DNA from: Falsiroseomonas frigidaquae
GTDB taxonomy: Bacteria; Pseudomonadota; Alphaproteobacteria; Acetobacterales; Acetobacteraceae
Reading direction: 5' to 3'
Length of the DNA: 64,000 bases
NCBI RefSeq assembly: GCF_012163145.1
Contig: NZ_JAAVTX010000001.1
Coordinates: 248,001 to 312,000 of the forward strand
The translations under genes were made by a program, and so were the position numbers. Positions 1 to 64,000 of the stretch are shown piece after piece (position 1 is the stretch's first letter; each line of letters begins with the position of its first letter). Below the pieces are notes generated by a model. That model was given only the letters and a program-made list of their open reading frames with translations, was not told the DNA's origin and searched no databases.

Positions 1-384
1 TGCCGCGCTGCCTATCTCTTCTGAGGCCGCAAGGCTTCTTCGCATTGCCTCACGAAGCATGGCAGCACCGATGCCACCACCATGGTAAGCCCTGTGAACC
101 GCCAGACGTGCCAAGATCGTAATGGGTGCTGGATCGGGCATCTGGCGTCTCACGTCTCGGATGCAATCGGAGTGGGCAACCGAGCCAGCGGCCAGCGTAA
201 AGAAGGCCACCACGTCGGTCTCGCCCTCATGGGTCAGCACGAAGGTCCTGCTTGCGCGACTGACCTGGTTCGCCAACGCCCATCGCCGAAGCCAGTCATC
301 CAGCACCGCTTCGCCGCAATCGAAGTTGCACAGCTTGTGGTCGCCTTGAAGCGGGTGGGGCGACCGCAGGCGCGCGGACGCCAC
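1..384 (-). CDS. GNAT acetyltransferase toxin, TacT-like (partial)
   Basis: The visible 128 codons start at a GTG and run off the left edge. The frame carries the GNAT acetyl-CoA loop as LARLAVHRAYHGGGIGAAML, matching the R/Q-x-x-G-x-G/A pattern of the family. TacT toxins acetylate the amino group of charged aminoacyl-tRNAs and stop translation. The gene starts 11 bp after the stop of a DUF1778-type antitoxin, which is the usual antitoxin-toxin order of this system. I see no frameshift in the part present. The exact tRNA target cannot be told from this sequence, and the C-terminus is outside the window. Confidence 0.85.
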   Translation of the reverse strand, partial: MASARLRSPHPLQGDHKLCNFDCGEAVLDDWLRRWALANQVSRASRTFVLTHEGETDVVAFFTLAAGSVAHSDCIRDVRRQMPDPAPITILARLAVHRAYHGGGIGAAMLREAMRRSLAASEEIGSAA

Positions 385-395
385 CGTTAGGGGAA

Positions 396-704
396 CTATT
401 TTTCCCAAGGGGCCCTCTTTTGCAGAAGACGCTTCAGCGCCGGGTTGTCCTCCGGCGGAGCGTCCAGCGCCGCCGTAAAAGCCTTCCATCGCTCTTCAAC
501 GACAAAGAACTGCCGCTGATCAAGTAGTGTGTCTACAGCTGCCTTTCGGGCACTCTCCAGCATGAACGCTGTACGCGTTTTGCCCTGCATTTTGGCGGCC
601 CGATCAATCAGTTCAGAGTCTTCCTTGCGCGCGCGGAGGTTGATTTTCACCTCCTGGGAGCCTTCATTGTCGTCGTCCCGCTCCCTGCGCAATGCGGTCA
701 TAGG
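396..704 (-). CDS. DUF1778 antitoxin, TacA-like
   Basis: This small protein has an N-terminal ribbon-helix-helix region (VKINLRARKEDSELIDRAAK) followed by a region that in this family wraps the GNAT toxin. It neutralises the toxin and autorepresses the pair. I place the start at the ATG at 704, which is preceded by AGGAG at good spacing. An in-frame ATG at 725 has no clear Shine-Dalgarno and would add seven residues. It forms an operon with the downstream GNAT gene. Confidence 0.85.
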   Translation of the reverse strand, partial: PMTALRRERDDDNEGSQEVKINLRARKEDSELIDRAAKMQGKTRTAFMLESARKAAVDTLLDQRQFFVVEERWKAFTAALDAPPEDNPALKRLLQKRAPWEK

Positions 705-783
705 TGTCTCCTGTGGGTCTGTCATGGCGCGTCGCCTTTGGCGTTGTGCGCACGGCGTGCATACACGTGGCGTGCGGACAACG

Positions 784-797
784 TCAATACATATTGA
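784..797. promoter_or_regulatory. Palindrome over the antitoxin promoter
   Basis: TCAATA-CA-TATTGA is a perfect palindrome that overlaps a minus-strand TTGACG box (787 down to 782). It lies about 80 bp upstream of the antitoxin start. Two GGCGTGC direct repeats lie between it and the gene. This is a plausible autoregulatory operator; no binding evidence is available from sequence. Confidence 0.4.
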
Positions 798-1040
798 TGG
801 TTCCGCCTCCTGCGCTGCAGAAATTGCAGCACCCCTTGCGGACCTCGCCGCGGCTGGGGCGTGTCATTGGCTCGGCAGCAAGACGTCCCTGGTGGCGCAT
901 CCCGATCACGCCAAGCCTCCACGGCGCGCCGCGATACGGTGCAACTCTCCCTGCCGTAGGGCCGCCCGCAAGGGCGGGATCGCGATACGAGGTTCCTGGG
1001 AGGCCTCACCGGCGCGCTACCACCAGCCCCGAAACGCAGA
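798..1040. other. Gap with no convincing gene
   Basis: Together with the operator and terminator around it, this forms the non-coding stretch between the toxin-antitoxin pair and the lysin fragment. Open frames on both strands here have arginine- and proline-rich translations without domain features. I see no tRNA or repeat array in it. Confidence 0.4.
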
Positions 1041-1073
1041 AAGCCCCGCCCGACACACGACCAGGCGGGGTTT
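1041..1073 (-). terminator. Hairpin downstream of lysin fragment
   Basis: The arms CCCCGCC and GGCGGGG, extended by A-T pairs and one G-T, form a stem of about 10 bp. On the minus strand it ends in CTTTCT. It follows the stop of the lysin fragment at 1109 and looks like its old terminator. The weak T-run lowers confidence. Confidence 0.5.
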
Positions 1074-1108
1074 CCATGGTGGACAGTACTTGCGAGGACG
1101 CCCGATAG

Positions 1109-1275
1109 CTACAGCCCCAGCCCCAGCGCCCGTGCCGTCGCCGACCCCACCACGCCATCCGGCGCCAGCCCCATCTGCGCCTGGAACTTCTGCACCGCGA
1201 TCTCTCTCACCCGGCCGAACAGGCCATCGTGCACCAGCTTGTCGGCGCGGAAGGTCAGGACAGATCCGCGAGCGT
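1109..1275 (-). pseudogene. Lysin C-terminal fragment (peptidoglycan-binding domain)
   Basis: About 45 codons encode HDGLFGRVREIAVQKFQ and GLAPDGVVGSATARALG, which match the C-terminal peptidoglycan-binding repeat of the intact endolysin at 4044-5039. Both end in LGL or LGLGL followed by TAG. The catalytic domain and several residues of the binding domain are missing, and upstream sequence is unrelated. It reads as a relic of another lysin gene in the same orientation, 2.9 kb from the intact copy. An open frame continues to 1381 but its N-terminal part has no family features. Confidence 0.7.
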
Positions 1276-1392
1276 TGGCGGTCCGAGACAGCCGACAGAT
1301 CAGCGCGCCGAGGCCGCATCGACCAGCCCCATACAGACAGAGGTAAACTATCTGGGATAGAGGCCTCGCCCCCCCGCGCAAACAGGTCAGGT

Positions 1393-1515
1393 ATGCGAAA
1401 TTTGCTCTCGTATGTTCTCGTGCTCGTCATCCTGCTGGCCTGTGCCTCAGCATGGATGATGCGAGATCGGAATATGGCAAGCTGGTCCACGATCCCGTAT
1501 GATCCATTTCCATAA
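1393..1515 (+). CDS. 40-residue exported peptide, copy 1
   Basis: This short frame starts MRNLLSYVLVLVILLACASA, a hydrophobic signal-like segment with an AxA-type end that could also be a lipobox-like LLAC. It ends in STIPYDPFP. A second frame of exactly the same length 177 bp downstream ends in FTIPYDPRP. Equal length, a signal segment and the shared C-terminal motif make chance unlikely. The function is unknown. I recognise no family. Confidence 0.55.
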   Translation: MRNLLSYVLVLVILLACASAWMMRDRNMASWSTIPYDPFP

Positions 1516-1691
1516 CGGCGAAACCGTGCGCCGCATGCGAGCCGGTGTCGCCAACCGCTTAGTGGGGCGCGAGAGCACGCCATCGCTCGGCCGAAGCAGC
1601 ACGGCGGAATTGGACGTCAAACGCACCGGAGGTAGACGAGACCAGAATTTGTGCTGGATGCAGCCGGCCTCACCACCTCTTCAGGCATGCC

Positions 1692-1814
1692 ATGCGGCTC
1701 CCGCTCTGGCACGCCCTTCTGGCACTAGTCCTGATCGCGTCCGGCTCTGCTTCAGTGGTGCCCGCCAAAGAAATCGAGAGGCTGTTCACTATCCCCTACG
1801 ACCCTCGTCCCTGA
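1692..1814 (+). CDS. 40-residue exported peptide, copy 2
   Basis: The frame starts MRLPLWHALLALVLIASGSA, a typical Sec signal segment, and ends in FTIPYDPRP. It is a paralogue of the peptide at 1393-1515. The mature part would be about 18-20 residues. Its 3' end overlaps the convergent HPP gene by 26 bp. The conserved TIPYDP-x-P tail, with the N-termini diverged, suggests selection on the exported tail. The function is unknown. Confidence 0.55.
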   Translation: MRLPLWHALLALVLIASGSASVVPAKEIERLFTIPYDPRP

Positions 1815-2601
1815 CCGCTTCGTCCGGAGGCCCGCCCGGCAGATCGACGGCGTGAGCGAGCAGCGGCGGGAGGGCCAACCCATTCTTCGTGCGGCGCTGC
1901 TCGTGAAACTCAGCGCGCTGCAGGAGCAAGTTTAGGTCCTCGCGAGTGATGTCGAAGGTTTCACCAACATCTGCCAGCGCCTTGTCGATGGCGTCCGGGT
2001 GAAACGCGGGGCGGCGATTGGGAACCGGCATCGGCAAAGCCGCAGTAGCCGTACGATGTGGATAGGAGTGGCCCGAGAATCGGTGGAACAGCCACCCCAT
2101 CCCAAGCAAAACCGCTGAGTTGATGGCGATTGGAAACAGTGCGAACTCATAACCCAACGCCAAGATCTTGGGCCCGCCGATGACGGCGGTTAGTGCCGCC
2201 GCACCACCGGGAGGGTGCAGGCACCGGAGCAGTGACATAGCGACAATTGCCGAACCAACTGCGACGCTCGCCGCGAATGCTTGATCTGGAATGACGTGGG
2301 CCACCGCGACGCCGATGATCGACGATATCACGTTGCCGCCGAAGATGGGCCAGGGCTGCGCCAGCGGGCTGGCAGGGACGGCAAAAAGCAGCACAGCTGA
2401 CGCACCGATGGGTGCAACGATAAGCGGAAGGTCCCGGTCCCAGGTTACCAGATACCCGCAGAAAAGGGCCGTCACTGCGATGCCGAGGCTCGCTCCGACA
2501 CAACCGAAAATGCGGTCTCGCAAACTACCCCCTGCGAGCATCGGGACGAAGAGACGCAGGCGCGGCATCAGCTTGGAATTCATGATTGTCTCGTCAGGCA
2601 T
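1789..2601 (-). CDS. HPP family membrane protein, no CBS domain
   Basis: The 270-residue product has several hydrophobic segments and the signature CLHPPGGAAAL near residue 126, which defines the HPP family of inner-membrane proteins (some linked to nitrite transport). Longer members carry C-terminal CBS domains. Here the linker (DAIDKALADVGETFDITRED) is present, but the protein ends soon after in a Gly/Arg/Asp-rich tail. It has probably lost the CBS part through a frameshift or truncation. The gene is host-like rather than phage-like. Confidence 0.85.
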   Translation of the reverse strand: MPDETIMNSKLMPRLRLFVPMLAGGSLRDRIFGCVGASLGIAVTALFCGYLVTWDRDLPLIVAPIGASAVLLFAVPASPLAQPWPIFGGNVISSIIGVAVAHVIPDQAFAASVAVGSAIVAMSLLRCLHPPGGAAALTAVIGGPKILALGYEFALFPIAINSAVLLGMGWLFHRFSGHSYPHRTATAALPMPVPNRRPAFHPDAIDKALADVGETFDITREDLNLLLQRAEFHEQRRTKNGLALPPLLAHAVDLPGGPPDEAVRDEGRRG

Positions 2602-2801
2602 GCACCATGACAGGTAGCATTACGACCCGCCCCAGAAGAAGACGCCCCATCGCTGAAGACGTTTCCGCGATTGCGTGGGGCCCACTTCGCCTTCTGTCAT
2701 CCATCGACGTCCTTCCCGTGACAGAACCCATGGCGCGTTGCATTGCACCCGCTCCCGCGCCAGCGTGCACGATGTCGCTCAGGTCGAGGAGGTAGCGGGC
2801 C

Positions 2802-3587
2802 ATGCGGTGGACCCTAATTGTGCTCAGCGTTGCCTTGGCAGAACCGGCCGCGGCACAGCAGGGCGCGGACGGCAACACAATCACCTCCAATGCATGGCCC
2901 GCCTATCTGGCTGCCACAGCGCCCGCCTGCGGAGTGCGAACCGCGGAGTGGGGTAGCGAGCTAATGGCCGGCCTGCTCGGTTTGGCACGCGACCGCCCTA
3001 GGGCTTGGGGTATTCCGATCAGAATGGCGATGGGCGTTCGCTATCCTGACGCCGCCGCGATTTCCCGAGCGTCAGGCGCCATTCACGCCGCACATCGGAT
3101 AGGCGTGCTGCTGCACCAGAGGATGCCTCAGCCTGTATGCGCGGAAGCGCGGCAAGTGGTCGGCAGCTACGACTACATCGCTGCGTTCGGCAGAGGCCGT
3201 GAAGCGCCGCTCGCGCCGCCGGATGGCGTGGTTCACGCCCTGCCGGATCGTTTCATTAGTACGCTCGCCGCCAAGGTCTGCCGCAGCAGGTCTCCGCAGT
3301 GGGCGGAGCGGGCAGCAATCTCCCCCATGACCACCGTCATCAAGGAATATGACAGCGCGCCCGTGTTCAACAAGGGCTCGGAACGCACAGCGTTCCTGTC
3401 GCGAATCAACGGCGCCACCGACATGGCAGACACAACTGCAGCCACAGCACGGCAGGTTTACGGCACCACTATCTGCACCAGCCTGCGAAGCTGGCCGGAG
3501 ATGCACGCTGCCGACGCCAGCGCCCGGGCGCAGGCACACGAGGATGAACGGGCGGACAGGTGGAGCGATGTCGCTCCGCTGCGATAG
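2802..3587 (+). CDS. Exported protein of unknown function
   Basis: The 261-residue frame has a short N-terminal signal (hydrophobic LIVLSVALA, then AAA-QQ as likely cleavage site). Four cysteines in the mature part could form disulfides. I recognise no domain. Third-position GC is high, which supports coding over the overlapping minus-strand frame at 3072-3623. It stands alone, without an operon partner, at the edge of the prophage. Confidence 0.55.
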   Translation: MRWTLIVLSVALAEPAAAQQGADGNTITSNAWPAYLAATAPACGVRTAEWGSELMAGLLGLARDRPRAWGIPIRMAMGVRYPDAAAISRASGAIHAAHRIGVLLHQRMPQPVCAEARQVVGSYDYIAAFGRGREAPLAPPDGVVHALPDRFISTLAAKVCRSRSPQWAERAAISPMTTVIKEYDSAPVFNKGSERTAFLSRINGATDMADTTAATARQVYGTTICTSLRSWPEMHAADASARAQAHEDERADRWSDVAPLR

Positions 3588-3764
3588 GTGGGTCATACGC
3601 CCTCCCCCGCCCGTCACAGCCACGCTGCAGGCCGCGCGTCCTGCAAACGGGGTTGATCAACAGCACCGGTAGGACCATGCCGCTGATGGCGGCTGTTGAT
3701 GCGCTGAAGGCAAGTGAAGCTGCTGGGTACAACGCCGCAGCGGTGTCAGCGACAGTGCCGATGG

Positions 3765-3983
3765 CTATTTGCGTCGATCAATGCTGACTCGGACCGCAGG
3801 AGTCCAATGCACTCTCGCCTCGACCTGGTCATTCAGCTCCTGGCGATGGCTCGTCAGCCGCACTCGAAAGTCCAGTTCGGCTGCCGCGGCCATGGCGCGA
3901 TTAAGCTCGCGTGCGGCCGCATCTACCCTCGCTCGAAGAGCGTTCAAATCGGAATCGCTAAGCGGCTTCCTGATCGTTTCCAC
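3765..3983 (-). CDS. Small helical protein downstream of the endolysin
   Basis: This 72-residue frame starts at GTG 60 bp after the endolysin stop and is the last minus-strand gene of the late operon. The residues LRARVDAAARELNRAMAAAA would form a helix. There is no signal peptide or known domain. It could be a late accessory gene of the prophage. The start lacks a strong Shine-Dalgarno, so confidence is moderate. Confidence 0.45.
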   Translation of the reverse strand: METIRKPLSDSDLNALRARVDAAARELNRAMAAAAELDFRVRLTSHRQELNDQVEARVHWTPAVRVSIDRRK

Positions 3984-4043
3984 GTTTTGACCGTCGCATC
4001 TTTAGCCCTGGCAGGCAACCTCTACGCCAGAGGCCAGTTTCTG

Positions 4044-5039
4044 CTACAGCCCGAGCGCGCGGGCTGTCGCCGGTCCCACCACGCCATCCGGCGCCAGCCC
4101 CCGCGCATCCTGGAACTGCTGCACCGCGATCTCCGTCACGCGGCCGAACACGCCGTCCGCCTGCAGGCTGGCGCCCACCTGGTTGAGCGCCTGCTGCACC
4201 CGCAGCACGACGCCTCCTCGATGACCGATGCGAAGCATCGAGGAGATTGGCCGCGCCAGCGGTGCCAGCCCGGCCGCGTCGGCATAGGCGGCCGCCAGCT
4301 TCTGGTCATAGGCGTTCGCCACATAGCCGGGGCCGTTGTAGCGCCGGGCGAATCCGGTCCAATCCCGGGCGCGCAGCAGGCGGTCCAGACCCTCGGCTCG
4401 CAGGAAGGACACGAGGGCATCCAGCTGACGCCCCTCGCTCTCCTGCATTGCCGCGGCGTAGCCCTCCACCGTTGCATGACCGGCGGCCCTGTGGTTGCTG
4501 CCGAGGATCTGCGCCAGGCCCCAGGAGGCGCTGGAAAGGGCGGCCGGGCGATTCAGCGCAGCGGCCGCCTTCAGACGGGGCCACTCCCCCGCCCCGCCGG
4601 CATATAGACGCCGGTCCCAGGGCTGGGCAGAGATCTTCGGGTGGCTGGCGTCCCAGTGCCGGCCGGTGGCGCGGCTGAACAGATGCGCCTCGAACAGGAT
4701 GCGCGGGCGGCCATCAGTCAAAAACCCGCCGGCGCCGCCGGTCTCCACCGTCAGCACCGCCTGGACGGCGGCCACGCTGTCGCCCAGCGCCGCGGCCGCG
4801 CGCGCCAGGTCATCCGGCCCGAGTGACTTGCCGCGCGGCGCGGCAGGCGCAGGCGCGTTCAGCGCCTCCGCCAGGTAGCCGAGCGTGCCGCCGGGATGAT
4901 CCTCGACGGCCCTCGGGGGAGCCGCCGCCGGCGGTGCCGGGGCGGGAGCGCTGGCGATCGGCGCGGCGGTGCGGACGGCTGGCGCGGCAGCCTTCCGCCG
5001 CGAAGCCCACCAGGTGAAGAGGCGAAGGACCGGGTTCAT
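4044..5039 (-). CDS. Endolysin: N-acetylmuramidase plus peptidoglycan-binding domain
   Basis: The 331-residue protein has an N-terminal basic and Ala/Pro-rich region (1-70), a DUF3380-type N-acetylmuramidase domain (about 75-250; ETGG near 99, LFEAHLFSR, SWGLAQILG), and a C-terminal peptidoglycan-binding repeat (GVFGRVTEIAVQQFQ, GLAPDGVVGPATARAL). It cleaves the glycan backbone at the end of the lytic cycle. There is no cleavable signal, so release should need a holin. Its ATG overlaps the stop of the upstream membrane protein in an ATGA. A broken copy of its C-terminus lies at 1109. Confidence 0.92.
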   Translation of the reverse strand: MNPVLRLFTWWASRRKAAAPAVRTAAPIASAPAPAPPAAAPPRAVEDHPGGTLGYLAEALNAPAPAAPRGKSLGPDDLARAAAALGDSVAAVQAVLTVETGGAGGFLTDGRPRILFEAHLFSRATGRHWDASHPKISAQPWDRRLYAGGAGEWPRLKAAAALNRPAALSSASWGLAQILGSNHRAAGHATVEGYAAAMQESEGRQLDALVSFLRAEGLDRLLRARDWTGFARRYNGPGYVANAYDQKLAAAYADAAGLAPLARPISSMLRIGHRGGVVLRVQQALNQVGASLQADGVFGRVTEIAVQQFQDARGLAPDGVVGPATARALGL

Positions 5040-5482
5040 CGCACGGGCTCCGCCGCCGGGCGCAGCCGCTCGGCCACCCGATCCGCCACGGCGGCCGCGA
5101 AGCCGTCATCCTGCTGCATCTCGCCCAGCTCGGCGAAGACAGGCGGCGGCCCCGACAGCAGCAGCATCCGCCCCGCCTCGCCCTGGATCCTGCTGGTGGC
5201 GTCGTCCACCGTCGCCCCCAGGCTGCGGGCAGTAGCGGAGTAGGAGGCAAAGAAGCGCTGCGCCTCGGCCGAGGCCTCCACCCGCAGCAGGGCATCGATC
5301 GGCGTGGCGGGGCTGCGCTGCCGGGCCGCCTTCACCGCAATGGCGACGCGGCCGGCGGCGGCGATCGCGCCCTGCGCCCACTGCGCCAGGCGGGCATCCG
5401 CCACGTATCGCTGCACCCACACGCCGGCGAGCGGCAGCAGGACAGCCGTCAGCAACGTCAGGATGACGTTGGTCCAGTCCAT
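5036..5482 (-). CDS. Membrane-anchored phage lysis-region protein (holin candidate)
   Basis: Starting at the ATG at 5482, which has GGAG at proper spacing (a second ATG lies 12 nt upstream), the protein begins MDWTNVILTLLTAVLLPLAG, one hydrophobic segment. A soluble helical domain of about 120 residues follows. It lies directly upstream of the endolysin, with which it overlaps by 4 nt. Position and topology suit a holin or holin-associated protein, but one membrane segment and a long cytoplasmic tail do not identify a known holin class. Confidence 0.6.
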   Translation of the reverse strand: MDWTNVILTLLTAVLLPLAGVWVQRYVADARLAQWAQGAIAAAGRVAIAVKAARQRSPATPIDALLRVEASAEAQRFFASYSATARSLGATVDDATSRIQGEAGRMLLLSGPPPVFAELGEMQQDDGFAAAVADRVAERLRPAAEPVR

Positions 5483-5562
5483 GATGATCTCCATGATGAT
5501 GATCTGCCGCCCAGCCCGGGCGGCGCGGGTTCAGGCCGCCGGCGACGCCGGCAGCAACCGGC

Positions 5563-5985
5563 TCAGGCCGGGTTGTGCGACAGCGCGCTGCGCTGGCGGT
5601 TCTCCAGCGCCCGGCGCAGCATCTGCTGTTCGTCGCGAAGGCCCTGCAGGACGGCGCGCATCTCGCCGATCTGCGAGGCAATCAGCGAGGAGACGCCGCG
5701 GGCGGTGCCGATCTCGGTTTCCACGGCCGAGAGGCGGCGATCGTCGCTTCGCTGCTGCTCCGCCATGGTGAGGGTCGCGCCGGCATACCCGTCCACCTTG
5801 TTGGCCAGGGCCGATATCTGCTGTTGCAGCGCCGAGATCGCCGCCTGGTCCTGCTGGCGCGCCTGGCGCATCTCGCCCCACTGCACCAGCCAGGCCGTGC
5901 CGCCCAGGAGCAGGGTCAGCAGCATGGGCAGGAACAGCTTGGCCCAGTCGGGCAGCCCGCGGGTGGCTTCCACCGCCGTCATCAC
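5563..5985 (-). CDS. Membrane plus coiled-coil lysis-region protein
   Basis: The 140-residue product has a membrane segment at about 17-35 (FLPMLLTLLLGGTAWLVQW), then a long coiled-coil region rich in Gln, Ala and Leu. This is the layout of inner-membrane spanin (Rz-like) or of a holin partner. No lipoprotein partner is visible nested inside it. It overlaps the gene upstream by 4 nt, so translation is coupled. Confidence 0.6.
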   Translation of the reverse strand: MMTAVEATRGLPDWAKLFLPMLLTLLLGGTAWLVQWGEMRQARQQDQAAISALQQQISALANKVDGYAGATLTMAEQQRSDDRRLSAVETEIGTARGVSSLIASQIGEMRAVLQGLRDEQQMLRRALENRQRSALSHNPA

Positions 5986-6785
5986 GCCACCTGCCCGGCT
6001 GCGCGGAACAGGTCATCTACCTGCTCGGCGGTGGCCACGCCTGCACTGATGAAGAGGTCCCACACCGAGCTGCTGCGCTCGGCCGAGTACATCGCTGCCC
6101 ATGTCAGACGCAGGTTGGATTGCTCGGCCTCGGACAGGTCGGGGAGTATGTCGGCCAGGCTGGCCGGCACCTCCCCGGTCCGGGCCGCGGCCAGGGCCTC
6201 CGCCTCCGTGATCCAGCCGGCGCCCACGAGAGCGAACAGCAGCTGCCGCAGCGTGACCTCGGCCGGCACCGGGGCCGGCACCGGCGGCGGCGTGAAGACG
6301 CCCTCGGCGTAGGTGGCACCGACCCGGGCGTCCGGGCCCAGCGGAACCGCGGCCAGAGAGGGGTCCGGCTCCCACCCGGGATCGACGGCCAGCACGTTGA
6401 CCACGGTGCCGCCGGCATCGATGAGGGCGAGCGAGACGGGCGGGCCGGGCGGCTCGCCCTGCCGCAGCTCGATCAGCGCCAGCAGTTTCGGCGAGGCGAC
6501 CTCCACCGCCTGCCGCGCCGCCTGCCAAGCGTCCGCTTCGTGGCCAGGCAGATCGGGCGGGGGCTGGGCCGCCAGGGCGGCTTGCGCCTCCAGCGCCTCG
6601 GCCGCGGCGGCCAAGCCATGGATGCGCGCATTGGTCGCCTCGGCCGCCGCCACCTCAGCCGGCGTGGCCTCCGCCAGCACCAGAGGCGGCAGGATGCAGC
6701 GGGGATGGCCGCCGATCAGCGACCAGCGCCGCAGGTAGCGACCATCGGCGTAGACCGCCGGGAGCATGTCGGAGGCGACCATCAA
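5982..6785 (-). CDS. Phage protein downstream of the fibre, fibre-accessory candidate
   Basis: This 267-residue protein follows the receptor-binding protein with an ATGA overlap. The N-terminal part contains YADGRYLRRW and an Ala-rich helix. The centre is proline-rich (PPPVPAPVPAE), and the C-terminal 80 residues are helical. Tail-fibre assembly proteins often occupy this position, but I see no diagnostic motif. The call rests on context. Confidence 0.55.
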   Translation of the reverse strand: MMVASDMLPAVYADGRYLRRWSLIGGHPRCILPPLVLAEATPAEVAAAEATNARIHGLAAAAEALEAQAALAAQPPPDLPGHEADAWQAARQAVEVASPKLLALIELRQGEPPGPPVSLALIDAGGTVVNVLAVDPGWEPDPSLAAVPLGPDARVGATYAEGVFTPPPVPAPVPAEVTLRQLLFALVGAGWITEAEALAAARTGEVPASLADILPDLSEAEQSNLRLTWAAMYSAERSSSVWDLFISAGVATAEQVDDLFRAAGQVA

Positions 6786-9706
6786 GCGGCTTCCTCATAG
6801 AGCGAGCCCTCGCTCGCGCGGGTGATGCGGATATCCGCCGCCCAGACGATGCGGGTGGCGGCCACGCCCGTAACCTGCGGCGTGACGGTCTGCGCGGCGG
6901 TGTCGATGGCCAGCGTTGCATCCGCGCCCGAGGTGGTCTCGGTATCCGTGCCGATGGTCTGCACGCTGCCCTGCAAGGTCACGTTGCCGCCTGCCTGGCG
7001 GTAGTAGACCCCGCGGCGGACATAGCTCAGGCGCTCGCTGTCGCTGGCGCCATTGACCCGTCCCACGATGGTCGCCTCCACCAGCACCGTCTCACGCTCC
7101 CCGATGTGGATGCGCGGCACGAGGGACAGCGGCGAGGCATCCGGTGTGACGCCGGCGGCACGCATGCGCCGTAAGGTGCCGGCGCGCACGGGCGTGGCTG
7201 GCATCCGGTCAAGGCCGATGATCGCATCGCGCCGCATGCCGGCATTGGCGGAGCTGCCGAAGGCCACGACGCCTCCCTCCATGCCCACCGCGCGCATCGT
7301 GTCGTTGGCGATCGCCAGCGGGATGCTGGCGCCGTCCAGGTACTCCGCACGCCGCAGACCAGCGAAGATCGACACGCCATCGGCTGTTGCCGCGGCGAGC
7401 CACCCGGAGGCCTCGGAATAGGTTGCGTCGGCGACGGCGCTACTGGTCCCGCCGAGGAAGGCCTTGGCGCCCACATCGAACAGGGGGCGCTCGTCCGCGT
7501 ACATCCTGGCGATCTGCGCCGGCGTCGGGGCATAGGCAGAGATGCGCAGGAGGGCCAAAGCGCCTTCCCAGGCCGAGGTCAGGCCGAAGTTGTTCCCGAT
7601 CGTCAGGACCGCGCTGGTGTCGGTGAGGTTGCGCGTGGAAGCAGCAGAAGCCTCCAGCGTTCCATTGACCCACAACTCCAGCACCCCCGCACGACGGATC
7701 CCGATGATGTGGTTGTAGCCTGTGGCGGGCGGCGTTGTGGTCCCCGACAGGATGGTCGAACCGCCCCCGTCACCTGTGAAGAGTCTCCACTGCCCCGAGA
7801 CCGTGGAAATGCCAAGCAAGCCAGTCGCGGATGAACGGCTCAACAGACTCCGGGAGTTCGCGTTCGGGTTGGTCGTCCAGAGCGCAATGGAAAAATCACC
7901 CGTGCCGAAATCGAGGTCGGGGTTGTAGGGCTGCCGGAGATAGTTGCTGTTCGACCACCCGGACCAGGCAGCGAGGTCCGCCCCGGCCGAAACTGCGGCC
8001 CGCGTGAGCGCCCCCTCGATGACCAGGCCGCCACCCCGATAGCTGCGGTCCGCGGCACTCTTCTTCGCCGACACGCTTTTGACGGTGAAGGTCTGGCCAG
8101 CGGTCGTGGAATCCGTCCGCAGAACAACCGTCATGTTGGTGGATGTCGCGATGAAATCGACGCGCATCAGGACACCGCTTGTCGTGAACGACGCCAGCGC
8201 GCTTCCAGGGCTGGTATTGTTCAGGCCGGCGGCGACGAACAGGTTACGGGAATTCCCACCCGCCTCGGTCGTGACGTCGATCGTGTAGGCGGCGCCGACC
8301 TCGCAGGTGATGGTCTGGAAGAAGCGATTGTCCGCGGCGCCACCTGGAGCGGTGATCACAGCCCCGTCCGCGCTCCACACGCCAGGGCCATTCCACCCCG
8401 ACACGTCCGAGGTGAAGCTGCCGTTGGTGATGAGGTTGCCGCTCGCCACAACCACGCCAACCGCGCCCTCGCACAGCGCCGCCATCAGCGCGGCGCCAGG
8501 CTGCCAGCCGGTGGCGTAGTCCTTGGTCGTGTAGGCCACCATGCCGTTCAGATTGTTGGCGTCATCCGGCGCGAGAAAGGTGAGGCCTTCGGCAGTCGAG
8601 AACGCCGCTCGGTTGCCGCAGAGCCGGTAGCGGGTGCCGGTGCTGCTGGCGAGCAAGGCGGGGGCCGAGCTCGGCGTGACGCCATGAGTGCGCCAGCTTC
8701 CCCGCGCCACGGTGGCGGCATAGGGCATCGGTCCCACGTCGATATTGCGGGCCGCCGCCTCGCAGAGCATCAGCTGGGCATCGCTGACGATCTCCGCTTG
8801 GCTGTAGCCGGTCGCGTGGGTGACGTTCGCCACCGCGCCGGTGGGGTGGATCACGCTCACGCCGGCCGGGGTCGCCACCGCCACGGTCGGGATCGGCAGG
8901 CCGCCTACCGGGTCCAGCGGACCGCCCGGCAACACCCGAGCATGGACGTGGTTGCAGGAGGCGGAGACGATGGCGCCCGACGTGGCTGCGCCGCCGTAGA
9001 CGCTCGCATTCGCGATACCAGCATTCCAGTGCCTGCGATCTGTGGCATCGCGCCTGCTCGCGCGATCGGCGGGAAAGTCCAGGGTGTAGAGGCCAGCGCT
9101 GGTCGCAACCCAGACGCGACCGTTCATGGCGAAGCAGGCGGCGGGCGTTCCATCGAGGATGCCGCCGGAGCTGCGCGGGAAGATGCGCCACAGGCGCGGT
9201 GCGCCCGTCGCCGGATCGAGGTCCAGCGCGTCATAGAGCGCCAGCGGGTTCGTGGTACCGCTTCGCAGGACGATGATCCCCTTCTTCGGGAAGGCCCGCT
9301 TCGCGCCGCGCGTCGGCGTGTTCAGCGTCTCGCTGAACCAGCTCGCGCCGTGGCATCGATCGGTCCAGGCCCCGCCATCGCTGTCCAGCCGCGTGTCGTA
9401 GACGAAGACGTCCACCACATCGCTCGCCGTCGCCAGGTTCTTCACGACCTCCGGATAGGCGAGGCTCGCCGTGCTGCCCACCGTGATGCTGGCAGCCACC
9501 GCCTCCGCCAACGCCTTGGCCTGCAGGGCGACCGATGCGCTGATGGCGGCCTCGCCAGCCTTGGCCACGGCGGAGGTGCTGTTGATCTCGGCGATCACGT
9601 CGCCGAGCATCAGCAGTAGCCATTCGCGGTGCCCACCCTGGCGCATGTCCCGGACCGCCGAGCCATCATCGCTGTATGCGTTTCCATTGACGACAACCCG
9701 CGTCAT
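6782..9706 (-). CDS. Receptor-binding tail fibre with lectin-like domain
   Basis: The 974-residue product is the longest tail-tip gene after the tape measure. A carbohydrate-binding-like beta module begins near residue 420 (NLITNGSFTSDVSGWNG). A LamG/concanavalin-like domain spans about 575-745 (LDFGTGDFSIALW to ARMYADERPLF). The N-terminal helical part would attach to the tail. Two sugar-binding folds suggest recognition of a surface polysaccharide. It is ATGA-coupled to the genes on both sides. Codon use in the LamG segment is more AT-rich than neighbouring regions, a common sign of exchange in fibres. Confidence 0.82.
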   Translation of the reverse strand: MTRVVVNGNAYSDDGSAVRDMRQGGHREWLLLMLGDVIAEINSTSAVAKAGEAAISASVALQAKALAEAVAASITVGSTASLAYPEVVKNLATASDVVDVFVYDTRLDSDGGAWTDRCHGASWFSETLNTPTRGAKRAFPKKGIIVLRSGTTNPLALYDALDLDPATGAPRLWRIFPRSSGGILDGTPAACFAMNGRVWVATSAGLYTLDFPADRASRRDATDRRHWNAGIANASVYGGAATSGAIVSASCNHVHARVLPGGPLDPVGGLPIPTVAVATPAGVSVIHPTGAVANVTHATGYSQAEIVSDAQLMLCEAAARNIDVGPMPYAATVARGSWRTHGVTPSSAPALLASSTGTRYRLCGNRAAFSTAEGLTFLAPDDANNLNGMVAYTTKDYATGWQPGAALMAALCEGAVGVVVASGNLITNGSFTSDVSGWNGPGVWSADGAVITAPGGAADNRFFQTITCEVGAAYTIDVTTEAGGNSRNLFVAAGLNNTSPGSALASFTTSGVLMRVDFIATSTNMTVVLRTDSTTAGQTFTVKSVSAKKSAADRSYRGGGLVIEGALTRAAVSAGADLAAWSGWSNSNYLRQPYNPDLDFGTGDFSIALWTTNPNANSRSLLSRSSATGLLGISTVSGQWRLFTGDGGGSTILSGTTTPPATGYNHIIGIRRAGVLELWVNGTLEASAASTRNLTDTSAVLTIGNNFGLTSAWEGALALLRISAYAPTPAQIARMYADERPLFDVGAKAFLGGTSSAVADATYSEASGWLAAATADGVSIFAGLRRAEYLDGASIPLAIANDTMRAVGMEGGVVAFGSSANAGMRRDAIIGLDRMPATPVRAGTLRRMRAAGVTPDASPLSLVPRIHIGERETVLVEATIVGRVNGASDSERLSYVRRGVYYRQAGGNVTLQGSVQTIGTDTETTSGADATLAIDTAAQTVTPQVTGVAATRIVWAADIRITRASEGSLYEEAA

Positions 9707-10569
9707 CCGATCACCTCCTTGACCTCAAAGCCCAAGCTGTCGTGCTGCGGCAGCTCGTATTCCAGCGGCGACAATTCGCGCAGGCGGCCCAGGAAGGACC
9801 GGCGGATGCGCTGTGTCGTGTCGTCGGGATCGATCACCAGGAACACGTCCCGATGCGTGCCGGCCTGCCGCATGATCTCGAAGGCGCGCGAATGCGCGTC
9901 GTCGCGCCGCAGCGCCTGCAGGCGGAAGCGGAAGATCCGGGAGATGGGCCGCACGTCGAAATACTCGGCGCCGCCTTCGGCCTGCTCGATCTGCGTCCGA
10001 TCCTCCAGCGCGAGCTGCGCGCCGAAGGCCATGCCGCGATCCGGCTGCCACTGGCCGGCCAGGAACAGCCGGCCCGCCTGGACATAGCCGGCGGCATTGG
10101 TCGGATCGAACACCTCCAGCCGCCAGTAGCGCGCCACCGTGGTGACCGGCAGGACATGCAGCAGGGTCCAGGTGTAGCCGGCGATTTCCTCCGCCGCGTA
10201 CCGCCCCGTCCACCAGTTGTCGTCCTCCCAGTCGAGGGAGTCGGAGGAGTAGACGACGGGCCACACATTGGTGCCCGCCGCGCCGGAGTCGAAGACGACA
10301 TCGGTGAAGCCGGCATTGCGCGAACCGCGCAGGCGATAAGTGGCCACGTCGGTGATGTTGATGCCGATGAGCGCGAAGATGCGGATGCCCCGCGGCGCAC
10401 CAAGATCCACGTCGAACTTCGTGTCGTTAACGCTGGCGCTGCTGGACCGCGCGACATGCGACAGCCGGCGATCCTGCAGGTTGGCCAGCGGCAGCTCCGC
10501 CCGCCAGCCACCGCCGGTGATCGTTGCGGCATCCGCCCGGTTCGGGAATGCCAGGATAGGATTCGCCAT
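9703..10569 (-). CDS. Tail-tip structural protein
   Basis: The 288-residue protein lies between the split tail gene and the fibre. It contains the discoidin-like stretches PLANLQDRRLSHVARS, DVDLGAPRGIRIFALIG and ARYWRLEVFDPTN, which together look like a jelly-roll carbohydrate-binding module in tail proteins. The start is a well-placed ATG 3 nt from the upstream stop. It probably forms part of the tail tip or baseplate. Confidence 0.65.
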   Translation of the reverse strand: MANPILAFPNRADAATITGGGWRAELPLANLQDRRLSHVARSSSASVNDTKFDVDLGAPRGIRIFALIGINITDVATYRLRGSRNAGFTDVVFDSGAAGTNVWPVVYSSDSLDWEDDNWWTGRYAAEEIAGYTWTLLHVLPVTTVARYWRLEVFDPTNAAGYVQAGRLFLAGQWQPDRGMAFGAQLALEDRTQIEQAEGGAEYFDVRPISRIFRFRLQALRRDDAHSRAFEIMRQAGTHRDVFLVIDPDDTTQRIRRSFLGRLRELSPLEYELPQHDSLGFEVKEVIG

Positions 10570-10572
10570 GCC

Positions 10573-12369
10573 TCAGCCCCACACCACCACGTCGAGACCC
10601 GAAATGCGCGCATCGATGGCCGGACCGATGACAACGAAGAGGCGGCCGGCATCGCAGCGCCAGCGCGGCTGCACCACGCGCACCACGGCGCCGACATCCA
10701 CCGCCGCAAGCAGGTCGGCATCCAGCCGGGATCGGATGCGCAGCCGGTCGCGGCGGACGCTGCGCAGGGCCAGCTGCCGGTCGCGCTCCGCCGCCGCATC
10801 GGCCGCATGCACCAGCAGCGTGTCGATCACCAGATCCTCCGCCAGCGGGTGCTTGGCGGCCACGGCGGCATCCTCGGCCGGCGCCGTGGCGCGATAAGGC
10901 TCCGCCAGCCAGGCGCGGCGCGCATCGGAGACGCCGCCATTGATGCCGGTGGTCTGCGGTGTCCAGTTGCGGGCATAGCGCACCACGACTCTGCGCACGG
11001 GCAAGCCAGCGCCCGGATCCTGCGGCGCCAGCAGCTCGGAGGAGATAATGTCCGCATCATTCGCCGCCTCGGCCACCACGCCGCCGCCGAAACGCCGGAA
11101 GGTCACCGCCGGGTCGCCGGCCGGCGCCACCAGGCGCCCCATGCGGAACCGCCCGAGCCGATCGAAACCCCATCACATGCCGCCGGAGGCGCAGAGGTCA
11201 TCCAGTACATCGGCGATGCTGCGATCCTCCGCCACGTAGCAGCAGACCTCCGCCGAGAAGGCGGCGTGCATCGCGTCGATGTCTGCGGTGACCACATCGC
11301 CGGGGTCGATCTCGCCGGGCCCGGTGACGATCGCGGCGACGATGCGGGCGATGCTGCGATCCGCGGCCGAGGCGCCCTGCACCGCATCCGCCGTCACCTC
11401 ACCGGCCGGGGAATCGCCCAGGGCGAAGTAGCCGCCGCCGAGCCAGGCGCGATAGGTGCCGCTGGCCGGCGGGTTGGCCTCCATATCCGCCTGGTCCGCG
11501 TAATCCGCCCCGCGCGTAAGCGCGAAGCCTCCGTCATAGACGGCGGGGATGTCCTGCACGGAGCCATCATTCACCTGCCAGATCAGCCGGGCGGTGTTGA
11601 CCTGCAGGGGCGTGATGTTGGCCACCTGGCCGAAGACCAGCGGGCGCGCGCGGCCCTGCAGGTCATCCGGCGTGCCATCCAGGCCATCCGGCAGGCTGTT
11701 CGTGCCGCCGTAGCGGTTGCGCTGGATGGGGCGGTCCAGCTCCGCCTGGCGGGTGCGCAGCCGCAGGGTCAGGGTCGCGCCCTCCCCGATGATGCGCTCG
11801 GCCGTGCAGACCAGCACCACGGGGAAGGCCGCGGGGAATGGAGCGCCTTCCTGGCCGACGCGGACGGTGACGCGGCGGGCGTCGAAGCCATAATCCAGCA
11901 GGCGGTCATAGGCGCCATCGGGGTTGGCCAGCACCAGCTCCCCGTATTCGATCCGGCTGCGGCCGCCCGTGGTGCCGCGGTCGAACATGTCGCGGCGGAT
12001 CTCCAGCGCCTGGCGCAGGCGCGGGTCGAAGCGGACATGTGGCGGGGTATCGGCGCCGGAGGTGGTCATGCCTCGGCCGCTGGAAAAGCGGAGGGTCCCG
12101 GCGGTGCACACCCAATCCGAATGCGTGCCGCTGCCGCCCGTGGCCTGCACCTGCATCGTGAAGCCGGCTTCGCTGGCCGCCACCACGATGCCGGTCATGT
12201 AGGTGCCGGCGGCCGCGGCGCGCTCCACGCGCAGCGTCATGCCCGGCACCGGGACCGGCGCGCCGCCGGCCAGGGCGAAGCTGCGCAGGCCGGTGCCGAC
12301 CGCCACGGCGCTGCCGGAGGTGCCGCCGAGCCAGCACCCCACCTCCACCAGGTAGACCTGCATCGTCAT
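10573..12369 (-). pseudogene. Tail protein gene interrupted by one in-frame TGA
   Basis: Two frames, 11173-12369 (398 codons) and 10573-11142 (189 codons), lie in the same reading frame with only a TGA at 11173-11175 and ten open codons between them. Read through, the junction is CASGGM-stop-WGFDRLGRFRMGRL. In my recollection of tail proteins of this type the region reads WWGFDR, so the TGA probably replaces a TGG tryptophan codon. The intact gene would encode about 598 residues of a tail-tip protein. The N-terminal part (MQVYLVEVGCWLGG) resembles siphophage proteins downstream of the tape measure. It could be a point mutation, a sequencing error, or a readthrough site. The second part has only a weak start of its own (ATG 11142). 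Confidence 0.7.
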
Positions 12370-15300
12370 GCGGCGCGGTCCGGGTCGAGGCGGCGGCGCA
12401 GATCGGCCATTTCCTGCTGCAGCCCGCCGAAGCCCTGCAACAGCGTCTTGAACCCGGCCTGCAGTACCGCCGTCATGTGCTGTAGCTGCGCCAGGCTGCG
12501 CGCGCCGTCGCCGCCCTGCATGGCCACGCCCAGGCGGCCGTCACGCCCGCGGCGCAGCGGCATGATCGCCTCCGGCCCCGCCTCGCCGAACATGGCCATG
12601 GGCGCGAAGGTCGGCGCGCTGACCATCTCCGGCAGGCCGCCGCGCGCGAAGGGGATGACGCGGGCGCGGGCCATGGCGTTGCCCATGGCGTTCGCCACCA
12701 GCCCACCGTAGTTGCCGCCCCAGCCGGGGCTGTTCGCCAGCACCCCGCCCCCATCCGCAAAGGCGCCGTTCAGCGTGCCGCTGGCCTGCAGGGTGGTGAC
12801 GCGCAGGCCGCCCCCTGCCCCGCGCGCGGCTTCCCGCAGATGGAACAGGAAGGTGCGGATATCGGCCAGGTTGTGCAGGTACGAGAACTGGTTCGTCACG
12901 GCATAGTCGAAGCCGAGCTGGATCGTCCGCGCGATGTTCGCCGCCGTCAGCAGCTCCGCCCCGGTGGGGCCCAGGATCTGCTGCGTGATGGTGCGCGGCA
13001 CGGCGCCGGCAGAGACCAGCGCCGCCTTCTCGGCGGGGGTCAGCGCGCGGCCGAGCATCTGCTCCACCAACTGCTGCACCGTGCCAGGCTGCTGCAGCCG
13101 GGCCAGATCGGCCGCGGTCAGCGCGCGGCCAAGGATCTGCTCGACCACCTGGCGCAGCGTGCCGGCATCCTCCAGCTTCGCCAGCTCCGCCGCCGTCAGG
13201 GTGCGGCCGAGCATCTGCTCCACCACCTGGCGCAGCGTCGCGGCCCCCTCCAGCCGCGCGACCTCCGCCGCGGTCAGCGGGCGGCCGAGGAACTGCTGCA
13301 CGATCTGGTTGATGTTCCGGGGCTTCGACAGCTGCGCGAATTCGGCTTCCGTCAGAACCCGGCCAAGGAACTGCTCCACTGTCTGCCGCACATTGCCCGA
13401 GGCGCGCAGCTTTGCCGCCTCCGCCTCCGTCAGGGTGCGGCCGAGGATCTGCTCCACGGTCTGCCGCAGCGCCCCCGCATCCTCCAGCCGCGCGGTTTCG
13501 GCCGCCGTCAGCGTGCGGCCCAGGATCTGCTCCACCGTCTGGCGGATGCTGCCGGCATCCTCCAGCTTCGCCATCTCGGCCGCCGTCAGCGGCCGGCCGA
13601 GGAACTGCTGCACGATCTGGTTGATGTTCCGCGGCTTCGACAGCTTCGCGAATTCATCCGCGGTTAGCAGCCGGCCCAGGAACTGCTCCACCGTCTGCCG
13701 CACATTGCCCGAGCCGCGCAGGCGGCCGGCCTCGGCTTCCGTCAGGGTGCGGCCCAGGATCTGTTCCACCACCTGGCGCAGCGTGCCGGCATCTTCCAGC
13801 TTCGCCAGCTCGGCGGCTGTCAGGGCGCGGCCCAGCAGCTGCTCCACGGTCTGGCGCACCGGGCCCGGGCCCTCCAGCTGCGCCAGCTCCGCGGCCGTCA
13901 GGGCGCGGCCCATGATCTGCTCCACCGCCTGGCGCACGGTACCAGGGGCTTCCAGCCGCGCGGCCTCCGCCGCCGTCAGGGTGCGGCCGAGGAGCTGCTC
14001 CACCACCTGGCGCAGCGTGCCGCCCGTCTCCAGCCGCGCCAGTTCCACCGCCGTCAGGCCGCGGCCGAGGATCTGCTCCACCACTTGGCGGACGCTGCCC
14101 GGCGCCTCCAGCCGCGCGGCCTCCGCCGGAGTCAGGGTGCGCCCCAGCATCTGCTCCACCACCTGGCGCAGCGTGCCGGCATTCTCCAGCCGCGCGACCT
14201 CCGCCGGCGTCAGGGCGCGGCCGAGGAGCTGTTCCACCATCTGGCGCAGCGTGCCGGCGCCCTTCAGCCGCGCCAGCTCCGCCGCCGTCAGCGGGCGGCC
14301 AAGCACCTGTTCCACCGCCTGGCGGATGGTACCGGCCGAGACCATCTGCCGCAGCTCCGCCTCCGACAGCGGGCGCAGGGATTCGATGATCTGGCGGATC
14401 GCGGGGTCGACGCGCTGCAGGATCGCCGGCTCGTACAGCTCCAGGATCCGCCCCTTGAGGTCGAGCGTGGCGGAGATGTTGCCCGGCAGCGCCTGCAGGG
14501 CCGCCAGCATCTCCGCGTCATAGTCCCGCACCGCCGGCAGCATGCCGAGCTGGGAGGTTACCCACTCCCGCATCGCCGCGGTTTGGCCGCCGCTGCCGCT
14601 CCATGCCTGCTGCGCCGCGAGCAGGGCATCGGCAGAATTGGTGATGCGGCCCAGCGCCGCCTGGTCCCCGCCTTGCGCCAGCGTCAGGTCGCGCTGAAAG
14701 GCTGCCTGTGCCGCCTGCAACTGCGCGGCCGGCGACAGTCCACCGGCGGGCGTGCCGGCCAGCCGGTCCAGATATTCCCGGATGCCGCCGCCGAGGCCGC
14801 GCATGGCGTCCCGCGTCTGCGTCGCGGCCGCCTGCGCCTGCGCGGCGAAGTCCTGCATCACCTTGGCCGTCTCGACCGCGTGGACCACCTGCAATTCGGT
14901 CAGGCTGACCAGGCCCGTGCGGGCCGCTTCCAGCCTCTCACGCGCCTGCTGGCGCTCCAGCGCGGCCAGGGCGCCGGCCAGGGTCGAATTGTCGCTGGTC
15001 GCCGCGAAGACCCGGTCATCCAGCGCCTGGCGCGCCGCATCCTCCCGCGCCCGGTAGCTGGCTTCCAACGCCTCGCGCTCCAGCCGCAATTGATCTTGCA
15101 GCTGGGCCAGCCGGGGCGCGATCGCCTCCGCAGTGAAGCCGAGGCTCTTCAACTCCGCCTCGGCCTCCGCGAGGCGGCGGCGGGTGCTTTCGTCGAAGGC
15201 GAACAGGTCCGCCGCCCGCCCATCGGCCACATGGCCGGAGGCGGCGGCGATGGCGCGGCGGCTGCCGGTATCCAGATCGGCGATCGCGCGCCGCTGCGCC

Positions 15301-18300
15301 TCTTGTGTCGCGGCCGCCGTCGCCCGCTGCTGCGCTACCAGCTGCTCGGTCAGGGCAGCGACATGCGGCGCGGCCTCGGCCACGGTCAGGCCCAGCGCCT
15401 TCAGGTTGTCGCGATACGCCTCGATGGCGACATTTGCCTCCCGCTGCGCCTGGGCCGCATCGGCCTGTGCCGAGCGGCCCTGGGCGCGTAGCAGGTTCTC
15501 CGCGATTTCGGCGCGCGAGACGGCCACCTGGGTATCCCGCTGCGCGATCAGCGCAGCCACTTGGCGGTCCCGCTCCGCGGTCAGCTCCGCCTCGCCGAAG
15601 CCCAGCCGCTGGGCCGACTGGATGGAAGCGTCGAAGCTGGCATGCAGCGTGTCGACCTGCTGCTGGAAGGCCGAGACCGGGTCGTTGATCGCGTCCACCA
15701 CAGCGCCGAGCTGCTGCACTTCCTGGATGATGCCGGCCAGCGCCTCGACACTGTCGAAGGTGCGGCCCTGCAACACGGCATCCAGGCGGCTGTCGTTGGC
15801 CGCGGTGAACCGGAAGTCCTGAAGCGCCGCGCCGGCCGAGCCACGATGCGATGGATCGACGTCTCCGCCGGCGGCGATGGTGCTGGCGCCGGAGACGGAG
15901 ACGCCGGCCGCGGCGATCAGCGCATTGACCGCAGCGAAGGTCTGCGATGCGGCAGCGTAGGCTTCGGCCCCGCCATTGCCGTTGCCCGTCCGGCTCAGGT
16001 ACCCGTCCAGGGTGAAGCGGCCATCCTCCGCGCCCACGCCGAAGCCGTAGGCGTTGGTCTTGGGGCCGGGGCCGATCAGGCCGCCGGCGCCGCCGCCCAT
16101 CAGGCCGCCGAGGATCGCGCCGAGAACCGGGCCGCCGAGCATGGTCCCGATGGCGAAGCCTGCCAGGGATCCGGCGCCGGCGCCGATCTGCGCGTTGGTC
16201 TGGCGCGCCTCGCTGTCCCCCGCCAGGTAGCCGCCCAGCATGCTGCCGCCGGCAAAGCCCAGGCCAATGCCGCCGAGCGCTGCGGAGGCGGTGCCGGAGC
16301 CGAACACGCCCGAGACAGCGCCCTCGCCGGCCACGCCGAAGCCGCCATAGGACGCCGCGCCGGAGCCCGCCGAGAAGGTCACGCCGTTGCCGAACAGGCC
16401 GCTGCTGACGCCCAGGCTGTTGATGCCCGCAGCCATGCCGGTGGCGCCCGCCCCCGTGTACATGCTGTAGGCATTGCTGCCGAGCGAGTAGAGGTTCGAC
16501 AAGCTGCCAAGCCCGCTCATCCCTCCGCCAGCGGTGCCTGCGCCTGCGGCCGCGCCGGAAGCGCCGAAGACGCTGGGCGCCAAGCCCACGACCTGGGTCG
16601 TGATGGGCAGCAGCACATTGGCCGAAAGCGCCTGGACCGCGATGCGCTTGAACAGCGTGCGGAACCAGTCCATCACGGATTGCGCGCGGCCGCGATCCGT
16701 CAGGCTGTCGAAGATCGCCTCCGAGGCATCCTCCGCGATCCGCTCCGAGGTGCGGGCCATCTCCCGCACACTTTCTTCGGCGCGGCCGGAGGCTTCTTGC
16801 GTCGCGCGCTCGGCTGCCTGCGTGGCCTGCTGCCGGGCCTCAGTGGCGCGCGCGGTTTCCTCGCGCATGCTCTGCGTCGCGCGCACCTGGCGCTCGATTG
16901 TCTCGGCCGCCTCCCGCTCCGCCTCCGTCCGGCGCTCGACGGCGGGAATACCGGCTTCGCGGATGCGCCGCTCGATGTCCATCTGCACGGCCAGCTCGCG
17001 CCGCGCCTGGGCGCTCAGCAGGGCGGCATCGCGCTCCCGCTCGGCTGCATCGAGCTCGCGCTCCACCGTGGCCAGCACATCCCGCCGCTTCTCGGCGGCG
17101 CGTTCGGCGGCCGGATCGGCCGCGGCCCTGGCCGCGCCCTCGCGCGCCTTGGCCAAGGCTTCTTCCGATTGCGCCACCAGCCGGTTGTACCGGGCTTGGT
17201 CGATCGCACCGCCGGCAAGCGCGCCGCGCAGGGTCTCCATGCGCTTGGCATGGTCCGCCTCCGCCTTGGCAACCTGGTCGAGCTGCTGCCGCAAGGCTTC
17301 GACGCGGGTCGTCAGATCCGCGCGGCGGGCGGCCTGGGCGCGCGCCTGACCCTGCATCTGTTCGTTGAAGCTGCGCAGGTCGCCTTCGCTCTCGATGGCG
17401 ATGCGCTGGATTTGTGCATCCTCGATGATGGCCAGCTGGCGCGCGACCTCGGCGCGCAGCTCCGCCTCTCGGACCGCTGCGCCGCCCGACGCTTCACGCG
17501 CCGTCGCCTGCAGAGCCGGCTGGATCGATCCGCGACGGGCCGAGGGCGCGCGCTGGTCAAGCTGCGTAAGCTGCGCCTGCAGCGTGGCGATGCGGGCCCT
17601 TGCCTCCGCTTCGATCTGCTCAAGCTGCTCCGTCGCCGTAGGCACGAAGCGACGGCGCGCACCATCCAGCGCCTCGCCGGCGCCCTGTAGCGCCGCGCCA
17701 ATACGGCGCGACAGCCCCAAGGCCTCATCAAGGTCGCCCAGAAAGCGTTGCGTCGCAGTCCGCAACGTGGCGAAGCCGTCCGCCATCGTCGGGGCCATCT
17801 GGCCGAGCTCTTTGCGAAGGTCTTCCCCGGCCCGCAGCAGCGCCGGGAACACCCGGTCCGCCGTCAGCCGGCCTTCGGACCCCATGCGGCGCAGCTCACC
17901 GATGGAAACGCCCAGCTCTCCCGCAAGACGCTCCGCCAGTTGTGGCATTTGCTCCAGCAGGCTGCGCAGCTCGTCGCCCTGCAGCACGCCGGATGCCAGC
18001 GCCTGGGCAAGCTGCATGGAAGCCGCGCCAACCTCTTGCGCGCTGGCGCCCGCGAGCTTTCCCGCGCTCTGGATCGTCGCGACCAGCTCCACCACCTGTT
18101 CATTGGTGGCGCCGATGGCGCGGCCGGCAATGGCGAAGCGGCTGAATGCATCGACCGATTCCGAGACGGAGACGCCCGTCTGTAGGCTGACGCGGTACAG
18201 CCGCTCATAGACATCGCGCGCTGCTTCAACCGATCCGGTGGCGCTCTTCAGGCGGTTGAGCGAGACCACCATCTCCTCGCCCGCGCGCGCGACAGCGGCG

Positions 18301-18587
18301 GCGCCGAGGGCCACAGCTGCCAGCGTCGCAGCCACGCCTGTGCCAACAGCGCCCATCGCGGACAGCCCGGCGCCCACCGGGCCGAGCCGCGATGCCAAGC
18401 CTCCCAGCATCCGCTCCGCGGTGGCGCCGCTGTCGCCGAGCTCGCGGAGCGAGGTGCCGGCATTGCCCATCCCCGACTGAATGCGCCGGCTGGTGCGCTC
18501 CGCCGTTGCACCAGCTGCGGCGAGGGCCTGCTCAACCTGGCGGGCATCGCCACGGATCACGATCTCGAAGGTGCGGGAGCCAGACAT
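12366..18587 (-). CDS. Tape measure protein with 17 tandem 26-residue repeats
   Basis: The 2073-residue protein sets tail length and helps DNA entry. Residues 1-330 hold the N-terminal tape-measure domain (EMVVSLNRLKSATGS, MPQLAERLAGELGVS). Long coiled coils follow, then a Gly/Ala-rich hydrophobic segment around 690-850 and further coiled coils. At 1421-1862 there are 17 units of the form LRQ-x-VEQ-x-LGR-x-LT-x-AE-x-A-x-LE. The C-terminus has FARGGLPEMVS-type glycine motifs. By the usual 1.5 angstrom per residue, a tail near 300 nm could be expected. Its stop overlaps the next gene by 4 nt. The repeats are unusual for a tape measure. Confidence 0.92.
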   Translation of the reverse strand: MSGSRTFEIVIRGDARQVEQALAAAGATAERTSRRIQSGMGNAGTSLRELGDSGATAERMLGGLASRLGPVGAGLSAMGAVGTGVAATLAAVALGAAAVARAGEEMVVSLNRLKSATGSVEAARDVYERLYRVSLQTGVSVSESVDAFSRFAIAGRAIGATNEQVVELVATIQSAGKLAGASAQEVGAASMQLAQALASGVLQGDELRSLLEQMPQLAERLAGELGVSIGELRRMGSEGRLTADRVFPALLRAGEDLRKELGQMAPTMADGFATLRTATQRFLGDLDEALGLSRRIGAALQGAGEALDGARRRFVPTATEQLEQIEAEARARIATLQAQLTQLDQRAPSARRGSIQPALQATAREASGGAAVREAELRAEVARQLAIIEDAQIQRIAIESEGDLRSFNEQMQGQARAQAARRADLTTRVEALRQQLDQVAKAEADHAKRMETLRGALAGGAIDQARYNRLVAQSEEALAKAREGAARAAADPAAERAAEKRRDVLATVERELDAAERERDAALLSAQARRELAVQMDIERRIREAGIPAVERRTEAEREAAETIERQVRATQSMREETARATEARQQATQAAERATQEASGRAEESVREMARTSERIAEDASEAIFDSLTDRGRAQSVMDWFRTLFKRIAVQALSANVLLPITTQVVGLAPSVFGASGAAAGAGTAGGGMSGLGSLSNLYSLGSNAYSMYTGAGATGMAAGINSLGVSSGLFGNGVTFSAGSGAASYGGFGVAGEGAVSGVFGSGTASAALGGIGLGFAGGSMLGGYLAGDSEARQTNAQIGAGAGSLAGFAIGTMLGGPVLGAILGGLMGGGAGGLIGPGPKTNAYGFGVGAEDGRFTLDGYLSRTGNGNGGAEAYAAASQTFAAVNALIAAAGVSVSGASTIAAGGDVDPSHRGSAGAALQDFRFTAANDSRLDAVLQGRTFDSVEALAGIIQEVQQLGAVVDAINDPVSAFQQQVDTLHASFDASIQSAQRLGFGEAELTAERDRQVAALIAQRDTQVAVSRAEIAENLLRAQGRSAQADAAQAQREANVAIEAYRDNLKALGLTVAEAAPHVAALTEQLVAQQRATAAATQEAQRRAIADLDTGSRRAIAAASGHVADGRAADLFAFDESTRRRLAEAEAELKSLGFTAEAIAPRLAQLQDQLRLEREALEASYRAREDAARQALDDRVFAATSDNSTLAGALAALERQQARERLEAARTGLVSLTELQVVHAVETAKVMQDFAAQAQAAATQTRDAMRGLGGGIREYLDRLAGTPAGGLSPAAQLQAAQAAFQRDLTLAQGGDQAALGRITNSADALLAAQQAWSGSGGQTAAMREWVTSQLGMLPAVRDYDAEMLAALQALPGNISATLDLKGRILELYEPAILQRVDPAIRQIIESLRPLSEAELRQMVSAGTIRQAVEQVLGRPLTAAELARLKGAGTLRQMVEQLLGRALTPAEVARLENAGTLRQVVEQMLGRTLTPAEAARLEAPGSVRQVVEQILGRGLTAVELARLETGGTLRQVVEQLLGRTLTAAEAARLEAPGTVRQAVEQIMGRALTAAELAQLEGPGPVRQTVEQLLGRALTAAELAKLEDAGTLRQVVEQILGRTLTEAEAGRLRGSGNVRQTVEQFLGRLLTADEFAKLSKPRNINQIVQQFLGRPLTAAEMAKLEDAGSIRQTVEQILGRTLTAAETARLEDAGALRQTVEQILGRTLTEAEAAKLRASGNVRQTVEQFLGRVLTEAEFAQLSKPRNINQIVQQFLGRPLTAAEVARLEGAATLRQVVEQMLGRTLTAAELAKLEDAGTLRQVVEQILGRALTAADLARLQQPGTVQQLVEQMLGRALTPAEKAALVSAGAVPRTITQQILGPTGAELLTAANIARTIQLGFDYAVTNQFSYLHNLADIRTFLFHLREAARGAGGGLRVTTLQASGTLNGAFADGGGVLANSPGWGGNYGGLVANAMGNAMARARVIPFARGGLPEMVSAPTFAPMAMFGEAGPEAIMPLRRGRDGRLGVAMQGGDGARSLAQLQHMTAVLQAGFKTLLQGFGGLQQEMADLRRRLDPDRAA
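13002..14327 (-). repeat. 17 coding repeats of 78 bp in the tape measure
   Basis: Seventeen units of 78 bp follow without spacers. Units 8-10 (13548-13781) and 12-14 (13236-13469) form a matching three-unit block that contains the distinctive SKPRN-INQIVQQF junction. This indicates a later duplication with a period of four units (312 bp). Frame is kept throughout. Confidence 0.9.
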
Positions 18588-18652
18588 TGCTTTCCTTTGG
18601 GGGAAAAGGTGCTGGGGCGCGCGTTCGCGCTACCCGACAGGACCGGGAAATT

Positions 18653-18709
18653 GTATCCTTTCGGATACTTTCCGCTTGAGGTCGCGACCGTATCCTGTAG
18701 AATACGGAC
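18653..18709 (+). promoter_or_regulatory. Promoter and twin operators of the toxin-antitoxin pair
   Basis: Two related palindromes lie 37 bp apart centre to centre: GTATCC-TTTC-GGATAC (18653-18668) and GTATCC-TGTA-GAATAC (18690-18705). The second covers a -10 box TAGAAT (18698-18703) that sits 16 bp after TTGAGG (18676-18681). The expected transcription start falls on the toxin ATG at 18710, so the message is probably leaderless. The antitoxin is the likely ligand. Confidence 0.6.
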
Positions 18710-19006
18710 ATGATCACGCTGCGCAGCACCGAAGCCTTCTCCGCCTGGATCAAGTCCCTGCGGGACCGCGAGGCGAAGGCCCGCATCGCGCGGCGGCTGG
18801 AGCGACTTCAGGCTGGCAACCCCGGCGATGTGAAGCCGGTCGGTCAGGGCGTGTCAGAGCTGCGGATCACCTACGGCCCCGGCTACCGCATCTACTTCGT
18901 GCAGCGCGGGTCCGTGGTGATCATCCTGCTGTGCGGCGGCGACAAGGCGACACAGCAGCGGGACATCGAGCTGGCCAAGCGGCTGGCGCAGGAAGCGGAG
19001 GAATGA
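18710..19006 (+). CDS. RelE/HigB-like toxin (HI1419 type)
   Basis: The 98-residue product matches the phage-derived killer family: FSAWIKSLRDREAKARIARRLERL at the N-terminus, then ELRITYGPGYRIYFVQ and a hydrophobic strand before LCGGDK. These toxins are RelE-fold ribonucleases acting on ribosome-bound mRNA. It reads against the surrounding late operon, between the tail chaperones and the tape measure, and overlaps its antitoxin in an ATGA. It looks like a self-contained moron cassette. Confidence 0.88.
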   Translation: MITLRSTEAFSAWIKSLRDREAKARIARRLERLQAGNPGDVKPVGQGVSELRITYGPGYRIYFVQRGSVVIILLCGGDKATQQRDIELAKRLAQEAEE

Positions 19007-19305
19007 AGATGGCCAAGACCCAGGAATTCGACCCGGCGGAGCTGCTGGACGATCAGGAAACCCAGGCGAGGTATCTGCGCCTGGCGCTGGAGGAAGACGG
19101 GCTGCCGGGCCTGATGCAGGCCCTCGGCACTGTTGCGCGGGCTCGCGGCATGGCCAGCGTGGCGGAAGCCACCGGGCTGGGCCGCGAAAGCCTCTACAAG
19201 ACCCTGCGCGAGACCGGGAATCCCCGCGTGGAGACGCTGATGCAGGTACTGGACGCGCTGGGCATGCGGCTGACGGTGGAGCCAGCCGGCACCCCCCTCA
19301 CCTAG
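19003..19305 (+). CDS. HigA-like antitoxin (HI1420 type)
   Basis: The 100-residue protein begins MKMAKTQEFDPAELL and carries a helix-turn-helix (SVAEATGLGRESLYKTLRE) with the C-terminal half LMQVLDALGMRLTVEP typical of addiction-module antidotes. It should neutralise the upstream toxin and repress the pair through the palindromes at 18653-18705. An internal ATG at 19009 is an alternative start. Its end overlaps the convergent tail chaperone frame by 8 bp. Confidence 0.88.
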   Translation: MKMAKTQEFDPAELLDDQETQARYLRLALEEDGLPGLMQALGTVARARGMASVAEATGLGRESLYKTLRETGNPRVETLMQVLDALGMRLTVEPAGTPLT

Positions 19306-19519
19306 CGGCTGACGCCTCCGCCGCCTTCGCCTCGGCGTAGAGCGCCGCCATGCGCTCGTTTTCCAAGCGCGGGTTCTTGCCCGTCTTCGATTCCTGCCAG
19401 CCGTTCAGGGCTGCGCAGAGTTCCGCCAGCGTGGCGTCCCAGACCGCCGCCGGCGGCCAGCGCAACCAGCCGCAGCCCTGTTCCAGCAGACGCTGGTAGG
19501 GCAGCGGCTGGGGCGTCAG
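19298..19519 (-). CDS. Tail assembly chaperone, -1 frame extension
   Basis: This frame encodes TPQPLPYQRLLEQGCGWLRW and PPAAVWDATLAELCAALNGW, like the second tail chaperone of gene transfer agents (rcc01693/TAC family). It has no ATG, GTG or TTG start near its 5' end. It follows the upstream chaperone in the -1 frame directly after a slippery heptamer, so it is most likely made only as the C-terminal part of a fusion of about 200 residues, as in lambda G-T. Confidence 0.75.
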   Translation of the reverse strand: MTPQPLPYQRLLEQGCGWLRWPPAAVWDATLAELCAALNGWQESKTGKNPRLENERMAALYAEAKAAEASAAR

Positions 19520-19525
19520 TTTCCC
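19466..19525 (-). other. Predicted -1 ribosomal frameshift site
   Basis: The heptamer GGGAAAC (19525-19519) lies in frame as G-GGA-AAC immediately before the zero-frame TGA. Seven nucleotides later a stem starts: CCAGCCGC pairs with GCGGCTGG, then one T-T mismatch, then GCCCT with AGGGC, enclosing an inner hairpin CCAGC-GTCT-GCTGG. Slip sequence, spacing and stem match the classical -1 signal. This is a reading from sequence only. Confidence 0.75.
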
Positions 19526-19899
19526 GCCGGCGGCTTCTTTCCATCCTCCGGCTGGTCGGAGGCGAGACCGAAGGCCAGCAGGATCTGCGCCCGGTTCATC
19601 ACCTCCACCAGGCCGGCGGCTTCCAGGGCCTCGTCCAGCGCCTCCCCGCTCGGCGCATCCTCCGGCAGCAGCACCTTCAGCAGCGCCCGCAGCTCGGTGA
19701 TGCGGAACTGCCGCGCCTGCATCCGGTCGAACAGCGCGGTGGCCGGGCCGAACCTAGTCTCCACCTCGCACATCAGGCCGAGCGAGGCCCGCACGGGGTA
19801 GTCCCGGCCCGCCAGGGTGAACGTCACGGTCTTGCGGCTGGGGTTCAGGTGCGCCACCGGGCTGGCGGCCGGCGCCGGGGCGGGGTTCGGATCGGTCAT
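19516..19899 (-). CDS. Tail assembly chaperone (GTA gp10/TAC type)
   Basis: The 127-residue zero-frame product contains KTVTFTLAGRDYPVRASLGL and MCEVETRFGPATALFDRMQ, which match the gene-transfer-agent TAC family placed between tail tube and tape measure. It should coat the tape measure during tail assembly. The start is an ATG at 19899 after a purine-rich stretch. Its last sense codons GGA-AAC are part of the frameshift heptamer, so a minority of ribosomes should extend it by 73 residues. Confidence 0.85.
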   Translation of the reverse strand: MTDPNPAPAPAASPVAHLNPSRKTVTFTLAGRDYPVRASLGLMCEVETRFGPATALFDRMQARQFRITELRALLKVLLPEDAPSGEALDEALEAAGLVEVMNRAQILLAFGLASDQPEDGKKPPAGN

Positions 19900-19961
19900 G
19901 GTGGTCTTTCCAGTGATGGCTTGCGGGGGCGGCCAGCGCCGGCGGGCCGGCGCCGGCGGCG

Positions 19962-20381
19962 TCAGGTGGCGGCGACGATGGTGGGCGCGCCGATGCTCTG
20001 CAACGAGGCCTGGAAGGTCTGCGCGTCGTTGTAGGCGCCGGTGACAGTCCAGTTCTGCACCGTGAACAGCCCGGTCATCTGGCCGCCATTGCCGAAGGAC
20101 ACGCGGAAGTATCCGCTGGTCTTGCCGGTCATGTGTGCCACCAGGGCGGCGAAGGCGGTGCCGGTGCTGACGATGCCGTCGATCGAGACATCGATGCTGG
20201 CGACGCCGGCATCCGTCAGCAGCTCCCGCCACCCGGCGGAGGAGACGTTGGTGATGTCGACGGGGCCGTTGTCGCCGCTCATCCCCGTGGTGCGCACGCC
20301 GGGGATCTCGACGAAGGTGCTGCCGCCATTGGTGCTGATCAGCACCTTTCCATCGCGGCCTTTGTAGGCGGTCGTTGGCAT
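19962..20381 (-). CDS. Major tail tube protein
   Basis: The 139-residue protein has the features of the TP901-1-type tube family: KVLISTNGGSTFVEIPGVR, GWRELLTDAG and a C-terminal beta region (FTVQNWTVTGAYNDAQTF). It polymerises into the tail tube around the tape measure. It sits at the expected place, between tail terminator and chaperones, although two sugar-modification genes intervene upstream. Confidence 0.9.
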   Translation of the reverse strand: MPTTAYKGRDGKVLISTNGGSTFVEIPGVRTTGMSGDNGPVDITNVSSAGWRELLTDAGVASIDVSIDGIVSTGTAFAALVAHMTGKTSGYFRVSFGNGGQMTGLFTVQNWTVTGAYNDAQTFQASLQSIGAPTIVAAT

Positions 20382-20445
20382 GTTCAGGTTTCCCTTTCAG
20401 GGTGATGGATGGTGGAGGTTTGGCCGCGCGGCGCGGCCGGCCGTC

Positions 20446-21306
20446 TCAGCGCCAGTGCTCGGAGAGCCAGTCGCTGGAGATCTCGTGCGGCTTCGGGTTG
20501 CCGTAGAACATCGAGACGCGCACGCCGTCCGGCGCGGGCATGTCGCGGGTGCCGTAGGGATGCCAGCCGATCTGGCCCGGCAGCAGATCCTGCGCCCAGC
20601 GCCAGACGATGCTGCGCGCCAGCAGCGCTTCCTGGACCAGGCCCTGGTCGCCCCACATGCCCTTGCCATCGGTCAGCCGGCGCATCATCGCCTCCGGCTC
20701 CGCCAGCATCGCCTCATGGATGCAGGAGAGATCCACGGACCAGCGCATCAGGCTGCTGTTGATCCAGCCTCGTGCCAGATCCCAGGCCATCAGCACCGGG
20801 TCCGCCGCATTCGCCAGCTCGGACAGGTCGCCGCAGATGACGGTATCGAGGTCCAGATACAGCACTGGCCCGTCAAACAGGCCGGGCCGGAACAGCTCCA
20901 CCTTGGCCCAGAAGCCGGGCCAGCGATGCAGCAGCGGCACCACCTCCACCCCCTCGCCCAGATCGTCCTGGGAATCCGTCAGGCAGACGAAGCGGTGCGG
21001 CCGCGACAGGTGGCGCGCCACCGCGCGAGCGAGGCGGCCGACATAGTCGTGGCCGTCATAGATGCCGCCGGTGCGGTAGACGCAGGCGACGGTCAGCGGC
21101 GCATCGCCCAGGCTGGGCGGCAGCCAGGGATCGTCGGGGCGGATGGTCTCGGGGTTCGGCGCCAGCTCAGCCTCCCCGGCATCCAGATGCTCGTGCGCCC
21201 AGGCCTCGGGCAGGTCCAGCACCTCGCCGGGGAAGTAGAAGAACGCGGTGCGCGCGCTGTCGGGCAGCACCCGCCGCGACATGGGCGCCGTGAAGCGGAT
21301 CCACAT
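20446..21306 (-). CDS. Glycosyltransferase with phage-type N-terminal domain
   Basis: Residues 75-286 form a GT-A-like glycosyltransferase: VACVYRTGGIYDGHDYVGRL, PHRFVCLTD, and the metal-binding DxD in VLYLDLDTV. The first 60 residues (MWIRFTAPMSRRVLP, FYFPGEVLDLP) resemble the small stand-alone phage proteins that begin MWVRFT and lie near capsid genes. The gene appears to be a fusion of that domain to an enzyme. It lies inside the head-tail operon beside an FkbM methyltransferase. Modification of a virion protein or of the host envelope are both possible. Confidence 0.8.
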   Translation of the reverse strand: MWIRFTAPMSRRVLPDSARTAFFYFPGEVLDLPEAWAHEHLDAGEAELAPNPETIRPDDPWLPPSLGDAPLTVACVYRTGGIYDGHDYVGRLARAVARHLSRPHRFVCLTDSQDDLGEGVEVVPLLHRWPGFWAKVELFRPGLFDGPVLYLDLDTVICGDLSELANAADPVLMAWDLARGWINSSLMRWSVDLSCIHEAMLAEPEAMMRRLTDGKGMWGDQGLVQEALLARSIVWRWAQDLLPGQIGWHPYGTRDMPAPDGVRVSMFYGNPKPHEISSDWLSEHWR

Positions 21307-21318
21307 GGATCGGGCCTT

Positions 21319-21933
21319 TCAGGTGGGGATGAGGATGGAGTCTGTGTTGCTGCGCTCGGCCAGGCGGTAGCCAAGGCCGATCAGGAAGGCGCGGGCGCCG
21401 AGGTCCGGCAGGCCATGGCTGGCAGCCCAGCCGGCCTCCTCGATCACCACGACGGGGCGGCAGCGGCGGATCGTCTCCCGCGCGCCGATCAGCGCCGGCA
21501 GCTCGTACCCTTCCAGGTCCAGCTTCAGCAGATCGAGCGCGGGCAGGCGGAGGCTATCCAGCGCCCGCATGGGCACCGGCAGGCCCTCGGCGGTGATCAT
21601 CTGCTGGCCGGAATTGGCGCCGGCCTCGGGGCAGAGCGCCATATGCGCTTGGCCATCCGCCGCGCCCAGCGCGGCCGCATGGATGGTGACATTGGGGCAG
21701 CCGGCCAGGTTGTCCGCCAGGCAGGACCGGTTTTCGGCGCAGGGCTCGAAGGCCAGCACCTGCGCGAAATCGGCGGCCATCGGCAGGGACCAGGTGCCGA
21801 TATGCGCGCCGCCATCTACCGCCACGCCGCGTGCCGAGACACGCGCCAGCGCCGCCTCATACAGCCAGCCGGGCCCCTGATTGCACAACGCCGCCAGCTG
21901 CCAGTGGCGGCACCAATCGGGCGCGCGGATCAC
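21319..21933 (-). CDS. FkbM family methyltransferase
   Basis: The 204-residue enzyme has the SAM-binding motif VAVDGGAHIGTWSLP, the acidic strand end VLAFEPCAENRSCL, and LLKLDLEGYELPAL, all typical of FkbM O-methyltransferases that modify sugars. The GTG start overlaps the tail terminator stop (GTGA), so it is translated with the head-tail genes. The neighbour downstream is a glycosyltransferase, so the pair may add and cap a sugar. Confidence 0.85.
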   Translation of the reverse strand: MIRAPDWCRHWQLAALCNQGPGWLYEAALARVSARGVAVDGGAHIGTWSLPMAADFAQVLAFEPCAENRSCLADNLAGCPNVTIHAAALGAADGQAHMALCPEAGANSGQQMITAEGLPVPMRALDSLRLPALDLLKLDLEGYELPALIGARETIRRCRPVVVIEEAGWAASHGLPDLGARAFLIGLGYRLAERSNTDSILIPT

Positions 21934-22379
21934 CGGAAGCCGCCCATCTTGAAGGTGACGGTGTGAACATCCTCGCCGGCGGGGCGCTGGCCCTGCGCAT
22001 CCAGCTTGCGCTCCGACGCCAGTTCCTCGACATCCAGCACCAGGTCCAGCAGCGCCGGATCGGTGAAGACGGCCGCCTCCACGCCCGCGGCGATGGCGTC
22101 GAGCTGCTCCTCCGCCTCGGCATCCGCCTGCGGCTCCACCCGCGCATGGATGCGGAACTGGCAGCGTGCCAGGTCGAAGCCATCGGCGGCCGAGTTGTGC
22201 ACCCAGGCGTCCAGGTAGATCAGCAGCGCGGGAAAGGCCGCGACCTGGCCCTTTCCCGCGCCCTGCATCGGCCAGGTGCGCGCCGGGAAGATGCGGGCTG
22301 CGACCTGCGGCACATTGGCGCCCAGCGCGACGATCAGCGCCTCGCGCAGCGTGGCACGAATGGCGATGCTGGAGGTCAT
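21930..22379 (-). CDS. Tail terminator protein, gpU-like
   Basis: The 149-residue product begins SSIAIRATLREALIVALG and has the pattern of minor tail protein U-like terminators (FPALLIYLDAWVHNS, then a cysteine-containing beta region). It would cap the tail tube and define the head-joining end. The start at 22379 is chosen because it overlaps the upstream stop in an ATGA; an ATG 15 nt further upstream is less likely. Confidence 0.7.
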   Translation of the reverse strand: MTSSIAIRATLREALIVALGANVPQVAARIFPARTWPMQGAGKGQVAAFPALLIYLDAWVHNSAADGFDLARCQFRIHARVEPQADAEAEEQLDAIAAGVEAAVFTDPALLDLVLDVEELASERKLDAQGQRPAGEDVHTVTFKMGGFR

Positions 22380-22759
22380 GCGTCCTCGCTCCATTCCGCC
22401 AGGGCCAGCACTGCGCCGCCCGGCCCATCCTGCTGCACATCGGTCACGATGAAGGTCTCCAGCACGCCGCCCGTCGGCAGCGGGCGGTCAGCCGGAATCT
22501 GCTGGCTGGCCAGCAGCGCGACGGTCACGACGTCGCCCTGCCCCGGCGTGGTGCCCGGCGGGAAGGCCGCCAGCTCCACGCCCAGCCGCACCACAGCGAT
22601 GGACTGTGCGGCGGCGCCGGGGAATTCCAGTAGCTGCGTCGTGCGGTCGAAGACGGCGCGCAGGGCGGTGCTGACCTCGCCCTGCGCCCGGTACAGCACC
22701 GCGGCGCCATACAACCGCTGCGCCGGGCGCAGGTTCAGCCGCGCCAGGTTGATGGCCAT
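22376..22759 (-). CDS. Head completion/head-tail joining protein
   Basis: The 127-residue protein starts at the ATG at 22759 (INLARLNLRPAQRLYGAAVL). It is mostly beta, with LLEFPGAAAQSIAVVRLGVE in the middle, in the pattern of the ATP-binding-sugar-transporter-like (Gifsy-2) head closure proteins. Its position between the major capsid protein and the tail terminator fits. Identification is from context and pattern only. Confidence 0.6.
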   Translation of the reverse strand: MAINLARLNLRPAQRLYGAAVLYRAQGEVSTALRAVFDRTTQLLEFPGAAAQSIAVVRLGVELAAFPPGTTPGQGDVVTVALLASQQIPADRPLPTGGVLETFIVTDVQQDGPGGAVLALAEWSEDA

Positions 22760-22767
22760 CGCCGCGG

Positions 22768-23787
22768 CTACTCTTCGGCGGTGCGGGTGCCGCGCAGCAG
22801 CGTCTTCGGGCGGGTGCAGACCGGCAGCGGGTAGCTGTAGACCTCCACATCCACCCATTCGGACCGGTCCTTGTCCATGACCATCAGGGCGTAGAGGTCG
22901 AGGCCCTGGGTGTTCATGAACTCGAAGGATTCGTAGCGGGGCGCCGTGACCATCTGGAAGATATCGCGCCCGCCCTGGATGACGAAGCGGCAGTCATCGG
23001 TGGCGATGACCACCGTGGTGCCGTCATCTGTGCCGCGATAGTTGATGAAGACGATGCCGCCGAAATCCACCTTGCGCGTGCGGGTGCCCAGCAGGAACTG
23101 ATCGGCCGCCGGGCGGTTCAGGTACCATTCCCGCACGCTGTCATGCGCCACCAGGGAATCGAAGAAGGCATCGCCGCAGAGGCCGTAGACGATGCTGGTC
23201 GGCAGCATGGCGCCGGCGCTGTTGCGCTCCAGCGTGCGCACCACCTCCCGGCACTTCGCATCCACATCGGTCGTGGGATCGCCGAGGTCGAAGTCGATGG
23301 CTGCCGGCGCCGAGATGCCCCAGAAGGCCGAATAGTCGATCAGCGTGCTGCCATCCGCGTCCTTCACCAGGCCGGTGATGCCGCCCAGGCGCAAATTCTC
23401 CCAGGTCAGATCCACATCGCGGCGCAGCTTCGCCATGCGGCCCATCGCATAGCCCTGCATGGTCTCCAGCGTCGTTTCCTGGCCGAAGGCACGCATGCCG
23501 GCCACCTCATGTGCATAAATCCGGTCGGACAGCGCCAGGCGGAAGGTGCGCAGGTCACGGAGCTGGCGCTTGTCGCGCCCGCGAGTGCCGGGCGGGGCGC
23601 CGGGCGCGCTGGTCTGCACCAGCTTCAGCGTCTCGCCTTTGCTTTCGATGGCGGCCGCCGGAGTGGTGATCCGCTCCGGCTCATAGATGCCCAGCGCGCC
23701 CAGCAGGCCGGGCACATAGGGCACGGCATTGATGGCGCGGGTCAGGGAGACGGTGTTGAAGGCGTCCCCGTTGAAGATGTCGAGCAT
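22768..23787 (-). CDS. Major capsid protein, E family
   Basis: The 339-residue protein matches the lambda gpE-type family: LDIFNGDAFNTVSLTRAINA at the start, RTFRLALSDRIYAHEVAGMR in the centre, and FEFMNTQGLDLYALMVMDKD near the C-terminus. It forms the HK97-fold capsid shell. It follows the decoration protein and protease/scaffold genes, the lambda order. Confidence 0.93.
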   Translation of the reverse strand: MLDIFNGDAFNTVSLTRAINAVPYVPGLLGALGIYEPERITTPAAAIESKGETLKLVQTSAPGAPPGTRGRDKRQLRDLRTFRLALSDRIYAHEVAGMRAFGQETTLETMQGYAMGRMAKLRRDVDLTWENLRLGGITGLVKDADGSTLIDYSAFWGISAPAAIDFDLGDPTTDVDAKCREVVRTLERNSAGAMLPTSIVYGLCGDAFFDSLVAHDSVREWYLNRPAADQFLLGTRTRKVDFGGIVFINYRGTDDGTTVVIATDDCRFVIQGGRDIFQMVTAPRYESFEFMNTQGLDLYALMVMDKDRSEWVDVEVYSYPLPVCTRPKTLLRGTRTAEE

Positions 23788-23813
23788 GGGTTCTCCTGGC
23801 GTGAACGGTGGCG

Positions 23814-24500
23814 TCAGCGGATGATGATGCCGGCCGCCGCCAGCGAGACCGCCGCCGCGGCCTTCGCCGCGGTCAGGGCACCGCCGGAGAGGCTGGAATC
23901 GTAGACCAGGTCGTCGGCCTTCACCTCCGCATCCCGGGTGATGGCGACGGCGGCCAGGTCGCCGCTGGCCGGCACGGTGACGGTGTCGTAGAGGATCGCG
24001 CCGGCCTCACGGTTTGCGGCGTTGAGGAACGGCGCCCATTTCAGGCTGCCAGCGGCGACCGTGATGTCGAAGCCGTCGCCCACGACGAAGTCGGTGCCCG
24101 CATCGGTGATCACGAACTTCACCTGCTCGGCGAAGGCGACGGTGCCGCCGGCGCCGCCGGTGATCGCGGCATCCGCGATGACATCGCCATCCGGGTCTTC
24201 CAGGCGGAAGGTGCCGCCATTTGTGGCGGCGGCGATGCAGCGCACCGTGTAGATGCCAGGCTTTGCGCCCGCCAGGACGGGCGTGGTGGCGTCCATGGTG
24301 ATGGTGCCGTTGCCGGTGTTGCCGCCGGACCTCGCGGCCGCCGTGGCGGCGCCCACATCGATTTGTGCCAGCAGCGTGCCCGCCGCCAGAACGGCGAGGG
24401 CGCCGCTGCTCAGCAGCGTCACGGTGTCACGGGAGCGGGTGCGGTTGGCCTCGGACAGCAGGAATTCGCCGGCGCGCCGGCCTTCGGTCAGCGTGGTCAT
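23814..24500 (-). CDS. Head decoration protein, gpD-like
   Basis: The 228-residue product starts TTLTEGRRAGEFLLSEANRT and ends in repeated Ala-rich beta segments, typical of decoration proteins of this capsid class. The middle (residues 50-150) holds an extra DUF2190-like beta region with ITMDATTPVLAGAKPGIYTV. It would bind the capsid surface and stabilise the expanded head. Confidence 0.88.
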   Translation of the reverse strand: MTTLTEGRRAGEFLLSEANRTRSRDTVTLLSSGALAVLAAGTLLAQIDVGAATAAARSGGNTGNGTITMDATTPVLAGAKPGIYTVRCIAAATNGGTFRLEDPDGDVIADAAITGGAGGTVAFAEQVKFVITDAGTDFVVGDGFDITVAAGSLKWAPFLNAANREAGAILYDTVTVPASGDLAAVAITRDAEVKADDLVYDSSLSGGALTAAKAAAAVSLAAAGIIIR

Positions 24501-24503
24501 GGA

Positions 24504-24917
24504 TCAGAACCCCTTCCACTTCTCGCCGAAGGCCTTCTGGCCCACGCGATCCCAGGATGCGGCCACCGCCGCCGCCGGCATGGTGCTGCCACCGCCCTGC
24601 GGCTTGCTGCCCAGCGTGCCGGCTCCGGCCGGGCGGGTGGCGCTCAGCTCCCCGCCCTGCTGCGCGGCCGCGGCGCGCTCCGCCAGCAGCGTCTCGCGCA
24701 CATGCGCTTCGGTCGCGCCCTCGCGGATGAAGGTCGTGGCGCGCGCCGGCTGGCCGGCCAGCTCGCAAAGTGCGGCGATGCCGGCGGTACGGGCCTGCGC
24801 GGCGCGCTCCGCCTCCGCCCGGATCGCGGCGGCATCGGGTGCGGGCGGCTGCGTGCTGCCCTGGCCGCCTCCCTGGCTGCCCTGCGCGTTGGCGCCGGGC
24901 ACAGTCTCGTCTTCCAT
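24504..24917 (-). CDS. Nested scaffold protein from internal start
   Basis: An in-frame ATG at 24917 inside the protease gene is preceded by AAGGAG with a 5-nt spacer, much stronger than most starts in this operon. It would give a 137-residue protein (MEDETVPGANAQGSQ onwards) equal to the scaffold-like tail of the protease. Lambda makes Nu3 from gene C in the same way. Confidence 0.75.
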   Translation of the reverse strand: MEDETVPGANAQGSQGGGQGSTQPPAPDAAAIRAEAERAAQARTAGIAALCELAGQPARATTFIREGATEAHVRETLLAERAAAAQQGGELSATRPAGAGTLGSKPQGGGSTMPAAAVAASWDRVGQKAFGEKWKGF

Positions 24918-25856
24918 TTTCGCTCCTTGGGTGTGGCGTTGCGCGGAGACACGGCCGCGCCCGGGTTGCGTCGCCAGCTCCGCCGCCAGGCGAAGGGCAT
25001 CGGCATAGCTGCCGACCTGGTCGGCGAAGCGTGCCGCAACTGCGTTCTCGCCGAAGAACAGGCCCGCTTCGGATTTGCGCACGAGATCGGCCGTCAGCCC
25101 GGCGAAGGCGCGGTTGCGGGCCACCGTCTGCACGAACATGCCGTAGAGGCGATCGACCTCCGCCTGGATGCGCGCCTGGGCGGCATCGGTCAGCGGCGCA
25201 TGGGGATTGGAATCCAGCTTGCGGGCGCCGGCGGCGATCCAGGTGTAGCGGTGGCCGCGCTGCTGATCCTCCGCGCTGCGATCCACATGCAGCGCGACCA
25301 CACCGATGCTGCCGACGCCGCCCGTGGCCGGCAGAACGATGCGATCGGCCGCGCTGGCGAGGGCATAGGCGGCGGAGTAGGCCGAGGGCTGGACATAGGC
25401 GACAATCGGCTTGCCGCCGCGATGCCCGGCGATGCGCGTCGCCAGCTCCATGCAGCCGGCCGCCTCGCCGCCGGGGCTGTCGAAATCCAGCAGCAGCGAC
25501 CGCACATCCGGATCGCGCAGCGCCTGCGCCATCTCGGCCTCGATCGACTGATAGCTGCGCAGTTCCGTGCAGTCCGGCGTGATCTGGCCGGCGCGCATCA
25601 CCAGCACGCCCAGCAGCGGGATCACCGCCACGCCTTGCGCGGTGACATGATAGGGACGACGGTTTCGTCGCTGCCGTGCCGCCGCCTCATCCTCCTGGTC
25701 CATCGCCCGCGGCACCAGGTTCAGCGTGATGCCCGCGGCATCGCCGGAGACGCCAAGCCGCGCCCGCATCGGCACCATCATGGCGTCCAGCACCACGGGA
25801 TCCATGAAGTGCGGCTGGTTGAAGATCCGGCCGGACAGCCGCGTCAGATCCGTCAT
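24504..25856 (-). CDS. Prohead protease (S49) with C-terminal scaffold
   Basis: Residues 70-290 form an S49/SppA-type serine protease: FDSPGGEAAG, then QPSAYSAAYALASAADRIV with the nucleophile serine in the SAAY region, and GVGSIGVVALHV. Residues 314-450 are helical, Ala/Gln-rich and charged, as in lambda C/Nu3 scaffolds. The protease matures the prohead. A second start at codon 314 produces the scaffold alone. It overlaps the portal gene by 4 nt. Confidence 0.92.
   Translation of the reverse strand: MTDLTRLSGRIFNQPHFMDPVVLDAMMVPMRARLGVSGDAAGITLNLVPRAMDQEDEAAARQRRNRRPYHVTAQGVAVIPLLGVLVMRAGQITPDCTELRSYQSIEAEMAQALRDPDVRSLLLDFDSPGGEAAGCMELATRIAGHRGGKPIVAYVQPSAYSAAYALASAADRIVLPATGGVGSIGVVALHVDRSAEDQQRGHRYTWIAAGARKLDSNPHAPLTDAAQARIQAEVDRLYGMFVQTVARNRAFAGLTADLVRKSEAGLFFGENAVAARFADQVGSYADALRLAAELATQPGRGRVSAQRHTQGAKMEDETVPGANAQGSQGGGQGSTQPPAPDAAAIRAEAERAAQARTAGIAALCELAGQPARATTFIREGATEAHVRETLLAERAAAAQQGGELSATRPAGAGTLGSKPQGGGSTMPAAAVAASWDRVGQKAFGEKWKGF
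24923..24928 (-). promoter_or_regulatory. Internal Shine-Dalgarno for nested scaffold
   Basis: AAGGAG on the minus strand, 5 nt before the internal ATG at 24917. It decides the nested start. Confidence 0.75.
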
Positions 25857-27373
25857 GGCGTGTCGTCCTGTTGCGCCGGCTCGGGCGCGTCTTCCTGGTC
25901 ATCCGGCGGATCCGGAACGGGCGGCGCGGCCTGGACCGGCGCCTTGTCGTTGAAGCTGCTGCCCAGCCCTTCCAGGCCCAGCTCGCGCTCCCGCCGGCGC
26001 TCCTCCGCGATCTCCCGGTCCACTTCCTCGGGATCGTCGCCCCGCGCCTCAACCACGCTGCTGCGGCTGCGGAAGCCGGCCTGCACCTCCTCCTTCGCGG
26101 CCCGCACATCCTTCGACGGGTCCACCCACTCCCAGCGCGGCGGGATCCAGGTGACGCGGCTGAGCTGCGGCATCAGCCGCACCGCATTCGCGGGCGTCAG
26201 CCCCTGGACGGCGCCGGCCAGGATGGCGGCGCGCAGCCACGCATTCATCACCGGGCGGCAGAGCTGGAAGACCAGCACGCGGTGCTGCAGCGATTCCATG
26301 CGGCGGCGGAAGTCGATCAGCGCCGCGCGGATGTTGCCGTAATTCGCCTTCACCATGTCGCCGGTCAGGCCGACATAGGGGATGCGCAGGCCGGAGGCGG
26401 CGCGCAGCAGATTGCGGTACTGAAAGGCCTCGTAGCTGCCGCCGACATCGGCCGGGGCGATCACCTGGATCTCCTCGCCGGGCTCACCATAAAGCTGCGT
26501 GCCCGGCGTCAGATCCTGCGAGGCCGTGCCGTTGCCCTCATCCTCCGCGCCTTCGGTGCTGGGGTCGAAGGCCCCGTTCATCTTGCGGAAGATGGCGAAC
26601 AGCGCGGCGGTGCGCTTCCGATCCAGCTCCGCATCGTCATACAGGTCCAGCAGCCACAGCGGTACGATGGCAGGCGCCATTCGGGACAGGCCGCGGATCT
26701 GCCCTGCCTCCATCGGATCGATGACGTGCAGCACCTGGTCCGCCGGTACCCGCGTCTGCAGGTCGCTGCGCACGCCGCGGCGCGTCGCGCCGGCATCGTC
26801 TGGATGCAGCACGTAGAAGTGGTAGGCGACGCGCCGGCCGATCTGGTCGAACTCGATACCCTGCCGCACCTCATTGCCGTTCGGCAGCACGCGGCTGTCC
26901 GATTGCGGCAGCATCTCACTCGGCAGCACCTGGAGCTGCAGCGGCACTGAAAGGCCATCCTCGGGACGGCGCGCGCGCAGCCGCACAAAGCACTCATTGG
27001 CCTGGAACAGCTCATCCGCCACGCGCGCCTGCAGGCCGTAGAAATCCGTCAGCCCCTCGGCATCGGCCTCATCGGTCCAGCGCAACCACGCGGTGTTCAG
27101 CGCCTTCTTGCGGTTGGTCCGGCCGGTCAGGTTTTTCCAGCTCGGGGTGATGCCGGTACCCACCGCCTGCGCGGTGAAGAAATCCCTGCCATTGGCGGCA
27201 TAGGCGTTGTTGCGCACCAGGAAGCGCGCGCGGGCCAGCACATCCCGCCCGCTGGCCTCGATCAGCGTGTTGAGATGCAGCTTCGGCGGCATGAAGTGCC
27301 GCAGCCGCTTGCCCCGCGCGCCGGCTTCCAGGCCCGGCGTGCCGATCGGGATCTGGTTCAGGCTCGCGCTCAC
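25853..27373 (-). CDS. Portal protein, lambda family
   Basis: The 506-residue protein contains RARFLVRNNAYAANGRDFF, WLRWTDEADAEGLTDFYG and YEAFQYRNLLRAASGLRIPY, all standard for lambda-type portals. The C-terminus is charged and proline-rich. It forms the dodecameric channel at the capsid vertex. It is ATGA-coupled to the gpW-like gene upstream and the protease downstream. Confidence 0.93.
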   Translation of the reverse strand: MSASLNQIPIGTPGLEAGARGKRLRHFMPPKLHLNTLIEASGRDVLARARFLVRNNAYAANGRDFFTAQAVGTGITPSWKNLTGRTNRKKALNTAWLRWTDEADAEGLTDFYGLQARVADELFQANECFVRLRARRPEDGLSVPLQLQVLPSEMLPQSDSRVLPNGNEVRQGIEFDQIGRRVAYHFYVLHPDDAGATRRGVRSDLQTRVPADQVLHVIDPMEAGQIRGLSRMAPAIVPLWLLDLYDDAELDRKRTAALFAIFRKMNGAFDPSTEGAEDEGNGTASQDLTPGTQLYGEPGEEIQVIAPADVGGSYEAFQYRNLLRAASGLRIPYVGLTGDMVKANYGNIRAALIDFRRRMESLQHRVLVFQLCRPVMNAWLRAAILAGAVQGLTPANAVRLMPQLSRVTWIPPRWEWVDPSKDVRAAKEEVQAGFRSRSSVVEARGDDPEEVDREIAEERRRERELGLEGLGSSFNDKAPVQAAPPVPDPPDDQEDAPEPAQQDDTP

Positions 27374-27597
27374 AGGTGCTTCGCCCCCGGCGTGTAGACG
27401 CGCCGTATGCGCTGCCGCGTGGGCGTCGCCGCCTGCGCGATCATGTCATCCAGCAGCGCCTTCGATCGTTCCATCTCCGCCAGGGAACGGAACTCCGTGG
27501 TGCGGCCCATGTAGGTGCTGCGCAGCACGCCGCTGGCGATGCTCGCCACCAGCTCCGCCCGCCAGGCCAGCAGCTCTTCGAGGGTGGGCTCGGCCAT
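27370..27597 (-). CDS. gpW-like head-tail joining protein
   Basis: The 75-residue protein starts at the ATG at 27597, 2 bp after the large terminase stop. TLEELLAWRAELVASIASGV and EFRSLAEMERSKALLDDMI match the gpW fold, which seals the portal after packaging. The lambda order terminase-W-portal is kept. Confidence 0.85.
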   Translation of the reverse strand: MAEPTLEELLAWRAELVASIASGVLRSTYMGRTTEFRSLAEMERSKALLDDMIAQAATPTRQRIRRVYTPGAKHL

Positions 27598-27599
27598 GC

Positions 27600-29765
27600 T
27601 CAACCCATGTAGCTGGAGGGAACCGCGCGCCGCCGCGCGACGGTGCGGGCCATGACGGGCGGCGGCGGCAGGGCGGTGGCGGGCGGCGCCGGCCGGGGGG
27701 CCGTGGCGCTGGGCAAGGCAGGCAAGCGCACGGCCTCGGGCGGCGACTGCGTGGGCAGCGTGACCATGCTGTTGCTCTCCAGGGGGGCCGCCCAGGCGGG
27801 CGGACGGGTCCAATCGATCCGGTGCAGCCCGTGCAGGCGGGCAATCACCTCGCATCCGACCATCAGGTCGGTGGCCTCATTTCGTGCGCCGGGCGGGCTG
27901 GTCCACATGCCCGTCACCGGGTTGCGGGTCTCGACCGTCAGCTGCTCCACGAAGGGATGCGGCGGCCCGGTACGGGACAGCAGGCCCTTCGGCAGATGCA
28001 CCGCGTTCGGCGCCGGCGGCAGCACCGCCAACTGCGCCGCCAGCGCGTCCTTCGCCATGTTCGCGCTGAACAGCAGCAGCGGGATCTGCCCGCCCGCGGT
28101 GGCCTTGCGGTCCTTCCGCTGGCTGTTCGGCCAGGTCACCAGCAGCCGCGCCGCACCACGCCGCGGATCGCCCTTGGTCGGGATCAGGCTGAAGGCGACC
28201 TTCGAGTCCACCTCGCCCAGGCGGCGGATGCCGCCCGCGCGCCAGCGCCGCAGCCATGCGGCGTAAGCCTGTTCCGTCACGCCGGGCTGGCCGAAGGCGT
28301 CGTAGCCGGCCGCCCGGATGCGCATGACGCGGCTCGTGCCATCGGCGATGGGAAAGGCCGTCTCGGCCAGCATCGCCAGCAACCCGTCCCAGCCCTCGGC
28401 GCTGGACGCCGGCTCGCCGGGGATGACCTGGTGCTGCACCACCGTGCTTTCGCCATGCGCGCCCCAGCCACGCACGAGCAGCTCCCACCGATTGCCCTGG
28501 GCATCGGCCCAGGCGGTCAGAAAGCGCACCCAGGGCGGCACCGTGCCCAGCCGGAGCCGATCATCTGCCCGCTCGACCAGTGCCGCCGCGTCCACGCTGC
28601 CGACGGCCTTGGCCATGTCCAGGGGCTCGCCCCAGCCCTTGACGACGATGGTGCGCAGCTCCTGCACATCGCCGCCGGCCGCCACCGCCCGTTCGGCCGC
28701 CACGCGGTTGCGGGCCAGCGCGCCAATGCCGCCCATGACGAAGGCCGACATCGCGCCGACAATCCAGAACCCGGCGATGCGGGAGGCGACAGGACGGCCG
28801 GCAATGCGGCCGTCTTCGTCCATCTCCTCCCCAGCGCGCAGCCAGCGGCCGCCGCGGTTCATGGCGTGGCGATGGCCATCCTCGATCAAGCAGCCATTCA
28901 CCGGGCACAGCAGGCGGGCGGAGGATTCGATCTCCTCCAGCGGCGCCTGGTCGTCATAGTGGATGACCATGCGGCGTGTGGTGCCCGGATTGGGCGAGGA
29001 ATGGGCCCCGCAATGCGGACAGGGCCACCACCAGGTGCGGCGATCGCTCTTGGCATAGAGCCGCATGATGCCGCGCTGGCGTTCCGGCGGCGTGCCGAGC
29101 GGCAAAGCCAGGTCGGGGTGCGAGATGGCCAGCAGCTTGCTGTCCGCACCGGCGGCCTGGCGGCGGAAGTTGAGCAGCTCCTCCGGGTCTCCGACGTTGG
29201 GATCGTAGGCGTCCCATTCATCCGCGATGATCTTCTGGACGTGCTTGTTGACCAGCGCCGAATGCGTGAAGGGCAGGAACTCCACGCGCCCGCCACGGAA
29301 CCGCTTCATCGTGATGGAGTCGCGTCCCAGTCGGAGCGGCCCGATCAGCTTGTCATGCGCATCGAGCAAAGGCTCGATTCGGCCTTTGACGTAGGACGCA
29401 ACTGCATCTTCCGTCTGCATGTACCAGAGCATGTCGGCCGGATCGGCCTCAATGGTCTGCAGCAACCAGGATTCGGCCGGACCTGCCGTCTTGCCGGAAG
29501 CCGCCGGCCCCACGATGGCGACGGTTTCAATGCCGTTCTCGGTCAGCGCCTCCATCGGTCCGCACGTGTAGGGCGCGGTGCCGTGATCCCAACGCTCCAG
29601 GTGTGCGCCGTTCGCAGCTTTGACCCACCGCTTCTGCTCCGCGTGATCGGCGACCGAAATCGGCGTGCGCGGCAGCCACCCATCGAGGCAGGCCAGCGCA
29701 AGCCGTGCCGGGTTGGCGTACGGGATTTCCTTCGGTGTGCTAGGCAGCCTCGTGCGTGTCTGCAT
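27600..29765 (-). CDS. Terminase large subunit, gpA family
   Basis: From the ATG at 29765 the product is 721 residues. A Walker A motif VGPAASGKT lies near residue 84, KIIADEWDAYD gives the Walker B region, and a zinc-like CPHCG occurs in the centre. The C-terminal nuclease part has KVAFSLIPTKGDPRR. It is the ATP-driven packaging motor and cutter of concatemers, as in cos-type phages. The start overlaps the small terminase by 26 nt. The C-terminal 80 residues are proline-rich. Confidence 0.93.
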   Translation of the reverse strand: MQTRTRLPSTPKEIPYANPARLALACLDGWLPRTPISVADHAEQKRWVKAANGAHLERWDHGTAPYTCGPMEALTENGIETVAIVGPAASGKTAGPAESWLLQTIEADPADMLWYMQTEDAVASYVKGRIEPLLDAHDKLIGPLRLGRDSITMKRFRGGRVEFLPFTHSALVNKHVQKIIADEWDAYDPNVGDPEELLNFRRQAAGADSKLLAISHPDLALPLGTPPERQRGIMRLYAKSDRRTWWWPCPHCGAHSSPNPGTTRRMVIHYDDQAPLEEIESSARLLCPVNGCLIEDGHRHAMNRGGRWLRAGEEMDEDGRIAGRPVASRIAGFWIVGAMSAFVMGGIGALARNRVAAERAVAAGGDVQELRTIVVKGWGEPLDMAKAVGSVDAAALVERADDRLRLGTVPPWVRFLTAWADAQGNRWELLVRGWGAHGESTVVQHQVIPGEPASSAEGWDGLLAMLAETAFPIADGTSRVMRIRAAGYDAFGQPGVTEQAYAAWLRRWRAGGIRRLGEVDSKVAFSLIPTKGDPRRGAARLLVTWPNSQRKDRKATAGGQIPLLLFSANMAKDALAAQLAVLPPAPNAVHLPKGLLSRTGPPHPFVEQLTVETRNPVTGMWTSPPGARNEATDLMVGCEVIARLHGLHRIDWTRPPAWAAPLESNSMVTLPTQSPPEAVRLPALPSATAPRPAPPATALPPPPVMARTVARRRAVPSSYMG

Positions 29766-30657
29766 CGAATTCGTCGGCCAGCGCGGCAAAGCGGCTCGAC
29801 GCTGCCGCATGCATGCCGCGCATCACCTCCCGCATGTCGGCCTGCATCTCCCTGATGACCGGAGCCGGCAGATTGAACTTCCGTTCCCACTTCGCGGGCA
29901 GCGCCGGGAAGCGCGCTCGCGCGAGATCGACCATCTCCAGCAGGCACGCTTTCACCTGGCCCGCCTTGCACAGCTCGCCGCGCTGCACGCGGAGCGCATC
30001 GGATGCCTCTGCGATGCCGTAGAGGCGCTCAATGTCCTTCAGGCTTTGGCTGCTGCCATCCTGGTCCCCGCCTGCGAAGGGCAACGCAATCTGGCCGAGC
30101 ATCTCCGAGAATTGGGCCTTGCCGGCTTCTTCCTCGGCACGCTTCTTTTTCATGAAGGCGACGCCGGCCATGGCGTCGATCTGCCAGGCTTGGCCGTTGG
30201 TGCCGCGCGAGATGACGGGAAAGTCGTCATAGCGGCGGATGATGCTGCGCATGGTGGGCAGCGAGCAGCCGAGCACCTCGGCCATCTGGTCGAGGTTGAC
30301 GATGGGCCGGGACGCCAGAACCGGCGCGGCTTCGCCACCGCCGGCGACGGACGCCGCGTCGGGCGCGATGCCGGCCAGCGAGGGCGCGACGCGGGTCTCG
30401 CGCAGCCAGGCTTGCGCGGCGGCGATCGCCTCGCGCCCCTCGCCCTTCAGCGCGCGCTGCACCAGGCTTTGCCCGACCAGCGCGGTGGTCTTCGCACGCT
30501 CGGCTTGGATCTGCTGGCCAAATTCTGCCACCAGGTCGGCCTCGGCGATGCCGAGCGCGCCGGCGATCGCCGCGACCGGCACGCCATAGCCGGCGAGCGC
30601 CAGCGCCCGCTTGCGCAGATCCTCGGTCTCGGCAGGCGTGCGCGCGGTATCCGACAA
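29740..30657 (-). CDS. Terminase small subunit with two helix-turn-helix regions
   Basis: A TTG at 30657 preceded by GGAGG gives a 305-residue protein. The N-terminal region (LAGYGVPVAAIAGALGIAEADL) is a helix-turn-helix often found as a separate small phage protein. A Nu1-like region follows near 130 (VNLDQMAEVLGCSLPTMRSI). It would bind packaging sites and load the large subunit. The fusion of both regions is somewhat unusual. An open frame upstream is antisense or overlapping methyltransferase. Confidence 0.75.
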   Translation of the reverse strand: MSDTARTPAETEDLRKRALALAGYGVPVAAIAGALGIAEADLVAEFGQQIQAERAKTTALVGQSLVQRALKGEGREAIAAAQAWLRETRVAPSLAGIAPDAASVAGGGEAAPVLASRPIVNLDQMAEVLGCSLPTMRSIIRRYDDFPVISRGTNGQAWQIDAMAGVAFMKKKRAEEEAGKAQFSEMLGQIALPFAGGDQDGSSQSLKDIERLYGIAEASDALRVQRGELCKAGQVKACLLEMVDLARARFPALPAKWERKFNLPAPVIREMQADMREVMRGMHAAASSRFAALADEFDADTHEAA

Positions 30658-30671
30658 TGCCGCCTCCAGGA

Positions 30672-31067
30672 TCAGGCCGCAGCCAGGGCGGCGCGGGCTG
30701 CCGCGACCTCGGCGAAGCTGCGGCCGTCGCCTTCCAGCATGGCCTGCTCGCCGGTGAAGGCCTGCCAGCGCAACACGGCGACATCGACATAGGCCGGGTT
30801 CAGCTCCACGGCGTGGCAGACGCGGCCCGTCATGGTCGCGGCGATCAGCGTGGTGCCGGAGCCGCTGAAAGGCTCGTAGATGGAATCGCCGGGCAGCGAA
30901 TTGTTTTCGATCGGGCGACGCATGCACTCGATCGGCTTTTGCGTCCCGTGCCCGGTGTCGGACTTCAGGTGCTCGATGAACCAGACTGTCGATTGCTTGC
31001 GGCCACCCTGCCAAGCCCCGGTCTTGCCGTCGCGCACCGCGTAAGCTGCAACCTCATGCTCCGGCAC
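30672..31067 (-). pseudogene. DNA methyltransferase C-terminal half
   Basis: The 131 codons from a GTG contain RKQSTVWFIEHLKSD and the SAM-binding motif EPFSGSGTTLIAATMTGR, which belong at the C-terminus of a beta-class N6-adenine or N4-cytosine methyltransferase. The N-terminal half with the catalytic motif is the next upstream frame. The two are separated by a frameshift and a 64-nt near-duplication of the segment HE-x(3)-Y-x-VR. The halves might complement each other as separate chains, but a broken gene is simpler. Confidence 0.75.
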
Positions 31068-31083
31068 AAAGGACCAGCTTTCA

Positions 31084-32004
31084 TCAGCACCCTACTCGCA
31101 CCGAGTAGAGGCAGGGCTCGTGCTGCGGGTGGTAATGCCCGCGCGAAAGCACATGGCGTGACTTCACCCAAACAATCTGCGCCCGAACCTGGAACCGACA
31201 TGCACGCAGGCTATCCGCCACCACGTCTGCGAACAGGCCCGCATGCCAGATGTAGGCGACATTTCCCGGAAACAGCGCCCAGGCCTCGCGCCAGTCGGCT
31301 CTGTCGTCATTCAGCACAACGCCGGTGGCTCGGGCGCCAACCTTCCCCCCGTCCGCCCTCTCTGCGCGGTTACGCCAGGCCGGGTCATACTTCACACCAT
31401 AGGGCGGATCCGTGACCATCAGATGCGGCTTAGCGCCATTCAGCGCCTTGGTGACCGTGACCGCGTCGGTGCAGTCGCCGCAGACAATGCGGCTCTTGCC
31501 GAGCAGCCAGACATCGCCCGGCAGGCTGGCCGGCACCGGCGGCGCCGGCGGCGCCTCGTCGGGATCCGTCCTGCCCGCAACCGGCTCGGCGGTCAGCGTG
31601 GCGAGGTCGGCGGCGCTGAAGCCGGAGACCGTCATGTCGAAGCCGAGGCTGCCAAGGTCGCGCAGCTCGCCCTTCAGCAGATCGTCATCCCAGCCCGCAT
31701 TCAGCGCGATCTGGTTGTCGGCCAGGACGTAGGCGCGGCGCTGCTCATCGGTCCAGCCGCGCGCCACCATCACCGGCACGTCGGCGAGGTTCATCGCCTT
31801 CGCGGCCATGACGCGACCGTGGCCGGCGATGATGCCGCCGGTCTCGTCCACCAGCACCGGAACCGTCCAGCCCCATTGCTTGATGGAGGCGACCAGCTGC
31901 CGGATCTGCTCCGGCGAGTGCGTCCGCGCATTCTTTGCGTAGGGCACTAGCGAGGCGACAGACCTGCGCTCCACCTGATCGGCTGGCCATTGCACGTCGG
32001 GCAT
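31084..32004 (-). pseudogene. ParB-like plus methyltransferase N-terminal half
   Basis: The frame starts with MPDVQWPADQVERRSVASLV and holds a ParB-like nuclease domain (about 15-130; VDETGGIIAGHGRVMAAKAM), then the catalytic methyltransferase motif VTDPPYGVKYDP near residue 200. It stops shortly after QHEPCLYSVR. The complete gene, now divided at 31.08 kb, would be a ParB-methyltransferase of the kind common in prophages for self-protection or packaging-site marking. An ATG at 32049 could extend the N-terminus by 15 residues. Confidence 0.78.
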
Positions 32005-32143
32005 CGTGACGTCGGTCCTCGCGGAAACAGAAAACGAAACAGAAGCCATTGTTCTGATTGATATGTCCCGCCCGAGACCGGGGTCCGAATTACTCGCGGG
32101 GGCGGGGTCGGCGGGAAGGACCCGTGAGGGCGGCGGGGCCGGG

Positions 32144-32947
32144 TCAACGGGCGGCGCTGGCGCGGGCGAAGCCCTGGGCCGCGGCGGTGGCGAGGAGGCG
32201 GGGCAGCACCTCCTCCACCGTGCGGGAGCCGATGCCGACGAAGTCGAAGCGTGGCGTGTAGCTGTTCGGGTACTGGCGCACGAACGCCACGATCAGCAGC
32301 GGCGCGCCGCCGTACTCTTTGCCAACGCGGTAGATGCCGGGCGGCAGATGGGCCAGGCCGGGATGCGTGGCCTCGGTCCGGCCGACCGGGACGATGAAGT
32401 ACGGCCGCTTCTCCGGCTCGTTCAGACCAGCCTTGCGGAGACGGTCCATCTGCTTTGTGTTGCGCCGCCATAGGACGTTGCCCGAGGGGTCCTGGCGCAT
32501 CAGGTTCAGCACGGCAAGAAACCTGGTGCGCTCGCCGGCATCCATGTTGCCGTGCGCATCGAGCTTCGCCCACTTGCCGGGGACCGCCATGTAGCCCGGG
32601 CGGAAGCCGAGTTGCCGCTCATGCGCCTTCAGCAGCCGCTGCCCGCCGAGGATCTGCGGGCGCAGGTAGCGGCCGGCCGGGACGCCCTTCGGCGCGAAGT
32701 CCTTGAAGTGGACGTTGGCGACCGGCTTCTGCTTCGTCGCCGGCTCGACATACAGGCTGTTCATGGTCCAGCGCGTCGGGCGGTCGAAGGCGGCGGCCAT
32801 GCCGGCGAGCTGCGCCGCCTTCACCTGCACCGCCGCCTTGGTCAGCGACGACACCACGGCGAAGGGCACCTGTTCCCGGCCCAGGCCGCCGAGGAAGCGG
32901 CCGAGACGCGGCAGGTCGTTGCGGGTGATGGTGATGCCGTCAGCCAC
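32144..32947 (-). CDS. Conserved phage protein of unknown function
   Basis: The 267-residue basic protein ([38 protein letters not shown]) has no membrane segment and no motif I can name. It lies between the NusG-like protein and the methyltransferase. It could be a morphogenesis or DNA-binding protein. It overlaps the upstream gene by 8 nt. Confidence 0.6.
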
Positions 32948-33605
32948 TTTCGATCGGCCCTTCCAGCAGCTCCAGCTTGTCTACTGGCACCCAGACCGGC
33001 AGGACGGAGCCCTCGAACTCGACCCGTGCCAGTTTGGCGGCGTTGCTAAGCCGCGCGATCCGGCCGAGGCCACTCCACCCTAGCCCAGCATCAAGCCGCA
33101 CCTGCGCGCCGACCGAGACCAGCACACGGACCGGGTCAGCCACGACGCCGCCGCGCTTCGTTTCCGCCCGCGCGTGGATGTCTTCGATCCGCCGGCCGAT
33201 ATCCGCGTGGATGCGGTCCACCAGGCGCGATGACACCGGCGAGGGTTGCCCGGAAGCGAGGCTCGATAGGATCGGGCGATCCGGCAGGCATGGCAGCCGC
33301 GCGATGGCGCCCCAGGGATCACGCTCCACGTCGAAATAGACGAACAGGTAGGAGCCGAACATTGGCCGCAACTCGCGCGCGCCCTTCGGCAGAGGGCAGG
33401 AGACGAGAGGCAGGAACGCCCTGAAGCCAAGTTGTTCGATTGCCAGCGCCGCTGTCTGGCCGAGGCGGTATTTCGCAGCCACCACATACCAGCGGGGTCC
33501 GCGCATGCTCCCGCGGTCCGATGGGTTTACCCCACGAACCGCGCCCGGCATTCCTGCCCGATTCCCGCCCGCGCCGTCAAGTCGGCTCATCGCCGCGATC
33601 CTCAT
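32940..33605 (-). CDS. NusG-like transcription antiterminator
   Basis: Residues 38-130 resemble the NusG N-terminal domain: [32 protein letters not shown], and [13 protein letters not shown]. The C-terminal part (about 160-215; [16 protein letters not shown]) suits a KOW-like barrel. I start it at the ATG at 33605, which overlaps the upstream stop as ATGA; M37 (33506) is the shorter option. It lies directly before the packaging and late genes, where lambda Q acts, so late-operon antitermination is a reasonable guess. It may also have an RfaH/UpxY-like specificity. Confidence 0.75.
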
Positions 33606-34468
33606 GCTGCCCATGCGCCCATCACCTTCCGCACCCGCGCTTCTGCTGCAGCGAAGCGCGCCGCCTCTTCCGCCGTGTCGCGCCGGACGGGCGGGGTCGC
33701 GGCGCCTGCATCCCGCTCACGCTCCCGCTCCACCGCCTGGGCGAAGTAGGCGAGAGTTCGGATGTTTCCGGGCTGGTAGCTCGGCCGCTCCACCGCGCGG
33801 CGCACCGCCAGACGCACGCTTTCGGGCGTGCTGCCGGCATCCAGCCAGCCCTTCACCGGCAGGTAGTTGAATTGGAAGCGGGCGGTATTGAGCCGGGCCA
33901 TCTCGACCAGCTCCGCCCCGAGCGAAACCCAATCCGCCTGTACGGACGCGCGACTAGTAGCTTCTTCAGTAATCTGAGTAGGAGACTCAGTAGTAGTACT
34001 GGCGCGCGTGGCCGGTTTCTCGGGTTGGGTTTCCTGGGTTTCCGGCGTGGCGGCGACGGGGCCGCCCGGCAGGGGCAGCAGCATCTCGGTCTGGCGGCGC
34101 CGCTGATACGCCTCCGGGCTTTCCCCGCGCCGCGGGCGGCCGCCTTTCGCGCCGTTGCGGCGCGCCACATCCGACCGCGACGCCGCCTCGACCAGCAGCG
34201 GCACGGCCAGCTTACCGTCGCCTGACGAAACCAGCAGCCCTTCGGCGCGGAGGGTTTCGAGATGGGTTTGCACTTCGGTTTCCGGTGCAGAAACCAGAAG
34301 CGAAACCCGCTGCGTTCCGTCGAAGGGCAGCACGCCCGGAACCGGCGACCGAACCGCTGCCTCCGCCACCAGCAGGAAGAGCATGCGCGCGGCGAGCGGC
34401 AGGGTGCGGAGGCGCGGGTCTTCCTGGACGGCGGCCAGCAGACGGGCGCAGAGGCAGCGGCGGGCCAT
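33602..34468 (-). CDS. Phage replication-region DNA-binding protein
   Basis: The start at 34468 lies one base after the upstream stop. The N-terminal domain (LPLAARMLFLLVAEAA, VSAPETEVQTHLETLRAEGLL) is a winged helix, followed by a variable linker rich in Thr and Pro and a C-terminal helical region. A paralogue of the N-terminal domain lies in element 2 at 58293. Its position beside DnaB suggests replication initiation or helicase loading. Confidence 0.6.
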   Translation of the reverse strand: MARRCLCARLLAAVQEDPRLRTLPLAARMLFLLVAEAAVRSPVPGVLPFDGTQRVSLLVSAPETEVQTHLETLRAEGLLVSSGDGKLAVPLLVEAASRSDVARRNGAKGGRPRRGESPEAYQRRRQTEMLLPLPGGPVAATPETQETQPEKPATRASTTTESPTQITEEATSRASVQADWVSLGAELVEMARLNTARFQFNYLPVKGWLDAGSTPESVRLAVRRAVERPSYQPGNIRTLAYFAQAVERERERDAGAATPPVRRDTAEEAARFAAAEARVRKVMGAWAA

Positions 34469-34469
34469 G

Positions 34470-34898
34470 TCAGGCGGTTCCGGTTTTGGTTTCTTGGGTT
34501 TCTCGGCGCCGCTCGCGGAGGCTGATGACCGCAGCCGGCGCTCGCGGCGCTTCAGTCTCGGCCGCGGAAAGCGCATCCGCCCAGAGCAGGCGAAGCTGCA
34601 TCGCGATGTCGTCGGTCATGCCTTCTTCTCGCAGGCGCCCCTTGACCGAAGACGTGTCAACGACCGCATCCATGCGATCCGCCACCGCAAGCAGCTGGTC
34701 GCGCGAAAGGCTTTCCCCGCCTGGCACACGGAACCCCGCAGAGATCATCGTGAGACTCCAGCGGGTAGGGTCCGGACCATCTCGGCGGTACAGGTTGTGG
34801 ACGCCCCAGCGCCCGTGCGGCCGCGACAGCATCGCCATAACCGGCACTCCACCGTCCGCGGTCCGTATGATGATCTCGGCCGTCCGACGATCGCTCAC
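34470..34898 (-). CDS. Hypothetical early protein
   Basis: This 142-residue acidic/basic mixed protein (RRTAEIIIRTADGGVPVMAM) is in the replication operon and overlaps its neighbour in a GTGA. No family is recognised. Confidence 0.6.
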   Translation of the reverse strand: MSDRRTAEIIIRTADGGVPVMAMLSRPHGRWGVHNLYRRDGPDPTRWSLTMISAGFRVPGGESLSRDQLLAVADRMDAVVDTSSVKGRLREEGMTDDIAMQLRLLWADALSAAETEAPRAPAAVISLRERRRETQETKTGTA

Positions 34899-35167
34899 GC
34901 CGCACGACTCCCAAGCGTCGAAATACTCACTTGCGCGTATCGCACCACGCGCCGCAGGCCGATCGCGGCCAGCACGCGGTCGCTGATTTCGCGCCGGGTC
35001 GCCAGCACGTCATTCACATGCTGCGCGGAGAGACCATGGGCCTCCGCCCAGGCCTTCTGGCCGCCGGCGGCGGTGCAAGCATCCTGCAGCAGCGCATAGA
35101 CCTGCGCGGTGCGAAGCAGCTCCGTCGGCTCCGCCGGAGCGCCATTGTGGCCGATGCCTGCCATCAA
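34895..35167 (-). CDS. Small Cro/C1-type helix-turn-helix protein
   Basis: The 90-residue protein contains GGQKAWAEAHGLSAQHVNDV followed by LATRREISDRVLAAIGL, a helix-turn-helix of the lambda repressor-like class. It overlaps the DnaB stop by 4 nt. A regulatory role in the early operon is likely. Confidence 0.75.
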   Translation of the reverse strand: MMAGIGHNGAPAEPTELLRTAQVYALLQDACTAAGGQKAWAEAHGLSAQHVNDVLATRREISDRVLAAIGLRRVVRYAQVSISTLGSRAA

Positions 35168-36663
35168 TCCGCCCCGCCCTCGCCGGGCCTCTCATCCGTG
35201 AACTCCGCCGTCGCGTCGTTGAACCGGACGCGCACCGGGCCGATCGGACCCTGACGTTGCTTGGCGACGATGATGGTGCCGCGGCCGTCTTCCCGCGCCA
35301 CATCGGCTTCCCACAGCCGCACCCGCTCCTCGAAATCCGCCGCCTTCTCATTGCTGCGGCGCCGGGGCTCGTTGCGCGTCAGGTAGTAGTGCTGGCGGAT
35401 CAGGAAGGCGACGACATCCGCATCCTGTTCCAGTGCGCCGGAATCGCGCAGGTCGGAGAGCTGCGGCGTCTTGTCTTCCCGCGCCTCCACCTGGCGGTTG
35501 AGCTGCGACAGCAGCAGCACCGGCACGCCGAGCTGCATGGCCAGGTCCTTCAGGCCGGCGGAGATCTCGCTGACCGAAGCCATCGCGGCGTTCGACTGCC
35601 GCATCGCGAGCGTGCTGGCGCGGAGCCGGCCGAGATAGTCCACCACGATCAGGCCGAGCCCGCCCGGTTCCCGCTGCATGCGCCTGGCGCGGGCGCGAAT
35701 GCCGGGCACGGTGAACACGCCATCATCCCACACGATCGGCAGGCGGCCGATGCCGGCGCCCGCCATGGCGACGGCATCGATCTCCGGCGCCCCACGTTCC
35801 AGCGCGCGCCAGCGCCCATCCTCCGGATCCACCAGGCCGCCGGAGGTCAGGACCGAGAGCGGCACGCGCGCCTCCGCGGCCACGGCCCGTGCCATCACGG
35901 CCTCCGCCTTCATCTCCGCCGAGATGAACAGCACGCGGTGCCCCGCGCCGGCGGCCGAGAGCGAGATGCGAAGCGCCAGAGACGTCTTGCCCATCGAGGG
36001 CCGGGCGCCCAGCAGGATCAACTGGCCAGGGCGCATGCCGCCCGTCATGCGATCCAGGCCGCGAAAGCCCCAGGTGACGCCGGCCAGCGCGCCGCGCCGG
36101 TCCACCGCCGCCTCCACCTGGCGCATCAGCGAATCGCCGACGATGTGGCCGGGGCGGGCCGTGTCCGCGCTGCCGGAGGAAGCCAGGCGCAGCATGTCGC
36201 CATCCACTGCTTCCAGCACCGCCTCCGCCTTCATGTCGGAATCGGTGGAGCCGTAGGCGCGGTCGATTGCCTGCGCCGCGGCATTGATGATCTGGCGGCG
36301 CAACCAGGTGTCGCGGATGACGCGCGCATAGTCTGGCGCGTTGATGATGCCGACCATCGCGACCAGCAACTGCCTGAGATAGTCTGCACCGCCGACCGGA
36401 TCCAGCACGCCGGAATTCTCGAACTCCGCACGCAGCGTCACCGCATCCGCGATGCCGCCGGCTTCGCAGCGGCGCTGGATGGCCGCGAAGATCGCCGCAT
36501 GCACCGGGTCTGCGAAATGCTCCGGCGCCACGATTTCCGCCACGCGGTCATAGACCTTCGCGTTGGCCATGATGGCGCCGAGCAGGGATTGCTCCGCCGC
36601 CAGGTTGGCGGGCGGCTGGCGTTCGGAGATGCCGAACAAAGGGTCTGGGGCATCGGCTGTCAT
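35164..36663 (-). CDS. dnaB: Replicative DNA helicase, DnaB family
   Basis: The 499-residue protein has the N-terminal DnaB helical domain (LAAEQSLLGAIMANAKVYDR) and the RecA-type motor with Walker A GARPSMGKTSLALR near residue 216, Walker B LGLIVVDYLGRLR and the SQLNRQVEAREDKTPQLSDL motif. It unwinds DNA at the phage fork. No separate DnaC-like loader is obvious, so the downstream winged-helix gene is a candidate. Confidence 0.95.
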   Translation of the reverse strand: MTADAPDPLFGISERQPPANLAAEQSLLGAIMANAKVYDRVAEIVAPEHFADPVHAAIFAAIQRRCEAGGIADAVTLRAEFENSGVLDPVGGADYLRQLLVAMVGIINAPDYARVIRDTWLRRQIINAAAQAIDRAYGSTDSDMKAEAVLEAVDGDMLRLASSGSADTARPGHIVGDSLMRQVEAAVDRRGALAGVTWGFRGLDRMTGGMRPGQLILLGARPSMGKTSLALRISLSAAGAGHRVLFISAEMKAEAVMARAVAAEARVPLSVLTSGGLVDPEDGRWRALERGAPEIDAVAMAGAGIGRLPIVWDDGVFTVPGIRARARRMQREPGGLGLIVVDYLGRLRASTLAMRQSNAAMASVSEISAGLKDLAMQLGVPVLLLSQLNRQVEAREDKTPQLSDLRDSGALEQDADVVAFLIRQHYYLTRNEPRRRSNEKAADFEERVRLWEADVAREDGRGTIIVAKQRQGPIGPVRVRFNDATAEFTDERPGEGGAD

Positions 36664-36989
36664 GTTGACAAGATCTCCTTCATTCGTTCCACCACGCCGG
36701 CCTCATCGCCAGCGCGCAGCTGCGCCAGCACCGGGCGGAACGGGTCCGCCGGCGCGTGCATCAGGAATGTCTCGGCATGGAAGGCATTGCCGCCTTCGGT
36801 CAGCTGCCGCAGCACGGCGAGCGCCGTGTAGCGCCGCGGGCAGTCCGGCACGGGCGCGGAAGCGCGGATCTCGGGGTGGCGGGCGGGATCGCTGCCGAGA
36901 TCAAAGCGCGCCGCACATGCGGAACCTGCCACCCCTGCCCCCCGTTGGGCGGACCATCCGGCCGGGGGCATCTGTTCGCGCGCCATCAT
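36660..36989 (-). CDS. Hypothetical early protein
   Basis: The 109-residue frame contains RRYTALAVLRQLTEGGNAFH and ends in a helical region. It is coupled on both sides by 4-nt overlaps. No family is recognised. Confidence 0.6.
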   Translation of the reverse strand: MMAREQMPPAGWSAQRGAGVAGSACAARFDLGSDPARHPEIRASAPVPDCPRRYTALAVLRQLTEGGNAFHAETFLMHAPADPFRPVLAQLRAGDEAGVVERMKEILST

Positions 36990-37336
36990 CCGGCGCGCAT
37001 CTCCTCAAAGCGCCGCGCATCGGCGGGCGATCGCGCCAGCATCACATGGCAGTCATCCGCCTCGCGCCGCGCCCATTCGGGCACGGCCTCCGGCGCCAGC
37101 CGGTAGCCGACGCCATGCTGGTTGATGATTGCGCCCGCTGGCAGCCTGCGGCGCCACTTGGTGACCAGCACGCGCAGGACGCCCAGCGCATTCTCCGGCC
37201 CGCCTTCCGGCGCATCGGCGTAGATGGCGTGCAGCAGAGCGTCATAGGTCACCACCCGCCCCGAGGCCGCGGCCAGGCGCACCAGCAGCCGGCGCGATGC
37301 GCCCGGTGTGTAGGGCGCCAGCATGACGCGGCTCAC
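36986..37336 (-). CDS. OmpR-type winged-helix DNA-binding protein without receiver
   Basis: The 116 residues have the OmpR/PhoB C-terminal fold: VTYDALLHAIY, then ENALGVLRVLVTKWRRRL and INQHGVGYRL. Such domains normally follow a phosphoacceptor domain; here the winged helix stands alone. It lies just after the CII-like gene, so it probably regulates or initiates early phage functions. Confidence 0.78.
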   Translation of the reverse strand: MSRVMLAPYTPGASRRLLVRLAAASGRVVTYDALLHAIYADAPEGGPENALGVLRVLVTKWRRRLPAGAIINQHGVGYRLAPEAVPEWARREADDCHVMLARSPADARRFEEMRAG

Positions 37337-37803
37337 GCCTCGCCCCCTTCCGTCAGCACGCGCGTCAGGTGCGCATCCGCGTTCGTGGCGGCGCGGATGA
37401 GCGATTGCAGGTTGCGCTGGATGCCGGCCTTTTCTTCCAGCGTGATGGTGCCGTCGCGCCAGGCGTCCGCGTAGGCAGCGAACACGGTGCCAACTTCGGA
37501 GCCCAGATGCGCCAGCAGGGCGCCGAGCTGCGTGCCCGTGATCGGCTCCACCGGTACCAGGCGACAGCCGGCGCGGCGCGCGAGTTCCGCCGTCAGGATC
37601 GGATCGCCCGCCAGCAGTTCCAGCCGCGCCACAACATCCGCCGGCATGAACTGGTCATGGTGCGGCGACTGGTAGTAGCCGAGCTGCGTCTTGCCGACGC
37701 GGGTGGCGGCCGCGGCGGCATCCAGGCCACCCACGGCTTCGATCAGGGTGCGGGCCAGGGCCTTGAAGGCCATGTCCGCGCGGGCGGGGGCGCTATGGCT
37801 CAT
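37333..37803 (-). CDS. CII-like phage regulator
   Basis: The 156-residue protein fits the CII-family phage regulators: MAFKALARTLIEAVGGLDAA, TRVGKTQLGYYQSPHHDQFM, and the C-terminal helices EEKAGIQRNLQSLIRAATNA. It would bias the lysis-lysogeny choice. Its location downstream of Cro and upstream of DnaB is the lambda order. Confidence 0.78.
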   Translation of the reverse strand: MSHSAPARADMAFKALARTLIEAVGGLDAAAAATRVGKTQLGYYQSPHHDQFMPADVVARLELLAGDPILTAELARRAGCRLVPVEPITGTQLGALLAHLGSEVGTVFAAYADAWRDGTITLEEKAGIQRNLQSLIRAATNADAHLTRVLTEGGEA

Positions 37804-37889
37804 GCGGAAAGGTTCCGGGTGACGGTTGAGGCACGCGCGGGGAGAATGGCGGCATGCAGCAGCCCACCTTCCGCACGGCGGTATTCATT

Positions 37890-37986
37890 GCGGGCCAACC
37901 CGATGGCCCGCACGCGGAAGGGGCGTTGCGAGTCCTCCCCCGGCGCCTCCACCATCGGGTTGCCAAGACCAACCAGGGAGGAACTG
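37890..37986 (+). promoter_or_regulatory. Structured leader, copy 1
   Basis: The leader contains a hairpin GCGGGCCA-6 nt-TGGCCCGC (37890-37911), then GCCTCCACCAT and GGTTG-7 nt-CAACC, ending in GGAGGA before the ATG at 37987. The last 50 bp recur before the gene at 38626. Confidence 0.55.
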
Positions 37987-38265
37987 ATGATGCTGAAGCT
38001 GCGAAAGCTGCGGCCAGCGACCCGCGCCGAGATCGAGCATCCAGCGCATGGAATGGTGGAGATCCTGCCGGAACGCACGCCGGTGTCCTGGCCGTTCCTG
38101 AACAAGCCCGGCGACCCCGACGCACCGGATTGGTGCTGCCACGGCTGTGCACGCTGGCTTCTCACCGGCTGGAACAACAGCGCAGCGGGCATGCTGGTGC
38201 GCTGCATGGCCTGCGACAGCACCGGCGTCATCCCGCCGCGTCCTTCGTCGCCAGCACCATGGTGA
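37987..38265 (+). CDS. Small cysteine-rich protein, zinc-ribbon-like
   Basis: The 92-residue protein has a clear Shine-Dalgarno and strongly coding third positions. DWCCHGCARW and RCMACDSTG provide two CxxC knuckles that could bind zinc. It reads opposite to the early operon, between the Cro-like and CII-like genes. Its end overlaps an exported-protein frame by 38 bp. The role is unknown. Confidence 0.7.
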   Translation: MMLKLRKLRPATRAEIEHPAHGMVEILPERTPVSWPFLNKPGDPDAPDWCCHGCARWLLTGWNNSAAGMLVRCMACDSTGVIPPRPSSPAPW

Positions 38266-38479
38266 AGTACAGCTCGAATGCCGCCTGGTCCCGCGGCAGG
38301 TCGTGCATCGCCCAGGCGCTCGGCTTGGGCAGCCAGACCCGCAGCGAACAGCCCTGCGCCAGCGGCGGGGCGTTCCGCCAATCCAGCTTCGGCCGAGCGG
38401 GCGGCACGGAGAACGACCCGGCCGTCCAGGGCAGCGAAAGCAGGGCGACGAGGAGGGAGCGACGCTGCATGGCGGGCAT
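38228..38479 (-). CDS. Small exported protein, RR signal (B)
   Basis: The frame starts MPAMQRRSLLVALLSLPW, a twin-arginine-like or Sec signal, with a mature part of about 60 residues containing LDWRNAPPLAQ. Its ATG is one base after the stop of the upstream frame (38481), as in an operon. A related N-terminus (MQRRSL) starts that frame. Function is unknown; location next to the immunity region suggests an exclusion factor. Confidence 0.5.
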   Translation of the reverse strand: MPAMQRRSLLVALLSLPWTAGSFSVPPARPKLDWRNAPPLAQGCSLRVWLPKPSAWAMHDLPRDQAAFELYFTMVLATKDAAG

Positions 38480-38480
38480 C

Positions 38481-39272
38481 TCAGGCGGCCACGGCGCTAG
38501 CACGCATCTGCGCCAGTGGGCGCAGGGTGCGAATGGGGCAGAGGCCGGCATCGGGGGCAGGTCGTTGCGGACCCGCCCCCGATGCCTCCACCATGGGGTT
38601 GTCCAGACCAACCACGGAGGAAGCGATGACGCACGGAACAGCACCAGAGGTGAAGGCGGCGCTGGATGCCCTCGTGAGAGTGACGGGACATCTCACCGAC
38701 ACCATCCTGGCGCAGCAGCGGCTGCTGAAGGACATGCAGCGGGAATCCCAGCAACTGCGCGTCGAGCTGAATGTGCTACATCGGGCCGTCGTTACGCTGG
38801 CCTTCGGCGCCCCCTCAGAGGTGCGCGCCGCAATGATCGCCGACCTCCGCACGGGCTCAGCCCCCTCCACCACCCCGGGCGACCCGGCGGAAAGGGCAAC
38901 GCATTGGAAGCAAGCATGCGCAAGGCTACTGGCCTCGCTCGAAGGCCCGCCGGAGAAGCCCACTGTGAACTGAGACGCCAGCGGCTGATGCTGCACGGCC
39001 ACAACGCAAGCTTTAGCGGCCTCTATGGCAATGCGGGTTGCTTCTATGGACTTGCGGGCTGCTTCGACTTGCTGCGCGGCCCCGACGCGAAGGCGCTCAG
39101 CCGACCAATCCGACAGGTCCGGCAATGCACCGCTGTGGCTGCCAGGGGGATGGAGGACAGCATCCGGCCTCAGCGTGGATGCCACCCCACCAACAGGCTC
39201 GACGTGCGCGGTCATCGCGCGGCCGCCTGCGAACAGCGCGGCCAGCCCGACGAAGAGGGAGCGGCGCTGCAT
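38481..39272 (-). CDS. Exported protein, RR signal (A), overlapping an antisense gene
   Basis: From the ATG that follows the Cro-like stop (TGATG), the frame begins MQRRSLFVGLAALFAGG, then a helical segment QQVEAARKSIEATRIAIEAA near 70-90. The part opposite the plus-strand gene 38626-38973 is Ser/Cys/Arg-rich and looks antisense. The true gene may be shorter and have lost its stop by mutation. Coupling at both ends argues that at least the 5' part is real. Confidence 0.4.
   Translation of the reverse strand: MQRRSLFVGLAALFAGGRAMTAHVEPVGGVASTLRPDAVLHPPGSHSGALPDLSDWSAERLRVGAAQQVEAARKSIEATRIAIEAAKACVVAVQHQPLASQFTVGFSGGPSSEASSLAHACFQCVALSAGSPGVVEGAEPVRRSAIIAARTSEGAPKASVTTARCSTFSSTRSCWDSRCMSFSSRCCARMVSVRCPVTLTRASSAAFTSGAVPCVIASSVVGLDNPMVEASGAGPQRPAPDAGLCPIRTLRPLAQMRASAVAA
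38548..38625 (+). promoter_or_regulatory. Structured leader, copy 2
   Basis: An 11-bp stem GCATCGGGGGC/GCCCCCGATGC encloses a second 4-bp stem GGTC/GACC with loop GTTGCG (38548-38585). It is followed by CCTCCACCATG, then GGTTG-7 nt-CAACC and GGAGGA before the ATG at 38626. About 50-65 bp match the leader at 37.9 kb while the genes behind them are unrelated. Confidence 0.6.
38626..38973 (+). CDS. Small helical protein behind structured leader
   Basis: The 115-residue protein has a coiled-coil-like region (LTDTILAQQRLLKDMQRESQ) and strongly coding third positions. It is opposite an exported-protein frame. The leader resembles that of the gene at 37987. Function is unknown. Confidence 0.68.
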   Translation: MTHGTAPEVKAALDALVRVTGHLTDTILAQQRLLKDMQRESQQLRVELNVLHRAVVTLAFGAPSEVRAAMIADLRTGSAPSTTPGDPAERATHWKQACARLLASLEGPPEKPTVN

Positions 39273-39508
39273 CAAGCCGCCTCGACCTTTGCGGGCGCCA
39301 CCGGCGCAGCCCCTCGCGCGAATACGCGCGCCAGATCAGGTCGCAGCTCTGCGGCGGCGATGCCGGTGGCCGCCGCAACAGCCTCAAGCCGCTCCGCAGG
39401 AACGCCGTTTTCCGCCCAACGCAGGACGGTGGAATGAGAGACGCGGCACCTGGCGGCGATGGCTACCGCCGTTTTGCCGGGCTGGGCGAGGTATTCGGCG
39501 AGGGTCAT
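39272..39508 (-). CDS. Cro-like regulator, YdaS type
   Basis: The 78-residue protein (MTLAEYLAQPGKTAVAIAAR, VSHSTVLRWAENGVPAERLE) is a YdaS/Cro helix-turn-helix. It opens the early minus-strand operon and is divergent from the repressor gene at 39603. A TTGACG box and CACATT 17 bp apart put the transcription start beside its ATG, so its message may be leaderless. Confidence 0.82.
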   Translation of the reverse strand: MTLAEYLAQPGKTAVAIAARCRVSHSTVLRWAENGVPAERLEAVAAATGIAAAELRPDLARVFARGAAPVAPAKVEAA

Positions 39509-39512
39509 GAGA

Positions 39513-39528
39513 TTGAATGTGCATTCAA
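39513..39528. promoter_or_regulatory. Palindrome at the Cro-like promoter
   Basis: TTGAATG-TG-CATTCAA is a perfect 7-bp inverted repeat covering the predicted -10 of the Cro-like gene. It differs from the CGGACA sites, so it may be bound by another regulator, for example the Cro-like protein. Confidence 0.55.
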
Positions 39529-39557
39529 CGGACAAATGCGTCAAGCGTGATTGTCCG
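39529..39557 (-). promoter_or_regulatory. Repressor operator, copy 1 (with -35 box)
   Basis: CGGACAA-15 bp-TTGTCCG forms an inverted repeat. Its interior, on the minus strand, contains CGCTTGACG, giving the -35 box of the Cro-like gene. An inverted copy with the same spacing and the same interior is at 39953-39981. Confidence 0.7.
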
Positions 39558-39602
39558 CTCAGCGCGAGACCCGGCATCCGCCCTCCGTGCAAAAATCAGC
39601 GC

Positions 39603-39929
39603 ATGGTGAAGAAGCATCCGATCCGCCCGCACCTCCACGCCTGGCGAAAGGCGGTAGGAAAGACTGCCCAATGGCTTGCGAACGAATTGGGAACGTCACA
39701 CTCTACCGTGCTACGCTACGAAAGCGGGGAGACGGGCGTGGACGACGATACGTTCGCTGCGATAGCAATGGCCTACGGCATCACACTGGCCGAGCTATCC
39801 AGCGCACCACGGGATGCCTCCAAGGCGCAGGCCCTTGATCGGCTTATGACTGCGGTCCGCGACATGGACGAAGAGACACTTCAGACGCTGGCCGGACTCG
39901 CTGAGCGGTTGCACCCCAAGAGGCGTTAA
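39603..39929 (+). CDS. Phage repressor, CI-like XRE protein
   Basis: The 108-residue protein carries a helix-turn-helix at about 18-45 (KTAQWLANELGTSHSTVLRY ESGE) and a C-terminal helical region (ALDRLMTAVRDMDEETLQTL). It has no LexA-type peptidase domain, so induction would need another trigger. It lies between two copies of the CGGACA operator, divergent from the Cro-like gene. This arrangement identifies it as the prophage repressor. Confidence 0.82.
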   Translation: MVKKHPIRPHLHAWRKAVGKTAQWLANELGTSHSTVLRYESGETGVDDDTFAAIAMAYGITLAELSSAPRDASKAQALDRLMTAVRDMDEETLQTLAGLAERLHPKRR

Positions 39930-39952
39930 CATGCAGCCTCCTGTGCGCTGAA

Positions 39953-39981
39953 CGGACATCTTCGCTTGACGTAATTGTCCG
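39953..39981 (+). promoter_or_regulatory. Repressor operator, copy 2 (with -35 box)
   Basis: CGGACAT-15 bp-TTGTCCG contains CGCTTGACG in the plus orientation; TTGACG is followed 17 bp later by GACATT. A further CGGACAT half-site overlaps that -10. This would be the repressed promoter for the plus-strand operon starting at 40022. Confidence 0.68.
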
Positions 39982-40021
39982 CTGATCGGACATTGCGCCC
40001 CGTCACCCGACGGAGGCGCCA

Positions 40022-40423
40022 GTGCACGCCCTTGCCACCACCACACCCGCCACCCTTCCGCCCGGCCTCGCGCAGCGCCTGACGCAGCCCGCCGCGCCTG
40101 ATCTGCTGCTGCTGCACGCCGTCACGGTGCAGGGCGTGCGCAGCAACCAGCCGGACCTGACCGCCCGGCAGTTGGCGGTCTTCCTCACCGTCTACCTGGA
40201 CCCCACACCGCAGAACGTGCGGGGGCTTGCCGACACGCTGAACGTCAGCAAGCCCGCCATCACCCGCGCGCTGGATCGGCTTGGGCAGATGGGCCTCACC
40301 AGCCCCGCGGTGGATCCGCAGGACCGGCGAAGCGTGCTGGTCCGCCGCACCGTACGGGGCGCCAGCTACCTCTCCGCCCTGCGGCACGGTTTGGCGGACG
40401 CGGCGCGGGAATGCGCGGCATGA
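40022..40423 (+). CDS. MarR-family regulator
   Basis: The 133-residue protein starts at GTG after GGAGG. LTARQLAVFLTVYLDPTPQN, VRGLADTLNVSKPAITRALD and DPQDRRSVLVRRT form a MarR winged helix with the usual DxRS wing. It is the first gene of the operon that runs to the integrase. Confidence 0.85.
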   Translation: MHALATTTPATLPPGLAQRLTQPAAPDLLLLHAVTVQGVRSNQPDLTARQLAVFLTVYLDPTPQNVRGLADTLNVSKPAITRALDRLGQMGLTSPAVDPQDRRSVLVRRTVRGASYLSALRHGLADAARECAA

Positions 40424-40806
40424 TGGGCACCGTGATGGAGGCGCCGCCCGGCGCGCCCACCCTCGGCCCGTCGGCCGCACTGGACCCCGACGCCACCTTC
40501 TCCACGCCGGAAGCGGCGTGGATGTGGATGATGCGACGCCTCCTTGCGCGACGTGACCCCACGCCGCTGGACCGAAGCCCGGAGCCCGCACGCTGCTGCG
40601 AGCCGGAGGATGTGGTCGCGGCCGCGGACCACCTGCGCCGCCACAGGCGCATCGACCGGGGCCATACCCGCGTGCTGGCCGTGTATGGCGAGCGGGGTGA
40701 GGCGCCGAGCCCCCGCACCCACGCTCCCGGCCAGGACGTGGTGCTGTGGCGCGAGGCGATGGCCGCGCTGGGCCAGGAATTGCGCCTGCGGAGCATCGTC
40801 CGATGA
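40420..40806 (+). CDS. Hypothetical phage protein
   Basis: The 128-residue product contains AAWMWMMRRLLARRDPTPLD, EDVVAAADHLRRHRRIDRGH and VVLWREAMAALGQELR. I have seen this pattern in related prophages, with unknown function; a DNA-binding role is possible. The start overlaps the upstream stop in an ATGA. Confidence 0.65.
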   Translation: MMGTVMEAPPGAPTLGPSAALDPDATFSTPEAAWMWMMRRLLARRDPTPLDRSPEPARCCEPEDVVAAADHLRRHRRIDRGHTRVLAVYGERGEAPSPRTHAPGQDVVLWREAMAALGQELRLRSIVR

Positions 40807-41012
40807 GCGCGTTGGCAATCTGCGGCGCCATGAGGCGCTTCATCGTCATCTGGCGCGACGAGCGTGGGCAGGAGGTGGCGCGCGACACCTTCAACCAGCA
40901 CGGCGCGGCCGTGGTGCGTGCGTTCTGCCTCGACCAGATGCGCCAGTACCCCACCCGAACCTACCGCATCAGCGAGGAGGCTGCGCCCGTTTCCGCGCGG
41001 TGCGCCGCATGA
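40803..41012 (+). CDS. Small hypothetical protein
   Basis: The 69-residue frame has MRRFIVIWRDERGQEVARDT as its conserved-looking part; the internal ATG at 40830 could be the real start. It is coupled by ATGA overlaps on both sides. The role is unknown. Confidence 0.55.
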   Translation: MSALAICGAMRRFIVIWRDERGQEVARDTFNQHGAAVVRAFCLDQMRQYPTRTYRISEEAAPVSARCAA

Positions 41013-41308
41013 TGGACGAGCGCACCTTGCCCCTCACCGGGATCGCGGATGAGCGGCTTTCCGCGCGCCTCGCCGCGCTGCTCGCCCGCGTCCAGCAGCA
41101 GGCCCGCCGCGGCGACCTGGCGCTGGCCACCGACGATCTGCTGGCGCTGGCGGACTACCTGGCGGAGCACGCCGGGTACGTCGCCGCCCACGCCGAACAA
41201 CTGCCACGCGGCATGGCCGAGCGCCTGTGCACGCTAGCCCACCAGCACGCCGAGATGCTGCGCGAGGGCGCGGCCGAACTCCGCCGGATGGAGGTCGGCA
41301 CCGCATGA
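41009..41308 (+). CDS. Hypothetical helical protein
   Basis: The 99-residue product is helical (LSARLAALLARVQQQARRGD) with an Ala/Leu-rich second half. ATGA overlaps link it to both neighbours. No family recognised. Confidence 0.6.
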   Translation: MMDERTLPLTGIADERLSARLAALLARVQQQARRGDLALATDDLLALADYLAEHAGYVAAHAEQLPRGMAERLCTLAHQHAEMLREGAAELRRMEVGTA

Positions 41309-41646
41309 CCAGCATCGTCTACCTGCAGCACCTGGGCGGCGCGCCGCGGCAGCGCGTGCCCGTGGCGGAGCCGGCCTCGGCCTTCGTCTGCCGCCCGCAG
41401 CGCATCATCCGCGACCGCTTTGGCGCTGTCGCCTACGCACCGCCGGCCGACGCCACCGCGCATCGCGGCCACGGCCAGGTGCTGGCGTGGCTGGTACCGC
41501 CCGGCCAGACCGCGCCGGATTACTGCGAGGTCCAGTTCCAGGGCGGCGCTGTGGACCGGCATGTGCCGGTGGCGTGGCTGCATGATCCGCACGCCTTGGC
41601 GGTGCTGCGCCCCGCTTCGGCGCCGGCGGCGAGGATCTCCGCATGA
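41305..41646 (+). CDS. Hypothetical phage protein
   Basis: The 113-residue product has mixed beta character (QVLAWLVPPGQTAPDYCEVQ, FQGGAVDRHVPVAWLHDP). Coupled by ATGA on both sides. No family recognised. Confidence 0.6.
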   Translation: MTSIVYLQHLGGAPRQRVPVAEPASAFVCRPQRIIRDRFGAVAYAPPADATAHRGHGQVLAWLVPPGQTAPDYCEVQFQGGAVDRHVPVAWLHDPHALAVLRPASAPAARISA

Positions 41647-41777
41647 CCGCCCGGGACCGCCGCCACCTGAACCGCCTGCGCGCCCGCGCGCGGGATGTGA
41701 TCCTGGCCGTGCTGCTGCTTCTGCTGGTCGCCGGCATCGTCGGCCTGATGTGGCGGGCGCTGAGGCTCAGCGCATGA
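41643..41777 (+). CDS. 44-residue single-span membrane protein
   Basis: The frame encodes a basic N-terminus (RDRRHLNRLRARAR) and one membrane segment (VILAVLLLLLVAGIVGLMW). ATGA overlaps at both ends show that it belongs to the operon. A small membrane protein in the lysogenic operon could act on superinfecting phage, but that is a guess. Confidence 0.6.
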   Translation: MTARDRRHLNRLRARARDVILAVLLLLLVAGIVGLMWRALRLSA

Positions 41778-42475
41778 GCCCGCTGGAGCGCATGCGAAAC
41801 CGCCAGCAAGCCGCTTTGGCGCTGCTGGGCGTCGCCCCGCCCCGGACGCGCCCGTTCCTGACCGGCGCCGTGCTGATGGGTGCGCTGATGCTGGACGACG
41901 CGGAGGCGGCCGCCGCCCGAACCGCCAGCGCCGAGGGGCGCGCCTTCGCGGCGGACCAAGCCGCACAACAGGCCCCGACGCCCGAGGCGGGCGCCGCCGG
42001 TCCCGAGGGCTCGGGATGCAGCGGCACCGGGCAGAGCCAGCCGGCCGAACCTCCCCCGGCCGGGGCGCAGCGGGTGGAAGCCCCGCCGGCGAAGGAACCG
42101 CCTCCCCCGCCCGCCGCCGAGCCGGCGCAGGCCGACGCGCCGGCAGCGTCTGAAGACCCCACGCCTCCACCGGCGGCGAAGACGAAGCCAGTGAAGTGGA
42201 CGCCGGAGCGGAAGCAGGCGATCCGGACCTGGTTCCCGCAACGGGATGACGTCCGGATGGCGGCCGCCGTCAACGCCTTGCCCGGCGAAGCCGCGACCAT
42301 CGAGCAGTGCCTCGCGCATGCCGACTACATGGGCCTGAAGCGTCCGCGCTTTGCCCTGCCGCCGGCCCCGCCAGCCAGGGCGCCCACGCCGCAGCCCGCG
42401 GGCAACAACGGCAAGGTCCACCGTGCCACACTGCCGCGGAGAACCCGCACAAGGCCGATGCCATGGAGCTGCTGA
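41774..42475 (+). CDS. Proline/alanine-rich protein with GcrA-like HTH
   Basis: The 233-residue product has an N-terminal helical region, a long Ala/Pro/Glu linker (residues 60-135), and a segment KWTPERKQAIRTWFPQRDDV to DYMGLKRPRFALPP that resembles the SANT/GcrA-type DNA-binding domain. Its last 20 residues are in a different frame from the next small gene, so a frameshift near 42.43 kb cannot be excluded. Confidence 0.6.
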   Translation: MSPLERMRNRQQAALALLGVAPPRTRPFLTGAVLMGALMLDDAEAAAARTASAEGRAFAADQAAQQAPTPEAGAAGPEGSGCSGTGQSQPAEPPPAGAQRVEAPPAKEPPPPPAAEPAQADAPAASEDPTPPPAAKTKPVKWTPERKQAIRTWFPQRDDVRMAAAVNALPGEAATIEQCLAHADYMGLKRPRFALPPAPPARAPTPQPAGNNGKVHRATLPRRTRTRPMPWSC

Positions 42476-42588
42476 TGGCAGGTCTATCCCCCCGGACCGT
42501 TGCGGATGACCTAGGCCTGCCGCTCGGCGATGTCTCGAACTGGGCCTTCGAGGCCCGCGAGATGCGGCGCAAGGCAGCCGCCCCGTGA
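42463..42588 (+). CDS. 41-residue HTH peptide
   Basis: The frame starts MELLMAGLSPRTVADDLGLP and looks like one helix-turn-helix. It overlaps the end of the preceding gene by 13 nt in another frame. It may be a separate micro-protein or the true C-terminus of that gene after a frameshift. Confidence 0.4.
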   Translation: MELLMAGLSPRTVADDLGLPLGDVSNWAFEAREMRRKAAAP

Positions 42589-42785
42589 GCCAGCGCCACC
42601 CCTGGCCGCCCGAGCCGCCGCTTCGCCTGGCGCCGCTGCCGATACCCGGCAAGCGCCGCCTCGGCTGCTCCCGCGTGCTGGTGGTGGTGGACCACACAGC
42701 CACCGCGCAGGACTGCATCCGCGCGGCCCGCGAGCTTCTGGCCGGCACCGGCCTGACCATCGAACCCGAGAGGCACCCGAGATGA
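42585..42785 (+). CDS. Small hypothetical protein
   Basis: The 66-residue product from a GTG contains RRLGCSRVLVVVDHTATAQD and a helix. GTGA and ATGA overlaps join it to its neighbours. No family recognised. Confidence 0.5.
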   Translation: MSQRHPWPPEPPLRLAPLPIPGKRRLGCSRVLVVVDHTATAQDCIRAARELLAGTGLTIEPERHPR

Positions 42786-43393
42786 GCATCCTGGAGGAGA
42801 TTGCAGCCGAGCGCCGGCGCCAGGTCGCGCGCGGCTACGACGCGACGCATGACGACGCCCACGTCACCGGCGAAATCGCCATGGCCGGCGCCGCCTACGC
42901 CATTCACGCCGCCGCACTTCCCGGCGCCATCCATGGCGAGGTTCTGGCCCGCTGGCGCCGCGGCATGGCGATGACGGCCTATCCCTGGCCGGGCTTCGCG
43001 CCGGCCAAGCCGGACCGGGCGCTGCTGATCACAGCCCTCGCCTTGCTGGTGGCGGAGGTGGAGCGGCTGGACCGCGCGGAGTGGCGCCCGACCCTGGACC
43101 ATGGCACGGCCGACCAGGCGGACTTGTTCTGGTTGGCCGAAGACCCCGAGGAGAGCTTCGACTCCCTTGCCCAGGCGGTCGGGGAAAGCTGCGCGCCGCA
43201 TCTCGAGCCCATCCACATCACCCGCGCGACCCGCATGAGCGACCTGTATGCGGTGCGCGTACCGATCGCCGACGGCGCGGGTGACATCGAGGGAACGGAG
43301 ATCGAAACCTTCCCCACGCGCGAAGGCGCCGAAGCCTACATCGCCAGCCTGACGAGCGAGGCCGAAGGCGACAGCGCGGCCGGTGCCGCATGA
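42782..43393 (+). CDS. Conserved phage protein (ERRRQ type)
   Basis: The 203-residue product opens with ILEEIAAERRRQVARGYDAT HDDAH, a motif found in many phage proteins of unknown function related to nucleotide-handling folds. The C-terminal 70 residues form another, beta-like part. ATGA overlaps both sides. Confidence 0.65.
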   Translation: MSILEEIAAERRRQVARGYDATHDDAHVTGEIAMAGAAYAIHAAALPGAIHGEVLARWRRGMAMTAYPWPGFAPAKPDRALLITALALLVAEVERLDRAEWRPTLDHGTADQADLFWLAEDPEESFDSLAQAVGESCAPHLEPIHITRATRMSDLYAVRVPIADGAGDIEGTEIETFPTREGAEAYIASLTSEAEGDSAAGAA

Positions 43394-45705
43394 CCGCGCT
43401 TCTCAACACCGGGATCCCGCTATCCCTGCCGCCTGCATCCATCATCATCCCGCCGGACGGCCTACGGCGCGTCGCCACCACGCCGGAACAGGATGCGGGC
43501 CTGGTGGGCAGCATCCAGGCGCTGGGCGTGCTGCAGCCCATCATCGTGCGTGCGCATCCTGCCGATCGCGCGCTGTGGCTGCTGGTCTCCGGCGGCCGTC
43601 GCCTGCGCGCGGCGATCGCCCTCGGCCTGCCCACCATCCCGGCGACCGAGCGCGCGGACCTGACAGATGCGGACGCGGCCGCGATCGAGACGGCCGAGAA
43701 TGTCCAGCGCGCCGCCATGGCGCCAGTCGATCAGTGGCGCGCGCTGCGGCGGATGCAGGATCTCGGCTGGACGCTGGACGGCGCGGCGGAGGCGATCGGC
43801 ATCTCGCATCACCTGGCGCGCCGCCTTGACAAGCTGGGCCAGCTGCACCCCGACGTGCTGGCCGCGATCGAGACGCATGGCATGCCGCACACTGACCACT
43901 TGGTCACCATCGCCCGCGCGACGCCGCAGGTGCAACTGGCGGCGATGAAGCGTGAGCCGAGCGCGGATGAGCCCGCCTGGTGGCGCGTCGCGGAGGGCTG
44001 CAGCGAGAAGCGGATCCCGCGCGACCGCGCTATCTTCGACACCAACCTGGCCGGCGTGGTGTTCGATGAGGATATGTTCGCCGAGCCTGGCGCTCCCGAT
44101 CAGTTCACTACCACGGACACCCTCGGCTTCCTGGAAGCGCAGCGCGCGGCGCTGCTGAAGCGGGTGGAGGATTCGCGGGGCCGCCTGCGCCTGGCGGAGA
44201 AGTTCCGACACAACGCCGCGGTGCTGCCGAAGGGCTGGACCTCCGTCTATGGCTGGAAGTTCGGCGACGCCAAGATGCCGCGCGGCCTGGTCGGGTTCGT
44301 CTGGGTGGACGAGACAGGGCACGTCCGGTCGGAGGGGGCGAAGCCGCCGGCCAGCGAACGTCCGGCTGCCAAGCCGAAGGCCACGCCGCCTGCAGATCCG
44401 CCCGCCGCCGCCAGCGACAGCGCCGCACCCGACGCTAAGGACGATGCCGGCGGCAATAGCGCCGATGATTTTGACGCGTATCAGGATGACGGCGCGGAGT
44501 ACCTGCCGCCTCCGCCGCCGCCCGCCACGAAGCAGCGCCTGACGCAGGCCGGGCGCGAGCTGCTGGCGGAGCTGCGCACCGACGGCCTGCGCGCCGCGCT
44601 GCGCGATCGCCCGCTGCCCGCCCGCGCCGACCACGTCGCGCTGCTGCTGCTGGCGCTAAGCGCGAGCAACGTGGTGGTCAGCGGCGAGCGCGGCAACAAG
44701 TACGGCCGCACCAGCTTCCGAGACATCGCGGCCGCCACCTTCGCCGCGATGTCGGAGCCGGACGCCTACCGTCGCACGGCTCGGCTGGACCGCCTGGCGC
44801 AGGAAGCCGTTGCGCGCATCCTGATCTGCAACGGCACGAAGGCGGCGAACGGCAGCGGAGACGCCGCGGAGTGGATCGGCGAGCTGGTGGAGGCGGACGC
44901 CACCCTGCCCCGCCTGGATCGCGCGGAGCTGCTGGCGGCGATGTCCGGCGACCTGCTGAGCGAGATCGCGGAGGGCGCCGGCCACAAGCCCGGCAAGGTC
45001 GCCGGAATGCGCCAGGCCCTGACCGATGCCGTGCCGGACCTGCGCCTGCCCGACGCCCGCTTCCACGCGCCGCGGCCGGAGCTGGAGCCGGAGCCCGAAT
45101 GCGATCGCGCCGCCGGCGCCGACGCCTGCCGTTGCGGCTGGAAGGTCAGCGACGGCGCGGTGGCAGACCCCTGCGCCCTCGGCGAATGGAAGGCCATGAT
45201 GGCCCGCCTCGGCCTGATGCAGCCGCCACCCCCGCCCGCCGCGGCCGCGCCGCCGGCGGAGATCTCCACACCGCCAGCACCGGCGCCGCCACCGGCCGCC
45301 GCCGCCCCGCCCCCGGTGCACGCCTGCCCCTGGGATGGCAGCAGCCAGTGCCCGGATGACCTGAAGCGCAGCTGCACCCACGAGTGCCCACGCCGGGAGG
45401 AGTACGACCGTTGGTGGGAGAGCCCGGCCGCCGACCAGGCCACGCGATCGCCTCAGGAACGCGCGGCCGCGCAGATCGCCAAGGCCGCGCCCGCTCCGCC
45501 TGCCGAGCCGCCGGCGCCGAACTGCGGCTGGAACGGCGAGAACCTGTGCAAGGAGGAGGGCACCACGGTCTGCCACCGCCTCTGCCCGCGCCACAAACGG
45601 TACGCCGAGTGGGTGGAGACGCCGAAGGGCAAGGCGGCGCGGCGCCAGGCCGAGAACACGGAGGCGCGCGAGAGCCTACGCCGCACGCGGAAGGTGGCGC
45701 CATGA
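43390..45705 (+). CDS. Large ParB-like protein with C-terminal cysteine modules
   Basis: The 771-residue protein has an N-terminal ParB/Spo0J domain (ALGVLQPIIVRAHPADRALW, VSGGRRLRAAIALG) and a helix-turn-helix region (GWTLDGAAEAIGISHHLARR). Residues 320-390 are disordered and Ala/Pro-rich. The C-terminal quarter has a CRCGW motif and two related modules: CPWDGSSQC-x8-C-x3-CPR and CGWNGENLC-x8-C-x3-CPR. These may bind zinc. Many temperate phages carry such ParB-like proteins as regulators or for plasmid-like partition; the cysteine modules are uncommon. No ParA is present. Confidence 0.85.
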   Translation: MTALLNTGIPLSLPPASIIIPPDGLRRVATTPEQDAGLVGSIQALGVLQPIIVRAHPADRALWLLVSGGRRLRAAIALGLPTIPATERADLTDADAAAIETAENVQRAAMAPVDQWRALRRMQDLGWTLDGAAEAIGISHHLARRLDKLGQLHPDVLAAIETHGMPHTDHLVTIARATPQVQLAAMKREPSADEPAWWRVAEGCSEKRIPRDRAIFDTNLAGVVFDEDMFAEPGAPDQFTTTDTLGFLEAQRAALLKRVEDSRGRLRLAEKFRHNAAVLPKGWTSVYGWKFGDAKMPRGLVGFVWVDETGHVRSEGAKPPASERPAAKPKATPPADPPAAASDSAAPDAKDDAGGNSADDFDAYQDDGAEYLPPPPPPATKQRLTQAGRELLAELRTDGLRAALRDRPLPARADHVALLLLALSASNVVVSGERGNKYGRTSFRDIAAATFAAMSEPDAYRRTARLDRLAQEAVARILICNGTKAANGSGDAAEWIGELVEADATLPRLDRAELLAAMSGDLLSEIAEGAGHKPGKVAGMRQALTDAVPDLRLPDARFHAPRPELEPEPECDRAAGADACRCGWKVSDGAVADPCALGEWKAMMARLGLMQPPPPPAAAAPPAEISTPPAPAPPPAAAAPPPVHACPWDGSSQCPDDLKRSCTHECPRREEYDRWWESPAADQATRSPQERAAAQIAKAAPAPPAEPPAPNCGWNGENLCKEEGTTVCHRLCPRHKRYAEWVETPKGKAARRQAENTEARESLRRTRKVAP

Positions 45706-45731
45706 CGCTGCAAGAAACGAGGATCTTCTGA
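45702..45731 (+). CDS. Nine-codon coupling ORF
   Basis: MTLQETRIF starts in an ATGA with the ParB-like gene and stops in a TGATG with the next gene. It may relay ribosomes between the two genes rather than make a functional peptide. Confidence 0.3.
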   Translation: MTLQETRIF

Positions 45732-46846
45732 TGGGGGAGAACAGCGCGATCGAATGGTGCGAGCATACCTTCAACCCCTGGTTCGGCTGCACCAAGGTCA
45801 GCCCGGGCTGCGATCACTGCTATGCCGAGGCGCTGGCGACGAAGCGCCTCGGCGTGGCCTGGGGGCCGCATGCGGAGCGGCGGTTCGCCGCCGAAAGCAC
45901 CTGGAAGCTTCCGCATCGCTGGAATCGCGCGGCAGCCAAGACGGGCCAGCGCGCTCGTGTGTTTTGCGCCAGCCTCGCGGACGTGTTCGACAATCAGGCG
46001 GATGCTGCATGGCTGTTGGTGCTCATGGAGACGATCCGAACCACCCCCAACCTCGACTGGCTGCTACTGACCAAGCGCCCGCAGCAGATCATCCCTCGCC
46101 TCCGCGCGGCCTGCATTGACGCCGAAAAGCCAACTCTCACTCGATGGGATACGCAGTCGGCCAAGGCGTGGATCGACGGCTGGCTGGCCGGAGACGCGCC
46201 GCGCAACGTGTGGCTCGGCACCACGGCGGAGAACCAAGCCGAGGCCGACCGGCGCATCCCGCACCTGCTGGCGGCGCCGGCGGCGAAGCGATTCCTGAGC
46301 TGCGAGCCGCTGCTGGGGCCGGTGGATCTGTCGGGATGGCTGCCCGGCGATAACGGTTGCCAGGGCTGCGACGATGGCGATGGCTACGGGAACCGCTGCG
46401 CGAGCAGCGACATCCCCCGCGACGAGCAATGCCCATGGAATCGCGCGGTCCAGACCATTGTTGAGCACGGCCCCGCCGATGAGGACGGCGCGCCGGCCGC
46501 CGTCACATCGCACGTCGAGACGATTGATTGGGTGATCTCCGGCGGCGAGTCCGGCCCGGGCGCGCGGCCGAGCCACCCCGAATGGCACCGCAGCCTCCGC
46601 GACCAATGCGCCGCCGCCGGCCTGCCGTTCTTTTTCAAGCAGTGGGGGGAGTGGGCACCTCACCGGGCTCGGGCGGGGGGCGATGAAGGCGGCGACCTTC
46701 GCCGCGGCCACGTCCGCTATCTACAGGGCGACGGTCGCGAGCCCGACGGGCATTTCCGCAAGGGCGACGCCGCTGTCGCCCACGTCGGCAAGAAGGCCGC
46801 CGGCGCGCTGCTGGATGGCCGCGAGCATCGCGAGGTGCCAGCATGA
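45731..46846 (+). CDS. Phage Gp37/Gp68-like protein (DUF5131)
   Basis: The 371-residue protein has the family start IEWCEHTFNPWFGCTKVSPG and a C-x6-C-x2-C cluster (CTKVSPGCDHC), reminiscent of radical-SAM iron-sulfur binding. LTKRPQQI and ISGGESGPGARP are also family landmarks. A central insertion with CQGCDDGDGYGNRC adds cysteines. The biochemical function of this common phage family is not established. Confidence 0.88.
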   Translation: MGENSAIEWCEHTFNPWFGCTKVSPGCDHCYAEALATKRLGVAWGPHAERRFAAESTWKLPHRWNRAAAKTGQRARVFCASLADVFDNQADAAWLLVLMETIRTTPNLDWLLLTKRPQQIIPRLRAACIDAEKPTLTRWDTQSAKAWIDGWLAGDAPRNVWLGTTAENQAEADRRIPHLLAAPAAKRFLSCEPLLGPVDLSGWLPGDNGCQGCDDGDGYGNRCASSDIPRDEQCPWNRAVQTIVEHGPADEDGAPAAVTSHVETIDWVISGGESGPGARPSHPEWHRSLRDQCAAAGLPFFFKQWGEWAPHRARAGGDEGGDLRRGHVRYLQGDGREPDGHFRKGDAAVAHVGKKAAGALLDGREHREVPA

Positions 46847-47103
46847 TTCCCGAGGTTGAGGCGGCGCTGGACGCTGCGGCAGAGGCGTTAATGACGCCCG
46901 CAGACTGGCACCACGCGGCCGCCCTCCATGGCGGCGAGGCGGGCCCCGGCCATCGCGCTCAGGCGAGGAAGGTGGTTGCCGCCTTCCTGCTGGCCCTGCC
47001 GGACCGATTCCCGATGCCGCGTCCGGGCGGCGTGACCTGGGGCCATGCTTCAGGGGAGATGAAGCGGCTTGCCAGCTTTGTGGAGGCCACCGCCGATGGC
47101 TGA
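46843..47103 (+). CDS. Small hypothetical protein
   Basis: The 86-residue helical product (EVEAALDAAAEALMTPADWH) is coupled to Gp37 by ATGA and overlaps the DUF4326 gene by 8 nt. The role is unknown. Confidence 0.55.
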   Translation: MIPEVEAALDAAAEALMTPADWHHAAALHGGEAGPGHRAQARKVVAAFLLALPDRFPMPRPGGVTWGHASGEMKRLASFVEATADG

Positions 47104-47461
47104 CACCCCGCACCGCATTCAGCGCCTGCGCACGAAGGGTTGGCGCCTGCTCGAGGGCGCCGTCACCGTCTCCCGCCCCAGTAAGTGGGGCAATCCCTGG
47201 AAGGCCGAGGTGGTGGACGGCGTCGGCTGGTGCTGCGCGGACGCCGGCGGGCGCATCGTCCAAGCGCGCGATCGGCAGGATGCCCACGACCTGGCCGTCG
47301 GCCATTTCCGCGCCTGGCTCGCCAAGCACCCCTCCCTGGCCGCGGAGGCCCGCGCCGAGCTGCGCGGCCGCGTCCTGTGCTGCTGGTGTCCGCCGGACGT
47401 GGCCTGCCACGCGGATGTGCTGCTGGCGATCGCCAATGCACCAGAGGAACCCGATGCCTGA
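47096..47461 (+). CDS. DUF4326 protein
   Basis: The 121-residue product has RPSKWGNPW and GRVLCCWCPPDVACHADVL, the two landmarks of DUF4326, common in phages and of unproven function. ATG at 47096 is the best start. Confidence 0.85.
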   Translation: MADTPHRIQRLRTKGWRLLEGAVTVSRPSKWGNPWKAEVVDGVGWCCADAGGRIVQARDRQDAHDLAVGHFRAWLAKHPSLAAEARAELRGRVLCCWCPPDVACHADVLLAIANAPEEPDA

Positions 47462-47789
47462 CGGCACCGCCCTGCCCGGCTGGCCCCGCGCGCTGCGCGA
47501 GGAATGGGCCGCGGCCTATGTCGGCCTGTCGCCCTCCACCTTCCGGCAGGCCGTGGTCCCTGCCGTGCAGGCCGTGCGGCTGACGGCGGGGCGGGTGGCG
47601 TGGTTGCGCGAGGATCTGGATGCATGGCTTGAGGGGCGACGTGCCCCCAGGGAGAATCACGTTGACGGCGCAACGGCCGAGGCCAAACCTCCGCCGGAGG
47701 AGACCTGGAATGCCCGAGACGCCAACGCCGAAGCCCTCGCCCGCCTCGCGGCCAAAGGGCGTTCGCGCCGTGCGGACAAGGCGCGCTGA
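47454..47789 (+). CDS. Excisionase-like HTH protein
   Basis: The 111-residue protein contains AAYVGLSPSTFRQAVVPAVQ and LTAGRVAWLREDLDAWLEGR, the AlpA/excisionase-type winged helix. Its 3' end overlaps the integrase by 80 nt, as in several xis-int pairs. It probably directs excision. Confidence 0.75.
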   Translation: MPDGTALPGWPRALREEWAAAYVGLSPSTFRQAVVPAVQAVRLTAGRVAWLREDLDAWLEGRRAPRENHVDGATAEAKPPPEETWNARDANAEALARLAAKGRSRRADKAR

Positions 47790-48831
47790 CGGAACCAGCG
47801 TCACTTATTGGTATTGCCGGCTGACCGGCGCCCGCTTGCCGGACATCAATGATCCAGCCTTCGCCGCCGCCGTCGCGGCCGCGCGGCATGTGCCCCAGGC
47901 CAGGCACGCCGACGGCACGATGGGCGCACTACTGGCCCAGTGGCGCGCATCCCAGGAATGGGCGGTGACCGCACCCGCCACCAAGGCAAGCCGAGACCGC
48001 TACCTGGACGCAGTTGAAGGTGCCGCCTGGCAGGCCCGCCAGGTGGTGGATCTGCCGCCCGACGGGTTTCGCCAGTTGCGCGCCGAGCTGCTGGACCTCC
48101 GCGATGGAATCGCCCGAGTGCGTGGCCCAGGCGCCGCCACCGTGTTCGGCCAGGCCGTGGCCAGCTTGTTCGCCTGGGCAGTGGATCGCGGCAAGATGGT
48201 GGCGTCGCCCCTGACGCGCCTTCGCGCGTTGGAGGGCGGGCACATCCCCGCCTGGACGCAGGCTGACGCTCGTAAGGCCATGGAGAAGTGGCCTGAGCCC
48301 ATCCGCCGGGCGGTGACCCTGAACTACCACCTAGGCCAACGGCGCGGCGATCTCACGATGCTGCGATGGGACGCCTATGATCCAGCCTCCGGCATCATCA
48401 CGCTGCAGCCGGAGAAGACGCGGCGGAAACGTGAGGCGGCCGGCAAGGGGCCGCTTCGCCTAGTGGTTTCCTCGGCGCTGGCATGGGAGTTGCGCCGATG
48501 GCGCGATGAAGCGCCGGCCGCCGAGTTCATCCTGACCCGCCCGGATGGCCGCCAATGGACCCGCGGCGCACTGTCCATGGCCATCCGTAAGCGGCTGCAG
48601 GCGGAGGGCTGGCCAACGAAGCGCGGCCTACATGGTCTGCGAAAGCTGCTGGCGCAGAGCTACAAGGAGGCCGGCGCCAGCGATGGCGAGATCGGCGCGG
48701 CGCAGGGCTGGGACTCGGCCAGGACCATCCGCCTCTATACAGAAGGGGCCGACCAAGAGAAGATGGCCCGCGCGGCACTTGACCGATTGGAAAACGCCGT
48801 GGCAAAAAGTGGCAAGAGACGGCGCAAGTAG
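47710..48831 (+). CDS. Tyrosine recombinase integrase (prophage 1)
   Basis: The ATG at 47710 follows GGAGGAGA at normal distance and gives 373 residues. LGQRRGDLTMLRWD (Arg near 212), HGLRKLLAQSYKEAG (His-x-x-Arg near 307) and TIRLYTEGADQ (Tyr near 341) form the catalytic set; the position that is usually His before the tyrosine is Trp (QGWD). It ends 12 bp before a tRNA-Gly gene. Confidence 0.92.
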   Translation: MPETPTPKPSPASRPKGVRAVRTRRADGTSVTYWYCRLTGARLPDINDPAFAAAVAAARHVPQARHADGTMGALLAQWRASQEWAVTAPATKASRDRYLDAVEGAAWQARQVVDLPPDGFRQLRAELLDLRDGIARVRGPGAATVFGQAVASLFAWAVDRGKMVASPLTRLRALEGGHIPAWTQADARKAMEKWPEPIRRAVTLNYHLGQRRGDLTMLRWDAYDPASGIITLQPEKTRRKREAAGKGPLRLVVSSALAWELRRWRDEAPAAEFILTRPDGRQWTRGALSMAIRKRLQAEGWPTKRGLHGLRKLLAQSYKEAGASDGEIGAAQGWDSARTIRLYTEGADQEKMARAALDRLENAVAKSGKRRRK

Positions 48832-48843
48832 CTGATTTCTAAT

Positions 48844-48918
48844 GCGGGCGTAGTTCAGAGGTAGAACGTCAGCTTCCCAAGCTGAATGTCGGGGGTTCGA
48901 TTCCCCCCGCCCGCTCCA
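48844..48918 (+). tRNA. tRNA-Gly(CCC)
   Basis: The cloverleaf folds without mismatch: acceptor GCGGGCG/CGCCCGC, D arm GTTC/GAAC, anticodon stem TCAGC/GCTGA with loop TTCCCAA, T arm GGGGG-TTCGATT-CCCCC, discriminator T and encoded CCA. tRNA genes are common attachment sites; both elements meet here. I found no second copy of its 3' half in the window. Confidence 0.97.
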
Positions 48919-48953
48919 ATTTCAATAGGTTAGGTGGCGCCATTGCCGGCGCC

Positions 48954-48991
48954 GGGGGCACGAACCAGCCGGGGGCACATCGGGGCACACA
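48954..48991 (+). promoter_or_regulatory. Three GGGGCAC repeats, integrase arm-site candidates
   Basis: GGGGGCACGA, GGGGGCACAT and GGGGCACACA follow at short intervals 36 bp after the tRNA. Repeats of this kind beside att cores are often integrase arm sites. They lie on the element 2 side of the tRNA. Confidence 0.45.
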
Positions 48992-49076
48992 TTCCGCCGC
49001 GAGGCCCGGGCTGGCGCCTCCCCTGATCACACCCGGGACAGCGCGAAGCTGTCGAAGGCGCCGCCTCTGGCTGAAT

Positions 49077-49106
49077 TGCCGCCAGCCGCCGCCCGCAGCC
49101 GCCCGC
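49077..49106 (+). repeat. 30-bp direct repeat, unit 1
   Basis: TGCCGCCAGCCGCCGCCCGC followed by AGCCGCCCGC recurs at 49314 with one extra T. It may be a dispersed genomic repeat. Confidence 0.6.
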
Positions 49107-49313
49107 CGAGAATGGCGGTTTTCTGCGGGTTGCGGTCGGCCGGGCGGCGCTGGCAGCGTTTTCCCTCTGGCTGGACAGCGCTTCGCAAGGCGACGGCTGC
49201 CACCCTCTCTATCTCTACTCTGTCTTTTTTAAAGGAGAGCGCCGCCAGCGCCGCCCTGCCGTCCGCAAGTGGCGGAACTCTAGGCGTTGTGCGCTGCAGC
49301 ATCGCCGCCAGCC

Positions 49314-49344
49314 TGCCGCCAGCCGCCGCCCGCATGCCGCCCGC
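49314..49344 (+). repeat. 30-bp direct repeat, unit 2
   Basis: Second unit of the repeat at 49077, 237 bp apart, one inserted base. Confidence 0.6.
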
Positions 49345-49426
49345 AGTGGGCCTCGCCGCCTGCCACGCGCGCACTGGCCGGCGCCGGCGGCTTGATCGCG
49401 GAGCACAAGGTCAGCACCCAGGCATG

Positions 49427-49454
49427 AAAAAACCCGCCCCTTGCGGAGGCGGGT
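49427..49454 (-). terminator. Rho-independent terminator of element 2
   Basis: On the minus strand ACCCGCC and GGCGGGT form a stem followed by six T. It lies 30 bp after the stop of the leftmost element 2 gene and ends its operon. Confidence 0.85.
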
Positions 49455-49483
49455 CAGCGGTTCCGATCTGGATGTGGATGAGC

Positions 49484-50050
49484 TCAGTCGGGGGCGCGGC
49501 TCCGCCCGACCACCTTGCTGCGTCCGGCAGGGTCGAAGAGCTCGCCCCAGGGAACCCGGTCGAGCTGCTCCTTCAGAACGCCAGGCTGAAGCGCGAGCCA
49601 GCCATCCGGACTTTGGTCCTCGGGGATGCCGAGCCCCACCCGGCCGAAATGATCGAGATCAGCCCAAAGCACCACCTGCAGAGTCTGCGCCAGCTCGCGC
49701 GCCCGCTCCCGGTCAACCCCTGCGTCCGCCGCAGCCCAAACAGCGTGAAATGCGACGCGGTAGACCGCATTCGCGGAGGCCAGCGCGAAGCCACGCTGCG
49801 AAGGCTGGTCGAGATCCCCGAGCACCGCCCATGGGCTGTTCGCCAGGTCGGGCACCGGGGCACGATCGCGCTTCAGCGTCTCCCACCCAAGCCGCTTCAT
49901 CGGATCGATGTTCGCCGCAATCCATTGCCGCGCTGCCTCAACATCGATCGATCCATCCTGAAGAGATGGCATGCCCATCTTAACGTACTGCGTGATCCGG
50001 GCACGGTTCACGCCGAGAATACGCGCCGCCTCCGCCCTCTTAACGGCCAT
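49484..50050 (-). CDS. Nu1/TerS-like helix-turn-helix protein (element 2)
   Basis: From the ATG at 50050 the product is 188 residues. The N-terminal 50 (AEAARILGVNRARITQYVKM, DGSIDVEAARQWIAANIDP) resemble Nu1-type small terminase and related DNA-binding proteins. The rest is helical. No large terminase is present in this element, so it could bind a packaging motor supplied by another phage, as SaPI TerS does. A plain transcription factor is the alternative. It has its own upstream region of 250 bp. Confidence 0.6.
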   Translation of the reverse strand: MAVKRAEAARILGVNRARITQYVKMGMPSLQDGSIDVEAARQWIAANIDPMKRLGWETLKRDRAPVPDLANSPWAVLGDLDQPSQRGFALASANAVYRVAFHAVWAAADAGVDRERARELAQTLQVVLWADLDHFGRVGLGIPEDQSPDGWLALQPGVLKEQLDRVPWGELFDPAGRSKVVGRSRAPD

Positions 50051-50166
50051 GACCCAACCTTTCTGTTTAGAATCGAGTGTTAAGCCAAAAAAAACCAACC
50101 CAACTTGCACGGTCCCGCGGGCATTCTCACCGTATTAGCCGGGCCGCCAGAGGGACCCACTCGCCC

Positions 50167-50184
50167 GGCAGCTCCCGAGCTGCC
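50167..50184. terminator. Hairpin between 50.05 and 50.30 kb
   Basis: GGCAGCT-CCCG-AGCTGCC is a perfect 7-bp stem with a tetraloop. It follows the 50301-50594 gene on the minus strand. There is no T-run, so termination is uncertain. Confidence 0.35.
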
Positions 50185-50300
50185 CCGCCTTCCCGGCCGC
50201 GCCCCGGCGCTGGCCTGCCGATCGCCGGGGCCACCCCATCCGTGCGGGCGAACGTGCGACCAGACCGGAAGGGTGCGGGAAGGAGGCGCTCATCGGCGGC

Positions 50301-50594
50301 TCAGTCCTTCCCGCCTTGCACCAGCGTCAGACCCTTGTGATCCGAAGGGGGAGGAATGGCCGGCGGGTCCGCTGGCTGCAACCCAAGCCCGGCCCTGGCT
50401 CGGTCCCAGGCGGCGCGTGCTTCGGGGTTGGCACGAGTGCACTCCACGAAGGCCTGACGGGCTAGCGCGACATCCTGCAGGGCCGCATCGTATTCCTTGG
50501 CCGCGACCCTCAGCACCTCGGCGCGACTGATGGCCGTCTGCGCTGCAGCGTGCAGCCGGCCTGCTATCTGCATGACCAGATCGAGGTCACTCAT
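50301..50594 (-). CDS. Hypothetical protein next to tape measure
   Basis: The 97-residue product (MSDLDLVMQIAGRLHAAAQT; helical, then Pro-rich) lies 24 bp after the tape measure stop on the same strand. The role is unknown. Confidence 0.55.
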   Translation of the reverse strand: MSDLDLVMQIAGRLHAAAQTAISRAEVLRVAAKEYDAALQDVALARQAFVECTRANPEARAAWDRARAGLGLQPADPPAIPPPSDHKGLTLVQGGKD

Positions 50595-50618
50595 GGGTCC
50601 GCCTCCCATCTTCCATTC

Positions 50619-53426
50619 TCATCCGAGGGTGGTCAGCAGGCGGATGCGTTGCATCTCTTCCCGCAGGCCGGCCACCTCGCCTCGAAGCAGCTTCAGCTCA
50701 TCCACCTGCCGCTCCCCCGCCCTGAAGATTGCGCCGCTGAGATCATCGGTGAAGCCGGGCAGATCCAGCTGTCCGCCGAGGGCCACCACGCTGCCGCGCA
50801 CCATCGCCTCCACCGCACCGGCCTGGGCGCCGGCGCCGTTGAAGCTGGAATTGGCGGTCAGGTAGGCATTGGCGGTCGACACCACCCGGCCAAGATCGGC
50901 CGATTCCGTGCCGGCCGATCGCGCCGCCTCCAGCGCCGCCTCGAATTGCGACTGCGCCGCGCCGAACTGCGACTGCGCGGACCCGGTGGACCGCGCCCGG
51001 CTTTCCAGGAACCCGCCCAGCACCCGCGACCGCTGCGTCAGCCCGCCGAGGATCGATGCCTCCGACCGCGCCCGCACCAGCGTCTCGGCCTCCGCCTGGC
51101 GGGCGTTGATGTCCGCCAGGGACAGGCCCAGCAGGCTGGCCTGGGCGATCACCGGCTCGAAGGCGGCGCGCACGCCATTCAGCCCGGCCTCCAGCTCCGT
51201 GATCGGCTCCGCCAGGCGCCCCATCGGCTCGAAGACCGTGGTGACGAACTGCGCGATGTTCAGCGCCTCTCCGAGGTCGGTGACGCCGTAGGCCTCGAAC
51301 GCGCGCGTGACATTGGCATTGTCGCTGCGCAGGTCCGCCGCATCCTGCCCGAAGGCGCGCAGGCCGCCCGAAATATCCCGCGGGCTGGAGCTTTCGCGGT
51401 CCCCGATCCGGCCAAGGGCGCCATAGACTTCCTGCCCGAAGCCGCCGATCGAACGCGCTGACCGGGCGTCTTCCGAAAAGCGCAGCCCCGTCGCATCAAG
51501 CCGGGCGTTCAGGTCCGCAATCTGCGCCTGCGCATTGGCGATCAGCGCATCCTCATCCCCGGTGTAGCCCCGGCTGACCGCGGTGCCGGCGAAGATCGCG
51601 CGCCCATCCGGCCCGATGCCGATCAGCGCATCCGCACCATCGAACGCCCGGCCTGGACCAATCAGCCCACCGCCGCCGCCACCGATGGCGCCACCGATCA
51701 AGCCGCCGATCACGGTGCCGATGCCCGGCACGATGCTGCCGATGATCGCGCCCGCCACGGCACCGCCACCCGCGCCGATCTGGGCGTTGGTCTGCCGCGC
51801 CGCGCTGTCGCCAGCGGTGTAGCTGCCGATCATCGATCCCAGGGCAAAGCCACCGCCGATGCCGCCGGCCAGGGCGCCAAGGGTGGGGGCGCCGCTGGCC
51901 GCGATGCCGTTGAAGGCCGGGCCCGCGACATTGCCGCCCCACAGCGGCGTGCTGGCCAACTGCGACAGGCCGCCACCAGCACCGCCGGTCAGCCCCAACG
52001 CGCTGCCCACCTGGTTCGCAGCGCCGGTGTAGCCCAGCAACTGCGACAAGCTCCCGCCGCTGCTGTCGCTGCCGATTCCCAGCGCGGACACGGCACCGGA
52101 GGCCACGGGGCGGACGACCGCCTCGGCGCCAATACGAAGCACCGTGCTTCCAGCAGTTTGCTGCAGGCGCCGCATCGTCGCCGCGAAGCCGCCCTCAACA
52201 TTGCTGAAGGTGTTGGCAAAGCCGTCGGCCAGATAGCGGGTGATGCTGTCGGTCGCGCGCTCCGCAACCTGTTCCCGCTGCGCTTCCTCGCGCTCCCGCG
52301 TGCGGGTGATCTGCGTCTGCGCGCGGCGATCGGTGTCGATTGCCCGCTCGGCCGTGCGGCGCGCCAGCGTCTCGGCCTGGTCGAAGCCGCGGTCGGACGT
52401 CTCCGCCAACACGCGCCCGCCGCCACCGCCGCCCGAGCCACTTGCGGACGGCGCCGGCGGCCCGGCCGGCGTGCTGTAAATGGTTGCCCGAGCGGTTGCC
52501 AGCCGACTCTCAGCTTCACCGACAAGTCTGCCGAAGCCGTCCACCTGCGTCGATTGCGCGAGAATTGTGGCGTCGAGGCTGTTGAGGCCCTCCTGCACCC
52601 AGCCAAGCGGCACACGGCCACTGGCAACAGATCCCGCCATCTGCTCGCGCAGCGCCTGCGTTCGAGCGAGAGCGGCGCTTGCGCGAGCCTGCTCTTCCCG
52701 GTTCAGCGCAATCGCATTCTGAAGAGTTGCGACGGTCTCCTGCTTCTTGGCCTCAGCCAAGCGAAGCGAACGTTGCTCAGCTGATTCCAAGGCTTCGTTG
52801 CTGCGGCGTATGGCGTCGTTGTAGGCCTCACTCGCTTGGCGAACCTGGTTCGTCCGTTCCGCTGCGGCGGCATGGGCCTGCGCCAACGCATAGCCGGCGC
52901 CCCCCAGCGCCACCAAGGTTCCCAGCAGCGGCACAGCCACTCCGCTCAGCAGGGTCAAGGCCCCGCCGGCGCGCCCCGCCGCGCTGCCCGCCACAGCCAG
53001 CGCATCGGCCAAATTATTAGCCCCGCTCGCCACCGGCCCCAGGGCGGATGCGATACCGCTCGCGCCGAGCAGTTCCAGAGCGCCGCGCAGATCATTCGTG
53101 CGCTGCGCCGCCCGCTGGCTGGTCCGCTCCAGCCCTTCGAAGGTGTTGCTTAGGGAGGCAACTCGGCCGGCATTGGACTGCGCGCTGCTGGCCAGGCGAT
53201 CCTGCGCCTCGCGCAGCTCGGTCGCGCGCCGCGCCGCTCGCTCCGTCGCCTGCGCCGCCCTGTCCAGGCTGCTCTCCAACTGCGGGCTGGATCGCACCAA
53301 GGTTTCGATGGCGCGATTGGCCTCGGCGGATTCGCCCGCGACACGCCGCAGATCCTGCACGAACTCCGCGAACCCCTCGGCCTGGATCCGGAAGGAATAG
53401 GTGCCACGCCCGCGCGATCCGCTCAT
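50619..53426 (-). CDS. Tape measure protein of element 2
   Basis: The 935-residue protein opens YSFRIQAEGFAEFVQDLRRV, has long Ala/Arg/Glu coiled coils (to about 370), a Gly/Ala hydrophobic region (about 480-640), and further coiled coils. It shares with the prophage 1 tape measure the segment ARQTNAQIGAG followed by GGGLIGPG. The expected tail would be near 140 nm by the usual rule. It is the only recognisable structural gene in this element, which is unexpected. Confidence 0.85.
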   Translation of the reverse strand: MSGSRGRGTYSFRIQAEGFAEFVQDLRRVAGESAEANRAIETLVRSSPQLESSLDRAAQATERAARRATELREAQDRLASSAQSNAGRVASLSNTFEGLERTSQRAAQRTNDLRGALELLGASGIASALGPVASGANNLADALAVAGSAAGRAGGALTLLSGVAVPLLGTLVALGGAGYALAQAHAAAAERTNQVRQASEAYNDAIRRSNEALESAEQRSLRLAEAKKQETVATLQNAIALNREEQARASAALARTQALREQMAGSVASGRVPLGWVQEGLNSLDATILAQSTQVDGFGRLVGEAESRLATARATIYSTPAGPPAPSASGSGGGGGGRVLAETSDRGFDQAETLARRTAERAIDTDRRAQTQITRTREREEAQREQVAERATDSITRYLADGFANTFSNVEGGFAATMRRLQQTAGSTVLRIGAEAVVRPVASGAVSALGIGSDSSGGSLSQLLGYTGAANQVGSALGLTGGAGGGLSQLASTPLWGGNVAGPAFNGIAASGAPTLGALAGGIGGGFALGSMIGSYTAGDSAARQTNAQIGAGGGAVAGAIIGSIVPGIGTVIGGLIGGAIGGGGGGLIGPGRAFDGADALIGIGPDGRAIFAGTAVSRGYTGDEDALIANAQAQIADLNARLDATGLRFSEDARSARSIGGFGQEVYGALGRIGDRESSSPRDISGGLRAFGQDAADLRSDNANVTRAFEAYGVTDLGEALNIAQFVTTVFEPMGRLAEPITELEAGLNGVRAAFEPVIAQASLLGLSLADINARQAEAETLVRARSEASILGGLTQRSRVLGGFLESRARSTGSAQSQFGAAQSQFEAALEAARSAGTESADLGRVVSTANAYLTANSSFNGAGAQAGAVEAMVRGSVVALGGQLDLPGFTDDLSGAIFRAGERQVDELKLLRGEVAGLREEMQRIRLLTTLG

Positions 53427-53488
53427 GCCTCGCCTCCGGTCTATAGCGACGAGATCGACGCCGCAGAAATCACGCGCGCATCTTCGCC

Positions 53489-54211
53489 CTATTCGAGAGC
53501 GGCACCTTCACCACATTCGCCGAGCGGAAAGGGGATTGTAGAAATCGCAGGTGCCGGGTCAGCACAACAACCTTTGACGACATGACCGCTACGCATGGCC
53601 TGCGCCAGATACCGCTCCAAGCCGGCTTCCTCACCGATCTCCCCCGTCGCGTAATCCCACACCGCCGCCGCCGCCCGATGCACCAGGCCGCCGGGCGAAC
53701 TGCTGCAGGCTGCGCGACCCGCGAAGGACGCGACGATGCGGACGCAGCTGCGGCATAGGGCGAGCCGCGGATCCCCCCATAGCCGATCGGCTAGATTTCC
53801 CGGGCCAGGTGTAGGCGCCGTGGCGTCGATCAAGCCCTTCCGCGCCTCATCAGCCGCGAGGGCAAGAGCGTACGCCGCAGAGGCCGCCGAAAGGTCTGGC
53901 GCCGTACCTCGACCGGCGGTCAAAACTTCCCGCGTCATAGGATCAAGCCCGTCGCACAAATCCGCCAGCGCAGCCGCCATGGTTTGAAGGCGCCGCAGCC
54001 GATCCAACGCGGTTGCGCGGGTTGGTGCGCCATGTTGGCGCGCAAGGCCCGCCAGTAGCGTCATAGCCTCCCGCGTCAGGATAACGCGCACCGCGGATTG
54101 GCTTTCATGGTCCGACAGGGCAGCGATCTCGCACGCTACGACATCAAGCGTTTCGCGCGTCCCGGCTGGACTCGCCGGCCAGGTGCGATGCGAAGTCAGG
54201 CGGCGGGGCAT
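53489..54211 (-). CDS. Hypothetical protein (element 2)
   Basis: The 240-residue product is helical with an Ala-rich centre and CRSCVRIVASFAGRAACSSS near 150-170. It is preceded by a long perfect hairpin and not coupled to its neighbour. No family recognised. Confidence 0.55.
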   Translation of the reverse strand: MPRRLTSHRTWPASPAGTRETLDVVACEIAALSDHESQSAVRVILTREAMTLLAGLARQHGAPTRATALDRLRRLQTMAAALADLCDGLDPMTREVLTAGRGTAPDLSAASAAYALALAADEARKGLIDATAPTPGPGNLADRLWGDPRLALCRSCVRIVASFAGRAACSSSPGGLVHRAAAAVWDYATGEIGEEAGLERYLAQAMRSGHVVKGCCADPAPAISTIPFPLGECGEGAALE

Positions 54212-54234
54212 GGTGCGGCTGAGCTAGGAGGCAT

Positions 54235-54263
54235 ACCTGCGGCGCCACGGTGGCGCCGCAGGT
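54235..54263. promoter_or_regulatory. 13-bp perfect hairpin between genes
   Basis: ACCTGCGGCGCCA-3 nt-TGGCGCCGCAGGT lies 9 bp after the stop of the coiled-coil gene. There is no T-run on either strand. It may attenuate or process the transcript. Confidence 0.6.
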
Positions 54264-54272
54264 AACTCCTCA

Positions 54273-54926
54273 TCAGGCCAAGGGCAGATCGACAGGGGGC
54301 GCCACCTTCGCGGCGTCGATCGACTTCATGTAGTAGTCCAGATCCTTGTGAGCGCCGCGCGGGCCGGGCACCACCAGAAGGGGCTTCAGCAGCGTCGGGC
54401 GACCACTGTCCCCCATGAAGCCAACCTGATTATTCGGCCAGACTCGCTGCGTCGGCATCGCGACGCAATCGGCTGCGCGCCCGGCCTCGCGCAGCTTCTG
54501 GTTGGTCCGCTGCACCTGCGCCACAAGCTTGTCGTGATCTTCGACCAGCCGGAACAGCCCAGCACCGGCCTGCTCAACTTCGAGCACCAGCTTCGCGCCC
54601 CGCTCCGCCAGCGCCTCGGCCGCGCGACGCTCCGCGTCAAGCTCAGCGCGGGCATCACGCTCGGCTGCGGCCTTAATGCGCGCCGGCAGTTCCGCGGCCA
54701 TGCGCTCCATACGGCGGATCTGCTGCCGTTCGACCGCGATGGCTTCCTCATGCCGCTCGACATCATCCGGCGAAGCGTCCAGCAGCACGGTTCCGCTTCG
54801 CGCCTCCATCTCGGCGACGATCACCTTCTTCGCGCTCACCGCGGCGAGCGTCTCGGCCAGCGAACTCTCCAACGCGGCCACGGTGTCGGCCTTCGGGCGC
54901 ATGCCCAGCAGTGCCTTAATATCCAT
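54273..54926 (-). CDS. Coiled-coil protein (element 2)
   Basis: Starting at the ATG preceded by GGAG at good distance, the 217-residue protein begins DIKALLGMRPKADTVAALES and is mostly coiled coil, ending with WPNNQVGFMGDSGRPTLLKP. It may have a role like a scaffold or tail accessory. No family recognised. Confidence 0.6.
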   Translation of the reverse strand: MDIKALLGMRPKADTVAALESSLAETLAAVSAKKVIVAEMEARSGTVLLDASPDDVERHEEAIAVERQQIRRMERMAAELPARIKAAAERDARAELDAERRAAEALAERGAKLVLEVEQAGAGLFRLVEDHDKLVAQVQRTNQKLREAGRAADCVAMPTQRVWPNNQVGFMGDSGRPTLLKPLLVVPGPRGAHKDLDYYMKSIDAAKVAPPVDLPLA

Positions 54927-54986
54927 TGTCATCTCCATCATGATGCGCGGCCGGCCAGACGCCAGCCGCTTCTTCAGGCTTCAGTT

Positions 54987-55370
54987 TTAGGCGGCGGCGC
55001 GCAGCGCCTCCTTCGGGCTTCGGATGGTCCACCCGCGCTCATGCGGCGCGGGCGAAACATGCGGCCGGCTGTCCGCCTGGCGGCCCTGCGCAGAAATCTC
55101 CCGAAGCAGGTGATCCAGATGCGCTGCCGAGGCCGGCACCAGCGGATCGACCGCGCGCGCCTTGGCGCCATCGGGACAGATCGCCTGGAACAGATGCTCG
55201 GCCGAGGCAGTGATCTCACCGCCGGCCCGCTGCACGACCGGGTCGATCATCGCCAGCACCAGGCTGTGCTGTATGGCGCCTTCCATCCTCGCGGCATCGC
55301 GGCGCTCCATTTTCGCCAGCGCGCCGGCAATCGGCGCACCCATGTTCATATCCATCTCTTTCCACTCCAT
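54987..55370 (-). CDS. Hypothetical protein (element 2)
   Basis: The 127-residue frame has several possible starts; MDMNMGAPIAGALAKMERRD follows a purine stretch. Helical; contains ASAAHLDHLLREISAQG. No family recognised. Confidence 0.5.
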   Translation of the reverse strand: MEWKEMDMNMGAPIAGALAKMERRDAARMEGAIQHSLVLAMIDPVVQRAGGEITASAEHLFQAICPDGAKARAVDPLVPASAAHLDHLLREISAQGRQADSRPHVSPAPHERGWTIRSPKEALRAAA

Positions 55371-55425
55371 GCCGCAGATGCAGAAGTCACCAGCCGCCGC
55401 GGCGCGCAGACCGATGCCTGTAGGC

Positions 55426-56955
55426 TCACAACCGGCGCAGGCTCAGCCATCGCGTGCCGTCATGGCCGCCCTTGCCGTGCGCCATCTCGATGCGGTGGAC
55501 CGAGCGAAGGCCGGGCGCGATGCGCCGCAGCTTTGTTCCAAGGCCCGCCGGGTTCTTCGGCCAGAGGTTGCTGCGCGAGACGCGCTCTCCGGCGTGATCT
55601 GTCAGCTTGCGATAGAGCTCCTGCGGGGAGCCCTTCCATTCGGGCGCCTGGCGCTCACGCTCCTCTTCCGCCAGCAGCGCGACGACGGCCTGCGCCACAT
55701 CGTCCACCTCCAACGCGGCACGATCGGCGTTCCCGCGATTAGCGCGCCATGCTGCGGAGATGCGACCGGACTCTATGCCGAGGCCTTGCGCCGCTGCCTC
55801 TGCCCATGTCGCCGCGTCCATCATGCGGGGCGGGTCCACCAGCTTGGTAGTGGCGAGGTTGCGCAGCGCGGCGGAGAGGCCATCGCAGAGGACGCCCAGC
55901 AGGCCAGGCCGCGCCGCTGCATAGTCGGCCCGCATCTCCGCCTGCTCACGCCGCCGCCGCAGCGGGCGCAGCTCCACGCTGATGGCACGATCGGCGAGAT
56001 CTGGCCGGCCGAGGATGGTGGAGGGAATGCCGTTCACCAACATGGGCCGCACCGTGACGAAGATGCTTTCGTCCGAATCGGTGTGCAGCGCGCGGGCGGA
56101 GTAGCCGCCGCCGGTAGCGATGCGGCAGAGGCAGTCAGCGAAGGTGTCGCCGATGCCGCTGACATTGTCGAAGGCCACCAGATGCCGGTTGGCCGCCGAG
56201 ATGAACAGATCCCGTTCCTCGCGTGGCAGCGCGCGGCCTGTCAGGGTGCTCGGATCAAGCAGCGCCTGCATGTAGCGCGCGGCATCCGATTTGCCGCTGC
56301 CCTGTTCACCGTGCAGCAGCAGGATGGGATAGGCGCCACCCTCGGCGAAGGGCCGCGCCGCGCAGACCAGCCACGCCCAAGCCAGCGCCAGCTCGTCGTC
56401 CGAATCGACATTGACGAAGGTGCGGAGGTCCCCGGTGCTCGCCGCCGCTGCAGCGGGCTCCGGCAGGGGAAGCGAATCTGGCGCGCGCAGGAAGGCAACC
56501 GGCACATCATCAGCCGGGATGATGCGCCATCCCTCGGCGGCGATGCGAACCGCGCGACGCTCGCCGGCAGGATCGCCGCCGCCGAGGTCCAACCAGATGC
56601 AGCCATCCTGCCACGCGAAGCGCCGCCACGGCTGGCGCACATCGCCGGAGGCCAGCGCCCGCGCCTCAGCGAGCGCCACAGTCTCCGCGAGCGCGGTACC
56701 GGAGAGGCCGGCGCCATGCTCGAGGTAGAAGCGGACGGTCAGGCTATTGCGGAAACCCTTCGTGGCGACATGCATCCACTCCCGGTGACCGCGATGCTTG
56801 ATGCCGGCCAACGCCCCACCATCCGGCGTCCGGGCCAGGTCCCAATCAGACAGCAGCAGCGCCAGCTTATCGCGCCGTCGCGGCTTCGGCGCAGGCGTGG
56901 CCGGCGCTGCACCATTGGCATCGCCGAGGCTGAAGTCTTCCGGCTCATCAGCCAC
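55426..56955 (-). CDS. P-loop ATPase/helicase of satellite type
   Basis: The GTG at 56955 overlaps the primase stop and gives 509 residues. Walker A GEQGSGKSDAARYMQALLD lies near 215, RHLVAFDNVSGIGDTFADCL provides the Walker B/sensor region, and the C-terminal 120 residues form a winged-helix-like end. This resembles the superfamily 3 or D5-like replication ATPases of satellites and phages. With the primase upstream it forms the replication unit. Confidence 0.8.
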   Translation of the reverse strand: MADEPEDFSLGDANGAAPATPAPKPRRRDKLALLLSDWDLARTPDGGALAGIKHRGHREWMHVATKGFRNSLTVRFYLEHGAGLSGTALAETVALAEARALASGDVRQPWRRFAWQDGCIWLDLGGGDPAGERRAVRIAAEGWRIIPADDVPVAFLRAPDSLPLPEPAAAAASTGDLRTFVNVDSDDELALAWAWLVCAARPFAEGGAYPILLLHGEQGSGKSDAARYMQALLDPSTLTGRALPREERDLFISAANRHLVAFDNVSGIGDTFADCLCRIATGGGYSARALHTDSDESIFVTVRPMLVNGIPSTILGRPDLADRAISVELRPLRRRREQAEMRADYAAARPGLLGVLCDGLSAALRNLATTKLVDPPRMMDAATWAEAAAQGLGIESGRISAAWRANRGNADRAALEVDDVAQAVVALLAEEERERQAPEWKGSPQELYRKLTDHAGERVSRSNLWPKNPAGLGTKLRRIAPGLRSVHRIEMAHGKGGHDGTRWLSLRRL

Positions 56956-57805
56956 GCTTCGCGCGCTCCGCCAGGAGATCAGCGAAGTCGGCGCCCTCTC
57001 GGTGCGGCTGCGCGAGCTGTACCTTGCGGCCCTCGGCCTTCCACCTGACAGCGGCCTTCGCCGCGGCAGCACGGCCTGGCGGGTCCATATCCACCGCCAC
57101 CACCACTTCCTGCACTTCCTGCGGGAGAGCGAGGGCCTCAGCCAGGTTACCAGCCGAAATAGCGGCCCACGCGGGAAGGCGCAGCACATGCGCAGCGGCG
57201 AGGGTGGTCTCGATGCCCTCCCCCACCACCATCCGCGGCGCCACCGGAAACAACCTTAGGGCACTGCCGCGCACGTGGCCCAACGTCATCCTTGCAGGGT
57301 CCACGCTCGCTTTGCCGGCACCGCCAGGTGCCAGGAAGGTGCGGTGCACGGAAGTCGGTACCCCAGCCACGTCACGCAGCAGCGCGACCATGCAAGGCAA
57401 GTGCGCGCCGGAGGGATGCTTGGCCTGCGCCCGAAAGCCGATGTCCGGCAGGTCTGGCAGCGCCATACCAGGCACGCGCAGCGCCAGGTATCGCGCCACC
57501 GGCCCATCCCGCCACGGCACCACCCGCGCCCAAAGGTCCAACGCCGGCTGCGCACTCGACGTGCCACGCACCGGCACGGCAGGTGCCACGGCTGGGGAGG
57601 CAGGCGCGGCGCCGCCGAGGCGGGCCAGGACCGCCTCCGTCACGGCCGGCTGGTTCTGGCATGAGGCACACCACCAAAGCGGCTTGCCCTCCTTCACGCT
57701 CAGCCGAAGGCCAGTCTTGTAGCCGCAGGCAGGGCATTGCCCTGTCCATCCACCAGCCGCCTTGCGGAGGCCCAGCAGCGCGGCGATCTCGGCGGCGCTG
57801 CTCAT
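56948..57805 (-). CDS. Zinc-finger/Toprim primase
   Basis: From the ATG at 57805 the product is 285 residues. The zinc ribbon is CPACGYKTGL and WWCASCQ. A Toprim domain has MVVGEGIETTLAAAHVLRLP and VVVAVDMDPPGRAAAA. It is a DNA primase without the helicase half, and the ATPase follows with an 8-nt overlap. The pair acts in replication of the element. Confidence 0.88.
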   Translation of the reverse strand: MSSAAEIAALLGLRKAAGGWTGQCPACGYKTGLRLSVKEGKPLWWCASCQNQPAVTEAVLARLGGAAPASPAVAPAVPVRGTSSAQPALDLWARVVPWRDGPVARYLALRVPGMALPDLPDIGFRAQAKHPSGAHLPCMVALLRDVAGVPTSVHRTFLAPGGAGKASVDPARMTLGHVRGSALRLFPVAPRMVVGEGIETTLAAAHVLRLPAWAAISAGNLAEALALPQEVQEVVVAVDMDPPGRAAAAKAAVRWKAEGRKVQLAQPHREGADFADLLAERAKRG

Positions 57806-58296
57806 GCCAGGCCAAAGGGCTGGCCGCCCTCCGCCACGATCAAGCGCCGCGCCTCGGCCTCCACCGACGCAGGGATGACGTCGAAGCGGATCGCGCGGGG
57901 TGCATGCAGGAAGACGAAGCGCGACCAGTCGAGCCAGGCCCCCACACCGCACTCGATAATCACGGCGCCGGCGGGTAGAGCCATCGCGCCCGTGGCGAGC
58001 ACGCCATAGGCCTCTTCCTTGGGAGATCCGCCGAAGACGCCGATCGCGCCGCGCCCGGCATTCATTGCCGCCAACCAGCTCCGCAGCCGTGTACCGTCGA
58101 AGCGGTCAGGTCCGCAGGAGCCAACCGGCTCGGACGAGTCGTCGCCGAGGATCAGCAGGTCGGCGGGGCGCGGCGGGTCGAAGGGAGGCCGGCCGCCCGG
58201 CAGCACCAGGTGGATACGTCCGCCAGCATCCCTGAAGCGTGCCAGCAGCATGATGTGCGGCGGCAGCCCGGTGCCGAAGAATCCCGCGCGCATCAC
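57802..58296 (-). CDS. Hypothetical protein before the primase
   Basis: The 164-residue product starts at GTG 58296 or ATG 58293. HLVLPGGRPPFDPPRPADLL and GAVIIECGVGAWLDWSRFVF suggest an alpha/beta fold. ATGA-coupled on both sides. No family recognised. Confidence 0.55.
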   Translation of the reverse strand: MMRAGFFGTGLPPHIMLLARFRDAGGRIHLVLPGGRPPFDPPRPADLLILGDDSSEPVGSCGPDRFDGTRLRSWLAAMNAGRGAIGVFGGSPKEEAYGVLATGAMALPAGAVIIECGVGAWLDWSRFVFLHAPRAIRFDVIPASVEAEARRLIVAEGGQPFGLA

Positions 58297-58697
58297 CGGC
58301 GACCTTCGCTGCGCGAACCGACCAGGGCAGGTCCGTGCGCATGGGGGTTCAACGACACGCGCACCAGGCGGCGCAGGCCGCCGGCAGAGCGCAGCGCCAG
58401 GATGCGGAGCGTGCCATCCTGCCGGAAGCCAACCAGGTTCTTTTCGCGCAGCAGGGCAAGGTGCTGTGCAACCTCAGCCTCCGGCGCCGCCACCAGGCGC
58501 GCGAGGCGCGGCACGTCGCGGAAAGGCAGATCACAGGTTTTGGAGCGCTGCGCCGCGGCTTCGGCCAGCAGCAGCAGCAGCATGCGGGCGCCGAGCGGCA
58601 GGCTGCGAACCGCCTCACGCGTGGAAAGCGCCGGCTTCGGGGTCAGGGGTATATGCGCCGAGGCGGGTTCCGCCTGGCGCATCGCACGAGTTTCCAT
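58293..58697 (-). CDS. Winged-helix protein, paralogue of 33602 gene
   Basis: The 134-residue product contains LPLGARMLLLLLAEAAAQRS and VAAPEAEVAQHLALLREKNL, similar to the N-terminal domain of the prophage 1 protein at 33602. It may load or regulate the replication genes. It lacks the C-terminal half of that protein. Confidence 0.68.
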   Translation of the reverse strand: METRAMRQAEPASAHIPLTPKPALSTREAVRSLPLGARMLLLLLAEAAAQRSKTCDLPFRDVPRLARLVAAPEAEVAQHLALLREKNLVGFRQDGTLRILALRSAGGLRRLVRVSLNPHAHGPALVGSRSEGRR

Positions 58698-58708
58698 GAG
58701 TGCTGCCC

Positions 58709-58951
58709 TCAGCCCGCCAGAGCCAGCTTGGCCTCGCGGCGCGCCGCTTTGGCCTGGGACGGAAGCGCGCGGGTCAATTCCAGCGCGGCGAGCAACTCGC
58801 TTCGGCGCCAGCGCGGCGCGCGCGGCGCAGGATAGAGCGGCGGGGGAAGTCGCTGTGCCGCGACCGCTTTCCAGAACGCGGGGAGGCTAAGGCCAGCCTC
58901 CACGGCAGCGTGATCCGCCGGCAGCAGCGGATCGGGAGCCTGGTAGGACAT
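58709..58951 (-). CDS. AlpA-like regulator
   Basis: The 80-residue protein (VEAGLSLPAFWKAVAAQRLP, PAPRAPRWRRSELLAALELT) is an AlpA-type helix-turn-helix. In P4-like elements AlpA controls excision and replication genes. It starts the primase operon and is preceded by twin CTCCGGAG sites. Confidence 0.8.
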   Translation of the reverse strand: MSYQAPDPLLPADHAAVEAGLSLPAFWKAVAAQRLPPPLYPAPRAPRWRRSELLAALELTRALPSQAKAARREAKLALAG

Positions 58952-58962
58952 CGGCGAGACAC

Positions 58963-58990
58963 CTCCGGAGGATGCGTTGATGCTCCGGAG
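58963..58990 (-). promoter_or_regulatory. Two CTCCGGAG palindromes 20 bp apart
   Basis: The 8-bp palindrome occurs at 58963-58970 and 58983-58990, two helical turns apart, just upstream of the AlpA-like gene. The site nearer the gene also holds its Shine-Dalgarno (GGAGGTG). Confidence 0.5.
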
Positions 58991-59061
58991 ATATCTCAGC
59001 GTATTCGCGCGCGAGCGGGCGCTAAGGCCTGGGCGGGTTGCCCCCGGGGCAGACCGCTCCT

Positions 59062-59835
59062 CTAGCCTTGCCCCTCCCCCGGAGAATCCTTCTCCGAAGA
59101 CAGCCTGGAGGCAAGCAGCGCCTCGGCTTCCGCATCGGCATCCGCCTCCTCTTGCGTCAGGGGGGGAAATAACACCTTCACTTCCGCCAAATACCTCCGG
59201 GCAGTACGCAGGTCGGAGATGCCGAATACAAGAGTAAGCATTTCTTCTTGCTGGCGCTGGCTGAGCCTTTGGTCTCGCGCCCATTCGAGTACTTGAGCGA
59301 CCCTGGCCTTTCTGGATACGGACCAGTATTTGTCGAAGGCGTTGTGCCCATCCTCGCGCGTTAATCCCAAGACCATCGGGGCAAGCTTGGCTGCATCCGA
59401 CGCGGATATCTCGGGCGGCTTGGCGTTTAACGCCGCGAGCGCTTGCTTCCGGAGTTCGCGCGGGTCCCACAGCGCCAGCGGCACGCCTTGAAGACCCGGC
59501 ACCGCAGAATCGAGAAAGGCCTGCACCTCTCGCGAGAACGGCCGCGGCTCGGGGTTTGCGGAGCCGGGAACGTTCTTGAAGTAGTCGCGCGGGTCCAGCC
59601 GATGGACCGTCATGGCATGAAAACCCGCAGCCACCGCTGCTAGATAGGTCAGCGCTCGTCGCGAAAGCTGCGGCGGCGGGCGACGCGCCCTCGCGTCCTC
59701 CTCGTCCGACGCCGCCATCATCATCCAGTGTCTGATCTTGCCGTCGATCTCCTGCCAGATCAGCAGTGGGCTGTAGTCGCCGTCCCAATCCACGTCGGCC
59801 GGGTCGGTCGAACCCGAACCAAGCTTCTCGCTCAT
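59062..59835 (-). CDS. Hypothetical protein (element 2)
   Basis: From MSEKLGSGSTDP the product is 257 residues. SRRALTYLAAVAAGFHAMTV and ARDQRLSQRQQEEMLTLVFG are helical segments; the C-terminus is acidic. It lies upstream of AlpA on the same strand. No family recognised. Confidence 0.58.
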   Translation of the reverse strand: MSEKLGSGSTDPADVDWDGDYSPLLIWQEIDGKIRHWMMMAASDEEDARARRPPPQLSRRALTYLAAVAAGFHAMTVHRLDPRDYFKNVPGSANPEPRPFSREVQAFLDSAVPGLQGVPLALWDPRELRKQALAALNAKPPEISASDAAKLAPMVLGLTREDGHNAFDKYWSVSRKARVAQVLEWARDQRLSQRQQEEMLTLVFGISDLRTARRYLAEVKVLFPPLTQEEADADAEAEALLASRLSSEKDSPGEGQG

Positions 59836-60003
59836 CCGCGCCTCCGCACGCCCCGCGCATGTAGTCGGCGGGGCAATCCGGCGCGGAGGGTCCGGACTTG
59901 TCGGGGGCCAGCCTAGCCCCGCCGATTTCGAGCATGGCGACCGCATCGGGCCGCTGCAACACGCATCCGGAGCGGACCGCCGAATGGGCCCGGCGATGCA
60001 GCA

Positions 60004-60423
60004 TCATGCAGCCCTCGCATGGCCAGCGGCCAGCATGCCGGCATGCGCCCGGCGCCAGGCTATCGAGCCATCCAGCATGCCGCCGAGATCCGGCGCCGGG
60101 AAATCAGCGGCGCGCCAGGCGACGTACTCCATCCGCTGCGCCGCCAGATGCGCCGCGGCCTCCGCCATCCGCAGCAGCGGCACGGGGCGAAAGGCGCCGG
60201 ACAGCGCGAGGCGCAGCAGCTCCGCCGCAACCTCCCCGGCGGCGGCGGCATCATCGGGCGGGATGAGCGCCTCCACCACGCTGGACACGTCGCAGGCCAT
60301 GGCTGCGGCAGGCATCGCTTCGGCCGCACGGATGAGCGAAGGCAGGAAGGATGCGTCCTTGGCCTCCGGGACCGGCCTCAGCGGCAGGCCCGCGGGGCAG
60401 CGGCTGTTCCCGGGGGCGTTCAT
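60004..60423 (-). CDS. Hypothetical protein in export operon
   Basis: The 139-residue helical protein has no signal peptide. It is coupled by ATGA to the exported protein upstream. No family recognised. Confidence 0.55.
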   Translation of the reverse strand: MNAPGNSRCPAGLPLRPVPEAKDASFLPSLIRAAEAMPAAAMACDVSSVVEALIPPDDAAAAGEVAAELLRLALSGAFRPVPLLRMAEAAAHLAAQRMEYVAWRAADFPAPDLGGMLDGSIAWRRAHAGMLAAGHARAA

Positions 60424-61208
60424 GCCACCGCTCCGCCAACCAGGTCGCGCGCCAGTGAGGCCGCAAGCAGGCTCACCGGATCATCGCGGCCCTCGATGTA
60501 GTCGCGCAGGATCTCTGCCTTCGCCGCGCGGCCGCGCCGGGTCGCAGCCGGCGTGTCAGCGATCGCGCGCAGCACCAGCCGCCGCCGAACGCCGAGACGG
60601 TTCATCTCGGCGATAACAGCCTTCCCGCGCGGATCGCCGATCGGCAGGCCATCCTCCGCTTCGCCCAGGCCCTGCAGCTCCGCCGTAAGGCTTGCCCAGC
60701 GATCCACCAGACGCAGCAGCGTCGTGTCGGGCGAGGCGGCAGGCACAACCTGCGAGCCCGGCAGCGCCAGGTTGGCGAGCAACCGCGCACCATCTTCAGC
60801 CGCACTGGTGAGGAGAAGGAATTCTGCGCGCGCCATCCCGCCACACCCGTCGCGGAAGGCGACTGGCGCGCTCGCCTTGGCGGCCACGCCGGCGAAGCTT
60901 GCCGCCGGGATCTCCGCCATGTCGAAGAGTGCGGAGGCGTACGCTTCCCACGCAGCCGATTGCGCCTCTTGCGCCTCGGCCTCCGCCGCTCGGTCCGCGG
61001 CAAGCTCGGCCGCGCCGAACCGCTCCGCCGCCTCTGCATCGGCGGCGGATGCCGCAACGGCCACCTCACGAAGGCGCAGCAGTTCGCGATCGGCGCCTAC
61101 AAGCTCGGCCGGCGGCACCGTCAGCGCCACGGAAGCGGACGCAGCGGGCAGCAGCAGCGCGGCCGGGGCAGCGGCCAGGATGCCGCGGCGGGAGGGTGCA
61201 GGCTTCAT
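60420..61208 (-). CDS. Twin-arginine-like exported protein
   Basis: The N-terminus MKPAPSRRGILAAAPAALLL has an SRR pattern followed by a hydrophobic stretch, close to a Tat signal. The mature part of about 235 residues is helical and Ala/Glu-rich. It is translated with the protein upstream (ATGA). The location beside the regulator of element 2 fits a lysogenic function such as exclusion, unproven. Confidence 0.62.
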   Translation of the reverse strand: MKPAPSRRGILAAAPAALLLPAASASVALTVPPAELVGADRELLRLREVAVAASAADAEAAERFGAAELAADRAAEAEAQEAQSAAWEAYASALFDMAEIPAASFAGVAAKASAPVAFRDGCGGMARAEFLLLTSAAEDGARLLANLALPGSQVVPAASPDTTLLRLVDRWASLTAELQGLGEAEDGLPIGDPRGKAVIAEMNRLGVRRRLVLRAIADTPAATRRGRAAKAEILRDYIEGRDDPVSLLAASLARDLVGGAVA

Positions 61209-61651
61209 GCCTTCAGCCCCGCGGCGCAGGGCACCAGGCGGCCCGCATCCGCCGCCAGGGTGCGGGCCAGCCGGTCATGCCGGTGTTCCGATCCGTTCCG
61301 GCCAAGATGGACGCGCGCCAGCAATCCCGCCTTCACGGCCAGTCCGGCAGCACCCCAGGCAGGAAGCTCGGCAATGCGGTCCTCAGTCGCACTGATATCG
61401 TGGACCAAGACCGCACATCGAGCGTTGGCCTCCGCCTCGCCAGCCGCGTCGCCGGCGGCCTCGGCCGCCGCGCACTGGTCTACCACCGCTTCCAGCGCCG
61501 CGAATTCGGCGTTCCACCGCCGCGCCATGGCCAGTAGCTCGGCATCTGGATCGGCGGTGGAGATTGCGACGGTCGGCGTCAGGCCGACGATGATACCAGT
61601 TGCCAGGAATGTGCGGCGTGAAGCCGCAGGTGTAGAATGGTCAGCAGCCAT
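61205..61651 (-). CDS. Tat-exported helical protein
   Basis: From MAADHSTPAASRRTFLATGI the product is 148 residues. SRRTFLATG is a good twin-arginine motif. The mature part (ELLAMARRWNAEFAALEAVV) is helical. It opens a three-gene operon divergent from the XRE regulator at 61810. An upstream ATG at 61717 is less likely because it precedes the Tat motif by 34 residues. Confidence 0.65.
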   Translation of the reverse strand: MAADHSTPAASRRTFLATGIIVGLTPTVAISTADPDAELLAMARRWNAEFAALEAVVDQCAAAEAAGDAAGEAEANARCAVLVHDISATEDRIAELPAWGAAGLAVKAGLLARVHLGRNGSEHRHDRLARTLAADAGRLVPCAAGLKA

Positions 61652-61722
61652 CGTTCGGGCCTCCGTGGGGCTCGTGTGGTGGTCAGGCCGGGTGCGGGGA
61701 GCTTCCACCTTCCCCATCCGGC

Positions 61723-61761
61723 CGTTCTGACGTTGTTCAGCTTTCAGAACGCGGTTAGGAT
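61723..61761 (+). promoter_or_regulatory. Operator and promoter of element 2 regulator
   Basis: CGTTCTGA-13 nt-TCAGAACG is a perfect 8-bp inverted repeat (61723-61751). TTGTTC and TAGGAT, 17 bp apart (61733-61761), form a promoter inside it. It lies between the divergent regulator and export operons. Confidence 0.6.
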
Positions 61762-61809
61762 ATGCTTCGGTTCAGCACAGTGCAAGGCTTTCTGAACGTG
61801 GTGCAGTTG

Positions 61810-62040
61810 ATGGCGGTTCAATCGAGGATGGCGCGCGCGGCGGTTGGTCTAGGCGTTCGCGAGCTGGCAGCAGCAGCGGGCGTTTCCGCAGACACCATCG
61901 TTCGGCTTGAAAAGGGCGAGGCACTCCAGGCGCGGACCCTGGCAGCGATCCGCGCAGCCCTTGAAGCCGCCGGCGTCGATTTCATCGCAGAGAACGGCGG
62001 GGGCCCGGGCGTGCGGCTGCGGAAGGAAAGCCAGACGTGA
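61810..62040 (+). CDS. XRE-family regulator of element 2
   Basis: The 76-residue product (GVRELAAAAGVSADTIVRLE KGE, then AALEAAGVDFIAENGGGPGV) is a common alphaproteobacterial XRE regulator. I start it at 61810 because the ATG at 61762 overlaps the predicted -10. It probably binds the CGTTCTGA repeat. Confidence 0.8.
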   Translation: MAVQSRMARAAVGLGVRELAAAAGVSADTIVRLEKGEALQARTLAAIRAALEAAGVDFIAENGGGPGVRLRKESQT

Positions 62041-62435
62041 AGACGGAGCGGATTGATTTGGCGAGGGCGCTAAAAGATCACGCCCTACCCCTGATTCAGG
62101 CCGGTGGAGTCCCGACCAGAGCCGGGGATTCATTCGTGGCCATCGGTGACTTCGGCCCCTTCAAGATTCTTCTGCGCACTCCGTTTTCGCGCTGGCCATC
62201 AAGCCCGCCCGTGTTCAAGTCGCACCACGAGGCCGCGACGTGGCAGCGCAAGCCGCCGGAGCTCGACACGGGGCTAGACATCTGGCGCGGGCCGAAGGTG
62301 CTGAGCATCGAATGGGATAGCCGCGTCGCGGGAAGCGAGCGGATCATCAGCTTTCGGAGAGGCGCCTGGGAAGGCGAGTTCCTTGCCATACCGGAGCAAC
62401 CAGTGGCGCCTCAGTCAGCCTCGATAAGCCGGTGA
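62037..62435 (+). CDS. Hypothetical protein
   Basis: The 132-residue product has beta-type segments (DSFVAIGDFGPFKILLRTPF, KVLSIEWDSRVAGSERIISF). ATGA-coupled to the regulator. No family recognised. Confidence 0.6.
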   Translation: MKTERIDLARALKDHALPLIQAGGVPTRAGDSFVAIGDFGPFKILLRTPFSRWPSSPPVFKSHHEAATWQRKPPELDTGLDIWRGPKVLSIEWDSRVAGSERIISFRRGAWEGEFLAIPEQPVAPQSASISR

Positions 62436-62656
62436 TCCGCCGAGAGGCCGAAATCCGCATTCGACGCCATGCGCTGGATTGGCTCGCCGAGCAGGGCGCG
62501 GCAGGCACCTCGACAGACGCTCCCAGCTTCAGCAGCTTCCACGCCTGGTTGACTGCACGGGACCCAGCAGCACTCGACTTCCGATCAATCGCCGGACCGC
62601 GCTATGACGCCGAGGCGTGGTACGATGACGTCACCGGTCAGAACTGGCGGCGCTGA
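62432..62656 (+). CDS. Small hypothetical protein
   Basis: The 74-residue frame from a GTG that overlaps the upstream stop contains SSFHAWLTARDPAALDFRSI and ends YDDVTGQNWRR. It looks like a partner of the preceding gene. No family recognised. Confidence 0.6.
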   Translation: MIRREAEIRIRRHALDWLAEQGAAGTSTDAPSFSSFHAWLTARDPAALDFRSIAGPRYDAEAWYDDVTGQNWRR

Positions 62657-62697
62657 TCCACCCAGCCAAGACGGCGCCAGCAACCGGGATGGATGCT

Positions 62698-63243
62698 TCA
62701 GATCTCGCCGGCCGGCGCCTTCGGAGCGCGGGGCTTCGCGGCCTTCCGCTTCGCTTTCGGTTTGGCGCGCTTCACCTTCGGCCGTGACGCGCGTATCGCT
62801 GCCTGATGCGCCTTCCGGCGCTCCTCCTGAAGCTCCCACAGATCCCTGATACCATCCCGAAGCTCCCGCTCCCCGGCGCGTTCATGGGTCAATTGGCCCA
62901 GCATCCGAGAGGCGGCGATCTGAAGCGCGCCGCGGATCACATGCTGCTGCGCGCGGAGCTCCATCCGATCATCCTGCTGAAGCTTCTGCATGAAGTCGAA
63001 ATCCAGTTCCATCTGCACGCCAGCCACCCATGGCCACTCCGCCCCGGGGGCGCCGCCAGCTTCCTGCCACGCCATGACCGCGTTCAGGAACTGAAGCGCC
63101 TGGTTTGGCAAATGAGCGGGGCGGCCGGCTCCGCGGGCGACCCGCAGCAGGTTCGCGGCCAGCTGGGCCAGTGCGGTTCTCGTATCCTCAGCCGCACTGC
63201 GCTGGGCCAGAAGGGCCTCTGAGTTGTCGACCACCAGCTTCAT
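62698..63243 (-). CDS. Basic-tailed protein near the integrase
   Basis: The 181-residue product is helical (LAQLAANLLRVARGAGRPAH; RAQQHVIRGALQIAASRMLG) with a Lys/Ala/Pro-rich tail of about 30 residues, histone-like in composition. It might bind DNA. It lies 75 bp after the integrase on the same strand. Confidence 0.55.
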   Translation of the reverse strand: MKLVVDNSEALLAQRSAAEDTRTALAQLAANLLRVARGAGRPAHLPNQALQFLNAVMAWQEAGGAPGAEWPWVAGVQMELDFDFMQKLQQDDRMELRAQQHVIRGALQIAASRMLGQLTHERAGERELRDGIRDLWELQEERRKAHQAAIRASRPKVKRAKPKAKRKAAKPRAPKAPAGEI

Positions 63244-63317
63244 GCGACGCCCCCTTTGACGATGGGTAGCAGCATGATGCCGGGCAGGAGGCTCAGAGGA
63301 TAGCGGCCCGGGAAGGT

Positions 63318-64000
63318 TCAGCCGGACCAGGCGCCTGCCGGCTCCCTGCCCACCAGCCCCGCCACATGCGCCTGCCAGGTCGCCAGCGCCGCCAGCACCT
63401 CCGGCGCATAGTCGTGGCGGTCATAGGTGCGTTCCAGCTGGGTGCGGCCAGAGATGTGGTTGATGGCCGCCTCCGCATGGTCCCGCGGCACGCCGAGGCG
63501 CGTCATGCCGGTACGCGCCGTGCGGCGGATATCGTGCCACCGCCAGCCCGTTACCCTGGTTGCGGCATCCATCCGGATCTTCAGGCGCCCGAACCCCTGA
63601 AAGCCGCGGGCTGCGCTGCGCCCGAGTAGCCGATCGGCGGGGTCCGGCGCCTCGGCCGGCCACACGGCGCGCAGCTCGGCCAACGCCAGAGGAGACAGCG
63701 GCAGGGTGTAGCCGATGCCGTTCTTCGTCCGTGCGCCCGGAATCGTCCAGCGGCCCGCCGCCAGGTCCACCTCCCCCGCGGAGATCTCCGCCACCTCCGC
63801 CTCCCGCGCCCCGGTCAGGATCAGCAGCCGGACGAAGGCGCGCAGCTTCGGCGGCTCCCGGTCCGCGGCCCGCCAGATCGCCACCAGCTCGGCCTCGCTC
63901 AGCACCCGGGCGCGCGCCGCCGGCGGCGGGGCGATGACGGAGGCGCCCTTCCGCGGCAGCAGCGGCAGCGGCACCCAGCCATGGGCCTCCGCGAAGTTCA
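63318..64000 (-). CDS. Tyrosine recombinase integrase of element 2 (partial)
   Basis: The frame is open to the window edge; 227 C-terminal codons are seen. LTGAREAEVAEISAGEVDL (first Arg), WRWHDIRRTARTGMTRLGV (His-x-x-Arg) and LERTYDRHDYAPEVL (Tyr) make up the catalytic domain. It differs in sequence from the prophage 1 integrase, so the two elements have independent integration systems. The N-terminal arm-binding part is outside. Confidence 0.9.
   Translation of the reverse strand, partial: NFAEAHGWVPLPLLPRKGASVIAPPPAARARVLSEAELVAIWRAADREPPKLRAFVRLLILTGAREAEVAEISAGEVDLAAGRWTIPGARTKNGIGYTLPLSPLALAELRAVWPAEAPDPADRLLGRSAARGFQGFGRLKIRMDAATRVTGWRWHDIRRTARTGMTRLGVPRDHAEAAINHISGRTQLERTYDRHDYAPEVLAALATWQAHVAGLVGREPAGAWSG

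Follow-up and report, generated by a model that had tools for sequence, protein, structure and literature searches.

A tRNA-Gly-integrated element of a Roseomonas-like bacterium, likely a phage satellite with its own tape measure gene

The window, i.e., the whole stretch of 64,000 nucleotides analysed here, ends in an element (element 2) that encodes a tape measure protein and a TerS-like protein together with its own integrase and replication genes, and that adjoins a prophage (prophage 1). The host is a Roseomonas-like bacterium. The locus raises the question of whether a phage satellite contributes its own tape measure to the particles of a helper phage, or whether a prophage has been reduced to this set of genes, both of which had been considered in a preliminary description of the DNA.

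Boundaries and gene content of the element

Element 2 is complete and spans 48919-64874 (15,956 bp). It is bounded by an exact 45-bp direct repeat (48874-48918 and 64830-64874) that corresponds to the 3' part of tRNA-Gly(CCC), and its right end, which the preliminary description had left to be located along with the total length, lies 874 bp past the window edge. With this tRNA repeat, its own integrase and an XRE regulator, the element is a discrete integrated unit, and it has its own replication genes without a complete virion set. Capsid, portal, large terminase, tail tube and lysin, already reported as missing, were not recognised within the element or just beyond it, and the structural genes that might have lain outside the window were not recognised across 35 kb to the right. 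A clean empty site was not obtained, as the right flank was matched in Roseomonas oleicola (91%) only from query base 166 and without an adjoining tRNA-Gly. The features of the element are as follows.

48844..48918, plus strand: tRNA-Gly(CCC), the insertion target (ARAGORN); its 3' part is the attL core, repeated exactly outside the window
49484..50050, minus strand: TerS-like (Nu1-type) protein, 188 aa from ATG 50050; phrog_57 3.9e-10, HTH only; 50% identity with the R. oleicola homologue
50127..50158, minus strand: cos-like motif GGGTCCCTCTGGC-N9-AATACGGTGA, 76 bases upstream of the terS ATG (motif scan)
50301..50609, minus strand: 102-aa protein, no assigned function; 57% against the R. oleicola element
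50619..53426, minus strand: tape measure protein, 935 aa; phrog_1047 8.3e-7, phrog_167 9.9e-7; homology to tape measures of full phages
53489..54211, minus strand: 240-aa protein, no assigned function; 61% against the R. oleicola element
54273..54926, minus strand: helical 'LRP' protein; counterparts in four other elements (alignment, BLAST)
54987..55370, minus strand: 127-aa protein, without a match in the R. oleicola element
55426..56955, minus strand: P-loop ATPase, 509 aa from GTG 56955; phrog_1156 0.0026, weak AAA matches
56948..57805, minus strand: primase, ATG 57805; DUF7146 8.4e-20, Toprim_3 3.2e-17, weak zinc-ribbon match
57802..58296, minus strand: 164-aa protein; 50% against the R. 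oleicola element, 30% over 93 aa against a 175-aa protein of the G120 element
58293..58697, minus strand: winged-helix protein, named by reading, without family match; 47% identity with a prophage 1 protein (33602-34576) over 70 aa
58709..58951, minus strand: AlpA-like protein, named by reading, without family match; 87% against the R. oleicola element
59062..59946, minus strand: 294-aa protein; matches the R. oleicola element at residues 4-41 only (89%)
60004..61717, minus strand: three small genes (60004-60423, 60420-61208, 61205-61717), the last two common to the R. oleicola element and a second satellite of the window's genome (54% and 83%)
61762..62656, plus strand: XRE regulator (61762-62040; HTH_31 2.6e-7) and two small genes, on the opposite strand to the rest
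62698..63243, minus strand: 181-aa protein, family searches without match
63318..64000, minus strand: tyrosine integrase, running on to about 64625 beyond the window; PF00589 6.1e-11; 78% against the integrase of the R. oleicola element

Most of the gene list in the preliminary description holds, since integrase, XRE regulator, primase, P-loop ATPase, TerS-like protein and tape measure are all present by family matches; the AlpA-like and winged-helix genes likewise exist and are conserved, yet have no Pfam match and owe both names to reading. The Pfam search covered 19 of the 20 element 2 proteins (the one omitted being 60004-60423) and returned only weak AAA matches for the P-loop ATPase, which is probably a replicative helicase. 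For the 'LRP' protein, of which six copies are linked by BLAST (best cross-element pairs 29-36% over 56-206 aa), we propose a role as a scaffold or size protein. The 240-aa protein is present in 2 of 398 family genomes, each time within this element. With regard to a tail assembly chaperone by the tape measure, 50301-50609 had no family match (Pfam, NCBIfam, PADLOC) and the 240-aa protein had just one chance-level Pfam match. None of ten element 2 proteins tested for defence genes matched PADLOC at 0.01.

The best PHROG match of the element 2 tape measure is phrog_1047, 'tail associated lysin', followed by the tape measure family phrog_167, and both are weak; its counterpart in the R. oleicola satellite scores only 0.23 against phrog_167, and neither protein has a Pfam match. 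Profiles alone would support the name weakly, and it is mainly homology that suggests it: in two full prophages, those of R. oleicola and genome G008, and in Synechococcus phage MinM1, an isolate (46% over 247 aa), a relative stands where a tape measure gene is expected. MinM1 is the only isolated phage to match (1 of 50,697 records at 1e-5). One other relative was found in the window's genome at E 1e-10 (C16:46682, 35%, without the cos-like motif), and viral contigs scanned with the tape measure, primase, ATPase and motif gave no confirmed match.

The counterpart in Roseomonas oleicola and a site shared with its prophage

Roseomonas oleicola ROY-5-3 carries the same element, with 15 of the 20 proteins matched and their order kept. 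It sits in its own tRNA-Gly with a 46-bp repeat and flanks unrelated to those of the window, and DNA similarity between the two elements begins and ends at the att sites, so that the search for the same gene set elsewhere, proposed earlier, did yield a second locus. A full phage with this locus, from which the head and tail genes had been deleted, was not encountered in the loci read; of the two R. oleicola loci, one is this short element again and the other, elsewhere in the genome, a complete 40.8-kb prophage with 51-bp tRNA-Arg repeats.

Among the ORFs of this prophage that were compared (a set without large terminase and portal), only the tape measure matches element 2 at E 0.01. The R. 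oleicola satellite and prophage tape measures are 85% identical (818/963), with 84-99% identity per 100 residues except at residues 201-400 (50-56%). They are about equally long (963 and 968 aa, respectively), and therefore the change in tail length that the preliminary description envisaged is not indicated. The dN/dS of the pair is low (0.28 overall; among ten 100-codon bins, 0.04-0.17 in six and 0.26-0.46 in the other four), which speaks for both copies being maintained as functional proteins. Similarity is patchy, with dS ranging from 0.11 to 1.0 across bins, and a recent exchange is therefore likely. This helper-matched tape measure is known from one genome.

A second link between the two is a 49-bp stretch that is identical in satellite and prophage, lies directly upstream of terS in both, and is their only common DNA longer than 18 bp outside the tape measure. 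Its core recurs upstream of the element 2 terS; two prophages and two satellites have this core 53-76 bases upstream of the ATG chosen for terS. Allowing up to 2 mismatches, 3 of the 398 family genomes contain the motif, at 6 sites altogether, compared to 0 for a reversed control. The phrog_57 match of the TerS-like protein is confined to its HTH part (residues 21-73), and the position directly behind a phage-shared site supports the name. In the window's genome, two further motif sites were found, both inside another small satellite in which TerS was not detected, and no recognised phage there bears the motif.

Alternatively, the 49-bp site might be a late promoter or operator that responds to helper signals rather than a packaging site, which would be compatible with a satellite and which we regard as the less probable function, though one to be taken seriously. 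Because the second small satellite has two copies without a detected TerS, the motif would be as apt for regulation as for cos, and two fixed blocks separated by 9 variable bases fit a promoter too. However, the prophages of G004 and G008 each have a single copy, directly upstream of terS. Further, satellite and prophage do not have the same bases in the interval from the site to terS, and the element 2 TerS has no BLAST match to that of the R. oleicola prophage.

Prophage 1, suggested earlier as a possible helper next to the element, was rejected as the likely one, since it lacks the cos-like site (absent even when 5 mismatches are allowed) and has a different tape measure (12366-18587, 2073 aa, phrog_3336, 9.8e-53) that has only a 38-aa stretch in common with that of element 2. 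No DNA stretch longer than 18 bp is common to the two. The 5' end of tRNA-Gly is repeated over 18 bp (48843-48860 and 1.1 kb left of the window), which points to prophage 1 occupying the 5' end of the same gene, and the two would thus be neighbours because both use one tRNA gene.

Alternative readings and related elements

Taken together, the defined ends, the second locus with unrelated flanks, the helper-matched tape measure and the shared packaging-like site uphold the satellite layout proposed earlier. We consider it likely that element 2 is an intact integrated satellite with a shared cos-like site and its own TerS, whose own tape measure enters helper tails. It might instead be that the tape measure serves to jam helper tail assembly, as a weapon or decoy. 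The divergent residues 201-400 in R. oleicola could yield a non-productive hybrid; however, the protein is full-length and under selection along most of its extent, which fits a working tape measure, satellites themselves require tails, and the precedent of the PLE satellites is incorporation (PMC12987554). We regard a decoy as rather improbable. That the gene is unused passenger DNA taken from the helper, for which the likely recent exchange in R. oleicola could speak, appears very unlikely given the dN/dS values of that pair and the intact 935-aa frame that element 2 keeps at about 50% divergence. Also very unlikely is a prophage stripped of its head, lysis and most tail genes, since, although tape measure and TerS are phage genes that could have been left by chance and the G+C of 0.693 is near that of the surroundings (0.70-0.707), the gene order is the same at a second locus with other flanks, the relative's tape measure is under purifying selection, the tape measure alone links element 2 to the compared prophage ORFs, and other relatives keep other single virion genes.

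The P-loop ATPase has relatives in 15 of 249 family genomes, the window's own included (20 places in all, part of them read for genes). After the replication genes, the virion gene differs among the related elements, being a tape measure, a prohead protease or a capsid protein. The G120 element has a different tape measure (phrog_8462, 1.8e-26) without a BLAST match to that of element 2 below E 0.3, and no second copy of it was found in 6 genomes of G120's genus. A lone prohead protease is present in G252 and R. oleicola (phrog_4523, 2.1e-30 and 6.2e-25, respectively), and a lone capsid protein in the G074 element (phrog_29, 2.8e-22), whose far end was scanned for tRNAs only. The comparison excludes two G255 contigs (L054 and L055) with close ATPase relatives, which stop within about 280 bases past the ATPase. 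Eight of the 13 distant loci (L057-L069) were read for genes; 7 proteins from four distant loci matched no virion family in family searches, one being DUF5681 (1.4e-6), and for the 1371-aa ORF in the distant L059 element neither phages nor Pfam gave a match, and PHROGs gave nothing noteworthy. None of the ATPase loci read was a complete phage in which the integrase-AlpA-primase-ATPase block was accompanied by heads and tails.

We tentatively hypothesize that these satellites form one family, confined to a single bacterial family, with a fixed integration-replication chassis onto which single virion parts copied from the robbed phage are swapped (tape measure, prohead protease or capsid protein), and that the tape measure may be an assembly variant that is preferred or escapes tail-targeting blocks, rather than a means of setting length.

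Comparison with known satellites and a possible route of transfer

P4-like satellites have a single fused alpha primase-helicase and Sid/Psu, whereas in element 2 primase and ATPase are separate genes and no Sid/Psu-type family match was found.

The preliminary description considered a tape measure in a satellite to be undescribed, which was correct until 2026. It has since been shown that the PLE satellites of Vibrio cholerae encode a tape measure that enters chimeric tails and is needed for efficient transfer, while their helper phage ICP1 supplies most other parts (PMC12987554). Chimeric tails made by satellites have been in print only since 2026 and for one system, and the authors state that they are aware of no earlier report (PMC12987554). 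Element 2 is similar by description in encoding its own tape measure. However, the ICP1 and PLE tape measures are 20% alike and 95 aa apart in length, whereas those in R. oleicola are up to 85% alike and about equally long; PLE has a tail chaperone and none was recognised in element 2; and element 2 has a TerS-like gene and a probable helper that is a lambda-like temperate phage, in contrast to ICP1 (PMC12987554). In ICP1, escape from the PLE-encoded inhibitor Rta has been linked to residues 314-387 of the tape measure (PMC12987554), and the divergent residues 201-400 in R. oleicola overlap them by position, a positional parallel only.

As for cf-PICIs, these are likewise integrated satellites with virion genes (PMC10690885), and tmp genes were predicted in a sampling of them (Extended Data Fig. 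10, PMC12987554). However, cf-PICIs bring capsid, protease, portal, connectors and both terminase subunits (PMC10690885), whereas element 2 has only the TerS-like gene, and none of the defining capsid, portal, protease, connector and TerL was recognised in it. AH14b, a 16.8-kb satellite of the Pseudomonas prophage AH14a, similarly has its own primase and one helper-like tail gene, which encodes tail assembly protein I (71-74% identity with the AH14a version). It is no tape measure, no terminase gene was recognised in AH14b, and every identified virion protein in that study was encoded by AH14a (PMC4936722). The cos-type SaPIbov5 also has a single homologue of a helper virion protein, the capsid protein Ccm, which alters assembly and parallels the lone capsid protein of the G074 element; likened by description, it differs in altering the head rather than the tail (PMC8569155). 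The best reading of the literature on satellites surveyed is that the element 2 family is new and without a name there.

Based on the gene families, element 2 would excise by its own integrase and AlpA-like factor and replicate by its own primase and ATPase. An active lambda-like siphophage of the R. oleicola-prophage type would then lend the large terminase and heads, and the satellite TerS, acting at the observed helper-shared cos-like site, may direct satellite DNA into these heads. The satellite tape measure might replace or compete with that of the helper, resulting in chimeric tails by analogy with PLE satellites. The present helper of element 2 is probably an outside phage of this type, not prophage 1. 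Mobilisation in helper particles is predicted, its genomic marks being the shared site and the helper-matched tape measure.

Satellite tape measures are no longer unprecedented since PLE, and the element 2 family adds a case with a TerS-like gene and a probable temperate helper, in a bacterial class other than that of the PLE hosts. R. oleicola ROY-5-3 combines the satellite, its probable helper and their matching tape measures in a single genome, where the shared packaging-like site is an independent satellite-helper link. A temperate, probably inducible helper, together with natural variants in which a different virion part fills the same slot, makes it possible to test why satellites bring their own tape measure.

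Ends and gene content of element 2

Reading 36 kb past the window edge (the window is C9:248001-312000; the genome comprises 6.08 Mb on 19 contigs) supplied the right att site and the total length that the preliminary description lacked. A 45-bp exact repeat of the 3' part of tRNA-Gly(CCC), the only repeat of at least 16 bp between 48500-49500 and 63000-70000, bounds an element of 15,956 bp, and the genes to its right read as ordinary chromosomal ones. The main features are as follows.

48874-48918: tRNA-Gly(CCC) repeat, left copy
48919-64874: element 2
49121-49277: 44-nt inverted repeat (arms 80% complementary, spaced by 69 nt) in the gene-poor interval that separates terS from the tRNA
49484-50050, minus strand: TerS-like gene
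50619-53426, minus strand: tape measure gene
54273-54926: helical LRP-motif protein
64830-64874: tRNA-Gly(CCC) repeat, right copy

The main genes point left, the integrase lying at the right end and the TerS-like gene next to the tRNA; the XRE regulator and two small genes alone have the opposite orientation. The genes initially listed are all present, the designations AlpA-like and winged helix being names given by reading, without a Pfam match.

The neighbouring prophage 1, about 50 kb long, is bounded by 18-bp repeats of the tRNA-Gly 5' end (window 48843-48860, and 18874-18891 of locus L007); by PHROGs it encodes TerL, portal and capsid proteins as well as a tape measure of 2073 aa. Judging from these repeats, prophage 1 appears to be inserted in the 5' end and element 2 in the 3' end of the tRNA gene that they flank, and the two probably adjoin because they use opposite ends of this one gene.

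The same element and a matched tape measure in Roseomonas oleicola

A tape-measure peptide-pattern scan of the genome collection confirmed three loci, of which Roseomonas oleicola ROY-5-3 carries two. One is the same element, inserted in tRNA-Gly(CCC) between copies of a 46-bp repeat, with conserved gene order, the tape measure included (identities: integrase 78%, XRE 89%, AlpA-like 87%, primase 72%, ATPase 51%, a 102-aa protein 57%, and TerS 47%). Fifteen of the 20 element 2 proteins are matched there at E 0.001, those without a match at this threshold being 54987-55370, 60004-60423, 62037-62435, 62432-62656, and 62698-63243, and a 294-aa gene is common to both only in residues 4-41. DNA similarity begins and ends at the att sites and the compared flanks are unrelated, so the gene set recurs at another locus, as the preliminary description had proposed to check. 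A degraded prophage is therefore an unlikely reading of element 2, since the same element sits elsewhere.

The other R. oleicola locus, distinct from this satellite, holds a prophage of 40.8 kb flanked by 51-bp tRNA-Arg repeats, with TerS and a fused protease-capsid protein (PHROGs) and, by our reading of the sequences, a putative GpA-like large terminase, portal, tail tube, tape measure, tail-tip and lysis genes. The two tape measures, of 968 aa in the prophage and 963 aa in the satellite, agree at 818 of 963 positions, with 84-99% identity in 100-residue bins except 201-300 (50%) and 301-400 (56%). The dN/dS of the pair is 0.28 overall, at most 0.17 in six of ten bins and 0.26-0.46 in the remaining four; dS is patchy (0.11-1.0), and therefore the two copies have likely undergone exchange. 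With each of them the window tape measure (935 aa) shares about 50% identity. Genome G008 carries another prophage of the R. oleicola type, whose tape measure is 49% identical over 818 aa to that of the R. oleicola prophage, and in the isolated phage MinM1 a related tape measure directly follows a DUF6441 gene. Given these relatives, we identify the element 2 protein as a phage tape measure despite its modest profile scores. At E 1e-10, and with its own genome counted, 8 of 16 genus genomes contain a relative of the whole protein, and 10 of 398 family genomes one of its C-terminal quarter.

Another relative (35%, open frame 1226 aa) lies at C16:46682-47818 of the window's own genome (locus L020). 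Prophage 1 and the R. oleicola prophage have tape measures and capsid proteins of different families and share a large gene (window 43390-45705; 59% over 773 aa), ParB/methyltransferase-like by reading.

A shared cos-like site before terS

Apart from the tape measure, the single stretch longer than 18 bp common to the R. oleicola satellite and prophage is an identical 49 bp directly upstream of terS in both. Its core, GGGTCCCTCTGGC-N9-AATACGGTGA, precedes terS in element 2, the R. oleicola satellite, the R. oleicola prophage and the G008 prophage, at 76, 76, 60, and 53 bases, respectively, from the ATG as chosen in this analysis. With up to two mismatches the core occurs at 6 sites in 3 of 398 family genomes (reversed control, 0), and a narrower motif scan, confined to the genus, found 4 sites, spread over 2 of 16 genomes; the motif is absent from prophage 1. 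Satellite and prophage diverge in the interval separating the site from terS, and BLAST finds no match between the window TerS and that of the R. oleicola prophage. Such a pattern would suit a nuclease site common to both, combined with a TerS-binding part that differs. Alternatively, the motif might be a regulatory site. The main evidence for this is that the other two sites of the window's genome, with two mismatches each, lie in a second small satellite-like island (C9:526141-539643, or L127 6141-19643; 13.5 kb, in tRNA-Arg(CCT) with a 46-bp repeat), where TerS was not matched by BLAST and no virion family was found among 6 proteins tested. This island has two small genes in common with element 2 (83% and 54%).

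Relatives with a changing virion gene, and the putative satellite life cycle

Own genome counted, 15 of 249 family genomes have a relative of the ATPase and 5 of 398 one of the TerS-like protein. In elements readable past the replication genes, helical LRP-motif proteins come next, connected by BLAST across five elements, and a virion gene follows in all five, window included (two G255 contigs, too short, are left out of this count).

Content of the slot after the LRP proteins
Window element: tape measure
R. oleicola element: lone prohead protease and tape measure
G252: lone protease, then end of contig
G120: different tape measure, adjoining tRNA-Thr
G074: gpE-type capsid protein, with TerS and tRNA-Lys

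In the alignment, the two lone proteases retain His, Ser, and Glu, which we take to be the S78 catalytic residues. The G074 element is tied to the family via AlpA-like protein (61%), primase (43%), and TerS rather than the ATPase; its capsid protein is 28-32% identical to phage capsid proteins (best 10 of 374 records) and 32% to that of prophage 1. G224 yielded only a TerS-like gene, near tRNA-Ser. More distant loci (ATPase 36-44%) include short integrase-primase-ATPase islands, with no virion gene among 7 proteins tested from four loci. Towards the tRNA-Ser of one distant satellite-like island lies a 1371-aa ORF (L059 4313-8428) for which phages and Pfam gave no match and PHROGs none of note. 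Methylobacterium plasmids LR743506.1 (L111, 18 kb) and NC_010374.1 (L112, 20 kb) carry ATPase relatives (41% and 36%), and therefore the replication protein of the element also resides on small plasmids.

A satellite tape measure was initially not known to be described; this no longer holds, since PMC12987554 shows that PLE satellites of Vibrio cholerae incorporate into their own virions a tape measure that they encode, and that its removal lowers transfer by 96% (PLE1), 99% (PLE4), and about 99.9% (PLE11). The same paper states that no encoded tape measure had been reported earlier for satellites other than PLE, and the legend of Extended Data Fig. 10 names putative tmp genes in Vibrio elements and a sampling of cf-PICIs (PMC12987554). 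The family of element 2 was not recognised among the matches listed in open-licence literature for satellite and tape measure, capsid/protease/primase, Alphaproteobacteria, Roseomonas satellites or cf-PICI.

Taken together, with its borders, gene set, second copy, helper-matched tape measure and shared site established, element 2 is very probably a phage satellite, which would excise and replicate, and whose DNA may be packaged by the large terminase of a helper. We consider likely the full reading, in which its tape measure also takes part in the particles, where it could be used in chimeric tails.
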